A stretch of 64,000 bases of DNA from assembly GCA_963575645.1 (NCBI GenBank), contig OY754464.1, positions 74,126,948-74,190,947 on the forward strand, in the 5' to 3' direction. The notes under the pieces are model-generated. The model did no database searches and had not been told where the DNA came from. It worked only from the letters and a program-made list of their open reading frames with translations. The stretch comes from Xanthostigma xanthostigma (Eukaryota > Arthropoda > Insecta > Raphidioptera > Raphidiidae). Positions 1 to 64,000 of the stretch are shown piece by piece; within the stretch, counting starts at the first letter, position 1, and the number at the start of each line of letters is the position of its first letter. Both the position numbers and the translations under genes were made by a program.

Positions 1-22
1 AGCCGCAGGTTGCTGACCCCTG
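1..22 (+). mobile_element. hAT-type terminal fragment (right end)
   Basis: The window opens inside an element ending GGTTGCTGACCCCTG, a form of the common hAT terminus (CAGGGGTCGGCAACC read inward on the other strand). The same end recurs at 48051. The next 8 bases, CTCTAGGG (23-30), would be the target duplication, but the left end lies outside the window. The same octamer occurs at 1276-1283. Confidence 0.55.
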
Positions 23-344
23 CTCTAGGGCATCTATAGAGGGGCCTCATATATATGAGATCGCATACAACCACGGCTATCCTCAGATGAGAATATTTTC
101 TTGTTTCATACTTTTCATCAGTCGGGTTTTAGTTTTTCAACTTATTTTTTATTTAAATTATTTTTTTTAAAGTATTTTTTATTTGTTTTCAATTTGCTCA
201 CTCCTGCGACCAAAATTCAAAAATAAATTGGCCTATGTTACCCGGGCCATAATAGTGAATCGATTGACACCTTATTTATCAAAATAGGATGAATAGTTTA
301 GGCGCTACGGTGGAACATCCGTAGATACAAACATACATACATAG

Positions 345-620
345 ATAAAATTATCGATTAATTTTTCAGACAATATATTAACCAAATATAATTAATACAT
401 TAACGTTTCGATCCCGATTAAAATAAAAAAAAAAAAATTTAAAAAAATTCTAAATAAGGTATTAATTATTTTTTTATATTTTTAGATCCGTTCTGAAGAA
501 GATCCAAATCGGGATCGAAACGTTAATGTATTAATTACATTTTGTTAATATATTGTCTGAAAAATTGGTCGATAATTTTATTTATTGAAGAGTTCTAATC
601 AGACGTTAATCAAAGATTTG
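345..620 (+). mobile_element. Fold-back element family A, copy 1 (13-bp TSD)
   Basis: A 276-bp inverted-repeat element flanked by the perfect 13-bp duplication CATACATACATAG (332-344 and 621-633). The left arm reads AAATTATCGATTAATTTTTC; the right arm repeats it inverted and then extends into an asymmetric tail, GAAGAGTTCTAATCAGACG. Related copies lie near 8360, 8903-9192, 17272-17615 and 43245-43539. The long constant-length duplication argues against a cut-and-paste DNA transposon and for target-primed insertion. The right arm contains a hammerhead-like core (489-528). Confidence 0.8.
489..528 (+). ncRNA. Putative minimal hammerhead ribozyme core, family A
   Basis: Read in order: stem I CGTT (489-492), CTGAAGA (493-499), one A, stem II GATC...GATC (501-504, 513-516) around an 8-nt loop, GAA (517-519), palindromic ACGT (520-523) that could form stem III in a dimer, T at position 17, then AATG (525-528) pairing back to CGTT with one G-U. 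All invariant core bases (CUGANGA, GAA, UH) are present. Minimal, dimer-dependent hammerheads are known in Penelope-like elements. Other copies of the family have a broken core. Activity is inferred, not shown. Confidence 0.5.
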
Positions 621-1524
621 CATACATACATAGACTGCTAAACTCATAACCCTTCCTTTTGACTTCGCCGCAGTCGGGTAAAAACATTGATCATTTAGTG
701 AACTATGTGATTCCGTCTTTAATCATCACAAATTCGACATAAGTAGTTTTGTTTTGTGGTCGTAGAATTCTTTCAGTTATTTATAACAAAGCATCATCTT
801 TCTCTTGACGAGATATGACTTCAGCGGAAGTTGAAATTCCTTTATATTGTACCAAGATGAAATTAATACTCGGAAAAACCAATTATAATAACATCTTGAT
901 AAAAAATGCGTCTAGTCTTTTTCAATTTAATATAATACATATATAAAAGTTTGTTAAAATGCATCGCCATTTAAACGAAGTTATTCGTTTTTCTTTTTCT
1001 TTTGAAAATTGTGTTCAGAACAAAATGAAAGATATTTATAATACATTATTAAAATATTTGCTTTATTGTACAGTAGAGTCTCGATAACGTGAACTAGTTC
1101 TTGCACGTGGTGGTCATTAACTGAATATTGATTTTATAAAAAATAAGTTTAAAAACTAAAACCCGACTACTGAAAAGTATGAAACAAGAAAATATTCTCA
1201 TCTGCGGAGAGCCGTTGTCATATGCCACCGACTCTAACAAAACATTATATTTTAACAGTAGTAAACGATCATAAGCTCTAGGGTAAAGTGCATCACGCTA
1301 TACATTTAGAGGGGCTTCATATTTTCGAAAAAAATTAGTTAGTTAAGAATAGCGGCACTTTTTCAAAAATCAATTTAAAACATTTTTTTCAACGGAACTT
1401 TATTCTTTCAAGTATTAAGATAACACCATCATTTACTCAAATTTATTTAACTCAACAGGGCGTTGCGCTCGGGATATTATGCCCGCGCTGAACCCAATTT
1501 TCAACGTTAAATAAAAAAACTATA

Positions 1525-1712
1525 GAGATAGAGTCCCGGAAGACGGAACTTTTTTATTGGAAATTTCCTCCTCTTTAAGAATCTTGTTTTACAGTTTGTG
1601 AGATATTAGCGAAAAACTAAATGCCTTTTTTCTTTCCTCTTAATTTGTTTATAACTTTTTCAATTTCTCAAATATTTTTTCTAGATGTCATTCCGAATAC
1701 AATGAGCCATCG
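1525..1712 (-). repeat. Single-arm copy of the 44.9-45.6 kb palindromic repeat
   Basis: The stretch runs from GTCCCGGAAGACGGAAC to ATGTCATTCCGAAT and matches the right arm at about 45390-45575 (TTCCGGGATATGGAAC ... ATGTCATTCCGAAT). It is strongly diverged, and only one arm is present here. No coding content. Confidence 0.5.
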
Positions 1713-1988
1713 GTCATTTTTGTAAAAACTATTTCAAGCCTTAACACGTTTTTGAACTTGCGACGTAGACTTAACAACCCTGAAAAAAATTCCAGCCAAT
1801 TGGGCGACGGGACCATTTTAACTTCAAAAATGTTGACATTTGATTGTAATAAAGAAAATAAAGTTTCTGATATCGCGTGAGGTGACGCGGGTAATGGCTA
1901 GTATTCAATATGATATTAATTATTCGTTGCCATGGTTACCTACATAGTATGTTACACGCCATGTAAAAATTAATCAAAGCATGCTTAA

Positions 1989-2372
1989 CTAGTTTATTTC
2001 TGACAGATCCATAAAACAAAAGAGCGGATGATTTTTTTTTATTTTCAAAATATTTCCGAAACTATAAAGTTTAGAAAATAATTTTTTTAACAAAACTTTC
2101 TTGAAAAAATAAATAGAATAATAAGCCGTTATGAAAAGTATATCATTATTATATAAAAAATACCGTTTTAGCATATATCTCTTCTGCGCATGCGCCGATT
2201 TTCCCCAAAAACAATAGGGCTCTTCATATTTGCATACCAAACATCCTCCCAAAGTTTGGTTTCAATCCGCTCATCCGTTAAAACGGAAAGATATTGTAAA
2301 ATTTTTGAAAAGTGATTTTAGACCTAAACTAGTACCATTCCCTACTTGTGGGTTGGAATGGTAAAATCAGTT
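1989..2372. repeat. Dispersed repeat family B (probable LINE 3' region)
   Basis: Two blocks are shared with other places. GCGCATGCGCCGATTTTCCC through TTTGGTTTCAATCCGCTCATCC (about 2190-2280) recurs at 20120-20150 and 20255-20335. AACGGAAAGATATT through GTGGGTTGGAATGG (2280-2366) recurs at 18456-18537. The layout resembles the 3' untranslated region of an insect LINE, but no coding part is left. Confidence 0.5.
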
Positions 2373-2811
2373 CTGTAACGTAACTAGCCTCGAAGATAAA
2401 GGGGGTCTAAAAGGACTCGAAATAGTTCATGTAAACATATATAGGCACAGTACTTTGCGAAAACTTGACCGAGGCACCCCGTGCGCTATGATTCTAACCG
2501 CATGCATCATTTAAAAAAATGCGTGTAATTTTTACTCCCATTCAACTATAACAGTGCGTTATAAAAAATTCCATGCAAGCCCCCCATATTACGTCATGGC
2601 GTGTTAACATACGTATTTGTATACATTCAGCATACCGCGTTGGCTGCATTTGTGCCATAATTGGTGGACGTTTTGCCGGTCACGATCACAAATGCACACA
2701 TTTTTGTTTAGTGTCTACGCAAGAGCCTCCGTGGAATGCACAATGCACAATTGTACAGACCGTCGCAAAAGTTCAAAATCTTTTCAAACTGGACGCCTGC
2801 TTATATTAAAC

Positions 2812-2842
2812 ACTGGCGGGCCCGGTCCGGTTTTACCCGGAT
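2812..2842 (-). mobile_element. Degenerate Helitron 3' end
   Basis: GGTCCGGTTTTACCCGGATG matches the hairpin at the 3' ends of the full Helitrons at 38740 and 41712-41740, inverted. The CTAG terminus is lost (GGCGGG in its place). About 3130-3205 holds a diverged stretch with GACAGACAGACAAACATG that may belong to the same relic. Confidence 0.35.
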
Positions 2843-3212
2843 GCGATAGAGATATTTTGTGTTGTATTCTGCAAAATGTATTTCATTCAGAATCTACCAC
2901 AGCGCCGAAATGACTGAACTAATAGCTTTGAGCTGATGTCGCTAGGTGGTAGTGCCCGCTAGCTCATCCTGCTAGTTGCCGCTTGGTGTGCTACAGTGAC
3001 GCGCCATTTGAACATAACCAGTTGCGCTCGCCTGCTTGATGTCGCTACATGATACGGATAGTTTTCTTGACAAAACACCGTCATTTTTGTACAAAATATT
3101 TACAAATTATATATACAAAAAACCTTCCTCGTTTATCGCTCTTTCTATTAGTGAAAACCGTATAAAAAGCCGTTCGGTAGTTTTGAGTTTAACGCGTTCA
3201 GACAGACAGACA

Positions 3213-3294
3213 AACATGAATCATTTAAAATAAATGACACCTCGAATATGTCGAACATATTCGAGGTGTCAGACATTTTAAATTGTTCATGTTA
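3213..3294. repeat. 82-bp palindromic hairpin (short MITE)
   Basis: Arms of about 40 bp meet at 3253-3256. The inner 17 bp, GACACCTCGAATATGT and its complement, are perfect; the outer part has several mismatches. No TIR or target duplication stands out. Confidence 0.7.
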
Positions 3295-3299
3295 TTTGT

Positions 3300-4432
3300 C
3301 AGAGAACATTATTTTTTCGTTTTGGTTAAAGTTTTTAAGCTATCCAATTAAAAAACAAACAGTATCTATAAATTTTTTACAAATTTAGAGGGAAAACGCC
3401 CTAAAATCAAGAAAAGTCATAGAGGAAATAGGTGTCAGACTAGGCCTAATGAGGCCATATACAAAGTTTGGGGAGAGTATGTATCAGTAAAATTTTTGCC
3501 GACGGGCACTCTGAATCATAACTATGTATGTATTATAATGGAACATTTCAATTTAATTTTCACCCACTTTCACACATCTGTGAAATTTGAAATTTTGCAC
3601 ATGACAATATGTACAATCATTTATTTATAAACATTTATAAATACTTATATATAAATAATTTATATAAACATAGCTTTTTAGCATAATTACCGTTGCGTCG
3701 TTGTAGCACTGTGGAGCAACTAACTCGTCCCACTCGCCGCGAGCAACTGACCAATCAGGCGTTGTTGTCTTCAAGACCTGCTTTCAGATCGACACTACTG
3801 CCATCTAGAGACATTAGCTGTTATTATCATGAGAGTCAATGTTGCTATCAATAGTTTCTCACTTTATAAGGTATTTGTCATACTCAACTCAATATTGCAT
3901 TCCTTTGCACTTACGTCATTGTAATTCTAAAGATGTGATATTTCAGAAATAAAAAAACAAAGGTTACCAAACTTTTTGCGACCACTAGAAAATACGTGTA
4001 TATTATTGTGTGTCGGTGCATTTATGCTTCATGCGGCATAGTCGGGATGACGGCGTAGTCAGGGAAGCAGGGGTGGTCCGGTCGCGGATTTTACCATAAT
4101 CTCGCCATTAGTTTTCCGCACGTTACCGTGTTAATCCCCGTCTTCCCTTCACATTCGCACACTGCTTTGAACCGTTAGGCGGTGGTTCCTCTAGTTTTCT
4201 TGTTTAGTACACAAACACCAATACACACGAACAAAACACCTGAGGTTTTTATATGAACGGTGTCTGAGATACAGTGCGCATCAAAAGTATCGCCGCCTTT
4301 GATAATTCGTGCAATAAACATTATATGGATGTGTAAACATCTGTACGCGTCCTCTCCCAAAATAATATATTTTGGGCCGGCTGTATGCGGATAATTAGAG
4401 TTGTTTATCGTCGGACAACGCACACGAACCGC
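3300..4432. other. Unclassified AT-rich stretch
   Basis: No coding region, tRNA or paired repeat recognised. The GC-richer patches at 3690-3800 and 4020-4180 could be old LTR or gene-flank sequence, but nothing identifies them. Confidence 0.4.
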
Positions 4433-4434
4433 AC

Positions 4435-5098
4435 GAACAGTCACTGACGACCGCTCGAGCAATCACTGGCAATCGTTCAAACTGTCACTAACAACTGATC
4501 GAGCAATCACTGTCAATCGTTCGAGCAGTCATTGACAATCGTTCGAACAGTCACTGACAACCGTTCGAATAGTAAATATCAATCGCTCGAGCAATCACTC
4601 GGCTGGAGCATTCGCTGTCAATCGTTCGAGCAATCATTGATAACCGCTCGAACAGTCACTGACAACAGTTCGAATAGTCACTGACAACCGCTCGAGCAAT
4701 CACTGTCAATCGTTCGAGTAGTCATTGACAATCGTTCGAACAGTCACTGACAACCGTTCGAATAGTCAATGTCAATCGCTCGGCTGGAGGAATCACTGCC
4801 AATCGTTCGAGCGGTCATTGACAACCGCTCGAACAGTCACTGACAACCGTTCGAATAGTCAGTGACAACCGTTCGAGCAATCACTGTCAATCGTTCGAGC
4901 AGTCATTGACAACCGTTCGAACAGTCACTGACAACCGTTCGAATAGTCAATGGCAATCGCTCGAGCAATCACTGTCAATCGTTCGAGCAGTCATTGACAA
5001 CCGCTTGAACAGTCACTAACAACCGTTCGAATAGTCACTGACAACCGTTCGAGCAATCACTGTCAATCGCTCGAGCAGTCACTGACAACCGCTCGAGG
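4435..5098. repeat. 22-bp minisatellite, about 30 units, with 88-bp higher-order pattern
   Basis: Units have the form TCACTGACAACCGTTCGAAC plus AG. Four variants alternate (GAGCAATCACTGTCAATCG, GAGCAGTCATTGACAATCG, GAACAGTCACTGACAACCG, GAATAGTCA...), giving a near-regular 88-bp order. Each unit centre is a palindrome, TTCGAA or CTCGAG. Two junctions near 4600 and 4780 carry the same extra CGGCTGGAG, so they are register slips of one ancestral block. The array ends 25 bp before a Harbinger transposase fragment. Confidence 0.9.
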
Positions 5099-5122
5099 TG
5101 ATCGCTCAAATCCTGTTCCAAT

Positions 5123-5221
5123 ATGAATTTTAAGGAGGAAATACTACTGTTGTTATTTTTTCTTAGACGCAGACGACGTAGAAAACAAAGAAAATTCTGG
5201 GTTCATCCAATTTTAAAATGA
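5123..5221 (+). pseudogene. PIF/Harbinger transposase N-terminal fragment
   Basis: A 32-codon frame begins MNFKEEILLLL, continues with a basic run of six arginines and ends RKFWVHPILK before TGA. The hydrophobic-basic-FWVHP order matches the N-terminus of Harbinger transposases (HARBI1-like), which are normally about 350-400 aa and have a DDE nuclease domain. None of that domain follows: downstream (5222-5450) is non-coding. It could be one exon, or a fragment captured in a non-autonomous element. Identification is by motif memory only. Confidence 0.6.
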
Positions 5222-5224
5222 ATA

Positions 5225-5935
5225 GAATATCATTTCATTACTTGTTTTGTGTTGCTCATGGGCAGTTAACTGCTCGACCACATGACGAAATTTCGCCGTG
5301 CTACTGACTGCTCGGTGCGATCGTGATGGCTCGGGCGGTCGTGTTTCTATGGAACTTTGTAGTTCGTCATGAAGTCGATACTTAAAATGGTTTCAACGGT
5401 TTGAGGGTGCCCGTGTACGATCGTTTTTAGGTTAGAGTGAGTTGGTAAATTCTTACAGAGGGACGCTGACCAGTTGCAATGTCAGAAAATTTTTCAGGCT
5501 GGGATAAAAAAATAATAAACATGTTTTAAATTCACATTCAGGATTGGCAGCCATCATTGATAATAAGTATATGAACTATAAAATGACCATTGACAAAATC
5601 AAACTGGATTATTATTTGTCTCAAAAAGATCTTTAATTTTCATTATTTTTTTTAAGATTAAAATATTGCTTTTGACTCTCACTGTATCAACGTTCGTGGC
5701 GATAGGCTTCTTGTTTATATTATCTAAAGCTGAAGAAACGCCCCTTAGCTGAATGTCGGGTAAAACCGATTATTTAGTATGTGTAACGTCAACGTATAAA
5801 ATTTTATTTACATTATATTTCATGAATTTATTGCTCGGTCACTCTGACTTAGTCCCGCCTCAATAATGACAATGAAATTTTAAACTTCAAAATATAATAG
5901 ATACACCCAAACAGTTACAAAAATCGCTTTAATTT
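5225..5935. other. Unclassified stretch
   Basis: Nothing recognised. Low-complexity TTTTAAGATTAAAATATT patches and a GC-richer segment at 5260-5440 without an open frame of note. Confidence 0.4.
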
Positions 5936-5937
5936 TA

Positions 5938-6083
5938 AAGTATTAAGCTATTTATTATCTAAAAAATTGTACGAAAGATTGAAAGTTTGATGATTAAAAA
6001 AATAATGAAAAATTAATTTTTTTTGAATCATCAAACTTTCAATCTTTCGTACAATTTATTAGATAATAAATAGCTTAATACTA
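5938..6083. repeat. Inverted repeat with ~57-bp arms
   Basis: Left arm 5938-5997 and right arm 6027-6083 are nearly exact complements (AGTATTAAGCTATTTATTAT at the outer side, GATTGAAAGTTTGATGATT inside). A diverged single copy of the right arm lies inside the family A element at about 17428-17490, linking the two. Confidence 0.75.
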
Positions 6084-6089
6084 ATTAAT

Positions 6090-6840
6090 TTTTATATTTT
6101 TTAGTTAATTTTAAAGTGTTTCTTCATTTTTAGAAAGTTGTTACTTAATAATTGTACTTATCCTATGAAAACAAAATATTTAGAACGTTGATGTTGGGTC
6201 TAAACAGTGTAGCGGAAGATAGTTGATGATTTTTTCAATGCATCGATGTTTAATTTACAAAAATCGGTGGTTCTGTAGATTTCGATGTTTTGTACATTGG
6301 CTAGAATTTTTTTCTGCATAAGCAAACCTCTCCCCAAATGGATAAATGTCCAGTTATGTCTGCTAGGCATGCAAGACAATGATAATAATAAAATATATCG
6401 AATTTTTCTGCAACTAATTTCATCCCCTCATATTATTAGCTATATTAAATTTACTATTAAAATTTTAACATTGTTATCCAGTACACTTTTGTATTGTGGG
6501 AATTTGAACTACAAAAAGCTTTTGAATGATTTTGAAATATAGACACTGAACAACTGAGATGACGTGGATGATTTTTTTTTTTCATAGAAATTAGACTGTA
6601 TCATTCACGGCATTATTATTTTACAATTCAGTGTGCCTCCAGCTTTATTCCCTTCCTAACCAGAAAACATTTCATATTATTCGCGTGTTGCGGGATTATT
6701 TGTACTTATAACTAGTCGGTATTTTGTGAGATTTTTGTAATCTTTCTGTTATGTTAAAAAAAACATTTTTTGTCAGTTTCGTTTTTTTTGAGTTAAAAGT
6801 TTAGCTTTGGTGTTAACTATTTATGGAATTGTTTTTATAT
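6090..6840. other. Unclassified AT-rich stretch
   Basis: No coding sequence or repeat partner recognised in this window. Confidence 0.4.
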
Positions 6841-6844
6841 GTAT

Positions 6845-6940
6845 GTTACCGGACAAACCCGATTTCAGGACAAACTAGTTTGGCCTAGTATGAATAGTAG
6901 GCTAAACTAGTTTGTCCTGAAATCGGGTTTGGCCGGTAAC
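6845..6940. repeat. 96-bp near-perfect palindrome
   Basis: Arms 6845-6881 and 6904-6940 match over 37 bp with one mismatch; the outer end is GTTACCGGACAAACCC. The 22-nt centre is itself partly self-complementary, so the whole unit could fold into one hairpin. A fold-back MITE is likely. Confidence 0.8.
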
Positions 6941-6949
6941 AATATATAC

Positions 6950-7575
6950 TGTAAACTCCATTTAACTTCAAAATAGATAAAGTGAAAAGTCGACTTTATA
7001 TGGTTCCGACCGACACCAATAAAGTATCTTACTATACAGAATATTATGTATAGGCAAATATATACACAGTACAAAAAACTTTCCGCTTCGGTCTGTCTTA
7101 TGAACTAGAAAATGAAAAAAGACTTTTCTTATAATGAAGTTTTCCTTGCTTTGTTTTCTGCAACAGTTTTCTATAACTTCAGTGCAATTTTCTGTTACAT
7201 AAAACGGTCGACTTTATTGAATAGAAACCTAACTTTCTCGTCAGCGTTCAGGAATATCGAACTTGTGTATACCTACTGATATAATAATGGTGTCTATATT
7301 TGACTTATAGGGGCTGGCTGATTTATTGAAATTAATCAATTATTGCTTAATTGGATTCAAACCCTCCATTTAATTCAATCACTATATAATGTAGACCTCT
7401 CTACAATTGATTGGAATTATAATACGTGCTTTCAACACACCTGATTTTTTAATTTTAAACGACCCAGGAGTGAGGAAAGTCTTTATAATAACGAGAAATA
7501 AAATTATAGTTTAGAAAAACTGAAACAAGTCTTTATGAACTAAAAAATGCTAAATAATTTGCTACAAAATTAGCT
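6950..7575. other. Unclassified stretch
   Basis: No gene, tRNA or repeat partner seen. A short copy of a common insect repeat cannot be excluded. Confidence 0.4.
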
Positions 7576-7577
7576 TT

Positions 7578-7965
7578 AATCATATACTTTTATTCTATAC
7601 TGAGCATAGGAATAAAATTGCAATCGAACCATTAGAGTGCCAACATATACTTCTGTTTTTTTTACGACGTAAGCTCTGGCGTATCCAGGAGGGCGAAACA
7701 AGCACGGGGAACCCGGCTTAAGACATTTCTAATTTGCCCCTTCCTGAGCCAAAAGCTGTGTACGCCTATGTTAACGCCATAGAAAAAGACAAAGTTTTTG
7801 AAACAGAGATACTTTATTCAGATTGAATGCAAGTACATCAAGCAATATCCTATCATCGGAGAAATCGGAGAATTACATCGAAGAAAGAGACGCAGATATA
7901 TTTTCCATACGATTTGTTGCCTTCACTTACCGCACATTGAGTAGATAGACAATGATTCATGTAGT
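7578..7965 (+). repeat. Long direct repeat, copy 1 (partner 63445-63830)
   Basis: About 390 bp aligns with the copy near the end of the window, with scattered substitutions and small indels. Shared landmarks include ATACTGAGCATAGGAATAAA and AGATACTTTATTCAGATTG. Inside, TGGCGTATCCAG (7677) and TGTGTACGCC (7758) face each other and look like the short TIRs of a hAT-like MITE embedded in the larger repeat. No open frame. Confidence 0.8.
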
Positions 7966-7969
7966 AAAT

Positions 7970-8355
7970 TATTAAATATATGGCTTTAATATAAAAACGT
8001 GGGGTGCTTGATGTCAGTAGTAATAAACTTTACATTACTAGCTATTCGTAAAAGGAGCTATTATACAAAAAGTAGAAATCAACCCACGTTATTGTATTAG
8101 CTAATTTTGTTGTCAAATTATTTTGTGCTTTTTAGATTATAAAAATGCGTTTTAGTTTCTTAGCATAATTTTATTTTTCGTTTTATAGTCTTTTAGTTTA
8201 TATAAATTGTATCTACGGAAAGTTCGTTTAAAATCAAAGATAGTTCCGCGGAACTACTCAACAAAGAAAATTCCATGTTTATGGTATCTTTGGAATCGGA
8301 TATACAAATAGAAAGTAAAATATTGTTAAATTTTATTTTTACTGGACTTAAGTCT
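7970..8355. other. Unclassified AT-rich stretch
   Basis: Nothing recognised between the direct repeat and the next family A tail. Confidence 0.4.
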
Positions 8356-8359
8356 AATT

Positions 8360-8410
8360 TAATAAATAAAATTATCGAAGAGTTCTAATCAGACGTTAAT
8401 CAAAGATTTG
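8360..8410 (+). repeat. Family A tail fragment
   Basis: AATAAATAAAATTATCGAAG leads straight into the family A tail (AGTTCTAATCAGACGTTAAT). The inverted-repeat body is missing, so this is a deletion or 5'-truncated copy. Confidence 0.75.
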
Positions 8411-8902
8411 TCTAATTTTTTGTATTCTGTTTCGTTTGATATTAATGGCTTAAAAACTAGATATTTCGACTCAAATTCTTTATCCACCTGATACCAGAGA
8501 TTTCGCTCAAGCCTTTTGTACAACCCTGTTGTTTTGTCTTCCACACAAATGATATTCGCCTTGTCACAATAATGGCACCCGACTGATTAGTTAAACGAGC
8601 GACAACCAATTTAATTGTACATCGAAACTTTCAAAAAGGAAAACTTCAATATAACTTTCTCATCACTCGGAAACTTTATAAACTTTTGGTTTTAAGTGCG
8701 TTAGAAATTTATTTTGTATTGTTCACGCTAATAAAATTTTAATAACAAAACAACTTTTTAATTATTTTAATCATGTCTTATCATAACGTCTAAACTCTGT
8801 CTAATATATGGCTAGTTGTTATTATAAAGGAAAGTGATAACTTTGAGGTTATTGATTAATAACACAAAAAAGCTAATACTCGTATACACAAGGTATATTA
8901 AT

Positions 8903-9192
8903 TAAAAATCTTTAATAAACCCAAATATTAAAATAAATAAAATTATCGATTATATAATTGACAAAAATTATAAAATTATAATTCAATAGATGGATGTTGA
9001 GGTCCGGATTTAGATCTTCTTCAGAAATAATCTAAAAAATATAAACATTAATTAGTATCTACTTATTTTCTAATAGAATTAAATTAAATTTTTTTTTATC
9101 AAAATATTAATGAAAAATTAATAACAATTTTTTTTTATAATGTTTGTCAATTATATAGTCTGAAAAAATTGGTCGATTATTTTATTTATTTA
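8903..9192 (-). mobile_element. Fold-back element family A, copy 2 (degenerate)
   Basis: Arms at about 8930-9040 and 9060-9192 carry the family ends (AATAAATAAAATTATCGATT and GGTCGATTATTTTATTTATT). A relic of the tail (AAATCTTTAATAAAC) on the left shows minus orientation. The hammerhead-like core survives only partly on the minus strand: CTGAAGA and GATC remain, GAAA is lost. Confidence 0.7.
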
Positions 9193-9390
9193 AATAATGG
9201 TATCATTCCGCCCGAGATATATACTATTTTTTGGTACGTATCCACTAAAATAGCTAGTTTTCACGTCAATAACAGTATATTTTTAAAAAAATGCAGGCCA
9301 CTTTTGAGCAATTTTCACTTCTAGTAGCAAGTGAGGTGCAAGTTCAATGGACAATAACAAAAACAAATTTATCAGGGATTGGTATTATAT

Positions 9391-10057
9391 TATTGCGCGC
9401 TCCCTGTTAGGACGACTATGCTTTCTGTGGAATATTCTCGCAACAACAATGGAAAGCAGGTAGTCAAAACCGAACCTTCATAAAGTTGCCTGAAGAAGGC
9501 GATACATGTAAAGGAATGATCTGGTGCTTCTAGAAAATTCTATCAGGCGGGAGACGAAGCTATAAAATGTGAGCGGAGTGGTTGGCAAGCCAGTCAGTCA
9601 GTTGGTTAGTTGCACTTTACGTACAGTGGATTACAGACAACTGTGAAATAAATTGTTCAGTCGGTACAGTAAGACCGAGGCAACTGCTGAGATAGAAGAT
9701 AAATGAGCTGTGTAAACCATTGAGTGCAATTATATAAATCTGCTTTTACATAAATAACTTTTTGTAAATAATCGTGTGAAAATAATTAATAGACAAGTGT
9801 GAATAAGTGTACTAGATAAACTTTGTTGTGTTTGTGTGCTGTAAATATTTTGTGTACATAATTTAGTGAGTCTATATTCTCTGTTACTTAGTCTTTTATT
9901 TTATTATTTAGAACTGTCGTTATTTTGTTTCTGTTAACGTTATTATTACTGTTACGTTTGAGAAGTACGCTTTCGTTTGTGTGTTTAACTGTTTTTTTAA
10001 AACGTTTATTATTGTAAATAAATAATTTCCACCTTAAACCAGAACAGTTTTGTTAAA
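9391..10057 (+). mobile_element. Solo LTR, gypsy-like family, copy 1
   Basis: A 667-bp terminal repeat, TATTGCGCGCTCCC...CAGTTTTGTTAAA, flanked by the 4-bp duplication ATAT (9387-9390 and 10058-10061). The consensus TGT...ACA ends are each mutated once. Inside are a TATA-like CTATAAAATG near 9570 and AATAAATAAT before the 3' end. No primer-binding site, gag or pol follows. Relatives: 14915-15466 (minus), 18892-21351, 48430-50277 and 53902-54481. Confidence 0.8.
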
Positions 10058-10589
10058 ATATTTTTCATTACAGCACTAGTGCGCCATGGGTTTACTTTAT
10101 ATGCCTGTATCCATGCATATAAAGCGGCTATTTTATAGGCGGTAGTGCAAAAAATATTTTTATGCGAAAAAAGAGACAGCCAAATTTACAATTTCAATAG
10201 AAAAATTTACAGTTCTTAATTCAATACACGTCTGAAATAATGGTACGTATTTATGTAAAGGTATACGCAGAGCTGAAATTACTTTTCTATTCTCACTTTC
10301 CGCACAGTACAGTGCTCCGAGTCGAGAAATCGTTTAACTCCAAAGAACCGCCAATAAAAAAAGGTCGTAACTTTGCTACTAGAAATAAATTGTCTCTGTT
10401 TCCAATGCGCAAACCAAAAAGAAACCCTTGTCTCCCTCTGTAACAACTTTCACCTATCACCTTTCTATATACGGAAAAATAAATGTTTTGCATTTGCACA
10501 AATTTTTCTTTCGAAAAACTCTCAAATAAATCGAAAACGCTTATAGATTTAGTCTGGGCTTAGACGAAACTCTCACAATGCACGACTAA

Positions 10590-10890
10590 ACCAAAATAAT
10601 AAAAGAAATAAAAAAAAATGTTACTATACCGAGTTTTTAAAGCGAACTAAAAATATAAAATAATTTCTGTACAGACGGATTTGAAACGAAAAACGTGGGG
10701 ACATTATTTGTTTTATTTCATAAATGGATTTTTTGATTTATAGTTACTCTACACTTTTTATATAACTGTCGTTTGCGCTCCACGTTTTTCGTTTCAAATC
10801 CTACAAGTTAAGAAAATTATTTTATACTTTTTAATTTGTTTTAAAAACGTGGTATATTAAAAATGCTTTTTATTTATTTTATTATTTTCT
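10590..10890. repeat. Inverted-repeat MITE, arms ~110 bp
   Basis: Left arm about 10595-10700, right arm about 10781-10885; the innermost 22 bp (GGATTTGAAACGAAAAACGT and complement) are perfect, the rest diverged. No open frame or clear duplication. Confidence 0.7.
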
Positions 10891-10899
10891 TCTTTTTTG

Positions 10900-11635
10900 T
10901 TGCAATTGATTTTAAATACTTTCTTGTGATAAACGGGACCATTCCTATTTCAAACATAAATTAACATTTGATAAAGAATAAATATTACAAATATACACAA
11001 TATGATGGGAAAATCAGATATCTTATATTTTTATAGGAACACATGCAAAAAATGTAGTATATAGCTCGATTGTAATGCTTTTATAGCTTGTGTGACTGTA
11101 AAAACTTGCTATTTCTCGTTATTAACACAATGCCCTCGTTATAAAATAATGCATTACAAACTAGATTCATAAACTACTATTTTACACTGCAATTAAATGC
11201 TTTTCATTTTATTATTAATAAACCGAAAACCAACGCAATGTTTTACCCTTCTATAGGGATTTGAACCAATCAGGTGAGGGTCCATAATTGAATTGATTAT
11301 CGCAAATAAATACTGGTCCATTGTTTTTAATAACCAATCCATTTCTCACTCCATATTTTGTGGTAGATTGTCAATTTGGGGTGCTAACAGAAAATTGTTT
11401 TTTGCAAAAAAGTCCTCTCAATAGTGCCAATACATGCCAATAGTAATAATAACAATGCGTTTAAGATCGGTTTCTCGACTTTGTCATAACAGACGCCATT
11501 CACACCATTACTATTTTCCATCTATCACACTTCCCGTTATTTTCTACAGTTTTTTTCAACTTCAACTAATTAATAGCAATAGGCGAATGGACGGAATTTT
11601 TAGGACATTAGAATAAAGTAGGCAAATTTTGAGCA
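10900..11635. other. Unclassified stretch
   Basis: Mostly featureless. About 11085-11125 (TGTGTGACTGTAAAAACTTG) resembles 26208-26245, a short LINE-like patch. Confidence 0.4.
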
Positions 11636-11639
11636 TAGG

Positions 11640-11870
11640 AGTTTGACAGGTAATCGGCCATGACCTTGAATAAGGAATCATGTCGAATTTATCTGAAGTT
11701 ATTGAGGGAAACCATGGAAAACTTCAACAGGATGACCGGCACAGGAATTACCGTTTCTCGGCGACAGACAGCAGGAAAAAGTCCCAGCCACATCTGCCTC
11801 CGCCGGGATTCGTACCCGATACCTCCCGAATGCGAGTCTAGTGCTCTCATCACTATTTTACCCCGCTCGG
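11640..11870 (-). mobile_element. tRNA-headed SINE
   Basis: On the minus strand a tRNA-like head (GAGAGCACTAGACTCGCATT, then GGTACGAATCCCGG as B box; about 11800-11870) is followed by a body with TTTTCCATGGTTTCCC and GGTCATGGCCGA. This head-and-body combination is common in arthropod SINEs. The B box is one base off consensus. Pol III transcription is inferred from the boxes only. Confidence 0.7.
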
Positions 11871-12266
11871 TATTACATGCCAATTAATTAAATGATTCTG
11901 TAGTTTTTTTTTTTTTAGTTTAGTAATTTAATATTAAAAAAGGCACGTTGTTAACTGCGTATTTTAAAGTCACAAAAAAGTAAAAATAAACCATTTTCAA
12001 AAAGGGGAATAATAAAACGGTCGAATAAAAAAAAATTTGGTGACTGATGATGAGATACTGTTTTAATAACTTGAGATATTAAAATAATAATTGGGTGACT
12101 AAATTACTAAGTGAGCGACTAAATTACTAAGTGAGCGACTAGAATGCCTTCGGTAATTTTGAAGCAGATATCTTCTTTTGTTTTTACTTTTTATTTTTTT
12201 TTTTCACTTTGAGACTACAACTTAGAACTCACATTTTCATGAAGATTGAAAACCACCGCTTTTTTT

Positions 12267-12485
12267 GATAAAGGGGTATGCAAATTGTCTCGCAGTGAAA
12301 CGCGATGGGGCAAAGGTGGAGTTTCTAAAAAATAATTCCGGGGTGAACGACAACGGGTATGTGAATTGTAATTCCGGGGTGAACGATAAAGGGGTATGCG
12401 AATTGTCTCGCAGTGATACGCATTGGGGCAAAGGTGGAGTTTTTAAAAAAACAATTCCGTGGTGAACGATAATGGGGTATGCGAA
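12267..12485 (+). repeat. 118-bp tandem repeat, about two units
   Basis: GATAAAGGGGTATGC(A/G)AATT begins at 12267 and 12385, and a truncated third unit at 12468. Units include CTCGCAGTGA and GGGGCAAAGGTGGAGTTT. Open frames here arise only from the tandem structure. Confidence 0.8.
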
Positions 12486-12488
12486 TTA

Positions 12489-12602
12489 AATAGTTAATTG
12501 TTTGAATAGAACTGCGTTTTCTAAAAAATGTATATTTAATTGACAGTCAATTAAATATATATTTTTTAGAAAACGCAGTTCTATTCAAACAATTAACTAT
12601 TA
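12489..12602. repeat. 114-bp palindrome, ~55-bp arms
   Basis: TAGTTAATTGTTTGAATAGA through AATTGAC is mirrored almost without error on the other side, with only a few bases between the arms. The low divergence suggests recent formation or correction between the arms. Confidence 0.85.
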
Positions 12603-12797
12603 ACAACTTACTAATTTAGTCGCTCACTTAGTAATTTAGTCACCCAACTATTATTTTCTCGTCACGCGCAGTCAGTCGCTCACTTAGTAATACAGTAACC
12701 CAAATTGATTATTTTTGTCACCCAAAATTGTAATTTACAGTCACTCGTTGAAATACTACCCTTTCAAAAAGAGCCACTAAAAAGCTCTAAGTATCAG

Positions 12798-13321
12798 CAT
12801 GTTAAATACGGAATAATGTTTTGGGGTAGCAGTGCATCCGATCTCCATAGAGTATTTTTAATGCAGAAAAAAGCTATAAGAATTGTTTTCAATCTAGGCT
12901 TTCGTGACAGTTGTAAAATTGTTTTAAGGCAAATCAAATATTAACAGTTCCATCTATTTACATTTATCACTCTCTATGTCATTTTTCAGAAATTTGTTAC
13001 TAAATATCCAACTCACAGTACAATACATAGCTACCAAACGCGTAATAAGAACTCAATTATTCTTCCGAAACCAAATCTTAGTCTTTATCAAAATAGCCCC
13101 GAATACTCTGCCCTAAATTTCTATAACTGCACTTCCTATAGAACTGAAGAATTTACCTTTTCTTAAATTTAAAAAGGAGCTTAAATCATTTTTAATTAAA
13201 GCTTGTCTATATTCAGTACAAGATTTTTTTTTTAAATTAATTTTAATTAAGAAATTTATGACGAACTCCTGCTGTATAGCTATTATGGACAATAAATTTA
13301 TCTATCTATCTATCTATCTAA
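12798..13321 (+). pseudogene. Jockey/CR1-like LINE ORF2 C-terminus and 3' tail
   Basis: A frame reads YGIMFWGSS then QKKAIRIVF and SCKIVL, the usual C-terminal motifs of non-LTR reverse transcriptases after the RT domain. Frame changes follow, but LPKPNLSLYQNSP and FKKELKSFLIKACLYS can be picked out in other frames before 13230. The copy ends in a (TATC)n run at about 13303-13321, a typical simple-repeat tail. 5' truncated and inactive. Confidence 0.75.
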
Positions 13322-13324
13322 TAA

Positions 13325-13771
13325 AGTTTTGAGGTCAGCGCCAATATTATCTATAAGCGTATTTAACAGATCATCCCAAAAACCTGCAAATATTTTACTT
13401 ACATAACTATTTTATATAAATTTAGTATCGATTCTTGTGTTGATAATAATGAACAGTTTGATGTTTCGATATGAGATTACATCAGTTATACATGCAGCGA
13501 AGACACCCAAAGACACGAAACAAGTATGGATCATTAGTTGATACACATTCACAGCAACAGATGACTGATCGCGATCTGAAATTGGCAGTTTGTTTTCAGA
13601 TGATTGATGTGCCGCTCTCATGCAGCTGCGAGGCTTTAGTGTAATAAACCCCTGCCGTGTCGCCACTCTACTCTTTACCTACATCACTCTATCCACTAAA
13701 AACCAGCATCTCCCAAACTTTCTCTATGACGGAACACTTCACAAATCTTGACATCTTAGCAGAACAGCTTG
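13325..13771. other. Unclassified stretch
   Basis: No recognisable element; mixed composition with no repeat partner in the window. Confidence 0.4.
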
Positions 13772-13779
13772 GTTAGTCT

Positions 13780-14008
13780 CATAGAGATATTATACTAGAG
13801 TACGCGAGTGAGCCATGGAAGTGTCTGCAATTCAGAGAGAGAAAAGTTCCTTATCTCTGTGGTAACTAATGATACAAAACAATGCTGATTTGAGAAAACA
13901 TATATCTGGTTTTCTGGACCCGCTGCATCGTTCTCTCTCTCAACTGAGGACACTTTCACTTAGGGCAAGCATACGAACTAGCGAACTCTAGTTACTTATA
14001 TCTCTATG
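13780..14008. mobile_element. hAT-type MITE, 229 bp, with perfect 8-bp TSD
   Basis: TIR begins CATAGAGATAT and is matched by ATATCTCTATG at the right. The flanks GTTAGTCT (13772-13779 and 14009-14016) are identical 8-mers, the hAT signature. A second, inverted copy lies at 51500-51721. No coding capacity. Confidence 0.85.
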
Positions 14009-14019
14009 GTTAGTCTATA

Positions 14020-14510
14020 GGAGAGGTGTTAAACACTTTTCAACGGTTATTATTAAGGTGCGCCCACACTATGCCGCTGTATGCAAACTGATATGGTCAA
14101 TTGGCAAAGACAAGTGGAAAAAAGTGTGCGCGCAGTTGAAATAAAACATGTCAACAATACGTATATATGTACGGTCAATGTTAGGAATACGGGCAATGTC
14201 GACAATGCCTGGGAAATGTCGACATTGACCGGTCAATGTCGACAATGCCCGAGCCACATCGGGCAATGTCTGAAATCGGACAAGATTCGAAAAATAGATT
14301 TTTTATAAACATGAAACGCTGATATTTGATTGTATCTTTATCATGACAAGTTATCATTAACGCTTTATGAAATTTTTATCACTGATATCAACTATTGAAG
14401 AATATATTTTTCAGCTTTCTATTACAATTATTGATGATTGAAAACACTTCTTTAACAAACAGTAATAATAACTAGACGAGAATAATACATAATGTAGTAA
14501 TTATTATAAT
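14020..14510. other. Unclassified stretch with short GGCAATGTC repeats
   Basis: Between 14170 and 14270 the motif GGTCAATGTC/GGCAATGTCGACA recurs about five times on both strands (for example TGTCGACATTGACCGG), a small local repeat. About 14440-14475 shows weak similarity to the LTR family interrupted at 14915. Confidence 0.4.
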
Positions 14511-14513
14511 ATA

Positions 14514-14910
14514 TTACAGAGTAACTACTGTTTGCTACAATTGTTAAGAAACACCCATTGTTACAACGCTATCAAAATTGGGTTCGTATTTAATATAAGG
14601 AAACAATTTCACCTTTGATTCACTCATAGCTCTCACTACTGTGACGGTTCACATCTAGCGTTAACTAATATAATTGGCTCTCGCATGATGTGAAAAAAAT
14701 CAGTTACCAATGCTATAAATATTGGAATGATAGTTTGATAGTTGTGTCACTGTGGTGTAATGTAACTCAGTCCGCCGCGATTGTGGAAAGATTCGGGGTT
14801 CGTATCCCTACGGTGACATTGTTTGTAAATTAAACTAATTTTTCTATGTTGATAGCGTTGTAACAATGGGTGTTTCTTAACAATTGTAGCAAACAGTAGT
14901 TACTCTGTAA
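14514..14910. mobile_element. TA-flanked MITE with 65-bp TIRs
   Basis: Arms TTACAGAGTAACTACTGTTT... (14514-14575) and the inverse (14847-14910) are nearly identical, flanked by TA on both sides. This fits the Tc1/mariner target rule. The interior carries a tRNA-like sequence (14746-14817). It abuts the truncated end of an LTR. Confidence 0.8.
14746..14817 (+). tRNA. tRNA-like sequence inside a MITE (pseudo-tRNA)
   Basis: 72 nt with a 7-bp acceptor stem (GTCACTG with CGGTGAC, one G-U), an anticodon-stem-like CAGTC/GATTG and a B-box-like GGGGTTCGTATCCC. The D arm is poor and the loop in the anticodon position has six bases, so a functional tRNA is unlikely. A captured tRNA-related sequence or part of an old SINE. 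Confidence 0.4.
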
Positions 14911-14914
14911 TATA

Positions 14915-15466
14915 TAGTAATAATAACGTTAACAGAATCAAAACTAATAGTTCTAAATAAGTAACAGAAGAATATAAAGTCCTAATTTTGTACACAAAAT
15001 ATTTACAACACACAAACACATTGAAGTTTATCTAGTACACTTATTTGCACTTGTCTATTAACTATATTCACACGATTATTTACAACAAGTTATTTATGTA
15101 GAACCAGATTTATATAATTGCACTCAATGGTTTACACAGCTCATTTATCTTCTATCTTAGCAGCTACCTCGGTCTTGCTGTACTGAACAATTTATGTCAC
15201 ACAGTTATCTGTAATCCGCTGTACGTTTGCCAGTTGCTGTTAACGCGCTGAACTGGTTGACTGACTGACTTTCCAACCACTCCACCCGAATTTTATAGCT
15301 TCGTCGCCGCCTGTAGAATGTTCTAGAAGTTTCTCAACCTTTCTTAACATGCATTGCCTTTTACAGGCTATTCTAAGAAGGTCGGGTTTTTACTTGATTT
15401 CTATTGTTGTCGTGGTCTGGAACATTCTATGGAACACATTATCGTCCCAACAGGGAACGCGCAACA
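14915..15466 (-). mobile_element. LTR, gypsy-like family, minus strand, 3' truncated
   Basis: On the minus strand the LTR starts TGTTGCGCGTTCCCTGTTGG at 15466 and runs to the GTTAACGTTATTATTACT block, where the TA-type MITE begins. The blocks CAATGGTTTACACAGCTCAT and ACACAAAATATTTACAACAC match copy 1 inverted. No coding part adjoins it. Confidence 0.75.
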
Positions 15467-15469
15467 ATA

Positions 15470-16200
15470 TTTAATTCTTACGTCAATTGTTTGTGTCGGG
15501 AAGCGCCACAGCATGGCATTGTGACGTACAGTTTGGCCACCACTGTTCCTACAGTATAATGTACCTACAGGGTAAGTCAGGATAATGCTTTCTACAGAGT
15601 TTGGTGGGTGACATGCTGCGTTTCATTTTGATGCTGTAGCATAACTTTCACAAAGTCAAATTATTACAATATGTCTAGTCAAAGAAATGATTTCGTAATA
15701 ACCAAAAGTGTTTGAGAAATGATCTACAATTTTTTTTAAACTTAAGAGGACTGTTTGAGGGCAGCCACACGCGTTTCGAAAATCCTGTATGTAAAATCTG
15801 TGCAGTCTCAGTCTGAAGAAATAACTGTCCGCGGCGTGATGTCAATTTTATTTGGACTATATTGTACAGGCCGTCGAAATCTGTCCGAAAAATGAATTTA
15901 TTTTACTATTTTTAAAAATTCGAAAAAAAGTCAAAAAATATTTATTTTTCAGACAGCTGTCATTTTGAGAAAACGCTTTTCTCTAGGTAGGGACTATATA
16001 GCGACTTTCTTACTAATTAAGAATCTCTTTTTAAAATTTTGAATCAAGTTACCAGAAAGATTGCAATCGTGTCAACCAGGACACCCCTTTTTTACCCCCT
16101 ACTTTATCAGGTTATAACTTATTTAATTTAATTTTTTTTTATTAAACCTTTTTTTATGTTGAAACAAAAATAAAGAATAAACAAAAATCTTAACTTAATA
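15470..16200. other. Unclassified stretch
   Basis: No coding features. Low-complexity T runs at about 16125-16155; no repeat partners recognised. Confidence 0.4.
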
Positions 16201-16203
16201 TAA

Positions 16204-16310
16204 CAATTACAGGTATAAATACCTGTAATTGTTTAGTAACATAGTTTAGTGTTTGCTGAAGATGAGAGCATAGCTCCCGAAATGTAGGTACATCCGCTAA
16301 TAAAACTGTT
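16204..16310 (+). ncRNA. Hammerhead-like core next to a small palindrome
   Basis: A palindrome (CAATTACAGGTA/TACCTGTAATTG, 16204-16231) precedes CTGAAGA (16256-16262). Then come stem II GAGAGC/GCTCCC around ATA, GAA (16279-16281), a 5-bp stem III ATGTA/TACAT closed by GG (16282-16293) and C at position 17. Stem I is weak: CGCTAA (16295-16300) can pair with TTAGTG only with four extra bases. The sequence fits the CTGAAGATG...CCGAAA repeats found in many animal genomes. Confidence 0.4.
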
Positions 16311-16519
16311 GTGGTAAGAAGTAACTATTCTTTATTTTTTATTTTTAAAACAACTAAAATTTTTCCTACCGAGTTTGAGCATGTTAAAAACGTAAACTTC
16401 AAAATAAAGTAAGCAACATTCTATTCGAAGATGCATAAAATAACCGTTTTTTTTTTTTTTTGGGAGACCGAAAGTTACCCCTTTTTCACGGTCCGGCCCA
16501 CTCCAGCCTGCCAAACCAT

Positions 16520-17143
16520 TATATTTTTCTTTAAGCAGAGTTTAAATTTCCCAAATCTCCGTGAACTGGCCTATTCGGAGATCCATAGGGTTTGAGTGTT
16601 ACGGGCTCTTGTACTATTCGCTTCTCAATATGCCTGATGAGGGAACGTGACTTTGAACTATTTTTTTGTAACCTAAACAGAACAGCATGTATGTAGAAAT
16701 CCGGTTGAAATCATAGATTTATATACCCTTTAATCCTTTGATTATTATTCCTCAGCTGTTGAGCGTCTATAATTCACAATCTCTCTCTCTTTCTGATTAT
16801 TATTATTTCAAACATTTCTGCGACATGGAAATTGGAACATTCGATAATTAATTATGTATTATATGAGTATTAGAGGTGATTATTATTATAGTTAAAAGTA
16901 TGACACAATATTCATATAATAATAGGCATGTTATTGCTAAATGTTAGGGGAAGGTTAGGCAATTCTAATCAAGGGCGCCGACTCAGTAAATGTTTGCGGT
17001 GTCTAGCCCCCACAGAAAATAATTAATAGTGTATTAATATATTGTATTTTTCTTTTAAGCAGGGTTTAAATTTCCCAAATATCCGTGAACTGGCCTTTCC
17101 GGCGATCCATAGGGTTTGAGTGTTACGGGATCTTGGACTATTA
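16520..17143 (+). repeat. 105-bp direct repeat pair
   Basis: TTTAAATTTCCCAAAT(C/A)TCCG through GGTTTGAGTGTTACGGG occurs at 16520-16622 and again at 17039-17143, about 90 percent alike by eye. The 415 bp between are AT-rich and unclassified, except for GAGCGTCTATAAT at 16761, a motif repeated elsewhere. Confidence 0.7.
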
Positions 17144-17271
17144 ATGTTCAAAAAGTCATACGCGACTTTTTGTACACTTTACAGGAGAGCCCAAAATTCG
17201 ATATTTAATATTTTCTTGTTGTAATTATGTTTTATATTATATGTTTATTATCCATAATATAATATAATAAA

Positions 17272-17615
17272 AATCTTTGATTAACGTCTGAATAGAACTC
17301 TTCAAATAAATAAAACAGTCGACCAATTTTTTTCCGACCATATATTGACAAAAATTATATAAAAATATAAATCAAAATAACAAAGACGTTTCGATCCGGA
17401 TTTGGATCTTCTTCATTAAATTTTTTTGATTCATTCAAACATTCAATCATCGTGCACTCTATTAGATAATAAATAACTAATACTAATTAATTTTTATATT
17501 TTTTAGATTTTTCTGAAGAAGATCCAAAACGTCCATCTATTTTGATTTATATTTTTATATAATTTTTGTCAATATATGGTCTGAAAAAAATTGGTCGACT
17601 ATTTTATTTATTTGA
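17272..17615 (-). mobile_element. Fold-back element family A, copy 3 (13-bp TSD)
   Basis: 344 bp flanked by ATAATATAATAAA on both sides (17259-17271 and 17616-17628). The tail lies on the left (AAATCTTTGATTAACGTCTG), so the copy is inverted relative to copy 1. It includes a stretch related to the inverted repeat at 5938-6083. On the minus strand the left-arm hammerhead-like core has C3 mutated to A (ATGAAGA), with GATC...GATC and GAAACGT kept. Confidence 0.8.
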
Positions 17616-17629
17616 ATAATATAATAAAG

Positions 17630-17880
17630 TTATTTAACATAGGCATTCGAGGTGTAGCTTTGAGCTGGTTTGAGAGCTATTTGTCCAACAGACAACAGAC
17701 CACAACTGTGAATGGAGTGCTCAATGATACGCAAACTATTCGCTTTGGCATACCGCAAGGTACCATTCTTGGACCCACTCTCTTTTTGATTTATATAAAT
17801 GATCTATGCAATAACAATGCATATTTTCATTTGCAGATAATACTGTCCTCTATTTCGAAGATGTGGACTGAAATACGAAA
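17630..17880 (+). pseudogene. Jockey/CR1-like LINE reverse transcriptase fragment
   Basis: The frame reads [19 protein letters not shown], then [10 protein letters not shown] and LIYINDL, which are RT motifs of the palm and fingers in the right order. The catalytic motif is only found after a frameshift, as FADN at 17830-17841 in another frame, so the second catalytic aspartate is Asn. Both changes make it inactive. The fragment covers about 85 codons of an ORF2 that is normally near 900 aa. It adjoins the family A insertion, which may have landed in it. Confidence 0.85.
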
Positions 17881-17884
17881 ATTG

Positions 17885-18345
17885 TTGCTGACGTCTTTTT
17901 GCACATTAACCCTCGAATTACAGTGTCACCATGACGTAGCGCGTGCCGTATATAGTTTAAATATATCGGGTGGATGGTTAACGCAACGTTAACGTAATGA
18001 ATGGAAAGAACTTATGCCATTAGTGCGGTGACTAAGACCATTTGCAACGTATAAAAATTAATGGTCTGGAATTATTCCTAGTGTCGGTCGTCCATCAACG
18101 CCTTCTTGTTTTGTTTGCAGATGTTCCGTAGAGAAAATGCGTCAAAATATCCCGACGCTTTTATTCGAAACAGTTAACTTATTCAATTTACTTAAACTAT
18201 TTCTTTTTAACGAAAAATAGTAAATCGTTATACAATAGATATAAAGCAATTTATTTTTACAAGGGGTGAAACAAATTCATTGATTTGCAGGTAATAAATG
18301 TACCTAAACTTCTGAGCTGTTTTTTTCGAGAATATTTCATTGGTG
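17885..18345. other. Unclassified stretch
   Basis: Nothing recognised downstream of the LINE fragment. Confidence 0.4.
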
Positions 18346-18350
18346 AATAG

Positions 18351-18541
18351 AATTTGGTTTCAATCCACTCATCCGTTTGACAGGTATCGTGTTCACAGAC
18401 TAACAGACGCGCAGAGTTTTTCCAAAAATATGTTTTTTGGATTCGGGGGACCTCAAAACGGAAAGATATTATAAAATTTTTGAAAAGTGATTTTTGACCT
18501 AAACTAGTACCATTCCCCACTTGTGGGTTGGAATGGTAAAA
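18351..18541. repeat. Dispersed repeat family B, copy 2
   Basis: TTTGGTTTCAATCCACTCAT and AACGGAAAGATATT...GTGGGTTGGAATGG match 1989-2372 but are separated here by about 75 bp (GACGCGCAGAGTTTTTCC...) that resembles insect LINE 3' regions. Confidence 0.5.
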
Positions 18542-19588
18542 AAAAATAGATTTAGCCTCGTCGAGAAGTGAGGTATTTGCGAAAAATAGATCCAAGTCTC
18601 CTAAAAATAATCGGTTTGTTATCAATAACTTGAATTTACTTTAAAAAGTTTGAATTTCAAATCAAGTAATTTGTAAAAACATCAAGCTACTTATTGTGAT
18701 ATATTGAGCAGGTGAAAGGAAATCTGTTACGTTGAAATTTCTTAATTGTGAAGCAACTGGGGAAGGAGGTCTACTGTTCAATGTTTCCGTGTCTACGAAA
18801 AGTTTAAATATTGTTACAGTCTCCCCGTTGGCACAACAAAGAATTTCGTGAGACGACAATCAGCTCGTCATTCTAACAATGAGACACATATTGTTGTGGG
18901 AGACAACAATCGACTTGCTTGTTGTTCTAACAAAATGCGTAGGTAAAAAGGGTTTTGTTGCCAAACTCCAGACAACAATGAAGGCAAGAAAGGAAATAAC
19001 GATCCAGCGTCTATATAAACCACGGGAAAGATCACATACGGGACAGTCATCATACGACAGTATACGAAAACAGTGATACATTGAGTGAAGAATGGACATA
19101 AATTAACAGTCAGTGAACAGTGCTGAGGTAACTGCTAAGATAAATAAATAAATGAACTGTGTAAATAAAAGTGTACTAAATAAATAGAACTGTATATAGT
19201 TAATAAATAAGTGTGTTCAATAAATTTTGGTGTGTTCCTGTGTTGTATGGTGAGAGTTAAAGCCAGGCACGTCATCAATAATATGGTAGTGAACGTCTAC
19301 TTGCCCGCAGACAGTGGCGTGTGAAATAAATTCGACATATCTATTTATAGCAGTAGAATAAAAATAAACACTCGACGCACATGCATCTCAGAAACAGCCG
19401 GTAGCAAGCTAGAAGGCGGGCGTAATGCGTTTACGTCACTATGACGCGGTGGCTTCATCTTTCGCCGCAGCTATTCTAAATAATCTTGTGTTTATAGTTG
19501 TATAGTGACTTTATATTCTTCGTTAATTATTCTTTTATTTTATTCGTCAGAATTTACTGTTTTGGTTTTATTACACAGTTACGTTTAA

Positions 19589-21292
19589 GGAGGTTGAGCC
19601 GTTTTAGGAAGATAATGAAAAAAATCTGAAATAAAGTTTTTTTAATAGATATTTTTATGACAAAATTTTCTGTAAAAAATCCAAAATCATTAGGAGATTT
19701 ATAAAGTTAAAAATTAAAAAAAACTTTTACATGTAGTCTTATGGAAAATATGTCAACCTAGCATACAAACGGTACATTTTAATTTTTTGCAAATAACTAA
19801 ATAATGTCAGCAGTTCCGAAAACTAACTATGTAAAGCAACGATGTCTTGCGCATATTTTAATATTTTTTCCAATTTAATTAGGAGACTTTTAGTCAATAA
19901 AAAATTGGTTGTCTGTAAAGTCGGTTTACGGACGATAGTTTTACGTGATAACGTATTCCGTAATACATAACCTAAATTTATATAATAATTACAATAATTC
20001 GAATCTATGATATTGCATCTTTCGCTTCAAATTTAGGTAAATTTTATTAAGTAGAATAATAAAACACTATAAAAAGTACACTATTATTATATAAAAAACA
20101 ACTATGGCATGTATCTCTTTTGCGCATGCGCCGATTTTCCCCAAAAAATTTACAAACATTTCTAGTAAAAATACATTGAGTAAAAACCGTTTTAAAAACT
20201 ATATTATTATTATATATAACATCATTATAAGAGATATATTCTTTTACGCGTGCGCCGATGTTCCCCAAAAACAATAGGCCACTTTATATTTGCATATCAA
20301 ACATCCTCCCAAAATTTGGTTTCAATCCGCTTATCCTTGGTGTCGGAATGATAAGAAATGTCAAAAGTGACGTTTGCAACTTACAAAGTATTATGTTCTA
20401 ATAATAATTAGTTATTCCAATAGTTAACTTAGAAGGCTTTGCTTTTCACAAAATACTAATGTCAAAAAATAAACATTAGAAATGCAGCCGTTTTCATGTT
20501 AAGATAAGACATACGCTATTTTCTAATTTCCATGTACGGCAAACAAAGACGACCGACTGCGTCGCGCGCGCGCCATGCAATAGACAACAATGCATTTATA
20601 CAGCTATTTTTCTATATAAATTTGTATAAAATATTTTTCTATATAAATTTGTATAAAAAAACTGTTTAGGCAAATTCTGTTATACGAAATCTATGTAAAA
20701 TGTTCTCCTCTTTCGTTTAAGACTGGTTTCAAACCGATCTGATTTAAATTGAGCGAGAAATTAGCAAAAAACGTTACGCGTTAGGAACGTTAGACGTTAT
20801 GCGTTACGCGTTACGCGTTACGAACGTTACACTTTTTCGAACATGCAGCCGGTGTTTTATCAATTTATAAGATTGGTGATTCATCAATTTATAAGACGTT
20901 ATCACGTCAAAAAAAATTATTAAACCTTAGCACTTTTCGATTATGGACTTTTATTTTTGACAGTTTTAACAATTTTAACTGAATTTTTAACTTTTTAATG
21001 ATTTAGATTAAATTTTTATTACTTCTAATTTCTTTTTTTAATTATTTACTGTAAAAAAATATGTAAAATACAGATATTTACATAAATTTATTTTTTTTAA
21101 CCTAACTTTGTACAAAAAATGTAAAAGTTATAAATAATTAATAAATATTAAAAAAATATATTTATTTATGCTTTCATGGCAATAATATTATTGGTATCAT
21201 CGACTTATAACCTTTTGTAAAAATGTATTATGGAAAAGTTCCCATTTAGAATTCAACTTACTTTTGAATGGGACTGTAACGGATCAACCTCC
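19589..21292. mobile_element. TTAA-flanked element family C, copy 1
   Basis: Ends GGAGGTTGAGCCGTTTT and AACGGATCAACCTCC form a short TIR, flanked by TTAA on both sides, the piggyBac-type target. A second copy (50660-51375, 716 bp) matches it in reverse over most of its length. This copy is longer because of an insertion at about 19905-20905. No transposase frame in either copy, so the superfamily is inferred from the target site. Confidence 0.8.
19905..20905. mobile_element. Secondary insertion inside family C copy
   Basis: This ~1-kb segment is absent from the copy at 50.66-51.38 kb. Its ends hold ACGTGATAACG (19946) and CGTTATCACGT (20898), a short inverted repeat. It includes family B sequence with a partial internal duplication (20040-20340), a 27-bp tandem pair (TTTTCTATATAAATTTGTAT, 20605-20660) and GTTACGC repeats at 20770-20830. 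Confidence 0.6.
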
Positions 21293-21355
21293 TTAAACGT
21301 TTATTATTGTAAATAAATAGTTTCCACCACGAACAGAACAGTTTTGTTACAATAT

Positions 21356-22915
21356 CTATATATTGTATAAATCGACAACCCACTAACGGGCGAAGAAGGG
21401 GCATACTTTAAGAAACATGTAGTACGTTAAAGCCGCTTATATCACTATACTAAAAGTTACTGCCTCACTCCGACTTTAAAATAACTAATTAATTATGAAC
21501 TTTTATGTCTCCGGTGAGAGAAGCTTATTATGTTGTATGTTTGACGAAAGGAAAAGTTAAGTACTAAGTTGAAAAGCACATGTTTATAAAAGACCCTTAC
21601 AACACAGTGCCATTGCGCCATTTATCAAACAACGACCCGATATCGGTATGGCGCGCAAGGGTTGTCATGTAGTCCCAGAGCCGACTGTCGGATTTCCTGT
21701 GGATCGAATACACAAAATCAGTGTGAGTTAGTATTGGGGTGTAGAAATAATCAACAGTTTTTTAACTTCCCGCTATAAAAAAAATCAAAGATTTTTTCAA
21801 AAAAATCAGGATGTTATTGTTTTCACATCGATTTTCGAAAAACGAGTTTTCGTCAGATCTCGGCGTTTTGAGGTCCTAGGAAGCTATTTTGACGATTTTG
21901 GCGATGGTGTCCCTAAGGCTGTGTGTGTGTAAACCTTTTATTATTTTTGAACGCGGTTCGCGGCATCCGACGTGACTTTACTGAACTTAGATTTCCTGCG
22001 AATTTGGAATTATTCGGCCCAATAGATTTTGAGAAATACAAGTTTCAAACATTTTTAGAAATTTGATTTTTTAGAATATTTTCTAAACTACTAAACCGAT
22101 TATTTCCAAAATCTAATCAGCTCTTCCCCTGCGTCGTTTGCCGCAAACTGCATCAAAATCGGTTCATTTCTTCACGAGATATCGTGAACAGAAATTTTGT
22201 AAGAAAGTGTTTTTTTTTAATTACTCGTAAAATTCTTATCATATCGATTTTTTTGTAATAAATTACTTTCTTAGGTTAAAAAAACTGTGTCGATTGCCGC
22301 AAACCGCATCAAAATAGGTTCATTTCTTCACGAGATATCGTGAACGAAAAATTCGTAAGAAAGTGTTTTTATTTAGAGTTTGAAGAGTTAAAAAATAAAC
22401 TTCTTACTATATTTTATGTACTTTTGAGCGTTTTGAACTCGAAAATAGCGGAAAGTTTCAGGGATGGCCTACAGAATCAAACTTCTTTTCAATTTTTTTT
22501 TAATCATATCGATAAACATTTTGTGTACATTTTTATTATCTTTTCTACGTTAATCTTCGAAAATATGTACTACCTACTCAAGGCAATAAAAAGTTAGAAA
22601 ACACTGTTTATTTTTATCAAAAAGAATTGGCAACCCTAGTCGCCATCCTCACTATTACTATATTGTCAACTTTTTACAGTAGTAACAAACTTTTTACTTA
22701 CGGTAAAATAATCATCTCTAACTTTGCTATCGAAATACTACCCCACTTGTAAATTTATTGTGTTGGTGTTTTGAGAAAAAATATTATCTATTTTTGTGCA
22801 TCTACTTCAGAACATAATTTTACGAGTAATTTTAGCAGAATTGTAGTTGCACTGAAACTTTTATACGTGGATGTGCTCCGACAGGGTCGGTCTAGAGGTC
22901 ATGAATCAACCAGAG
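21356..22915. other. Unclassified stretch with a 70-bp direct repeat
   Basis: TGCCGCAAAC(T/C)GCATCAAAAT through CACGAGATATCGTGAAC occurs at 22139-22210 and 22293-22368. The block ACGAGATATCGT is itself a short palindrome. The rest has no recognised feature. Confidence 0.5.
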
Positions 22916-23243
22916 TAGGGATGTCGGAAGTGAAAAAAAATATCGATATATCGATGTATCGATTTTTATAAAAATATCAATATCGACGTCGATATATCGA
23001 GGAAAAAATATCGATATATCGGCCAAATAAAAAAATTTTGCGTTTTTAAAATAATAGTGTATTTAGCTTAATATTATCAATAGTATTTTTTACACAAAAT
23101 GTACATTATTTTAATGTACAATAATCTCAATAAAAATGAAGGTATTTTTACCAGTATTTGTTTTTATTAGGCAATATAATAATTACAAAAATATCAAAAA
23201 CTAAAAAGCTATCTTTTAACTAATAGCTTAAGCAACGAATAAT

Positions 23244-24411
23244 TCTAGATGGAAAAGTCGAAAGCAGAACATTTGACTTAGGAACTTTGTTTGGACTAGT
23301 TAGGAGATAAACATACCAAAAGTCCTTACCCCTCCGAGGTACGCCCGAAGGGGGGGAGCACAAAGAAGGTTCCGTTTTTTGGTATTTTGCTTTCATCTCG
23401 GAAACGGTACGTCGTACGAAATTTTGTTGGAATACATAATGAAAGCTGATAAAATTCTCTACAACTTTAGCTTTCACACTTTTTATCTATCTCCAATCTT
23501 TGCCTAGCTATGAGCTCCGAAAAATGGTCGATTTTCAAAAATGTGTTAAATTCTCTGTAGCACATTGTAACAATACGAATTTGTCAAAATCATTTCGTAT
23601 CGCTCATCCACACTATTAAAAACACCCACACACTATTAAAAAATAACATAAGCTGGGAGTACCTCCACGCAGGGCCCTCTTTCCCACTGGGCACTCTGGC
23701 ACGTGCCCAGGGCCCCGCAATCGATAGGGACCCCCTAGTTTAATGGTATACTAAGTACCTAAACTGTTTTAAACAAAAATCATCAGTGAACTATTTTTCA
23801 TATACTTATTTTTTTTGTGTCCTTCATGTTAAAATTGGGAACGTGATCCTTTTAAATATATGCATTTTATATCACATTCCTCGACTTAGAATCTAGAACC
23901 TTGTTTATCTATTTTCTTTGTCTATTCTAACAAAATAGTGCTCTGTTAAGGTCATAGGGGCCCTATAATCCTAATGTGCCCAGGGCCTTCAATAGGTTAA
24001 AGCTTATGTTATTTTTTAATAGTGTGTGGGTGTTTTTAATAATGTGGATGAGCGATACGAAATGATTTTGACAAATTCGTATTGTTACAATGTGCTACAG
24101 AGAATTTAACACATTTTTGAAAATCGACCATTTTTCGGAGCTCATAGCTAGGCAAAGATTGGAGATAGATAAAAAGTGTGAAAGCTAAAGTTTTAGAGAA
24201 TTTTATCAGCTTTCATTATGTATTACAACAAAATTTCGTACGACGTACCGTTTTCGAGATGAAAGCAAAAAACCAAAAAACGGGACCTTCTTTGTGCTCC
24301 CCCCCTTCGGGCGTACCTCAGAGGGGCAAGGACTTTTAGTATGTTTATCTCCTAACTAGTCCAAACAAGGTTCCTAAGTCAAATGTTCTGCTTTCGACTT
24401 TTCCATCTAGA
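23244..24411. mobile_element. Fold-back element with two 411-bp arms
   Basis: Arms 23244-23654 and 24001-24411 have the same length and very high identity (TCTAGATGGAAAAGTCGAAA at the outer end). The 346-bp spacer holds CAGGGCCCTCTTTCCCACTG at one side and GTGCCCAGGGCC at the other, likely an inserted hAT-like relic. Frames in the arms are mirror artefacts with no known protein motif. Confidence 0.85.
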
Positions 24412-24571
24412 TGCCCCTTATGAGCACTCATTGACCAAACTATAATATTGTTAAACTTATTTATTGTATTAGGCAAACCAGTATTACGGTTTTGGATTCT
24501 AGTGACTTTAGTTACATAAATAAATAAATATAGTTTAAAAAAACTAAAAAACACGCTTTATATCAAACTAA

Positions 24572-24765
24572 TAGTACTAACAGACGGTCGAACTTGGTTC
24601 GAAGCGGACAGCGGATCTGGTCCGCTCCGTACCAGATCTGTTCGTCTGTACAGTAGTCTGCGTGTCCGCCCGGTTCGATGGGAACAGATTCGCTCGTCTG
24701 TTGCAAGATCCGCCGTACCATGTCCGTTGTCGGACCGGACCAAGTTCGACCGTGTGTTAGCACTA
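24572..24765. mobile_element. 194-bp TTAA-type MITE, copy 1
   Basis: TIR TAGTACTAACAGACGGTCGA faces its inverse at the right; the right flank is TTAA and the left is CTAA. A second copy of exactly the same length at 56801-56994 has TTAA on both sides. GC-rich interior (GGTCCGCTCCGTACCAGATC), no protein. It sits between two direct copies of AAATATAGTTTAAAAAAA. Confidence 0.8.
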
Positions 24766-24773
24766 TTAAAAGT

Positions 24774-25082
24774 GAAAAATAAATATAGTTTAAAAAAAAC
24801 TAAAAAACTCGCTTAATATCGAACTAAAAAGTAAAAAATATTTTTTTTTTAAATAAGCTTAAAACAATAATGAAAAAAACAAATATTTTGTGAACAAAGC
24901 GTGGGGCGTTAGATGTACGAAAATGTGGAACAAAGCGCCCCACGCTTTTTTCACAATAATAGCTACTTGTATTTTTTATTCTGTATTGTTTTAAGCTTAT
25001 TTTTAAAAAAATGTTTTTTACTTTTTAGTTCGATATTAAGCGTGTTTTTTAGTTTTTTTTTAAACTATATTTATTTTCCACT
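24774..25082. repeat. Long hairpin with GCGTGGGGCG core
   Basis: Arms about 24774-24907 and 24937-25082 are complementary. The inner stem is GCGTGGGGCG/CGCCCCACGC around 30 nt. The outer arm sequence (AATATAGTTTAAAAAAAACT) also occurs directly repeated at 24525-24571, left of the MITE. Confidence 0.75.
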
Positions 25083-25099
25083 TTTTAGTTCGATTTATA

Positions 25100-25320
25100 G
25101 TAAAAAATTTTCCGAAAAAAAAACAATTTTTTTTTCGGCGTGGACGAGATTGACGTCAGCGAAGACCCGTGCCTTAGACCGCACGGCTAACCACTGTAGT
25201 TACAGTGCTGGCATATTATACTACAGCAATAAACCACTTTCTGTAGTCCAAACGAAGGTTACAAACAAACAAACATACATACATACAAACTTACAAGTGA
25301 AGTTAATATAAAGCGTGTAA
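25100..25320. other. Interior of the hAT-like element, unclassified
   Basis: A GC-richer patch (25140-25260) resembles part of a LINE or tRNA-like head (GCACGGCTAACCACTGTAGT) but cannot be assigned. Confidence 0.3.
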
Positions 25321-25618
25321 AAAAATATATCGTTTTTGATACAATTTTCGATATTGGATCAAAATATATCGGCTAAAAATATCGATGTTTTGAATATTAA
25401 AAATATCGATACATCGATACTTTTTCAACATCCCTAGATCAAAGCCCCACGAATTTTTTTTCTATAATAATTATTAAAAAGACACATCGATCTTGATTTT
25501 TGTATAGTCTAATTCTATTTTTTTTCTTTTACAGGTAAGTGATGACTTCAAGTAACCACTCCATTCAACTCATTCACGTAAGATCAATTGATTATTTATT
25601 AACTAAATATATTAAAAC

Positions 25619-25960
25619 TAGAGCTGTAAAAGTAACGAGAAATTGTGTACCCGTATGTATTCGTTACTTAAAGAACTAGTACCCGTTACTTTCGTATCGT
25701 TACGTTACTCGTTACTTTTCATACGACATACAATCGTGTACTAACAGCATCAAACATGTACCATCGCATCGAGGCGCGTCGCATACGTGATACGGTATGA
25801 CTTCGTTCGTATAACGTATAACTGCATCAAACGAGTCGAACTGACATAGATACGACAGATGCGAGTAACGAAATGAATTTGTAAGTAACAATTCGTTATT
25901 TCTAGTCAGACGATGTACCCGTTACTCAGTAACGAATACATACGGTTTGTTACAGCTCTA
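25619..25960. mobile_element. hAT-type MITE 'TAGAGCTGTAA', copy 1, perfect TSD
   Basis: 342 bp with ends TAGAGCTGTAAAAGT and GGTTTGTTACAGCTCTA. The flanks ATTAAAAC (25611-25618 and 25961-25968) are identical octamers. The interior repeats CGTTACT/AGTAACG many times on both strands (for example ACGTTACTCGTTAC). A second copy at 56383-56725 is almost identical, so the family was recently active. Confidence 0.9.
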
Positions 25961-25974
25961 ATTAAAACTAAAGA

Positions 25975-27185
25975 CGAAGTTAGATGTGACCTTATTTTAT
26001 TTTTCTTGCTAGTTAGGCTCAAATCTTGTAATCAAATCTTTTCCGATTTGTTAGAGTTCCATTGCCAAATGGCAGAAAAACGAAACTCATAATTTCATCA
26101 CGTCCGCCTGTCTGTTCGTATGTCACAGCCTTATAACTCCGCCATCTTCCCATCAATTCGGATGCAATTTTACAAGCATATATTGCGTGCGCAATGATAT
26201 TATCACTCGTGTGACTGTTAAAACTCGCTATACCTCGTTTTCAATTTTACCACTCTTAATATGCGCTCAAAGTCGCGACATCTAGCGCCATTAACCAGCG
26301 AACTCACTGCCATTTTTATACATTACGTCAAATGGGATAACTAGTAAAAAGTGAATTAAAATTAAAAGTTTCAAACCAAATGTGAGAAATAGAAAAGTTA
26401 AAGTTTTACAAAAACGGTGATCAAATAGTTTAATAATATTAGCTAACATCACTATTTTTTTATGTATTATTACCTACAATAATTAATAATGCAGCATTTA
26501 CGAATTGTCATTTTTTACCTTTGATTTTATATGAGTACTTACATGTGCTGTAAAAATGCCAGCTTTCGCCGCTAAGCGCGCACGGTCGGTCAGCGTCTCC
26601 CTTCCAAGTAGCTGCACATAGCGAATACGTAATTACGACACTAGATGTACAATCTACTATTTTATATAACAGTGTGCCAATAATCTGCCTGATATAATAA
26701 AGATAACCGAACGACAATGCCGTTAAACACCCATAAAAGTCATTTGAGTGGTGAAATCTCCCACGTAACTCGACGAGGGTACAAATGGGACTACAACAAA
26801 TCGGATTCATTGTTCCGGTATTTTATTGATTGATTTCCGGTGCTGTCAAATAATTATTACCAATTTTATTATACGGACAAATAAACAACGTTTTGTAGTG
26901 GATTTAATATTTTGTAATATTACATTTTTTTTTTTTTTATTCACCAGTTGCACTTATTCAACTACATTTGCTTTATCGTTCAACATGTCAATGAAACTGA
27001 CATTTTTTTAATCAAGCAGTAGAGTGTCAGAGCAAACGTTTGTCTAAAAAAGTGTTGCACTTTTTAAATAAAAAAAAAACTAACAAACAAACAGGTACCT
27101 CTGTCCCTTAAGCATTGTATATTAATATTTAAAATTTAGGTGTTCACAAAAAAACAACAAAATTATTTCATTTTAATTTTTTTTA
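25975..27185. other. Unclassified stretch
   Basis: About 26060-26280 has the look of an old LINE 3' region (GTCCGCCTGTCTGTTCGTATG, CATCTAGCGCCATT). The remainder shows nothing recognisable; A/T runs near 26930 and 27066. Confidence 0.35.
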
Positions 27186-27189
27186 TCAC

Positions 27190-27288
27190 CGAACGTAAGT
27201 AGTTATTTATTGGGTTCATTTGTTCTTCAGGTAACTATTCCTCCAAATAAATAGCGATAATTCAAATCACCAATCATATAATTATGTT
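27190..27288 (+). repeat. Repeat D, copy 1
   Basis: GAACGTAAGTAGTTATTTATT through ATAATTATGTTTA matches 55396-55490 (about 80 percent by eye). At 55.49 kb the repeat joins a truncated Helitron. Identity unknown. Confidence 0.6.
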
Positions 27289-27378
27289 TACTGTAGGTAT
27301 AAATCTAATCTGTCTTACTTCCAGGGTATAAATATTTACTCACCTGATAAAGTAATAATGGCCGTCACAAAAGTAAAC

Positions 27379-27459
27379 TGTAGATATAATACTCCACGTT
27401 TATAGGTTAGGTATTAAACCGTATTATCTAACCTATAAACGTGGAGTATTATATCTACA
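27379..27459. repeat. Perfect 32-bp stem hairpin
   Basis: TGTAGATATAATACTCCACG... (27379-27410) and its exact complement (27428-27459) enclose a 17-nt loop. The size and perfect stem resemble a short MITE; a small-RNA precursor is possible but the sequence cannot decide. Confidence 0.8.
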
Positions 27460-27464
27460 ATTGC

Positions 27465-28080
27465 TCTTGTGAATTTATTTATGTGTTGTTTAACCTTTTG
27501 TGAAGTGTATAGTTGTAAAACATTAAAGTTTTGTGTGCAATTAGGTTAGGATAACACTATTATTTTGTCGTTTACACTAACGCCATCGGTCGGATTTTTG
27601 GGTGAACGTCAAAATATTCAGCAAAAAGAGCAAGGAGTAAAGCGCAGTGTATATTTATTCTTTAACCAACTTTTCTACCTGATATTTTGCTAGGTGAATT
27701 GAAAGTAAATTTTATTCTAACGTATAAAGTTGTTCCAAGATTCGTAACTTCTATCTTTAATAGTGTTCGGCGAATATGGGCATTAAAGACATAAAAAAAG
27801 AATAAAATTAATTTTATGTCAATTCGGGATTTGAACCTGAGAGGTTTGACATATTATCTAATAATTTGTTCACGGATGACGCAAAGCAACGACCACGGCT
27901 ATCGTTCCTTTTTGATGGATGACCTTAAAACAGGTATACAAAATTCAGTTCTAATTCACAAATACGTGTGTACGCCTTTGTGCTCGCTCGGTCATTTTTA
28001 CGCAGTTTACTGGCTGTCCCGAGGCCTGCGTTAAAAAGCATAGCTTCAAAAATGTTTAATTTGGTTTTTGTTAGTTCGTG
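27465..28080. other. Unclassified stretch
   Basis: No gene or repeat recognised; about 27565-27620 is GC-richer. Confidence 0.35.
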
Positions 28081-28084
28081 TTAA

Positions 28085-28271
28085 CAAGGGCGTAGGTGAG
28101 GGGGTAAAGGGGGTAATTACCTACCCCTCCCAGGATTAAATTTGGTTTGGGAATTAATATTTTGCTTGACACCTTCCTTCGTGATTATTCTTGTGTGATA
28201 TTAATAAAACTTTTAAAAAAATTGATTTTTTTGCTTTACCCCCCCACCCAAAAAAAATATCTACGCCCTTG
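28085..28271. mobile_element. hAT-type MITE, 187 bp
   Basis: TIR CAAGGGCGTAGGTG faces ATCTACGCCCTTG. The flanks CGTGTTAA (28077-28084) and CGTGTTAC (28272-28279) match at 7 of 8 positions. Further in, GGGGGTAAAG and GCTTTACCCCC extend the inverted match. Non-coding. Confidence 0.8.
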
Positions 28272-28279
28272 CGTGTTAC

Positions 28280-28890
28280 TGTCAACGACTTTATTCCTCT
28301 GATAAAGCGAAGCAACTTCTTGACAACTGTAGCAAACAATAGCTATATCTGCTGTTATAAAAAATATAGTTCTGTTAATTAATTTATCAATTAAACTACT
28401 AGGTAAAAGCCCCTACTGATGACTTCAGTTGCCGAGCGTCTATAATCTAAAATCTCGTAGGTCTTGGTCTTTCTGAACGGCCTACATGGGATGCAACACG
28501 ACCTTGAAAAAATAAATAAGAAATTTCAAAAAGAGATAGAGATACGGTACGCTATAGTATTTTTCGTTTAACTAAAATAGCACTGTACTACATAACCTCA
28601 ATGCTACCTGCTAGCACAAGCGAAACAGCTAGGATTTTTTTTATATTAAAATACCTCCCGCGGTTTCATAAACTTGCGAAAAAAAGAGAAAAAGGAAAAT
28701 AGAACAGCGTCGGTGTTGTTCCTTATCGAATTCAACTTCGTCGTGTCTTTTGTGTCTTGGAAAAAAAACTATTATACATGGCCATAGGCTGTTTGACTTT
28801 GTTATTCTTCTTCCGGTCAATCTTATTGATAAGCGAGTATATTTTGAGAGGAATTTTACGCCTGTATTACAGTTCAAAAGATACATTTAT
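28280..28890. other. Unclassified stretch
   Basis: Only CCGAGCGTCTATAATCTAAA at 28432 is a repeated motif (see 16761, 34472, 42222 and 63073). Otherwise nothing seen. Confidence 0.35.
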
Positions 28891-28896
28891 CTACTA

Positions 28897-28990
28897 CTAG
28901 CCGTTACCCGTGTCAACGTCAAGTAGTCTATCCTTTGAAATACATGTAGCGTGTATCATTAAAATCTAGATAAGGGTTTTAGAGTTATGG
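28897..28990 (-). mobile_element. Helitron 3' terminal fragment
   Basis: Read on the minus strand, the stretch ends CACGGGTAACGGCTAGTAG, the CTAG-ending terminus of Lep1-type insect Helitrons. The 5' end is not found. Confidence 0.5.
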
Positions 28991-29009
28991 TGGAACAGAG
29001 AGACAGAAA

Positions 29010-29160
29010 AAAGAAAGAGGTGCGTCGCTTTGCGGACACACGACGGAAACTATGCGGGTTCGATTCCCGGCAGATGCGCAACAAATGTTATTTTTATATT
29101 TTTAGATTTGCAAATCACACGATTAATTTTTGTTTAATAATAATATTTTAGTATAAATAA
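29010..29160 (+). mobile_element. SINE 2 (tRNA-like head), copy 1
   Basis: The B-box-like GGGTTCGATTCCCGG (29057) ends a degenerate tRNA-like head. The body TTTTTAGATTTGCAAATCAC then GTTTAATAATAATA matches the copy at 32020-32152. The A box is poor in this copy. Confidence 0.5.
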
Positions 29161-29164
29161 AATT

Positions 29165-29570
29165 TTCGAATAATTGATATACAAATTAGTAAAAAAATTA
29201 TATGATACATAGGTAATAATTAGCGAAAATGACTTCGTTCCAACGCAGGTGTCCCACGACATCTTTCGTCTTTTTTTCAGTTTGTTTTCCTTAACTATCC
29301 AGAAAAGAAAATATCAGGCTACAAAAATAAATTGTGTTTTAATAATGTAGGTACTCCCGAAAAAAATTAAGTATCGAATAAAAGCACACAGAAAGTTCTC
29401 AAATTTGGTTAAATTAAATTCTCAAATAAATATTTTAATTTTTTTCACCGCGTGACAATTTTATAAAAATTGAATAAATTTTTTAATTAATTTTTTTATA
29501 ATAAGATATGTTTAAAATAATTATATTAACTCATAATAATTTTGATCATGTATACTGTTAAAACAATTTA
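29165..29570. other. Unclassified AT-rich stretch
   Basis: No features recognised. Confidence 0.35.
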
Positions 29571-29590
29571 CCACTACTTGACCAGCTTGA

Positions 29591-29690
29591 GGCCCTGAAG
29601 ATGAAAACGAAACGTTGGCCACTAGCGAAACACTGGTAAAGCTTATTTTATGATCCTCAGCCAAAACCTTCCTTCATCTGAAAAAAATTA
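29591..29690 (+). ncRNA. Hammerhead-like core, second fold-back family, single arm
   Basis: Order: stem I GGCC (29591-29594), CTGAAGA (29595-29601), a short TGAAAAC with no real stem II, GAA (29609-29611), palindromic ACGT, T, then GGCC (29617-29620) pairing back. The following arm (CACTGGTAAAGCTTATTTTA...) matches 39380-39430. Only one arm of the element is found here. Stem II has decayed, so cleavage is unlikely. Confidence 0.45.
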
Positions 29691-29779
29691 AATTATAATC
29701 TTATTTTGATATCGTATTTTTTTTTTTAAATAAATGCCGCAATCCGTATTAGCATATGTAGGCATTTTCTAATATGTAT

Positions 29780-29829
29780 TTCGATATTTTAGAATGTGCT
29801 CTAGAGTACAAAAAGGTTGGGAACCTCTG
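29780..29829 (+). mobile_element. hAT right-end fragment
   Basis: ACAAAAAGGTTGGGAACCTCTG is a standard hAT terminus (CAGAGGTTCCCAACC on the other strand). The expected 8-bp flank is GCCTACAC (29830-29837). No matching left end found. Confidence 0.55.
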
Positions 29830-29839
29830 GCCTACACAG

Positions 29840-30440
29840 TGCTTTCAATATTTTCTTTTATCACATCAATATTTGTGGACACCGAACAGTTCAAAACAGT
29901 TATTTATTTATTTATTATAGGTAATTATTAGTAATTACTACTCTATTTTACACAGTAAAATTAACAAATTCGTGTATTCGTAATAAAACTCGAATAAACA
30001 CCCCATAATTAATCGTCATTTAATATAAAACAATAGCTTGTTTTTGTTTTATGTGTATATAATTAATTTATTACAATAATTTGTTAATTATTGACGGACT
30101 TTTTCTAGTTAAGTAATTATTTTTCAATTAACTCTCACGAGTTGATTGACCAGTTAAATTATTATACGTAATTAAATAATTAAAAAAAGAATAAATGCCA
30201 AAAAGCTTAAAACCTGTCACACGCTGCCTTTTAAACCATTATGATGACAATATAATAGAGAAATCATTTTTGTCTGTCTGAGTGCCATGATTTCTACTTA
30301 TTCTACAGAATTCAGCATTTAAGTAGCAGTATGTATATTTTATTCTACTGTACCTAAATGGAGTTAATACGATATTGACCGATTACGGAAAAATTGCGGA
30401 GATTTAATAGTATATTACAGCACAAAGGCCGAAAGCGTGA
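29840..30440. other. Unclassified AT-rich stretch
   Basis: AT-rich, with TTATTTA runs near 29905; no gene or paired repeat. Confidence 0.35.
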
Positions 30441-30444
30441 TTAA

Positions 30445-30885
30445 TTAGATTTATTTAATTTTAATTAGTCGAAAATAAAATTAAAATAAATTTAAATGTA
30501 GCCTTTGAAGAAAGTAATGTAGAATATAAAAAAAAAAACTAAAAATATATTCGCCCAACGTGAGGCTCGAACGATATTAACAGACGCATGCTCTCTACCG
30601 ACTGAGCCAGCCGGGTTTGTGAATGTGCAACGCTAATATTGGTATATTCAGTTACTTATTACATTTCACCTGAATAGAAGCTTATTTTTGAGATACATTT
30701 TGCAACATGTTTCATTGATGCTCCGCTCCTACTGGTTCTAGAGTGATATTATATAGCCTATAGCCTTCCTCAATAAATGGGCTATCCAATAACTTTTTTT
30801 TTTTATTTTGAACCAGTAGTTCCTGAGATTAGCGCGTTTAACCAAACAAACAAACAAACTCTTCAGCTTTATATATTAGTATAGA
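30445..30885 (-). mobile_element. Helitron with internal tRNA-like block, 3' truncated
   Basis: Minus-strand 5' end TCTATACTAATATATAAAGC at 30885, preceded by A, then TTTGTTTGTTTGGTTAAACG and the body shared with 41125-41740. The tRNA-like block (30552-30617) has lost its middle around CCCACGACCCTG. Similarity stops near 30445, before the terminal hairpin. Confidence 0.75.
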
Positions 30886-30889
30886 TAGG

Positions 30890-32010
30890 TATAGATAAAA
30901 TATGCTTTGTGTGCACATCTATAATGTTATGGTCTTCATTCCAATTGTGATTATAATACAAAAGTCATTTTGCACCGGGAATTAGTAATTATAATTATGT
31001 AGATAATTGATGGAAGAATTTGTGGTTATTCAGTATGATTCCATATCGCTGTGTGTCTGCATGAAGGCGAACGGGGTAGGTATGTAGGTCCATGGGGAAG
31101 ACAGGGAAGATGCGTGGGGAGAATGCCTGCACATCACTATTCCTGATTATATCCCTCAGTGCGTGCGAGGGTCCAGGCTTTTACACACACATAAAAGTGT
31201 ACAGGAAAGGGTAAATTTTGCCAACAATTGTTTGAAATATGTTTAACCCTTTCACTCCTGAAAATGCCTATAGTCTTTTCCATCAACATACATAATTATC
31301 ACGTGAATAGTACATGGTTGACTAGGGATGCATGAAGTATCTGATTGGTTTTTCTGCTGACCAATCCGATGTTGATCACGCTAGTTTTCACGGTATTGAT
31401 TGTCTTCTTCCCTAATATTTTGTTATTAAACTAGAAGAAAAACTACTGAACCAATTTAAGTAAAATTTACGTGAGAGCGCCCTGGTGTTATGCCCTATTA
31501 AATAAAAAAGGAACCATCAACTTGAGGTCACAAATGCTGGATATATGAGGCAACATATGTCAACGGCTGAACCGATTAAAAAAAAAATATGTGGGACCTA
31601 TCGGTGATCGTAATTTTTCAAATCGATTAGCCCTTTAAAAAAATTATGACTGAACAAACATAAAAAGTACAATGATTCATTTTGAAAAAAATAAAGGCTA
31701 TGTAAAAAAATAAATAGATAAAAAATATACATTAATTGATGTTTTTTTATGTCGATTAAAAATTAGAATCTGGCTTTATCTGGCACACGTTTTTTTTCCA
31801 ATTTCCATTACCATTCTTCCATTTCCTCCAACAGTGTTTACTTAGTTACAAATGCTTACTAATGGAGTTTCACTTCAGACGCGCGAGCTTTACACGCACC
31901 TAGTTTTTAATGTGAATACTTCTTTAAAAACGGGAGTAAACTCATTTCTTATGACGTAACTGAATTTGCCACAAAACTGTACTTAGTAACCCTGTATGAA
32001 CAGTAGTTCT
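30890..32010. other. Unclassified stretch
   Basis: About 31410-31680 reads like an eroded LINE/Helitron body (AACTACTGAACCAATTT, GAACCGATTAAAAAA). No coding remains and no termini recognised. Confidence 0.35.
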
Positions 32011-32019
32011 CAGCAAGCA

Positions 32020-32152
32020 TCCGTAGCTCAATGGTAGAATCCCGGCCTGACACGCGGCCGGTCCGAAATCGATTACCGCCAGGTGCGCGTACAATTTGTT
32101 TTTTTTTTTTAGAGTTGCAAAACATACGAGTATTTATGTTTAATAATCCTAT
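32020..32152 (+). mobile_element. SINE 2 (tRNA-like head), copy 2
   Basis: GCATCCGTAGCTCAATGGTA starts a tRNA-like head with a good A box (TAGCTCAATGG). CCTGACACGCGG suggests an Asp/Val-like anticodon arm; the B box is mutated (GGTCCGAAATCG). The body TTTTTTAGAGTTGCAAAACA then TGTTTAATAAT matches 29085-29150. The TTAA element at 32157 adjoins it directly. Confidence 0.55.
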
Positions 32153-32156
32153 TTAA

Positions 32157-33740
32157 TCCATGGAAATCGTACCATAAAAGGGGTCTTCACTTGCATCAAA
32201 TCGGGCAGTTCTGATTTTTTTTATATGTTGTATGTAATGAGGTGGTAATGACAAATATAATTTTTCCACCTCGAAAGCCTTCCGGAACATTGTAAAATTC
32301 ATGAAAAGCCATTAAATTTTGGATCATTTTTCAGTTTTTGCCATTTTTTACCACCAAGGACCTGTTTTACGGTAGTAGTCATATGAATTCTTTTAAAGAA
32401 GACTAAATTTGCAAGAAAATGAGAATAGTTGGGTCTCGATAAGCTGAATAGTTTCAAAGATACAGCTGTTCAAATGTTTGCAAAATTTCTTAAATAATAC
32501 AATTTAGAGTTTAGGGTGTCTGTCAAAAATATTTTTCTACTAAAGGTGTGCTTTTTATTATTTTTATATATAGTATAGGGTATATAATTATTTATAATAA
32601 AAAAAAACAAAACCATAATACTTTGCCGTAGTTAAAAATAGTTCTTCCAAGTTACGCTGTGGCAGCCAATCATAAATCGATGTTCCCAAACAATATTTTT
32701 CACTACATTATGCATCCCTGTTGTTATCGAGTGAGGTTAGAAATCCTGAAATGGGAGCTTGGTCTGACGAAACCACCGGCTCCTCAACCCCTGCTAAACA
32801 TGATTTCCTGCAACTGCAAAAAAGGTTGTACCAGCAGCTGTGGTTGCAGAAAAGCAGGACTCAAATGCTCGGCTGTTTGCAACCACTGCAGCGGCCAATC
32901 TTGTGATAACAAACCAGACCTGATCTGTGATGACATTGATGAACCTACCATCGATGACCCACCATCAGATGACGATTTCGACCTGCCTGAGCTGGTCGTT
33001 GACGAAATGCTACCGAAGCAAGCTCCCAAAAGGTGTACCGTCGATTTAGAGGTTCAGCCTGGTCCATCAAAGATATACAAGAAAAACTAATAATACAACT
33101 CCTGTGACGACCTCAACTTCAACCGCCACATGCAAAGATAATATGTATAACACAGTCTTTAAATTTTTATGCTGTAATTATTTCTTTTTAAAATTATAAT
33201 GCTTATTTCATAAGTCGTATTTCATTTTGTTTACTCACCTCAGCAACTTTGAACAGCTGTAGCTAGGGAACTATCAGATCTTAATATATCAAATTGGTCT
33301 CGTTTTGTTAAAAAAATTGTCTTCTTTAAAAACGTATATGAATTTATGCCGTGAAATAGATCAATAATTGACCACATTGACGAGAACGAGTAAAAACTCG
33401 AAAAAAAATTTTTTTTTGAAATTTTGCAAACATTTGAACAGCTGTATCTTTGAAACTATTCAGCTTATCGAGACCCAACTATTCTCATTTTGTTGCAAAT
33501 TTAGTCTACTTTAAAAGAATTCATAGTGACTTCTACCGTAAAACAGGTCCTTGGTGGTAAAAAATGGCAAAAACTGAAAAATGATCAAAAATTTAATGGC
33601 TTTTCATGAATTTTACAATGTTCCGGAAGGCTTTCGAGGTGGAAAAATTATATTTGTCATTACCACCTCATTATATACAACATATAAAAAAATCAGAACT
33701 GCCCCATTTGATGCAACTCAAAATGTACCAATTCCATGGA
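32157..33740 (+). mobile_element. TTAA-flanked element with ~385-bp TIRs carrying a Cys-rich ORF
   Basis: 1,584 bp, flanked by TTAA on both sides (32153-32156 and 33741-33744). Ends are TCCATGGAAATCGTACC and GGTACA-like/TTCCATGGA inverses. Long inverted arms, about 32157-32540 and 33400-33740, are highly alike. The right arm shows a partial internal duplication (33245-33385). The single-copy centre encodes one 143-aa protein, with no transposase. The TTAA target is piggyBac-like, but long arms and this cargo are not typical of that family. Confidence 0.8.
32659..33090 (+). CDS. Small CRC/CXC-like Cys-rich protein of a TTAA element
   Basis: 143 aa. Residues 39-84 carry nine cysteines spaced C-x-C-x3-C-x3-C-x-C-x6-C-x3-C-x2-C-x4-C (51, 53, 57, 61, 63, 70, 74, 77, 82), as in CNCKKGC...CGCRKAGLKCS. 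This resembles the tesmin/TSO1-type CXC zinc-binding module, and more closely the Cys-rich C-terminal modules of arthropod transposon proteins (PAP..LL..I.CNCKKGC). Residues 90-117 are very acidic. The tail is basic and ends KIYKKN. The N-terminal 30 residues look unrelated, so the start is uncertain and the ORF may be the last exon of a deleted protein. No frameshift in the Cys region. Function unknown; DNA binding is inferred. Confidence 0.6.
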   Translation: MAANHKSMFPNNIFHYIMHPCCYRVRLEILKWELGLTKPPAPQPLLNMISCNCKKGCTSSCGCRKAGLKCSAVCNHCSGQSCDNKPDLICDDIDEPTIDDPPSDDDFDLPELVVDEMLPKQAPKRCTVDLEVQPGPSKIYKKN

Positions 33741-33884
33741 TTAATTATATTTAAACATTTTTTTATTTAAAAAAATATACGAATAATTTTTCAGCCCATG
33801 GAGTTATTAAGATATTGAATTTTTAATTATTTCTTGTGCTATTTATTGTTGAAATTATTGTTAAAATAATATGTAACATTTTAC

Positions 33885-33950
33885 AAACTCTCCTGCTATA
33901 CTCATGTCATAGAGTAATAAAAATTATTATTATTACTATTATTTATTAAT
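33885..33950 (+). repeat. LINE 3' tail with ATT microsatellite
   Basis: CTCCTGCTATACTCATGTCAT then AGAGTAATAAAAATTATTAT: the ending of a CR1-like LINE with an (ATT)n tail. No coding part remains. Confidence 0.45.
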
Positions 33951-33969
33951 TGCAGTAAATCTGCGAAAA

Positions 33970-34145
33970 AAATGAAAAATGTGTTTCGAGAACGCATTAC
34001 AGAAGTGAAATTTTTAGTTGCAAATCATACTATTGCATTTGGACAAGTGGAAAAAATGTGGTTCGAGATAGTTCGCGTTCAGATTAACAGACTAAATATA
34101 TGAATGTGAACTATCTCGTAATGCGTTCTCGTAACACATTTAAAA
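33970..34145. repeat. Inverted repeat with paired GAGAACGCATTAC blocks
   Basis: ATGTGTTTCGAGAACGCATTAC (33979) faces GTAATGCGTTCTCGTAACACATT (34117-34140), and an inner pair GAGATAGTTC/GAACTATCTC lies at 34063 and 34106. A short MITE-like unit. Confidence 0.6.
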
Positions 34146-34149
34146 AAAA

Positions 34150-34700
34150 ATTTCCATTATAAATTTGTCCACATCTGTATAATATATATAAACAAAACTG
34201 TTCGTAGCTTGAAAGCTTCAGTTATAAAAGCACGTATTGAGCCAATAGTCGTTCAGAAACACCGACATACACAACGCATTCGCAGCCGAGTCCATCAACC
34301 GCGTGTAATAACTCTAAATAATATTAAAATTTAATATAAACACCGCCGTTGGCCATATGGGCAACCAATTCCTGGAGAGGCTTCGGGAATATTCACTACT
34401 TTCCGTATTTCTCTATTTGTTGTCATAACAGGGAATTTACAAGATGTTTAAAATGGCCCACATTTAATGTCGAGCGTTTATAATTTGAAATCTCTCTCTG
34501 TCTCTTCCTCTCCCTTCTGCCCGGCCCTCTGTCTGTAATTATAGGCAGAAGTGTTAGGGATTTGTTTTACCCATTTCTGTTGAATACGAAATTATTTTCT
34601 TAGCTAAATATAATTATCATTTCTATTGAAGTTAAACCTCCGTAGACGCGGTCTGAATCAAACGAAAAATGAAATGCTTCTTCTTCTCGGTAATGCTCGT
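34150..34700. other. Unclassified stretch
   Basis: Contains CGAGCGTTTATAATTTGAAA (34471), one of five scattered copies of this motif. No gene seen. Confidence 0.35.
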
Positions 34701-34705
34701 CTTGA

Positions 34706-34964
34706 TCCCCCGACAAAATATCGGCCGACATAATATCCCCCGACAAAATATCATCTTGACTAAATATCCTACGGACAAAATATCCCCCGACATAAAAACA
34801 ATTACGGGGTCGTGTCGATGCGATGGCGTTTTTTTGGCGCAGTGAAAAGGGGAAGGCGTTTGGGGGGAGACTTTAAAAAACGGGGTTGTGCATACAAAGT
34901 AAGATAGTACCTAATACAGTAATTCTACACCAGTTTTGCTGATAGGATATTTTGTCGGGGGACG
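34706..34964. repeat. ATATCCCCCGACAAA repeat unit / MITE
   Basis: ATCCCCCGACAAAATATC and variants (GGCCGACATAATATC, CTACGGACAAAATATC) are repeated about five times in tandem at 34704-34797; one inverted copy, GATATTTTGTCGGGGGAC, stands at 34946-34963. This suggests a MITE with multiplied ends. Confidence 0.65.
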
Positions 34965-34969
34965 AAAAC

Positions 34970-35215
34970 GCGCGGAGTCCTTCTCCGACTTTACCCGCAG
35001 TTGAGAGGAAAGAGTGCGAGAATAGTTTCTACTCTCTCTCTCTCTCTGCCAATGCGTCATACGCACTCTACGCGCTTGCGCACCGCGTACTGTGAGTATA
35101 CGTAGCATTTTCTCTCAAGAAGAAACGAAAGAAGTATTTAAAAATTTTTTAGAACGATCTGAAATCGATCTCACGCTTACTAATGTTTTTGTGTCAATCT
35201 GTACTTTCTCTACAC
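34970..35215. other. Unclassified, with short CT run
   Basis: A (CT)n run near 35031-35048 and a GC-rich CGCACTCTACGCGCTTGCGC patch; nothing else recognised. Confidence 0.35.
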
Positions 35216-35220
35216 CTATA

Positions 35221-35672
35221 CAGGATGTTCTACAAACTCTATGACAAACTTTGACAAATGGTAAGTCACTTGATTTTAAACATATTTTTTTTAATAAACA
35301 TGGGTCCGATTCGTTTTTGTTTATAAGTTACAAGCATTTGAAGAATCAAAAACGTAGGCTGATAAATAGAAATATCGGTTGTTATGACAATAATTATTGT
35401 TAGTGTAATTTTAATTATTTATTAGATATTTCGTGTGAAAGTTCTAAATAAAAAATAAAAGCTGAGGGTGGACATTTCGAACAAATTTTATAGTCTTAAG
35501 TTTTGTGATTATCATTTAAATTAAATTTTTATTGTTAATTGTTAATAAAGGTTAAATGCTTGTAACTTCTAAACAAAAACGAATCGGATACATGTTTATT
35601 AAAAAAAAAATGTTTAAAATCAAGTGACCTACCATCTGTCAAAGTTTGTCATAGAGCTTGTAGAACACCCTG
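35221..35672. mobile_element. TA-flanked MITE with ~120-bp TIRs
   Basis: 452 bp. The left end CAGGATGTTCTACAAACTCT and its inverse at the right (CAGGGTGTTCTACAAGCTCT) continue matching for about 120 bp. TA flanks both ends (35219-35220, 35673-35674), as for Tc1/mariner. Non-coding AT-rich middle. Confidence 0.85.
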
Positions 35673-35891
35673 TATAGCAAAATTTCTGATCTGTTAGTAT
35701 ACAAATATTTTTATATTTTATACATACTTTAGAAGTTCGGAAAATATACAACCAAAGTTTTAACAGTATTTTATATCTTTTAAAGGAGATTCCTAAAATT
35801 CTTTGTCTTCGGTTGGTAACACACGCCGATCGCATTTTAAGTTTACAAATTACTATTATACGTTCCGTATAAATATAGACGCTTCATTCTA

Positions 35892-36426
35892 CTGTTGGAT
35901 TTTTAAAAGAAGACCGGTCTATGGAATGTAGTCCTATGACCTTATTGCAGAAGAGCGCACATGTATTTTATATTACATAATATTAGTAAAAGGTAATGAT
36001 CCTGGAACCGCTTCTATGCAATAAGGGAGTCCAGTCGACCAAACGTTTAACAATTGTGTTATCGCGATAATTGTACTATTACTATAGCCGTACGACTATA
36101 CAGCGACACTTGCTAACAGTACAAAAAAATCATACACCAGACAGTACATAGGCGTGCGTCCACGGACTAAGTTGAGAGGTGTTGTCTGAATATCATCAAA
36201 ATGGAAAGTAAAAAGGGAAAATCAGTTAGAAGTGGCGCTAGGGAGGTCATAGCGAATGTAATTAAAATGTGCGAGTTAGAGGCTCAAAATAATGCCTTAA
36301 AATTTAAAGCTATACTTACATTGTTTGCATGCCTTGCTATGCGCCGCCTATGAATTCCGATAATTTGGGAACACATCAGCGACTTCTTGCCCTTTCCCCA
36401 CCGGTCTTCTTTCGCCGATCGCACAG
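35892..36426 (+). mobile_element. Tc1-like non-autonomous element, copy 1
   Basis: 535 bp between TA dinucleotides (35890-35891, 36427-36428). Imperfect TIRs of about 28 bp, CTGTTGGATTTTTAAAAGAA / CTGTGCGATCGGCGAAAGAA, both run into GACCGGT. A near-identical copy in opposite orientation is 4 kb away (40535-41047). It keeps the beginning of a transposase-like frame (36201-36353). Confidence 0.85.
36201..36353 (+). pseudogene. N-terminal remnant of a Tc1-like transposase
   Basis: 50 codons starting MESKKGKSVRSGAREVIANV and ending before TGA. The K-x-R-x-x-REVI-x-NVIK-x-CE pattern resembles the first helix region of IS630/Tc1-type transposases of insects. The rest of the DNA-binding domain and the DDE domain are missing. 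The last 13 residues differ from copy 2 because of a 4-bp indel. Confidence 0.5.
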
Positions 36427-36429
36427 TAG

Positions 36430-36880
36430 ACTGTTTCTAGCATGGCCAAACGATCATGTCAATTTTTTAGGATTCCATATTTTCCAAAGTAACTGGCGGA
36501 CATTCTTAAACGGTTTTAATGTTTAGTATTGAAATTTTAACAACTGCTGTTTTTTTTTTCCCTCTTATATCACGAGTATGAAAAAGTTCAGAAGCACTGT
36601 TGTAGAGAATCGCACCATTAATAAATTCCAAACTGCCAACTTTGGTAATATAATATTGAAACATTATACATTCCTTACTCTGAAATATTTCTTCAGGCAT
36701 TGTCAGAAATAATATGTTCGTTTGAATTTGAAATAATTTATACAATAAAAGCCAATGTTTGCTTAGGTTAATTAAATAAAGTATGTACCTACTTACATTT
36801 GTAACAAAGAACTAACAGCCTGTTCTTACTATACAGTGTGTCCGCGCGAAATCTTTTCACGTATTCCAATCGTTATTAGA
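36430..36880. other. Unclassified stretch
   Basis: AT-rich; CAGTGTGTCCGCG at 36834 resembles the terminus of the giant palindrome at 57629, but no partner end is seen. Confidence 0.35.
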
Positions 36881-37037
36881 AGATCGCTCAATACTATCGA
36901 CACGTAAAATTTACGTATAATCAAAAATAAGCAATGATATTTATAATAGTATTTATTAATAATAATTTTTATTATAAACAACTAAAAAAAATCCAAAAAT
37001 AATTAAAATTAACAATAACTCTTAGTAAAAATAGTAG

Positions 37038-37200
37038 CTACAAAGTTGTTTTAATAACAACTTTAAGGCATATTTTAACTTGGTGCTCGCCACATATTGG
37101 TTTTTTGCATTTTGAACAGTATGTTGTAGTCATTCTCTTTTTAGCGGTAGGGCATTTATGGCAATATTTTCTAGGACCTTTTTTTATTATTATTGTTGTC
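37038..37200 (-). pseudogene. piggyBac transposase, C-terminal Cys-rich domain
   Basis: Minus-strand frame GPRKYCHKCPTAKKRMTTTY then CSKCKKPICGEHQVKICL and a stop. The CxxC...CxxCxxxxC...H pattern is the zinc-binding Cys-rich domain that ends piggyBac transposases and binds the TIR region. The DDD catalytic domain (normally some 350 residues between the two parts) is gone. Confidence 0.8.
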
Positions 37201-37255
37201 TTCTTCTCGAGCTTCTTCTATCTCACTTGTTTTTCCCAGAATATTCTCAATAATT

Positions 37256-37600
37256 TCAAAAAATGCACATAGGCCAGATTTCTGAGTGTGATGTAGATGC
37301 AACTGGATCTTCAGAAACAGTAGGTGCCATTCTTGCCCGCTTTTTAAGCAATGGAGGTATACTGAATTTTTTCGGTTCCCAAACTTTTCTCAAACATATT
37401 TCTAAGGTTTCGTCTGAGTCGTCTTCTTCGGGCAAATAATCTGGGTCGCATAAACTATCGTCAGATTCACTGTCTGTAAAGTTTTGTTCTATCTCAGCAT
37501 TATCTTCTACTTCACTATCACCACTTTCATATAAAAGTTGTTCAATTTCGGCATCTGTTCGGTTTTTTCTACTCATTTTCATACTATAAAATTCCCGCAC
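37256..37600 (-). pseudogene. piggyBac transposase, N-terminal acidic region
   Basis: The frame carries SRKNRTDAEIEQLLYESGDS followed by a long acidic stretch (DSESDDSLCDPDYLPEEDDS), typical of piggyBac transposase N-termini. The methionine of MKMSRKN is the likelier start than the upstream one. The frame ends shortly after SEIWPMCIF, where sequence from further downstream in the gene has been joined out of frame. Confidence 0.75.
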
Positions 37601-37874
37601 AATACTATCGAAACGTCAGACTTACGTATTAAAAATTATCTCTTAATACTATCGACACGTAAATTTGACGTACAGAGTTTTAAATTATGGTACAAAATGA
37701 ACACTTCCACTTGTAACACTATACTAAACTGTGCAGAACGTCTATAATATATCTTAAGGAGGGCACTGCTAGAGGGTGAAAAGGGAATTTTAAAGGATGG
37801 GGTTGCTGCAGGGGAGTTTTTGAAAAAATACGTAATTTTTACGTATGATAGTATTCTAGGGTTAAGTTAGAAAT

Positions 37875-38489
37875 TAGAAGCTTAGGGCAGCTGCACACAA
37901 GGTTAGTTTTGTGCTGATTGGCGCGCTGACTGAACCTTGTACCGTAGAATGAAAAAAAACGGAACCCTTATAGAATCACGTTGTCTGCCCGTCTGTTTGT
38001 TCATCAAGACCCCTTTTTCTTCAAATAAGATCAATAGCCCATATTCTTGTAAAAAATTCAAACTTCCAAGCCAATGCAATAGATAATTAAGGCTAGAAAC
38101 ACTGCTTAGAGTTCTGCTGGCCGGTAGGCTGGGTACGAAACTGGAAATGACGTCATTGCGGGCTCGCCTGCTAACTTACAAGATAGGTTTTAAAATTAGA
38201 ACCATGCCAATCAGGAAGCAGTATCTTGTCACGTGGGCACTTGAACAAACGCCCCCACAAACCAACATGGCGTCATTCTGCTCAGAGTCAGACACAACAT
38301 ACACGTTTTGCTCTGTGTTTATATTTGAACTGTCACTGCGCGCGCATCAAATTTATTCACAAAACTAGCTTGAAAAGACGTCTCGTGTGAAGCGAGCATC
38401 TAACAGCAATCAAGAAAATCGGCTAGAAAACTAGTAGGCAAATCTAGCAAGGAATCTAGCAGCGTTTATAGCCTCGTGTGCAGCGGTCT
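37875..38489. mobile_element. PIF/Harbinger-like MITE, copy 1, disrupted
   Basis: The right end GCCTCGTGTGCAGCGGTCT matches the 54710-55142 copy. The left end is split: GGGCAGCTGCACACAAGG at 37877 and GGCTAGAAACACTGC at 38091, with LINE-like sequence (ACGGAACCCTTATAGAATCA) between. The body shares CACGTGGGCACTTGAACA and ATGGCGTCATTCTG with copy 2. Confidence 0.65.
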
Positions 38490-38736
38490 TTAGATACAAT
38501 CAAGTCCTTCATATTCGTGGATCATACGCGATCATAGAAATACGCGATCATAGAAAGTATGCGAAAGTGACGTTATCCTAGGTGATGATTGTAAACTATT
38601 AGTAGAAGTTTTGTTCCAAAATATGTATTGAAGGAGATTTATTTGCTTGAGGAACAATTTAAAAATAAGCTTTACCAGAGTATCGCTTGTGGTCAACGAG
38701 GTATGTTATAATGTTTAGTTTTATCTTTATTTGTAA

Positions 38737-39273
38737 TTAGCGGTCCCGTCCGGTTTCACCCGGGTGTAAAAGAACGAATGGGGAATGGAGGACCATGAGT
38801 ACACACATTTATATTAGTTTACCGAGATGAATGTTGTGTCCAAATTTCATGATGATCGGAGTTACCGTTCAAAATTTTTTGTCGATAAAAAGCAGTATTT
38901 ATACTTTTTTTAACTAATAATTTTTTTTTAATTAATTAAATAAAATTAAAATATATTTTAATGTAAGCCTTAGAAGAAAGCAATGTAGAAAATAAAAAAT
39001 AAATAAAATTGCATTCGCCAAACGTAGGGCTCGAACCCACGACCCTGGTATTGATAGTCTTGTGCTCTACCGATTGCGCTAGCCGGCGTTGTATGCTTAC
39101 ATCGCTAATATGAGTATACTTAGTGCATTTCACCTGAATAGAAGCTTATTTTTTAGATACATTTGGAACATTTTTCATTAATGCTCCGCTCCTAATCGTC
39201 GTAGCCTGATTTTATATAGCCTATAGCCTTCCTCGATAAATGAGCACTCTTCAGCTTTATATATTAGTATAGA
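38737..39273 (-). mobile_element. Helitron with internal tRNA-like block, full length
   Basis: Minus-strand TCTATACTAATATATAAAGC at 39273 (preceded by A) to a terminal hairpin and CTAA at 38737 (followed by T). This is the Helitron pattern TC...CTRR between A and T, with the Lep1-type start. 537 bp, non-autonomous: no Rep/helicase. It is nested in the fold-back element 38600-39434, so it is younger. Confidence 0.85.
39016..39088 (-). tRNA. tRNA-like block inside Helitron (not a functional tRNA)
   Basis: The minus strand reads GCCGGCTAGCGCAATCGGTA through GTGGGTTCGAGCCCTACG: intact A and B boxes, best resembling tRNA-Lys. The anticodon loop CTATCAA is not Lys (CTCTTAA) and the acceptor stem is imperfect. 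Same orientation as the Helitron in all five copies. Confidence 0.65.
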
Positions 39274-39327
39274 TTTAAATATCAAAATAATATTAAATGT
39301 AATGAATACTATACCTACATGTTCGTA

Positions 39328-39365
39328 GGCCCTGATGATGAAAATATATTTTTCGAACGTTGGCC
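39328..39365 (+). ncRNA. Putative hammerhead core with canonical CTGATGA
   Basis: GGCC (39328-39331), CTGATGA (39332-39338), stem II GAAAA/TTTTC around TATAT (39340-39354), GAA (39355-39357), CGT, T, GGCC (39362-39365) pairing with the first GGCC. The A expected at 15.1 is missing (GAAC instead of GAAA), so this copy may be impaired. Confidence 0.5.
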
Positions 39366-39449
39366 ACAACTCACAAGCGATACTCTGGTAAAGCTCATTT
39401 TGTAATTGTTCCTCAACCAAATAAATCTCCTTTAATTGTAAACTATATT

Positions 39450-40530
39450 AAATTGTTATAATGGTACAGAACCATCAAGGTGTCAGTTCGACTCGTATTT
39501 GTCCGCCTTTTTTTCAATCTTTTTGAAATATTTATCGGCGAATAATTGAAGAATTTCGTAAAATTACACCAACATAATTTTTCCAATGTGGAATACCTAC
39601 CTATAACTCGGGTATTTAATAAACCATTAACTTTATTCTGGAACTTTATTACACAAAAAAAAATGCTTAAAATGAAATATTTTTTCTGAGCCCGCCGAAA
39701 AAATATAGGTAGTAGGTACTTTGAAATACCTTGAACCCTGAGGACGGTTAGGTATTCCATCTCGATTATCCAGGCGCCCAAAGTTTTCAATTTCTATCTC
39801 GAAAGCAAAACACTTAAATTCGCCGAAATGTTTTTACGATGTCCACATATCGAGTGTTCGATTAATTATTTCGAAATACAAAACCTGGCATTTAGTTTTA
39901 GTGACTCGATTACAAATGTCTACGAGTTTTGATGCACCTTAATTAATTACATTTTTTTTAAACCCCTGTGAATTAAATTGATCAAAAAGCTGTGCCTTAA
40001 TCAAGTTAAAATCCATAACCCTTCGTGAACCATTCAATTAGGTTTAAATGCCGCGTTCATTTTATATATACCTCTAAGTGATGTATCGGGGTAAAAACCC
40101 CAACAAAGTTGCTTCCATGATTGGTTGAAAATCGTGTATTGATTCCGCGTCGAAATATTCTATGAATAGGTAATCTAGATGCCTACGGATATCCATCAAA
40201 CCATTTTGTACGTGACTACATTGTTTGAAACTTGGGTTGTATACAGGGATGATAGCAAAATGCTATATAGACTAACAATTTCAATGGAGCAGAAGTTGAC
40301 TGATTGCAAATGAGACGATTCTCATTCTGCTGTCTTTTGTTTGTGAAACACTAAAATTGTTATAGTTTTTCTCATAAAGGCCTCTCCTTGTCTGTTATGC
40401 TAAATGTATAAATGGTGTTTTAAAATTGTGCGCCACGACTGTAGAAATGTGTTTTCAACCAAGAATAAGCAAACAAGCTTATATTAACGATGTTTACCAT
40501 TTGAGAATGACCATAGATTGTGATAATATA
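39450..40530. other. Unclassified stretch
   Basis: No gene or repeat partner recognised in about 1.1 kb; the open frames have no known motif. Confidence 0.4.
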
Positions 40531-40534
40531 ACTA

Positions 40535-41047
40535 CTGTGCGATCGGCGAAAGAAGACCGGTGGGGAAAGGGCAAGAAGTCGTTGATGTGTTCCCAAATTA
40601 TCGGAATTCATAGGCGGCGCATAGCAAGGCATGCAACCAATGTATAGCTTTAAATTTTAAGGCATTATTTTGAGCCTCTAACTCGCACATTTTAATTACA
40701 TTCGCTATGACCTCCCTAGCGCCACTTCTAACTGTTTTTCCCTTTTTACTTTCCATTTTGATAATATTCAGACAACACCCCTCAACTTAGTCCGTGAACG
40801 CACACCTATGTACTGTCTGGTGTATGATTTTTTTGTACTGTTAGCAAGTGTAGTCCTACAGCTATGGCAATAGTACAATTATCGCGAAACGACAATTGCG
40901 ACACGTTTGGTCGACTGGACTCCCTTATTGCATAGAAGCGGTTCCAGGATCATTACCTTTTACTAATATAAAATACATGTGCGCTCTTCTGCAATAAGGT
41001 CATAGGACTACATTCCATTGACCGGTCTTCTTTTAAAAATCCAACAG
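40535..41047 (-). mobile_element. Tc1-like non-autonomous element, copy 2 (inverted)
   Basis: 513 bp between TA dinucleotides (40533-40534, 41048-41049); reverse complement of 35892-36426 with few differences. The two copies form a 5-kb inverted pair around the piggyBac, Harbinger-like and Helitron elements. Confidence 0.85.
40598..40756 (-). pseudogene. N-terminal remnant of a Tc1-like transposase, copy 2
   Basis: 52 codons, MESKKGKTVRSGAREVIANV..., one replacement (S to T) from copy 1 over the shared part. A 4-bp indel after KFKAI changes the C-terminal residues to HWLHALLCAAYEFR. The divergent ends show that only the first ~38 residues come from the parent protein. Confidence 0.5.
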
Positions 41048-41124
41048 TACAGTTTTTACGTATGCGGAAGCAGTCTAATGTCGTTGTGACACTCTCTGTC
41101 ATGTGCAAAGTTAGATTTTACTTA

Positions 41125-41740
41125 TCTATACTAATATATAAAGCTGAAGAGTTTGTTTGTTTGTTTGAACGCGCTAATCTCAGGAACTACTGGTTCAAAT
41201 TGAAAAAAAAATTTTTTGCTGGATAGCTCATTTATCGAGGAAGGCTATAGGCTATATAAAATCAGGCTACGACCAGTAGGAGCGGAGCATTAATGAAAAA
41301 TGTTGCAAAATGTATCTCAAAGATAAACTTCTATTCATGTGAAATGCACTAACTAAGTATACTCATATTAGCGATGAAAGAATACAACGTCGGCTAGCGC
41401 AATCGGTAGAGCACAAGACTGTCAATACCAGGGTCGTGGGTTCGAGCCCTATACGTTCGGCGAATGCATTTTTATTTTTTTTTATTTTCTACATTGCTTT
41501 CTTTTAAGGCTTACAGTTAAATTTATTTTAATTTTATTTAATTAATTAAAAAAAAATGTTTAGTTAAAAAAAGTATAAATACTGTTTTTTATCGACAAAA
41601 ACTTTTGAACGGTAACTAGGATCATCATGAAATTTGGACACAACATTCATCTCGATACACTAAGATGAATGTGTGTACTTATGTTCCTCCGTTGCCCATT
41701 CGTTCTCTTACACCCGGGTGAAACCGGACGGGACCGCTAG
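41125..41740 (+). mobile_element. Helitron with internal tRNA-like block, full length, reference copy
   Basis: Starts TCTATACTAATATATAAAGC after A and ends GGACCGCTAG before T. The 3' hairpin CCGGGT/ACCGG (41713-41725) lies about 10 nt from CTAG. 616 bp; the first 270 bp include GAGTTTGTTTGTTTGTTTGA and GGCTATAGGCTATATAAA. The tRNA-like block is central (41389-41462). Related copies: 30445-30885, 38737-39273, 46863-47125 and 55492-56369. No Rep/helicase. Confidence 0.9.
41389..41462 (+). tRNA. tRNA-like block inside Helitron (not a functional tRNA)
   Basis: GTCGGCTAGCGCAATCGGTA (A box intact) and GTGGGTTCGAGCCCTAT (B box intact), tRNA-Lys-like overall but with GTC in the anticodon place. It could serve as an internal pol III promoter; that is inference. 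Confidence 0.65.
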
Positions 41741-41744
41741 TAAT

Positions 41745-43230
41745 AAATAAAGAGATAAAAAGTACTTTTTTGCTAATTATTATTCTTATCACATACTAAA
41801 CCTCAATTTTTAAAATATCACAACGTTTTTCTTTCTGTTGATACAAAATTCATTGAAATATGAATGGTACTTTTTGTGAAATTTAATAAAATCTGTGATT
41901 TCTCATAAAGTTCAATGTTAAATACAAAAAACGTTTAATAGTAATTACTTTTTCTTTTGTTTTTTTTTTTTTGAAATTTTAGGTGGTTTATTATCTTATT
42001 AAAATCTACCAATACGCCAAGTTCATTTAATTCTGAACAGTAAGTCTCTAACCGACAGTACTACCTTAAAATGTGCTGCTAAAATTTAAATAAAATCGAC
42101 CCGACAGAACCGGCCTTACAAATTTTGTGAAAACACTAGTGTGCAGATACGCGAGGGGAATATTTAATTTGGTGAAGATGTTGGATTGACTATAATGTTA
42201 CAGTTAAGAAAAAAAATATTGATTATTATAGACGCTCGACAATTACCACTAAGCTTACTTTATTTTGCGTTTTGAACACAGAAGTATATTTGAAAGGTTA
42301 TTAAAAATTTTCAAATATAAGTATTGCAATAAAAAATCTTTCACATCATTGTATATGGAACACAGACAACTGGATCAGTTTTGTAATCCACGTGTTCAGT
42401 GAAGGGTTAAATCGTGTCGAGCGACGATCATTTAGATGAAAGGTTCGCTCTCCTGCACGCCGCGACGGCACTATATATATCTATCTAGTAGACCGGGAAC
42501 AGTGGACGCGTCCGTTTTAGTTTCCGGTTCCCTAGGGCACAGCGTCCACGCGACTGGAAGAGATATGCCGGGGATATTATGTCTATCTATCTATCTATCT
42601 ATAGCGTAACAAAATAAGTTTTAAGAATGAATACAGGTCCGCACATTGTTTATACGTACATCGAATTTCATTTAAAATGCAATATGTACAAGCATTTTGT
42701 TGATATGGTAGCTACATGCATTACAGAAAATCGTTCCACATAAAATGCAACACAAACCGAATGCCCAAGAGAGGCTCGTATGCATTTTTAACCGACTTCA
42801 AAGAGAAGGAGGTTCTATATTCGACGCGTATGTTTTGATTTTGTGTATGTTCAGGAGACTGTCAGAAATTATTTTTTTTTCAATAAATGTATTTCAAATG
42901 TTTCTTTGGTACAAAAAAAATCTCCCAAAATTTCAGCTTGATATTTTGAAAATTGAGCTGGTGCATGGGGGGGTCTTCTTTTCCATTTAAAATACATTGA
43001 AAAAAAAATTATATTCGAAATAATTATATGCAAAAACATTTTTTTTCGAATTTTCGTTTTCATACTCTCGTAGGAAATTAAATTCTCTACAAAATTGGTC
43101 TCTAATGTTTCCCACTCAAACTTGATATGAAAAAAGTTACAAATCCTAGAAGAAGAAGAATATTGTTCAGCTATAACTTTTCCAGGGGTTAACCGATTTG
43201 AAAAATTTTGATATCAATTTGTTCTGAATA
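41745..43230. other. Mostly unclassified, with repeat fragments
   Basis: A (CTAT)n run lies at about 42578-42602. An inverted pair around GTGGACGCG/CGCGTCCAC-like blocks lies at 42500-42560. AACCGACTTCAAAGAGAAGG (42790) is the start of a widespread insect repeat (AACCGACTTCAAA..AGGAGGTTCT). GTCGAGCGTCTATAATAATC lies inverted at 42222-42240. No gene. Confidence 0.45.
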
Positions 43231-43244
43231 TTTACCAATTGATA

Positions 43245-43539
43245 AATAAAATTATCGACCAATTTTTCAGACAATACATTAACAAAAAATATAATTAATA
43301 CATTAACGTTTAGATCCGGATTTGGATCTTCTTCAGAACGGATCTAAAAAATATAAAAAATAATTAATAATTAATTTTTTAATTTTTTATATTTTTTAGA
43401 TCCCTGTTGAAGAAGATCCAAATCCTGATCTAAACGTTAATGTATTAATTATATTTTTTGTTAATGTATTGTCTGAAAAATTGGTCGATAATTTTATTTA
43501 TTGAAGAGTTCTAACCAGACGTTAATCAAAGATTTTAAA
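43245..43539 (+). mobile_element. Fold-back element family A, copy 4 (13-bp TSD)
   Basis: 295 bp flanked by TTACCAATTGATA (43232-43244 and 43540-43552). Both arms are well preserved, and the tail GAGTTCTAACCAGACGTTAA is on the right as in copy 1. The hammerhead-like cores are damaged in both arms (TAAA instead of GAAA; CTGTTGAAGA in the right arm). Confidence 0.85.
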
Positions 43540-43711
43540 TTACCAATTGATATAATAGGTATATCTTTTTTAATCTGTTCAGTGGTTTTTAACTGACTTT
43601 AAAAAGATGATTTTTTTATTTTTTAATTAATCTTTTTTTATTTTAATCAGGGTGGTCTCATATAGATCGTAGTCGATTGATGCTCGGGTGTTTTTATGGT
43701 TCCGACTAGAC

Positions 43712-43955
43712 CAGGGGCGGGCAAATCTTTTGATCGCCGGGCCACATAGCTGATGAAAATTCGACCGCTTGCCAAAAATTAGCAGAGCAAAAAAAAGGTC
43801 CTTACATTCTATTTCCGCATTTGGAGAGCAAAGAAAAAAACAAGTTTTTTTCTGTTCTGGCGCCCTTGCTATTTCTTTATTATTTTTCTAAAATTTATAA
43901 AATGCTTCGCGGGCCGGACAAAATTGTGCTACGGGCCGCCATTTGCCCAGGCCTG
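43712..43955. mobile_element. hAT-type MITE, 244 bp, perfect TSD
   Basis: TIR CAGGGGCGGGCAAATC faces ATTTGCCCAGGCCTG. The flanking octamer GACTAGAC (43704-43711, 43956-43963) is identical. GGGCCACAT and GCGGGCCGGAC inside are typical of Charlie-like hAT ends. Confidence 0.9.
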
Positions 43956-43969
43956 GACTAGACTGTATA

Positions 43970-44950
43970 GAAATCAGGCAGCTAAAATACTACTTCGCAG
44001 AAACTGCCATATTACTTTGATAACTAATTAAAATCGTGCCACCGATTAATCTATTATATTATCTGATATTAAATCGGTTTAAATAACAAGAGCAATTCGA
44101 TAAATTCGAATATTGTAAATAAATTATCATTCAATAAAACATTTTTGACCCCTCTCTGACTGGCCTATATAGTTTGCACAGCTTGAGTGATTCACTGTTT
44201 TTATTTACCTTAAAGCTTCAATATCACTGTTAAAGAATTTAATGTGTGCGGGCTTTCATAACTTCGTGAACTTTTTTTAATAAAAATGTGTAAATAAAAA
44301 CGCAAATGAGTTTTACGTTCCAGACTAATACGCTTTCCGTGTAGGATAGAAATATTAAATTGTTGCGCTGACTCAGAACTGTCTCAAAACCGAATCAAAA
44401 TTTCTGGCGGCTTGAGAATAAAGTTAAGCGATAGCTTTATTTCCATGTTTCCATTGCTCTCTGATTACTGGCCCTCATAGCCTAGTTCACATGTCCTTTT
44501 TGAAGTTAAACTGCTTTAGGCACGCTTGACTTGGGGAGTAAGCTGGTAAATGCCTGACGAAAGCGTTTACGGAAATCGAACGTGGCGAACGGAAGTTGAG
44601 AGGGAGATATAAGTTAGAGAAGATAGAAAGAGAGAGAGTTACGTTTCGTATATTACTGTAGGGGCAACAGAGAGAGGTGCGCGCGCACATTTTCGTTCTC
44701 TCTTACTCAACAAATACTTCACTGGCTAGTGGTGCCATCTGGTGGCCGAAATTATAAGCAGTACTAACAATAGAATGACACTTACTTGGCGCCATCAGGT
44801 GGCCGAAAATATAAGCCGTACTCTTTACTTTCCAGTCGACATCTTTATGTAAATTCATTTTAAAGTTCATATTTTGTGAATTTTCGGGTGAATAATAACA
44901 AATTATGGCAGAAAGAAGTTTTACTTCCGTCCTGTGGTCTAAAGCACACT
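43970..44950. other. Unclassified, with a 35-bp repeat pair
   Basis: GG(T/C)GCCATC(T/A)GGTGGCCGAAA with AATATAAGC..GTACT occurs at 44729-44763 and 44790-44823. The purine-rich AGAGAGAGAG run at 44628 is low complexity. No gene. Confidence 0.45.
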
Positions 44951-44952
44951 CG

Positions 44953-45636
44953 CTTTTTTTAATGAATTCCAGTCCTTCTTCACCGAAAATTATGATCATG
45001 GTGTCATTAGATTCGGAATGACACATCTACAAACTTTTTCAAAATTTTGAAGTGGGGGACGAGTACATTATAAAAGTTTAAGCATTTTAGTGAAAGAACA
45101 AAGAGGAATTTGATTTTTTGCGAATATCTGAAAAACTATTGCATATATCTGAAATCACAAAAAAGATTCTAAAAGAGCAGGAAATTTCCTATAAAAAAGT
45201 CCCATCTGCCGGAACGCTATCACCAATATTTCTAATTTTAATTTAGAGGTAAAAATAGGGCAACATTTTTTTTTCTATTTTTTATATAATTTACAATATT
45301 TTCGTGACTTTTAACTTGTCGTATAAAAAATAGAAAAAAATAGCCCTATTTTCACCTCTAAAACTAAAATTAGAAATATTGGTGGTAGAGTTCCGGGATA
45401 TGGAACTTTTTTGCTCTTTCAGAATCTTTTTTGTGATTTCAGATATCTGCAATAGTTTTTGAGATATTCGCAAAAACCAAACCCCTCTTTTTTCTTTTAC
45501 TAAAATGTTTACAACTTTTGTAATTGTTTCGTCCCCCACTTAATTTTTTTCAAAAAATTTCTAAATGTCATTCCGAATCGAATGACACCATGATCATAAT
45601 TTTCGGTGAAGGAGGACTGAAATTCATCAAAAAGGA
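44953..45636. repeat. 684-bp palindromic element, ~320-bp arms
   Basis: Arms 44953-45286 and 45322-45636 are inverted copies (AATGAATTCCAGTCCTTCTT outer, TAGAGGTAAAAATAGGGC inner). A single diverged arm also lies at 1525-1712. No TIR-type ends or duplication could be fixed. Confidence 0.8.
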
Positions 45637-45659
45637 ACAAATAATTGTTCTCTTCGTAA

Positions 45660-46224
45660 TTGTGACGTGTCGCTCCTGAGCGAGTCGTTCATAATGAACG
45701 ACTCCTTTCTTGGAGCGGAGCGAGTCGCTCTTTTTTTGTGAATGACTCACTCCGAGCGTCATTGCTCTGCGCTGAGCTAATCTGTACTGTTGCATTCGCA
45801 CATTTACAGAGCGCACACAGCACAGGCCACAGAGACACTAGTCAACTTTGCACGTACGGAGTTATCTTTGCTGAGTCATTTAATGTTGAATGACGCACTG
45901 TAAGTGTGACAGTTCTAAGCTTATAGTGACTTAAACCATTCACATTGACGTCGTTGACAAAGATATAATATTGTAACAATAAACATTATTGTTAAGCTTT
46001 TGTGATACTGTATAGTTTATCCGAAATGCGAATAATATAAGATCAGAAACATTTTAAAATGAGTTCAGAGCTGAGTGTGTGTATTGTGCTGTGCAGTCTG
46101 CACTCTTGTGTAGTGCGTACTGTCTAGTGTCGCTCCTATGAACGACTCGCTCTGAGCGACTCTTTTTAGTGAGCGGAGCGCACGGAGCCAGTTCCCAGTA
46201 AAGAGTGATGTGGACACATCACTA
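45660..46224. mobile_element. hAT-like element with GAACGACTC repeats
   Basis: Starts TGTGACGTGTCGCTCC; the right end GTGGACACATCACTA is a plausible inverse. AGCGAGTCG/CGACTCGCT and GAACGACTC motifs repeat near both ends, a pattern seen in hAT MITEs of many animals. No convincing 8-bp duplication, so the borders are tentative. Confidence 0.45.
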
Positions 46225-46229
46225 CTTCT

Positions 46230-46640
46230 AACTACCGATCTGTTCAGTTCAGTTCAGACGAAGCATAGTTCTGAACTGTTTGGTGCAATAAAGATGTATA
46301 TTAAACACTGGGATGGCAAGACTGAAGCTTGGTACCCCGTACAGATTGCTAATAATATCGGATTCGTTAATTCCCTGGTTTTAACTGAATACATATTGCG
46401 TTTGGCGAATTTGTGGATAAAAGTTAATTTTATACATTTGCTAAACTTTTACAGACTGCATGAATCAATAATCTTTTTTTTATGGCTGTATAAATAAATT
46501 TGTTTTTGTTATATCTATGATCCATTGAATGGATGCATTGATAAATATTCACTTTAATTGTGGGAAAATTTCTTAAAGTACTTGTCTACTGTCAGCGTGG
46601 AAAAGTTTTGATTCTGTATCAACAATAGAAGATATTTAAT
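46230..46640. other. Unclassified stretch
   Basis: Contains an open frame of 95 codons (46210-46497) without known motifs; no repeat partner. Confidence 0.35.
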
Positions 46641-46655
46641 GAATGAAAATGAGAA

Positions 46656-46857
46656 GAAAACCTTTCCAAAAAATTTTATTTTTAATTACTTATTTAATTT
46701 TTGAGCGCTTTCGGACAATTAGTCCATCTTCAGAATTGTTTTTTATAAAAATCATTAAAATTATCACAATAACTTAAAACAATTCTGAAGATGGACTAAT
46801 TGTCCGAAAGCGCTCAAAAATTAAATAATTAAAAATAAAAATTTTTTGGAAAGGATT
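46656..46857. mobile_element. Fold-back element family 3, hammerhead-like core on both strands
   Basis: Arms about 46656-46744 and 46770-46857 are inverted copies over roughly 85 bp (CCTTTCCAAAAAATTTTATT outer, GAGCGCTTTCGGACAATTAG inner). The right side abuts a truncated Helitron. No target duplication found. Confidence 0.7.
46783..46815 (+). ncRNA. Putative hammerhead-like core, family 3
   Basis: CTGAAGA (46785-46791), T, stem II GGAC/GTCC around TAATT (46793-46805), GAA (46806-46808), self-complementary AGCGCT (46809-46814) as a dimeric stem III, then C at position 17. Stem I is very weak (AATT before, AAAAATT after). The same core is present on the minus strand in the other arm. Confidence 0.4.
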
Positions 46858-46862
46858 TCTTT

Positions 46863-47125
46863 GTCGATAAAAAGCAGTATTTATACTTTTTTTAACAAAT
46901 ACATTTTTTTTAAATTAATTAAATAAAATTAAAATAAATTTAAAGCAATGTAGAAAATAAAAAAAAACTAAAAACATTTTCGCCCAACGTGGGGCTCGAA
47001 CCCACGACCCTGATATTGACAGTCGCACGCTCTACCGATTGAGCCATCCGACGTTGTTTACTCTCGACGCTAATATGAGTATATTTAACTAGTGCATTTC
47101 ACCTGAATAGAAGCTTATTTTCTAA
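46863..47125 (-). mobile_element. Helitron fragment with tRNA-like block
   Basis: Minus-strand copy of the inner part of 41125-41740 (GTCGATAAAAAGCAGTATTT at the left; CACCTGAATAGAAGCTTATT at the right). Both termini are missing. The tRNA-like block (46981-47053) keeps A and B boxes, with GTC in the anticodon place. 47126-47203 continues with another Helitron-like piece (ATCAAAATCGATCCAGCCGT). Confidence 0.7.
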
Positions 47126-47203
47126 AACACACAAAAAATTTCATCAAAATCGATCCAGCCGTTTAGGAGGAGTTCAGTTACATACGCACGGACAGAAGAA
47201 ATA

Positions 47204-47923
47204 TCTTAATAATATATAAAAATTACGTGTCACATGTTTGTCCGCGATGAACTCCTAAACTACTGAACCGATTTTAAATTTGATTTGCACACCGTGTGCA
47301 ATTCGACCCAACTTGAAAGATAGGATATCTTACATTTCAATTTATAGTCGCAATATTATTTTATTGCAAATTATTTGTCTATTCCTTGACAATCATAATA
47401 CAACCATATAAGATGGCAATACCTGTTGACTGGATTGAGTGAATATTCAATAGATGGCGCAACGAACTTAACAACCATATAAGATGGCAATACCTGTTGA
47501 CTGGATTGAGTGAATATTCAATAGATGGCGCAACGAACTTAACAACCATATAAGATGGCAATACCTGTTGACTGGATTGAGTGAATATTCAATAGATGGC
47601 GCAACGAACTTAACAACCATATATCTAGATCGAGGATGTAAAAAAACTGAATATCGTTTAAAACTGCTCGGCACGACGGCGCAGCCGGAGTGCTCGAAAT
47701 AGAGCAAGTGTTTTAAAGACCAGTTATCCACGAATACTTTACGTTATTTTTTTTCGAGCACGACGGCGCATCCGGAGTGCTCGACATACACACATATATA
47801 CGCCCATGTATATTTAAAAATAGCTAGCAATTAATAAAATAGACAGATAGATAGATAGATATTCCAATTAAATTGTTTTATTATTTCACTTTATACGTAG
47901 CGAAGCACGTACAGGGCCGCTAG
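47204..47923 (+). mobile_element. Helitron of a different family, 720 bp
   Basis: Starts TCTTAATAATATATAAAAAT after A and ends GGGCCGCTAG before T. GAACTCCTAAACTACTGAAC near the start and TACGTAGCGAAGCACGTACA near the end are typical of insect Helitron/Lep1 relatives. It lacks the tRNA-like block. It carries a 71-bp tandem triplication, a pair of GCACGACGGCGCA(G/T)CCGGAG blocks (47672, 47760) and a (GATA)n run (47848-47863). Confidence 0.8.
47401..47622 (+). repeat. 71-bp tandem repeat, three units
   Basis: CAACCATATAAGATGGCAAT starts at 47401, 47472 and 47543, with a partial fourth start at 47614. The units look identical, so expansion is recent. 71 is not a multiple of three; the repeat peptides that can be read are an artefact. 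Confidence 0.95.
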
Positions 47924-47959
47924 TATATATATATAAAGATAAGCAAATACTATAATATT

Positions 47960-48051
47960 GAAACGAAAATGTTTAGTGGCTCTTTAAAAACTGGGAAATT
48001 TTGTAAATTGTAACTTTTGGCTCTTCAGTCTCTAAAGGTTGCCGACCCCTG
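47960..48051 (+). mobile_element. hAT right-end fragment
   Basis: GTGGCTCTTTAAAAACTGGG through AAAGGTTGCCGACCCCTG, the usual hAT right end. The expected flank is CCATAGGC. No left end within reach. Confidence 0.6.
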
Positions 48052-48054
48052 CCA

Positions 48055-48425
48055 TAGGCCACGTGTAAATTATCTAATAATGACATTCAGAACGGGTAGT
48101 TTTTAATGTAAAATTAAATAATGAAAGTAAATGTGGCATTAAACCGCATGATTTTATATATGTATCAGCCGTTATATTCTGTCTGTACAGATGCACTCTA
48201 TTACTGGGACCAGCAGACAAAAGGGTGTTTGCTAAATTAACACGAATAATTTAATTCAAATGGTGTGGCAGCCTTTACACTTTACACGCGAGAAGAGAAT
48301 GCACAAAATGTCGCCGGGTACTAATTACTTCATTTTTATTATTTCCCGTCCATCTCTTGTACAGTCTTTTTTATTGACTGAGCAAACAGAGCGATGAAGC
48401 TCGCTTTAAGCAGTGCATAAAATCA
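48055..48425. other. Unclassified stretch
   Basis: Nothing recognised before the LTR-like segment. Confidence 0.35.
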
Positions 48426-48932
48426 CAGTTGAAGTTCGCGACACTAGTGCCGTCTGGCGACGAGTTTGTACCGCCCAGTGATTCTGCTCGCGTCATTCTG
48501 TAGCGGAGAAGCGGCGACGTTTTTACTTTTTACGTACGCCACTGATACTGCACGCGGGTAGCAGGTAGAAGTGTTTTTGTAGAAGCATGTAGAGAAGGGT
48601 TTTCGAACATTCGAGAAAAGCCGGCAGAATTGCGGAAGAAGAATATCGACGCAGGTAGATTTTTTCCAGAACGTTCGATCACGCGGCATAAATACAGGTA
48701 TAAATACAAATTCGCCTGCAGTTCATAAGTCAGTCAGACAGACACAGTTAAGACGCGATTGTGTTCGGTCGCCAGACATAAATCATTGAGTTCGTATATA
48801 AATACCTAGATAGCCTACATAAATTGATCTTGTAAATAGCTGCGTTTTCTGTATCTATTATATAGTATTTTGTGTATATTTTTACTACTTAGAAGTTTTG
48901 TTTGTTACATTATTTCTATTTCATTTCCATTA

Positions 48933-50187
48933 CCGTAAAATGGGGTGACTTTGACCACTGGGGTGAAGTTGACCAAAAACTAAAAAAATGTTTCAGTCTA
49001 AATACTTTCCGTATTGATATAATTATTCGGAAGTTTTATTGCTTAAATATTAAGCTAATATATTGTCAAAAGTTTTCATGTAAACAAAATGTTTTAATTT
49101 TTATCTATACATGATACATACGAAGCCAAAGTCATATATGAAAGTTAATGAAAATTCGTAGTGCTCAAACTATCATTAATATTTGCAAAACCAGAAACTT
49201 TACGACTAATATGTTTCGTTATTTTAATAACGTGATTTTTCTGTGTCAACACTTTATTATCATATTTTACATAACTTTAATAACTGGATCGCAGTATTCT
49301 AAATATTCAACTTTGACAATATTTTTACGATTTTGGGGTTAACTTGACCGCCTGGGTGAAGTTGACTAGCTTGCAGAGTCTTGCAAAAACTTGCAGTCTT
49401 GTGTGTCTGTACTGTTCTAGCAACGCGGTTTGTTCTGATGAATGAATGTGAGTGGTTGTAAAATTGAGTTCTTAATTATTTAAAAGTGTAATTTGACGAT
49501 ATGCCGAGAATATATTTAGGTGCTCGAGTTTTTAAAGATTATAGTGAAGAAACATTAGAAAAATGCTTAGAAGAGGTTTTAGAAGGAAAGATAAGTGCAA
49601 CTCAGGCTTCTAAAAAAATATTAATAAATACATATTAATTAATATTAATTGTACGAACCCAAAACCGGTCGCAGAGGGGAATTTTTGTTTAATTTGGACC
49701 TTTCGGCGTTTAATTTTAGCTAAAATGTTTTTTTATATTTGAAAGTAGTTTTAGTGATATTTATATACATTTTGTTGACGTAAACTGCTTAATTTCAATC
49801 TGATTTAAAGTAAACTGTTTAATTTCTACTTTTTTGCATTATTTAGGTTGTTCGGACTTTAATGTTCGTTTTTTTTTAAATAAATGTTTCATAAAATGTT
49901 CTTTTCATATTCCTGTGGACAAACTAACCCCAACTAGCTAAAATAAACAATTAGAATGAAAATTAAAGCTGTGGTCAACTTCACCCCATTTGGGGTGAAG
50001 TTGACTATTACGCCATTTTATTTTTTTTCTTGATAATGGTAAACAAACTAAAGATACTACTTTCCCTTAACGCTAGTACTACCTAATACCCATATTGTCA
50101 AAAAACAATATCCCTGAATTTTTGTAGTCTTCACATAGAAATTTTAGTTCAAACCTAAAAATTGGTCAAAGTCACCCCATTTTACGG
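48933..50187 (+). mobile_element. pogo-like element, internally deleted
   Basis: TIR CCGTAAAATGGGGTGACTTT (about 25 bp, through GACC) with its exact inverse at the right, flanked by TA (48931-48932 and 50188-50189). Subterminal GGGGTGAAGTTGAC motifs recur inside (48961, 49352 and inverted near 49976-50005). The start of a transposase is kept (49501-49638). The TA target and encoded domain agree with the pogo group of Tc1/mariner. Confidence 0.9.
49501..49638 (+). pseudogene. pogo transposase N-terminus (psq-type HTH, truncated)
   Basis: 45 codons beginning MPRIYLGARVFKDYSEETLE, then KCLEEVLEGKIS..QASKK. The Y-S-x-E-x-L-x-x-CL-x-x-V-x-x-G-K-x-S pattern is the first half of the psq helix-turn-helix of pogo/Tigger transposases. 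The family continues with ...IPRSTL, but here the frame leaves homology after QASKK and stops at TAA. The CENP-B-like second HTH and DDE domain are absent. Confidence 0.8.
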
Positions 50188-50284
50188 TATATAACAGAAG
50201 CACTTTAAGTTTGTTTGTTAACGTTTTATTGTTGAAAATAAATATTTTCCACAACAACCAAGAGCAGTTTTGTTACATTAAAAT

Positions 50285-50650
50285 CTGTCTTGAAAGGGTT
50301 AAAGGTTTGGTGTTTAGTTGGTTCATGCATGATCCTCACAAATGCATGTTTTGTGCATGCATAACGCATAACTAAACAAAACTACCTTATCTTAACTAGG
50401 AAAGCGTTTATAAATCTAGTAGAATAATGGGCTCATTATTATTATTTATGTGTGAGTATATATACAAATATTTCAGATGAAGCTTAAATAGACTTTCTTT
50501 TCAAGTACCGGTCTTAAAATTCACTTTGTAAGTATTTAATCTAATATTTTTTTGTTTTCTTTCGCTTTGTGTTTTTTTACAATCTATTTACAATACCTAT
50601 ATAGATATACTAAGTAAGCAGCTCCGGTATATTGGAAATGTAGTATATTA
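50285..50650. other. Unclassified stretch
   Basis: No features recognised between the LTR and the TTAA element. Confidence 0.35.
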
Positions 50651-50659
50651 TCAACTTAA

Positions 50660-51375
50660 AGAGGCTGATGCGTTACAGTCCCAATCAAAAGTAAGTCAAA
50701 TTCTAAATGGGAACTTTTCCATAATAAATTTTTATAAAAGGTTATAAGTCGATGATACTAATAAATTATTGGCATAAAGGCATAATTAAATAATTTTTTT
50801 AATATTAATTAATTATTTCAGTATTTTACTTAATGGACTAACTTTTGAATTTTTTGTACAAAGTTAGGTTAGAAAAAATAAATTTATGTAAATATCTATA
50901 TTTTACATATTTTTTGCAGTAAATAATTGAAAAAAGTAATTGGAAGTAATAAAAATTAAAATTAAATCATTAGAAAGTTGAAAATTCAGTTAAAATTGTT
51001 AAAATTGTCAAGAATAAAAGTCCATAATCGAAAAGTGCTAAGGTTTAATATTTTTTTATTGATTAAAAGTCTCCTAATTAAATTGGAAAAAATATTAAAA
51101 TATGCGTAAGACATCGATGCTTTACATATGTAAATAGTTTTCGAAACTGCTGACATTAGGTATTTGTAATTTGCAAAAAATTAAAATGTACCGTTTGCAT
51201 GCTAGGTTGACATATTTTCCATAAGACTACATATAAAAGTTTTTTTTTAATTTTTAACTTTATAAATCTCCTAATAATTTTGGATTTTTTACAGAAAATT
51301 TTGTCAAAAAAAAATCTATTAAAAAAACTTTATTTCAGATTTTTTTCATTATCTTCGTAAAACGGCTCAACCTCC
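50660..51375. mobile_element. TTAA-flanked element family C, copy 2
   Basis: 716 bp between TTAA (50656-50659, 51376-51379). The left end AGAGGCTGATGCGTTACAGT is diverged; the right end ACGGCTCAACCTCC matches copy 1. Reverse-oriented relative to 19589-21292 and without that copy's 1-kb insertion. No open frame. Confidence 0.85.
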
Positions 51376-51499
51376 TTAAGAGCAAAACTTTCGACCATAC
51401 GTTCATGGAGTGTTCAGCCTCACCGATGACGCGTAACCATAGACTTATACTTCTGAACTGAGCCATCCGTATCTTTCGCAATGTGCTGAATTAGTGACA

Positions 51500-51721
51500 C
51501 ATAGAGAGATATAAGAAACTAGAGTACGATGGTGCGTATGCTTGCCATAAGTGAAAGTGTCCTCAGTTAAGAGAGAGAACGCTGCAGAAAACCAGAAATT
51601 TGTTTACTCAAATCAGCATTGTTTTGCATCATTAGTTACCATTGAGATAAAGAACTGTTCTCTCTCTTAATTGCAGACACTTTGACTGCTTTTTCGCGTA
51701 CTCTGTTGTAATATCTCTATG
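51500..51721. mobile_element. hAT-type MITE, inverted copy of 13780-14008
   Basis: CATAGAGAGATATAAGAAAC to ATATCTCTATG; the interior (AAGTGTCCTCAGTTAAGAG, TTAGTTACCATTGAGATAAA) is the reverse of the first copy. Flanking octamers do not match, so the duplication has decayed or the ends are rearranged. Confidence 0.75.
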
Positions 51722-51724
51722 GTT

Positions 51725-52230
51725 CAGACTAAATTCTATTCTTGTCTGGCAGTCCTAACTACAGACTGCGTTGGAATCACCTCATGAAGCCTATTTTAAA
51801 ATGGGCTCAATCGGGTCATAGTAAGGATGATTTTAGGAGTTGTAAAATGTTTTTGGGTTCAAATATCGAAAAAGCTCTCAGAATAGTTTTAAACTTGAAA
51901 TTTAACTCTTTAGTATAGAGTGAAACGTGCTTCTAAAATTTTAATAAAATCGGCCCGTCAGGACCGAACTTATTTTGAAAACTTTATTTTGCGGATATGA
52001 ATTTACTTACTTACTAAAGGGTGTATTTGTTGTATAGTGATAATAATATTGAAATTAAGAAAATACATATAATTTTTAGGGATCTATTAAGGGGCTAACT
52101 TTTTTTTGTCCCAGACCAAACACCTATAAATAAATTGACAGTGCCTGTATTAGCAAATACACTATATTGTCGACAGGGTTTAGCACTGCGACTCGAGGTT
52201 TTTTTTTTTTTATTTATGAGTTGAGCTTAT
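51725..52230. other. Unclassified stretch
   Basis: 51920-51975 (CTAAAATTTTAATAAAATCG, GTCAGGACCGAA) resembles 42075-42110, a short dispersed repeat. No gene. Confidence 0.4.
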
Positions 52231-52233
52231 TAT

Positions 52234-52635
52234 TTTTATTCAACTCATGTGCGTTATTCATGTTTTATCATGCCTAAAAACCGAACCCTAAATAGCCATT
52301 TACTGACTGGTGACAATTACTTGTCATAACTCAATGAAGATTCCTACTAGCTCGGCCATTGTGGAGTAATGAAAATAAACGTAACTATTTTCTGAGTCGT
52401 AACGAAATAGTAGGTAACAACAACTCCCTGTTGTTACCCATTGAGACTAAAATTGATAGGCCGAATGTTTTCGACATGGAGTTTATTCATAACCGGCTAA
52501 CCTCAAACCAAAAAATTGAATCGTGCTGTTTGGTGCTGTTAGTATTGACAGTTTTTTTTTATAAAGAAATAAATAGATATTTACAACATCTCATTATAAT
52601 TAAAACATGAATAACGCGCAATTGTTGAATAAAAT
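52234..52635. mobile_element. TIR element, ~400 bp
   Basis: TTATTCAACTCATGTGCGTT..CATGTTTTA (52236-52266) faces TAAAACATGAATAACGCGCA...TTGAATAA (52603-52632). A small perfect hairpin GGTAACAACA/TGTTGTTACC lies at 52413-52438. No transposase. Confidence 0.6.
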
Positions 52636-52639
52636 TATG

Positions 52640-53070
52640 GGCGCAACTCGTAGGCTAAGTCATGACCTGTCATCGCGCTGACACGCCATGAATGACTTAG
52701 ACTACTAGTTACGCCAATAACTATTTCCTTAGTTACGAAAATTTCGATCTATGTTTATTGAATCGTGGGCATCAAAATAATGGATGACTGCAGTGCTTTC
52801 TCAAATCTAGTAACTTTAGTTTTCGGTGGTTATATAAAAAAATATAAAGTTGTCTTCATAGTATATATCCTCGTTGTTCCGTTTATGGCGCTACGAAATT
52901 ACATATATATGCCATACTGATATAATCCAATATGAAAGAAACGATTGTGGATTATTATTACCCGGTTCATTTTAATCCAGCGATAACAGGATTAAGCTAC
53001 GCTCCTTTTGAATTTAATTTTATTTTGCACCAAAGTTATTTATATCCGTTTGACTATAGAATCTTGTTAT
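52640..53070. other. Unclassified stretch
   Basis: A weak inverted pair CTAAGTCAT/ATGACTTAG at 52656 and 52692; otherwise nothing seen. Confidence 0.35.
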
Positions 53071-53079
53071 AGTTTAGGT

Positions 53080-53776
53080 CAGGGGTGGCAAACCTATGGC
53101 ACGCGTGCCACAGGTAGCACGCGACAGATTATTGTGGGCACAGCATTTAATGAAGTGCAAAATCGAAATAAGTAATTAAAATATGCTAGATGTAAAAAAA
53201 AAATTAACTATCACCAAATAACTAATATGAATAGAATAGAATAGAATAGAATAGCATCTTTATTAAGAACCAGAGTAGGTATAATAGCGTCAGAACAAAT
53301 GCAATATAATATCACTTAAATTAAGAATTATATTTTTTTTTTTAAATCACAGTTTAAAATTTGAACATTATCATAAAAGACATAGTCATTAAAAATTACA
53401 ATGCACCATTTAAAAGATTTAACAAAAATATAACTTTAACATAGTAAGAAGTTAAAAAAAATAATCTGTCAGAGAATAAAATTCCGCATCAATCAAAAAA
53501 TTGAAAACAGCCGTTTTAAAAGAAGAAAAAGATTTAATTGCTCTAATTTCCCTTGGAAGCTTATTAAAAAACCTTGTACACATATTATATCTGAAATACA
53601 TATGAAAATGGTTCATGGCGCTCGGTGTAGGTACTATCGAAATTATTCTTTTCATCTATGTTTGATTCATTTTTTTGACAACTAAATTTCTTTGGTTGCT
53701 TGTCGGCACGCCATGGCTACATTAAAAATGTTTGAAAAAAATTGGCACGTAGATGTAGAAAGGTTCGCCACCCCTG
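53080..53776. mobile_element. hAT-type element with LINE inserted
   Basis: TIR CAGGGGTGGCAAACCT faces AGGTTCGCCACCCCTG. Flanks GTTTAGGT (53072-53079) and ATATAGGT (53777-53784) agree at 6 of 8. TGGCACGCGTGCCA near the left end is typical of this hAT group. A LINE 3' end (53228-53655) is inserted, leaving about 270 bp of hAT sequence. Confidence 0.8.
53228..53655 (-). pseudogene. CR1/Jockey-like LINE ORF2 C-terminus and tail
   Basis: Minus-strand frame containing HMYFRYNMCTRFFNKLPREI then SFSSFKTAVFNFLID, the conserved end of non-LTR retrotransposon ORF2. It is followed (lower coordinates) by 150 bp of non-coding sequence and a (TATTC)n tail at 53228-53254. 5' truncated. Confidence 0.75.
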
Positions 53777-53901
53777 ATATAGGTGCGTTTAATCATTCAT
53801 TTATTCAACTGTTCAAACTCGCCGGTTGCTCGTTATTAACAATGTCATAGCTATAGTCAATAGAAGAATGCATTACAGTCTAGATACATAAATAATTATA
53901 C

Positions 53902-54481
53902 TGTTGCGTGCCCCTTGATGGGACGACTCTGGAATCTGTAGAAACTACTAGAAACGACAACAATGGAAAACAGGTAAAAACATCCGACCTGCAGACAATC
54001 GCTTGGAGAGATGCCAATACATGTAAAGGAAGGGATCTCGATGCGTGGAGAACATTCTAGAGCATGGGCCGAAAACTATAAAAGGCGAACAGAGTGGGCA
54101 AGTCAGTCAGTCAGTATTCGAGCTGTTCGTAAGTTGTGTTGATACAGTGCTCTGGCATTACGACATAAATACTGTGAAAATAAATAAACTTAAGTGAGTG
54201 GTTTTACATAAATGATTTATAGTTAATAGACAAGTTTCCTGATAAACTTTGTGTTGTGTTCCTGTGTTGTAAATATTTTGTATACATAATTTAGTGACTC
54301 TTTAATCTCTGTTACTTAGTCTTCATTTTATTATCTAGAACTATTAGTTTTGTTTCTGTTAACGTTATTATTTCTGTTAAGTTAAAGAAGTACGCTTTCG
54401 TTTTTGTGTTTTACTGTTTTGTTAAACATTTATTATTGTTAATAAATAATTTCCGCCCCGGACTACAGCAGTTTTGTTACA
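53902..54481 (+). mobile_element. Solo LTR, gypsy-like, intact ends
   Basis: 580 bp from TGTTGCGTGCCCCTTG to CAGTTTTGTTACA with the 4-bp duplication ATAC on both sides (53898-53901 and 54482-54485). TATA-like ACTATAAAAGG at 54077, followed by CAGTCAGTCAGTCAG. AATAAATAATTT near the end may be the poly(A) signal. No internal region remains, so it is a recombination product. Confidence 0.85.
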
Positions 54482-54489
54482 ATACTTTA

Positions 54490-54700
54490 TTTTCAAGCAA
54501 CCGTATAAATAAAATTCTGAGTCCACCCTTGACCTTGTTTATTCGGGAAATAGAAATTACACACAAAAGCGATAAGGAAAGCTTGAATACGTGGTCATCG
54601 ACATATTTCGAAAGAATTATTATTAAAACTTATTTGTGCCGGTTGGGTCACAATTTTAAAGTGTCTGCAAACATCGTAGCCTGTCTTCGCGCATGTAAAG
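54490..54700. other. Unclassified spacer
   Basis: No motif recognised. Confidence 0.3.
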
Positions 54701-54709
54701 AGACTATAA

Positions 54710-55142
54710 AGGCCGCTGCACACTAGGCTAGAAATGCTGCTAGGAGTTCTGCTAGCCGGCAGGTTGGGTACGAAGCTGGAAATGACGTCACAGCGAGCCG
54801 CCTTGCTAGCTCAGAAGATAGATTTGAAAATTAGAACAGGGGCTATTTTCTCTGCTAGATTTGTTGCTAGGTGTGAGCAAGAACCAATCAGTAAGCAGTA
54901 TCTTCACGTGGGCACTTGAACACCCCACATGGCGTCATTCTGCCAGACAACAGACACGTTTTGCTCTCTGTTTATATTCTGTCACTGCGCGCGCACCAGA
55001 TCTATCCACAAAACACGCTTGAAAAATAATCTCGTGTGAAGCGAGCACTTAACAGCAATCAAGAAAACCAGCGCTAGAAAACTATAGTAGGCAAATCTAG
55101 CAAGGAATCTAGCAGCGTTTCTAGCCTCGTGTGCAGTGGCCT
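54710..55142. mobile_element. PIF/Harbinger-like MITE, copy 2, intact
   Basis: 433 bp. TIR AGGCCGCTGCACACTAGG faces CCTCGTGTGCAGTGGCCT and the match runs about 35 bp. TAA flanks both ends (54707-54709, 55143-55145), the TWA target of PIF/Harbinger. Includes CACGTGGGCACTTGAACA and ATGGCGTCATTCTG as in 37875-38489. Non-coding. Confidence 0.85.
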
Positions 55143-55395
55143 TAAGACGCCAAGGACAAGTCCTTTTCAAATAGACCAGATAATGTATGATCCTCGAGTT
55201 GAAGTGGTTGGTGGGATGAGCTGCACAGAATATAAACTCCTGGCAGAACGATCACGCTTTTCCACTGGACGCATAATGTACTTCGCCGTTATATGGACGT
55301 ATAATGTTGATTTGAAAAACCCTCCCGTTTCAACGGGCTTTTGTGAGCTTTTCCTACTGGACAGGGTCGGACGTACCCTATGGCCATATTCACTG

Positions 55396-55490
55396 AACGT
55401 AAGTAGTCATTTATTCTTTGTTTGTTCGTCAAGTAACTGTTCCTCCGAATAAATAGGCGATAATTCATTTAACCAACTATAATTATGTTT
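55396..55490 (+). repeat. Repeat D, copy 2
   Basis: Matches 27190-27288; joins the truncated 3' side of a Helitron at 55491. The 250 bp upstream (55146-55395) show nothing recognisable. Confidence 0.6.
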
Positions 55491-55491
55491 A

Positions 55492-56369
55492 GCTCAACGT
55501 GGGACTCGAACCCACGACCCTAATATTAACAGTCGCATGCTCTACCGACTGACCTAGCCGGGCTTGTGAATGTACGACCTAATATAATTGATATATTATG
55601 TAGTAGTGATGTGCCGGATATCCGTATCCGTATCCGCGGATATCCGAGAGAGAAGAAAGATCCGTATCCGTCAGTTTTTGACGGATCTTTTACCTTAGTA
55701 ATTTTCAATTCATAGATGAAATTTTATATATTATATAGGCGATTAGGTAAAAATTAAAAACTGTTAAATTTCATTCAGATTACTTTTTATCTTTTAAAAT
55801 CGTATTTGGCGCCTTTATATTGCTAACATTTATCGTAGTGAGTACCATATCAATAGTACATAACTCAAAGGTACTAAATCAACTATCTTTATAATGAGAT
55901 ATTGCACATCGATTTTTGGAAAGAGACAATCTGTTATGAGAGTTAACTCTTAAAGAGATCAATAACTTTTTCCCATAACAGATAGTCTCTTTCCAAAGGT
56001 CGATGTGCAATATTTACCGCCGCGTACTCTAAGAAAGTTAAGATCCATATCCGTATCCGCAGATCTTGAAACCAAATATCCGTATTCAGATCCGTATCCG
56101 CGGATATAAATTTTTAACGATCCGGCACATCGCTAATATGTAGTTACGGCATTTCACCTGAATAGAAGCTATTTTTGAGATACATTTTGCAACATTTTTC
56201 ATTGATGCTCCGCTCCTATTGGTCGTAGCGTGATATTATATAGTCTATAGCCTTCCTCGATAAATGAGCTATCCAACAAAAAATTTTTTTTCAATTTGAA
56301 CCAGTAGTTCCTGAGATTAGCGCGTTCAATCAAACAAACAAACTCTTCAGCTTTATATATTAGTATAGA
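55492..56369 (-). mobile_element. Helitron with tRNA-like block, 3' truncated, hAT inside
   Basis: Minus-strand start TCTATACTAATATATAAAGC at 56369, body as in 41125-41740. The tRNA-like block (55492-55565) has the best acceptor stem of the set (GCCCGGCTAG) and GTT in the anticodon place. Similarity ends at the block. A hAT element (55604-56135) is inserted. Confidence 0.8.
55604..56135. mobile_element. hAT-type element inside the Helitron
   Basis: TIR TAGTGATGTGCCGGAT faces ATCCGGCACATCGCTA (one mismatch). Flanks TTATGTAG (55596-55603) and ATATGTAG (56136-56143) match at 7 of 8. Subterminal ATCCGTATCCGCGGAT repeats lie at both ends. An inner palindrome (GCACATCGATTTTTGGAAAG..., 55906-56012) may be a further insertion. 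Confidence 0.85.
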
Positions 56370-56382
56370 TTACTATACTCGT

Positions 56383-56725
56383 TAGAGCTGTAAAAGTAAC
56401 GAGAAATTGTGTACCCGTATGTATTCGTTACTTAAAGAACCAGTACCTGTTACTTTCGTATCGTTACGTTACTCGTTACTTTTCATACGACATACAATCG
56501 TGTACTTAACAGCATCAAGCATGTACCATCGCATCGAGGCGCGTCGCATACGTGATACGGTATGGCTTCGTTCGTATAACGTATAACCGCATCAAACGAG
56601 TCGAACTGACATGGATACGACAAATGCGAGTAACGAAATGAATTTGTAAGTAACGATTCGTTACTGCGAGTCAGACGATGTACCCGTTACTCAGTAACGA
56701 ATACATACGGTTTGTTACAGCTCTA
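56383..56725. mobile_element. hAT-type MITE 'TAGAGCTGTAA', copy 2
   Basis: 343 bp, almost identical to 25619-25960. Flanks ATACTCGT (56375-56382) and CTACTCGT (56726-56733) match at 7 of 8. It inserted 13 bp beyond the Helitron's end. Confidence 0.9.
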
Positions 56726-56800
56726 CTACTCGTCGTAATACAACGCATTACGCAACTAGATGTACAATAATTCTACTATTCTCAACCTGCACCTATTTAA

Positions 56801-56994
56801 TAGTACTAACAGACGGTCGTACTTGGTTCGAAGCGGACAGCGGATCTGGTCCGCTCCGTACCAAATCTGTTCGTCTGTACAGTAGTCTGCGTGTCCGCCC
56901 GGTTCGATGGGAACAGATTCGGTCGTCTGTTGCAAGATCCGCCGTACCATGTCCGTTGTCGGACCGGACCAAGTTCGAGCGTCTGTTAGTACTA
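56801..56994. mobile_element. 194-bp TTAA-type MITE, copy 2
   Basis: TAGTACTAACAGACGGTCG to CGTCTGTTAGTACTA with TTAA on both sides (56797-56800, 56995-56998). Same length as 24572-24765. The terminus lacks the CCC(T) of canonical piggyBac, so the superfamily is open. Confidence 0.85.
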
Positions 56995-56999
56995 TTAAG

Positions 57000-57490
57000 G
57001 TGATAAAATTTAAATAGTCGTCTGTTGATTTATGTAACGCCGGTCCCGCACAAACAGAGGGCTTGAAAAACCGACTCGATTGTAATAACTCTCCACCCTT
57101 TTTTGTACAAATATAAACGCACCCTTCCTTTACTCACCCTTATTTGCTAACAAATAATATTTAGAGTAGTGCATATATGCTATGTACATATTATATGCGA
57201 ACCGATTCTCTATTCAAATTGTTAAATCGTCTGTCTCTTTTTAATTCGCACAACATCAGAATAGACGGAGAACGCTAAGTATATCGATAACAATGGTAGA
57301 GAATTCAACTAATTATAGGCGTGTTGCCAAATGCGCGTGAAATATACACCATATCCGTTGTAAAAGCTGAGAAAACAACGTTTCCATAAAAAACCGGCGT
57401 GTTTTCCGAACAATTTACGTAAATTGTTTACCTTATCACCCGCAAGATAATTAATTGTTACATAAATGTGTTTTCAAAAAATATTAAATT
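57000..57490. other. Unclassified stretch
   Basis: No gene, tRNA or repeat partner recognised. Confidence 0.35.
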
Positions 57491-57626
57491 GTACTCTCTA
57501 AACATGAATCAGTGATTTTTACTAATTACAAGTGCATATTCACTATTTGTCAATCCTAGAATCGTACCACGCAGAATTAGTAAATACTCACGATATGAAA
57601 TAGTGAATATAAAAATTCACTAATTA
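57490..57626. repeat. GTGAAT/ATTCAC-rich segment, left part
   Basis: AGTGAAT, TTCACTA and close variants recur (ATTCACTATTTG, AATAGTGAATAT, AATTCACTAATT). The same motif dominates 61840-62010, on the far side of the giant palindrome. The palindrome seems to have inserted into this repeat. Confidence 0.55.
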
Positions 57627-58419
57627 TACAGCGTGTCCACGGAAGTTCTTTACAAATGGAATTTTTTTTTATTAATTATTGGAGCAAAAATTTTTATCTG
57701 TGGAAAAGTTCTGCTTCGTCCAAAACCTCTAAAATACCAAAGAAAATTTTTTTCGGCCTAAAGTTATACGAGGGAAATCAAAAAGTTTTATATTACTAAA
57801 AATAAAAATTATCTGTGATATTCAAGATTTTCGCAAAATTAGTTACATAATCAAATTTAATTCAAAATAATAACATAACTAACTTCTAAGTAATTATTTA
57901 TTCAGAATTATAAATGATAATTCAACATGTCCTCCATTTTTCTCCATTCAAAGAAAAGTTCGGCTGTGTGAACTTAGCACAGCAAAGTTGGAAAATTAAA
58001 AAACAAATAAGTGTACTAGTAGCACGCCAAATTGTACTAGCGTACTTACTAAGTTTTAAAAAATGTACCGTAAATTTAAGCCATAAAAAATTCAAAATAA
58101 AAAATGCTGTGCTAAGTTCACAGTTTCAATTTTTCAAAATCTCGTACAAGCCAAGCACTAACTTCAATTAAGAAAATGTATTAAGAAAAAATGTAGTACA
58201 TTTGCGCGTGCCAATGGTACAACAACAAAAAATAAAATTAAAAAAAAAATCAAAATTCACAATTTCGAAAAAAGTTAATTTATTTTAAGTTTCGTTAGCA
58301 TGCGGCCTAGATAAGAAACTGTTGTTTATAAAGTTACATTGCAAAATTATTTTTTACAGTAGAAGGGCCATTTCAGAAAATATTAAAATTCAAACATTTT
58401 TAGAAAAGTCTAAATTTGC

Positions 58420-59680
58420 TTGTTGTACCTTTGGCACGCGGTCTAGATAAAGAACTTTTACTATTACTTTGTAAAATGACTTTTTACTTATAAAGTTATT
58501 TTATAAAATATTTTGCTAATAAAACGATTTTGTAAAATCATTTTTTAAAGTAGTACGGGCACTTGAAGAAAAATTTGAAAATTCAAAAATTTAGTAAATA
58601 TCAAAATTTTCTTGTTGTACTGATGACACGCGGTCTAGATAAAGAACTTTTGCTTATAAAATTATTTTGTAAAAGCATTTTTTAAAGTTGTACGGGCACT
58701 TATTTTAAATTTTCAAAATTCAAAAATTTCGTAAAAAGTCAAAATTTTCTTGTTGTACTATTGGCACGCGGTCTAGATAAAGAACTTTTGCTTATAAAAA
58801 TATTTTGTAAAATCATTTTTTAAAGTAGTACGGGCACTAAATGTAAATTTTGAAAATTCAAAAATTTCGTTAAAAGTCAAAATTTTCTTGTTGTACTATT
58901 GGCACGCGGTCTAGATAAAGATCTTTTGATTATAAAATTATTTTGTAAAATCATTTTTTAAAGTAGTACGGGAACTAAATGTAAATTTTCAAAATTCAAA
59001 AATTTCGTAAACATCAAAATTTTCTTGTTGTACTGGTGGCACGCGGTCTAGATAAAAAACTTTTGCTTATAATATTATTTTGTAAAATCATTTTTTAAAG
59101 TTGTACGGGCACCTAATGTAAATTTTGAAAATTCAAAAATTTCGTAAAAAGTCCAAATTTTCTTGTTGTACTGTTGGCACTCGGTCTAGATAAAAAACTT
59201 TTGCTTATAAAATTATTTTGTAAAATCATTTTTTAAAGTAGTACGGGCACCTAATGTAAATTTTGAAAATTCAAAAATTTCGTAAAAAGTCAAAATTTTC
59301 TTGTTGTACTATTGTTACGCGGTCTAGATAAAGAACTTTTGCTTATAAAATTATTTTGTAAAATCATTTTTTAAAGTTGTACGGGCACTTAATAGAAATT
59401 TTGAAAATTCAAAAATTTCGTAAAAAGTCAAAATTTTCTTGTTGTACTATTAGCACGCGGTCTAGATAAAAAACTTTTGTTTATAAAATTATTTTGTAAA
59501 ATCATTTTTTAAAGTTGTACGGGCACTTATTTTAAATTTTCAAAATTCAAAAATTTCGTAAAAAGTCAAAATTTTCTTGTTGTACTATTGGCACGCGGTC
59601 TAGATAAAGAACTTTTGCTTATAAAATTATTTTGTAAAAAAAATTTTTAAAGTTGTACAGGCACTTATTTTAAATTTTGA
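58420..59680 (+). repeat. 138-bp tandem array, left arm (about 9 units)
   Basis: TACGGGCAC marks successive units at 58554, 58691, 58829, 58967, 59104, 59242, 59380, 59518 and 59656 (TACAGGC), spacing 137-138. Each unit contains TTGGCACGCGGTCTAGATAA and TTTTGTAAAATCATTTTTTA. The outermost unit is longer and more diverged, as expected if the array grew from the inside. Confidence 0.95.
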
Positions 59681-59691
59681 AAATTAAAAAT

Positions 59692-60960
59692 AAGTGCCAG
59701 TACAACTTTGAAAAATGATTTTACAAAATAATTTTATAAGCAAAAGTTTTCTATCTAGACCGCGTGCCAACAGTACAACAAGAAAATTTTGACTTTTTAC
59801 GAAATTTTTGAATTTTGAAAATTTTCATTAGGTGCCCGTACAACTTTAAAAAATGATTTTACAAAATAATTTTATAGGCAAAAGTTCTTTATCTAGACCG
59901 CGTGCCAATAGTACAACAAGAAAATTTTGACTTTTAACGAAATTTTTAAATTTTGAAAATTTAAAATAAGTGCCCGTACAACTTTAAAAAATGATTTTAC
60001 AAAATAATTTTATAAGCGAAAGTTTTTTATCTAGACCGCGTGCCACCAGTACAACAAAAAAATTTTGATGTTTACGAAATTTTTGAATTTTCAAAATTTA
60101 CATTTAGTGCCCGTACTACTTTAAAAAATGATTTTACAAAATATTTTTATAAGCAAAAGTTCTTTATCTAGACCGCGTGCCAATAGTACAACAAGAAAAT
60201 TTTTACTTTATACGAAATTTTTGAATTTTGAAAATTTAAAAGTGCCCGTACAACTTTAAAAAATGCTTTTACAAAATAATTTTATAAGCAAAAGTTCTTT
60301 ATCTAGACCGCGTGCCAACAACAAGAAAGTTTTGACTTTTAACGAAATTTTTGAATTTTCAAAATTTACATTTAGTGCCCGTACTACTTTAAAAAATGAT
60401 TTTACAAAATATTTTTATAAGCAAAAGTTCTTTATCTAGACCGCGTGCCAATAGTACAACAAGAAAATTTTGACTTTTTACGAAATTTTTGAATTTTGAA
60501 AATTTAAAATAAGTGCCCGTACAACTTTAAAAAATGCTTTTACAAAATAATTTTATAAGCAAAAGTTCTTTATCTAGACCGCGTGTCAACAGTACAACAA
60601 GAAAATTTTGATATTTACTAAATTTTTGAATTTTCAAATTTTTCTTCAAGTGCCCGTACTACTTTAAAAAATGATTTTACAAAATCGTTTTATTAGCAAA
60701 ATATTTTATAAAATAACTTTATAAGTAAAAAGTCATTTTACAAAGTAATAGTAAAAGTTCTTTATCTAGATCGCGTGCCAAAGGTACAACAAGCAAATTT
60801 AGACTTTTCTAAAAATGTTTGAATTTTAATATTTTCTGAAATGGCCCTTCTACTGTAAAAAATAATTTTGCAATGTAACTTTATAAACAACAGTTTCTTA
60901 TCTAGGCCGCATGCTAACGAAACTTAAAATAAATTAACTTTTTTCGAAATTGTGAATTTT
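59692..60960 (-). repeat. 138-bp tandem array, right arm (about 9 units)
   Basis: The reverse complement of the left array; unit marks GTGCCCGTAC at 59832, 59969, 60108, 60242, 60376, 60516 and 60650, plus GTGCCAGTAC at 59694 beside the centre. Some units are shortened (for example near 60300), so the arms are not perfectly matched unit by unit. Confidence 0.95.
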
Positions 60961-61392
60961 GATTTTTTTTTTTAATTTTATTTTTTGTTGTTGTACCATT
61001 GGCACGCGCAAATGTACTACATTTTTTCTTAATACATTTTCTTAATTGAAGTTAGTGCTTGGCTTGTACGAGATTTTGAAAAATTGAAACTGTGAACTTA
61101 GCACAGCATTTTTTATTTTGAATTTTTTATGGCTTAAATTTACGGTACATTTTTTAAAACTTAGTAAGTACGCTAGTACAATTTGGCGTGCTACTAGTAC
61201 ACTTATTTTTTTTTTAATAATCCAACTTTGCTGTGCTAAGTTCACACAGCCGAAAAGTTCTCCTTCTAAAATTTTCTTTGGTGTTTTAGAGGTTTTGGAC
61301 GAAGCAGAACTTTTCCACAGAAAAAATGTTTGCTTCAATAGTTAATAAAAAAAAATCCATTTGTAAAGTACCTACTTTCGTGGACACGCTGT

Positions 61393-62010
61393 ATAAGTGA
61401 CAATTATATTATGTCATCTGACATAAATAATTTTCTGATTACAGATTTTTTAAAATCTTTATTCATTCGTTACTTTCACTAGAATAATTAACTTTTATAT
61501 TTTTACAAGTCGAATAAAAATTGAATTCAAAAAAAAGAATTAGAGAATTCGCGCCAAAAAAACATAACCTTAATTCATTGTTAGTTATGATCCTATGTCA
61601 ATGACTATAATTTGAAATCGGTAAAAAACAATAGTATGCACGCAATGATTTACTCTGAATCTATGAAAATATAATTAAAATAATCTAATTAACTTACCTG
61701 ATTAATTATATTACTTCTTTGTTTATTGGTTTACAAGGAACTTGCTATAAAACGATCTACATTCTACATGAATAAAAATACATAAGTATCTATAGTAACT
61801 GTATAAGCCACAAGCGCTACGTATAAAATCACTATTCTGACAGTGAATTTTACTTGAATTCACTATTCCAGAAGTGAATCAGAAGTCACTATTTCAAATA
61901 GTGACATTTTCACTATTTTAGTTTTAGATAGTAAAATTAGTGAAAATTCATTAAATTGTTGTGAAAATCATTGATTATCAAGTGAATACAGATTCACTTA
62001 CGCATTTAGT
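61393..62010. repeat. GTGAAT/ATTCAC-rich segment, right part
   Basis: From about 61840, TTCACTATT, AGTGAATTTT, AAGTGAATCA and TAGTGAAAATTC appear roughly a dozen times on both strands. 61400-61830 is AT-rich without features. Confidence 0.55.
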
Positions 62011-62111
62011 GAACATTTCTCTAATTCATGTTAGAGAGCAATTTTTATTCCTGTGGATCTGCCAAGCTTTTCATTCGTCTGAATTTTTTGAAAATGTTTT
62101 ATTTATTGAAC

Positions 62112-62470
62112 TTAGTTTCTTCGGGAAATTAATGTTTTTTTTAATAAAATCCAGTGCCGACGATCTTGTGTTGTGCAAGTCCAAAGGGAGCCCGCAAATT
62201 TCGCAATCTCGTCCCTCCATCTTATTTTTTGTCGACCCACTTTCCTTTTTCCGTACCACTTTGCTGATCTATATATTGTCCACCTTTTTTCTGTTAGTCG
62301 GTAAATATGGCCTGCCCAATTCCATTTTGATCTTCTACACACAGAAATTATATCTTTCACTTTTGTTTTTAATCTGATATCTTTACATCTTATTTTGTCT
62401 TTTATTTTACCACTTAGCATACTACGTTCCATGCCCTCTATGTTACTTGTAGTTTCTTTACATCTTTTTT
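62112..62470 (-). pseudogene. RTE-clade LINE C-terminus
   Basis: A minus-strand frame of 106 codons reads ERSMLSGKIKDKIRCKDIRL, then KWNWAGHIYRL, WRDEI and TTQDRRHWILLKK. This order (ERSML..., KWNWAGH..., GRP..RW.D.I, QDR..W) is the conserved C-terminus of RTE/BovB-like proteins. Upstream, a stop and a 1-bp shift break the frame (LQVT, then RAM near 62435-62450). RT and endonuclease domains are absent. The 106 codons are open, so it is not very old. Confidence 0.85.
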
Positions 62471-62474
62471 AGTT

Positions 62475-63440
62475 AAGGATCATGATAAAAATGATAAAGC
62501 TCGTTAATTTGTACTTACAGAAAAAATGCAGAATAAAAAGTTGATCCGATTTTCCAACGTAATGTTTACAATTTAACAATGTAACCTTCACGTATCCGAC
62601 TTACACCAAAAAATAAAAAGCAAGAATAAACTTCCATCACTTTAATAATAGCGATTAGAAATGTTCAAAGGTTTAATACAACGAAAATCCTTTACTAAAT
62701 CTTAACAATACGCGACATTTAAAAAACAAATATTTAATCTTAAAGTCCAGATTAATTTCCCTGGAGAGAATAACAAAGCTTTACAGGCGGTGCTAAAACT
62801 TACGTCTTTACTTATGCTTGAAAATTCAAAGATGTCTCTTTTGATTAATTATTTTACGAATGTACAGTTTATTTCCTTGAAGAATTATTAATTAACATTT
62901 TAACGGATGGTGCTTGACTCGCTCCGCCTTTGAGGGGCACTGATTTCAACTTTCGACGGAATCTGACTGAAGGTTTTTTTTCTATTTTCTCGACATGGAA
63001 ACTGATATATCGTGATTCGTGACAAATGTTTTCTTTAATTACGACTACCGTATTTACCTAAACTAACCTGCCGAGCGTCTGTAATCATTAACATTTCATT
63101 TATTTTCACTATTCGCTATGTATCTATACATAAGCTATAGCATAAGACTTACAGTGCCCTTTTACAAAATTTTCTATTTCTGAGATCTAAAGTGTTTTGC
63201 CATATCGTAGTCCTGCCATTTTAAATTCGACAATTTTGAACAGTGTATTTTATTCCTTATAAATAAACAAATAGTGTCATCCAAATATTTTCATATTCTT
63301 CCCATTTAATTGCAAATAAGAATTTAAAAAACGCGTTCATTTCAAACAGCTCAGTTTAGGCGCCATATGATGACGTCAAAGCTGTACCTGTGCCAGCACA
63401 TCACTTTTGCGCGTAGACAAAGAGAGGTATGTCTATTGAA
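62475..63440. other. Unclassified stretch
   Basis: Holds CCGAGCGTCTGTAATC at 63071 (scattered motif). No gene or other repeat recognised. Confidence 0.35.
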
Positions 63441-63444
63441 AGCA

Positions 63445-63830
63445 TATACTTTTATTGTATACTGAGCATAGGAATAAAATCGCAATCGAACTATTAGGGT
63501 GCAAACATATACTTCTGTCTTTTTTTACGCCGTAAGCACTGGCGTATCCAGGAGAGCAAAACAAGCACGGGGGACCCGGCTTAAGAAATTTCTAATTTTC
63601 CCCCTTCTAAGCCAAAAGCTGGGTACGCCCATGTTAACGTCATAGAAAAAGACAAAGTTTTTGAAACAGAGATACTTTATTCAGATTGAATGCAAGTACC
63701 TACATCAACCAATCCTATCATCAGAGAAATCAGGGAATTACATCGAAGAAAGAGACGCAGATATATTTTAGATACGCTTTGTTGCGTTCACTCACGGCAC
63801 ATTGAGTAGATAGGCAATGATTCATATATA
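63445..63830 (+). repeat. Long direct repeat, copy 2 (partner 7578-7965)
   Basis: Same orientation as the copy 56 kb upstream. The inner hAT-like TIRs are again present (TGGCGTATCCAG, TGGGTACGCC). Differences include a 4-bp ACCT expansion near 63698 and loss of some bases. After the match ends (TGATTCATATATATATG), the last 170 bp show nothing recognisable. Confidence 0.8.
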
Positions 63831-64000
63831 TATGATTGAAAGCCATGTATGTGCCAATTGTCTATACAAAGATCCGATGGGCGTGGTTCAAGTACAGGCA
63901 ACCAATCAGCGAAAGTTGTCTAACGATGACGTATCTCTGTAGCGGAATTATTCTGTTTACAATTACCACAGAACAGTAATTACCTTGTGAATTTGTTTAA

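What the first reader, a model, noticed from the sequence alone, without database searches (positions are those of the whole stretch)
345..43539. Fold-back family A: small retroposon-like unit with constant 13-bp target duplications
Three copies (345-620, 17272-17615, 43245-43539) are each bounded by a different perfect 13-bp direct repeat: CATACATACATAG, ATAATATAATAAA and TTACCAATTGATA. They share inverted arms and a one-sided tail (GAGTTCTAATCAGACG). Fixed 13-bp duplications do not fit hAT (8), TTAA, TA or Harbinger (3). Together with the hammerhead-like core this suggests non-autonomous, Penelope-like or retrozyme-like elements. I know of no named family with this layout.
Basis: partly seen in the sequence, partly recalled or inferred. 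Interest (0 to 1): 0.8.

Follow-up and report, generated by a model that had tools for sequence, protein, structure and literature searches.

The report
Short back-to-back Penelope-type retroelement insertions
These small mirror-image insertions look like stunted copies of a known but unusual class of jumping gene (Penelope-like elements), and a tiny extra copy hints that both cut DNA ends were copied from the element's RNA.

Summary
The three copies (345-620, 17272-17615, 43245-43539) have inverted arms, a 33-nt tail at one end only, and perfect flanking repeats of 14, 13 and 13 bp. "Constant 13 bp" does not hold: a fourth tail-bearing copy (8361-8409) has 9 bp, and a tail-less relative (8932-9194) has none clear.

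The layout matches published Penelope-like element (PLE) anatomy: inverted pseudo-LTRs, an optional 30-40 bp tail on one of them, variable duplications, AT-rich targets, and a minimal hammerhead. One of eight arms keeps an intact hammerhead-type core. Its predicted cut lies 94 nt before the tail end; the equivalent spacing in the lizard PLE Poseidon_Ac is 82-89 nt. So "Penelope-like" is supported; "no named family with this layout" is not.

Both ends of the four tail-bearing copies look like cDNA starts. Among the six arms of the three named copies, 13 of 13 informative characters pair the two arms of one copy, although adding the diverged relative brings conflict (6 of 18). The fourth copy is 18 nt of one start joined to the other start's tail. 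I infer that both nicked strands primed cDNA and the cDNAs were joined.

I found no PLE ORF in the eight ORFs scanned. The genome-wide search did not complete.

The parts
332..345 (+). left target-site duplication of copy A1 (CATACATACATAGA; the last A may be element)
345..419 (-). A1 left (inverted) pLTR arm, sense on the minus strand; similarity stops inside hammerhead stem II
463..586 (+). A1 right pLTR arm (inner limit set by hand)
493..528 (+). intact PLE-type minimal hammerhead core CTGAAGA-A-GATCC..GGATC-GAAA-CGTT; predicted cut after 524
   Evidence: no Rfam hammerhead match
587..619 (+). A1 one-sided tail (33 nt)
621..634 (+). right target-site duplication of A1
17259..17271 (+). left target-site duplication of A2 (ATAATATAATAAA); its last base may equally be the end of the tail
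17272..17303 (-). A2 one-sided tail
17304..17416 (-). A2 tail-side pLTR arm; hammerhead relic with C3 changed
17417..17615 (+). A2 other pLTR arm, longer; runs into an upstream stretch shared with 6012-6104; part of stem II missing
17616..17628 (+). right target-site duplication of A2
43232..43244 (+). left target-site duplication of A3 (TTACCAATTGATA); its final ATA also fits the start of the arm
43242..43361 (-). A3 left (inverted) pLTR arm; hammerhead relic with G12 changed (TAAACG)
43382..43502 (+). A3 right pLTR arm; the same G12 change plus a C3 change
43503..43535 (+). A3 one-sided tail, followed by TAAA before the duplication
43540..43552 (+). right target-site duplication of A3
8352..8360 (+). 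left target-site duplication of the mini copy (GTCTAATTT, 9 bp)
8361..8378 (-). mini copy: 18 nt of the inverted pLTR end, overlapping the tail by the dinucleotide GA
8377..8409 (+). mini copy: complete one-sided tail
8410..8418 (+). right target-site duplication of the mini copy
8932..9194 (.). diverged tail-less relative (copy B): pLTR-type ends on both sides, hammerhead relic on the minus strand from 9024, no clear duplication
5939..6104 (.). palindrome holding the upstream stretch also found in A2 (88% over 94 positions)

Best explanation
Family A consists of short, ORF-less insertions of a Penelope-like element (PLE). Each tail-bearing insertion is two 5'-truncated first-strand cDNAs of the pLTR region joined back to back. 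Proposed steps: (1) a PLE protein supplied in trans nicks both strands of an AT-rich target with a stagger of about 9-14 bp; (2) the two 3' ends each prime reverse transcription on pLTR RNA, one at the outer start (giving the tail) and one at the inner start about 33 nt further upstream (no tail); (3) the two cDNAs run a short way, through or up to the hammerhead, stop, and are joined with little or no homology; (4) gap filling duplicates the staggered target. Shown here: the anatomy, the duplications, that both termini correspond to the 3' side of one unit, the within-copy likeness of arms, the mini copy, and the hammerhead-type core and its spacing. Inferred: the PLE protein, its supply in trans, and priming from both strands. 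My estimates: PLE-derived about 0.87; double-ended priming as the origin of the palindromes about 0.6.
For: Published PLE anatomy: inverted pLTRs, a 31-bp tail optionally on one of them, the 5' inverted pLTR 37 bp shorter, duplications of 8, 9 and 10 bp, preference for AT-rich targets (PMC3846280). In the lizard PLE Poseidon, reverse transcription starts at two adjacent internal RNA sites, the stretch between them is the genomic tail, and both target strands are cut and extended in vitro (PMC11167929). Here: one intact core of that hammerhead type at 493, stem I pairing at 7 of 8 positions, stem III reduced to palindromic ACGU. Predicted cut to the tail's CAAAGATT end: 94 (A1), 96 (A3), 113 nt (A2), against 82-89 nt from cut to the reported start sites in the printed Poseidon template. 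Tail at one end only, 4 of 4 copies that have it. Among the six arms of A1-A3, 13 of 13 informative characters pair left and right arm of the same insertion. The tree groups A1L+A1R (bootstrap 96) and A3L+A3R (94). The mini copy joins 18 nt of the tail-less start to the whole tail inside a 9-bp duplication. Arm lengths are unequal in A1 and A2.
Against: No PLE protein found: all 8 listed ORFs of at least 120 aa were scanned against Pfam, and only one sub-threshold RVT_1 match (E 3e-4, 21 bits against a cut-off of 29.6) appeared; shorter or broken coding stretches were not scanned. The autonomous partner could not be sought. 7 of 8 arms have a damaged, truncated or missing core. The first, stricter hammerhead descriptor (no extra base before stem II) found nothing in the window; the relaxed one was made after that. 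Rfam gave no hammerhead match. With the two arms of copy B added, 6 of 18 informative characters conflict with pairing by copy, and A2L groups with B rather than A2R, at bootstrap 40 only. Copy B lacks a clear duplication and a tail. Gene conversion between arms of one palindrome could also make them alike. The mini copy could be a later internal deletion.
Confidence: 0.72

Rival explanations
1. The same PLE family, but the palindrome forms by self-priming (snap-back) of one nucleic-acid strand, as Arkhipova and co-workers proposed for antisense templates in A. vaga, not by priming from both target strands.
For: Proposed in the discussion of PMC3846280 because head-to-head palindromes are frequent there. 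A3 is nearly symmetrical, with 20 nt between its arms. It also predicts that arms of one copy are alike.
Against: Does not by itself explain the mini copy, where two different starts meet after 18 and 33 nt, nor the unequal arms of A1 and A2, nor why one end has the tail and the other lacks it. Later deletions could rescue it.
Confidence: 0.2
2. A palindromic master element is copied as a whole, like a SINE, and each insertion inherits both arms.
For: The layout recurs in three named copies.
Against: Predicts left arms resembling left arms across copies. In the six-arm set 0 of 13 informative characters do so, and 13 of 13 pair the arms within a copy, unless each subfamily has its own homogenised master. 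Only three copies bear on this.
Confidence: 0.12
3. A foldback or MITE-type DNA transposon with terminal inverted repeats.
For: Inverted arms and no ORF.
Against: The tail lies outside the inverted repeat on one side but inside the target duplication, duplications vary from 9 to 14 bp, and the ends are ragged.
Confidence: 0.04
4. Metazoan retrozyme (small circular RNA with a canonical type I hammerhead, mobilised by PLE or LINE proteins).
For: Short, AT-rich, hammerhead-type core. Authors suggest PLEs mobilise retrozymes (PMC7229834, passages).
Against: [quoted passage not shown] The copies here are single, head-to-head, with a core lacking a helix III hairpin.
Confidence: 0.04

Closest known systems
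Penelope-like elements with GIY-YIG endonuclease, e.g. Pen2a_Av of Adineta vaga (PMC3846280)
   Same: Inverted pLTR, tail of about 30 nt on only one of the inverted pLTRs, short variable target duplication, AT-rich targets
   Different: Here no ORF between or inside the pLTR arms, no direct tandem pLTR seen, duplications mostly 13-14 bp rather than 8-10
Poseidon_Ac of Anolis carolinensis (PMC11167929)
   Same: Minimal hammerhead CUGANGA-one base-stem II-GAAACGUH with stem I next to it (read by eye from the printed RNA), similar distance from cut to reverse-transcription start, tail explained by two starts
   Different: Poseidon_Ac is autonomous, GC-richer, with its ORF starting within the hammerhead; no reading frame is open through that region in A1 or A3
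Metazoan retrozymes (PMC7229834)
   Same: Short non-autonomous hammerhead-bearing units
   Different: Tandem arrays with canonical type I hammerheads; not head-to-head, no one-sided tail described in the passages seen
LINE-1 insertions with twin-priming inversions (recalled; only listed)
   Same: Two cDNAs primed at one target and joined
   Different: L1 has a poly(A) end and one RNA 3' start; here two adjacent internal starts and no poly(A)

Membership tests
Penelope-like elements | Telomerase-like RT with (usually) GIY-YIG endonuclease in one ORF | not testable with these tools
   The copies are ORF-less; 8 of 8 listed ORFs of at least 120 aa gave only a sub-threshold RVT_1 fragment, and the partner genome could not be searched
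Penelope-like elements | pLTRs in direct or inverted arrangement | tested here: met
   Inverted arms in A1, A2, A3 and B; direct arrangement not seen
Penelope-like elements | Optional 30-40 bp tail on one pLTR only | tested here: met
   33 nt, one end, 4 exact occurrences; B has none
Penelope-like elements | Short variable target-site duplication at AT-rich sites | tested here: met
   14, 13, 13, 9 bp and none clear in B; duplicated sites 0-31% G+C
Penelope-like elements | Minimal type I hammerhead lacking helix III in the pLTR | tested here: met
   Intact core in 1 of 8 arms, relics in others; cleavage not tested; no Rfam match
Metazoan retrozymes | Tandem repeats of about 150-450 bp with canonical type I hammerheads | tested here: not met
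   Head-to-head single units, core without helix III hairpin
Foldback/MITE DNA transposons | Inverted repeats reach both ends; fixed-length duplication | tested here: not met
   Tail outside the repeat on one side; duplications 9-14 bp

The most novel reading that the evidence does not exclude
PLE proteins routinely make insertions by extending both nicked target strands on pLTR RNA from two different adjacent start sites, so that each inverted-pLTR insertion is newly formed at its target. The one-sided tail marks which strand used which start, and a self-cleaving hammerhead is not needed for it: both arms of A3 carry the same G12 change, as if its source RNA already lacked a working ribozyme.
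Probability: 0.4. Interest if true: 0.65.

Novelty: new member of a known kind. Interest (0 to 1): 0.42.

Why it matters
How PLEs finish an insertion is open: the lizard study ends with steps 'yet to be validated', and the rotifer study could not choose between sense and antisense templates. Short ORF-less copies with both starts preserved, such as the 48-nt mini copy, are compact records of the reaction. A genome-wide set would test directly whether both target strands prime cDNA. As a family, the finding itself is an ordinary though instructive PLE derivative.

Tried and rejected
Hammerhead by Rfam: no match for the whole window at E up to 5 nor for 440-620 at E up to 10 (best was CRISPR-DR7, 18.3 bits against a gathering score of 37). 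First hammerhead descriptor (stem II directly after CTGANGA, at least 3 bp) found 0 in the window against 0.15 expected. After allowing one extra base and asking for 4 bp: 3 matches (493+, 46785+, 46733-) against a mean of 0.097 in 300 first-order shuffles. The extra base is also in the printed Poseidon RNA (by eye), but I relaxed the descriptor after seeing the miss.

Open reading frame through the tail: A2's tail arm reads open from an ATG for 23 codons, but its other arm and the arms of A1 and A3 have TCTG where this arm has TCGG, so I treat the frame as chance. Public scans for the tail: 0 exact matches in viral contigs and 0 in genome contigs; both are poor places to look for a eukaryotic element. 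Copy B and the 46.7-kb palindrome as further members with duplications: none found. Foldback/MITE, retrozyme and palindromic-master readings: see rivals.

Papers. Seen as passages or sections only: PMC3846280, PMC11167929 (parts 1-3 of 4), PMC7229834, PMC7761336, PMC6155905, PMC8969392. Not held: 10.1093/molbev/msu232, PMC5785218, PMC4209133, PMC8557442; what I say of them comes from reviews that cite them. The searches listed no paper whose title or abstract opening reports ORF-less head-to-head pLTR insertions or both-strand priming in genomic PLE copies; most of those lists were cut at 12-20 rows and I did not open most papers.
Full report
WHAT IS THERE. Exact flanking repeats are 14 bp (A1), 13 bp (A2) and 13 bp (A3). 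Equally long matches arose at frequencies of 0.0009, 0.0016 and 0.00025 in 20,000 random placements each in the same window. A1 and A2 duplicate simple or AT-only sequence; A3 does not. A blastn self-search and a profile search found further relatives: a mini copy at 8361-8409, a diverged tail-less copy B at 8932-9194, and a palindrome at 5939-6104 that shares the upstream stretch of A2. The mini copy has a 9-bp duplication (null frequency 0.0154); B has none convincing (longest match 6, null 0.18). So duplications are short and variable, not constant.

ANATOMY. Read in one orientation, the unit is: upstream AT-rich stretch, hammerhead-type core, about 60-80 nt, pLTR end (..ATTTTATTTATT), then a 33-nt tail. 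Each named copy has two such units head to head, and only one has the tail. The tail pattern has exactly four exact matches in 64 kb, one per tail-bearing insertion. At the tail-less end the arm begins at slightly different positions (A1 at ATAAAATT, A3 within ATAAATAAAA, mini at AATAAAT; A2 at TCAAAT by eye). In A3 the last three bases of the target fit the arm start. Reading 5' to 3' from either target end into the insertion, one reads the complement of the unit from its 3' side. That is the polarity of first-strand cDNA primed by that target strand.

THE RIBOZYME. A1's tail-side arm has CTGAAGA-A-GATCC..GGATC-GAAA-CGTT (493-524). My first descriptor, without the extra base, found nothing. 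Allowing it gave three matches in the window, this one and both arms of an unrelated palindrome at 46.7 kb, against 0.097 expected in 300 first-order shuffles. Stem I pairs at 7 of 8 positions, and stem III is only the palindrome ACGU, as in the PLE hammerheads that reviews describe as lacking helix III and perhaps acting as dimers (PMC7761336 and PMC6155905, passages). The other arms are damaged: C3 changed in A2's tail arm and A3's right arm, G12 changed in both A3 arms, stem II cut in A1's left arm and A2's other arm, several changes in B's left arm, no core in B's right arm. One of eight arms is intact. Rfam has no matching hammerhead. Cleavage is untested.

COMPARISON WITH KNOWN PLEs. The A. 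vaga study describes an inverted pLTR completing the insert, a 31-bp tail optionally at one of the inverted pLTRs, an inverted pLTR 37 bp shorter than the full ones, and duplications of 8, 9 and 10 bp or none. The Anolis study shows two adjacent internal reverse-transcription starts, the tail being the stretch between them, and cleavage and extension of both target strands in vitro; ribozyme mutants did not affect insertion. In its printed template the cut is at ORF +29 and the reported starts at +111 to +118, i.e. 82-89 nt apart. Here the distance from predicted cut to the tail's end is 94 (A1), 96 (A3) and 113 (A2).

ORIGIN OF THE PALINDROME. Among columns covered by all six arms of A1-A3, 13 informative characters exist; 11 set the A2 arms apart, 1 the A1 arms, 1 the A3 arms, and none pairs left with left or right with right. 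In the A1/A3 four-arm test it is 4 of 4. Bootstrap is 96 for the A1 pair and 94 for the A3 pair. When the two B arms are added, 18 characters are informative and 6 conflict with pairing by copy; A2L then groups with B at bootstrap 40. I give this less weight because B is old and its hammerhead side is lost, but it is a result against a clean picture. Three insertions are few, and gene conversion between arms would look the same. The mini copy is the strongest single hint: 18 nt from the tail-less start joined at a GA dinucleotide to the complete tail, within a duplication. Two starts meeting after 18 and 33 nt are what double-ended priming predicts if both cDNAs stop early; a later internal deletion is the alternative.

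MECHANISM. I propose staggered nicking of both strands, priming of cDNA by both 3' ends on pLTR RNA from the outer and the inner start, early stops, joining and gap filling. Steps on protein, trans supply and both-strand priming are inferred; anatomy is shown. If both A3 arms inherited their G12 change from the source RNA, the ribozyme was not needed for that insertion, in line with the in vitro result.

LIMITS. The window's source is not known to me; a non-LTR-type RT fragment beside A2 and the PLE features suggest an animal. No PLE ORF was found among the eight ORFs of at least 120 aa; smaller or broken frames were not scanned. Genome-wide copy number, duplications and the autonomous partner remain untested because the genome search did not answer in nine attempts. 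I cannot tell a true non-autonomous lineage from strongly 5'-truncated insertions of an ordinary PLE.

VERDICT. A PLE derivative of known layout; new member of a known kind, with a testable hint on how inverted pLTR insertions arise.

Noticed in passing
46679-46839: A second, unrelated head-to-head palindrome (arms 64 nt, 94%) with a hammerhead-like core CTGAAGA-T-GGAC..GTCC-GAAA-GCGCTC on both arms. No target duplication was found around hand-set ends (longest match 4-6). Possibly another PLE-type family.
   Followed up: partly
5939-6104: Near-perfect palindrome (64-nt arms, 97%) containing the upstream stretch of the A2 unit; matched weakly to a microRNA model (mir-1781, below its gathering score).
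   Followed up: partly
17585-17992: Reverse transcriptase fragment (RVT_1, E 3e-4, below the Pfam cut-off) directly beside the right duplication of A2; it looks non-LTR by eye.
   Followed up: partly
58844-60238; 23244-24411; 35216-35677; 14497-14927: Other long inverted repeats (arms 571, 411, 124 and 82 nt at 93-98%), probably other mobile elements.
   Followed up: no
32632-33090: 152-aa ORF with a cysteine-rich stretch (SCNCKKGCTSSCGCRKAGLKCSAVCNHC); no Pfam match at E 0.01.
   Followed up: no
55491-55563; 46989-47046: tRNA-model matches on the minus strand at 32.8 and 30.1 bits, just above the gathering score of 29.
   Followed up: no
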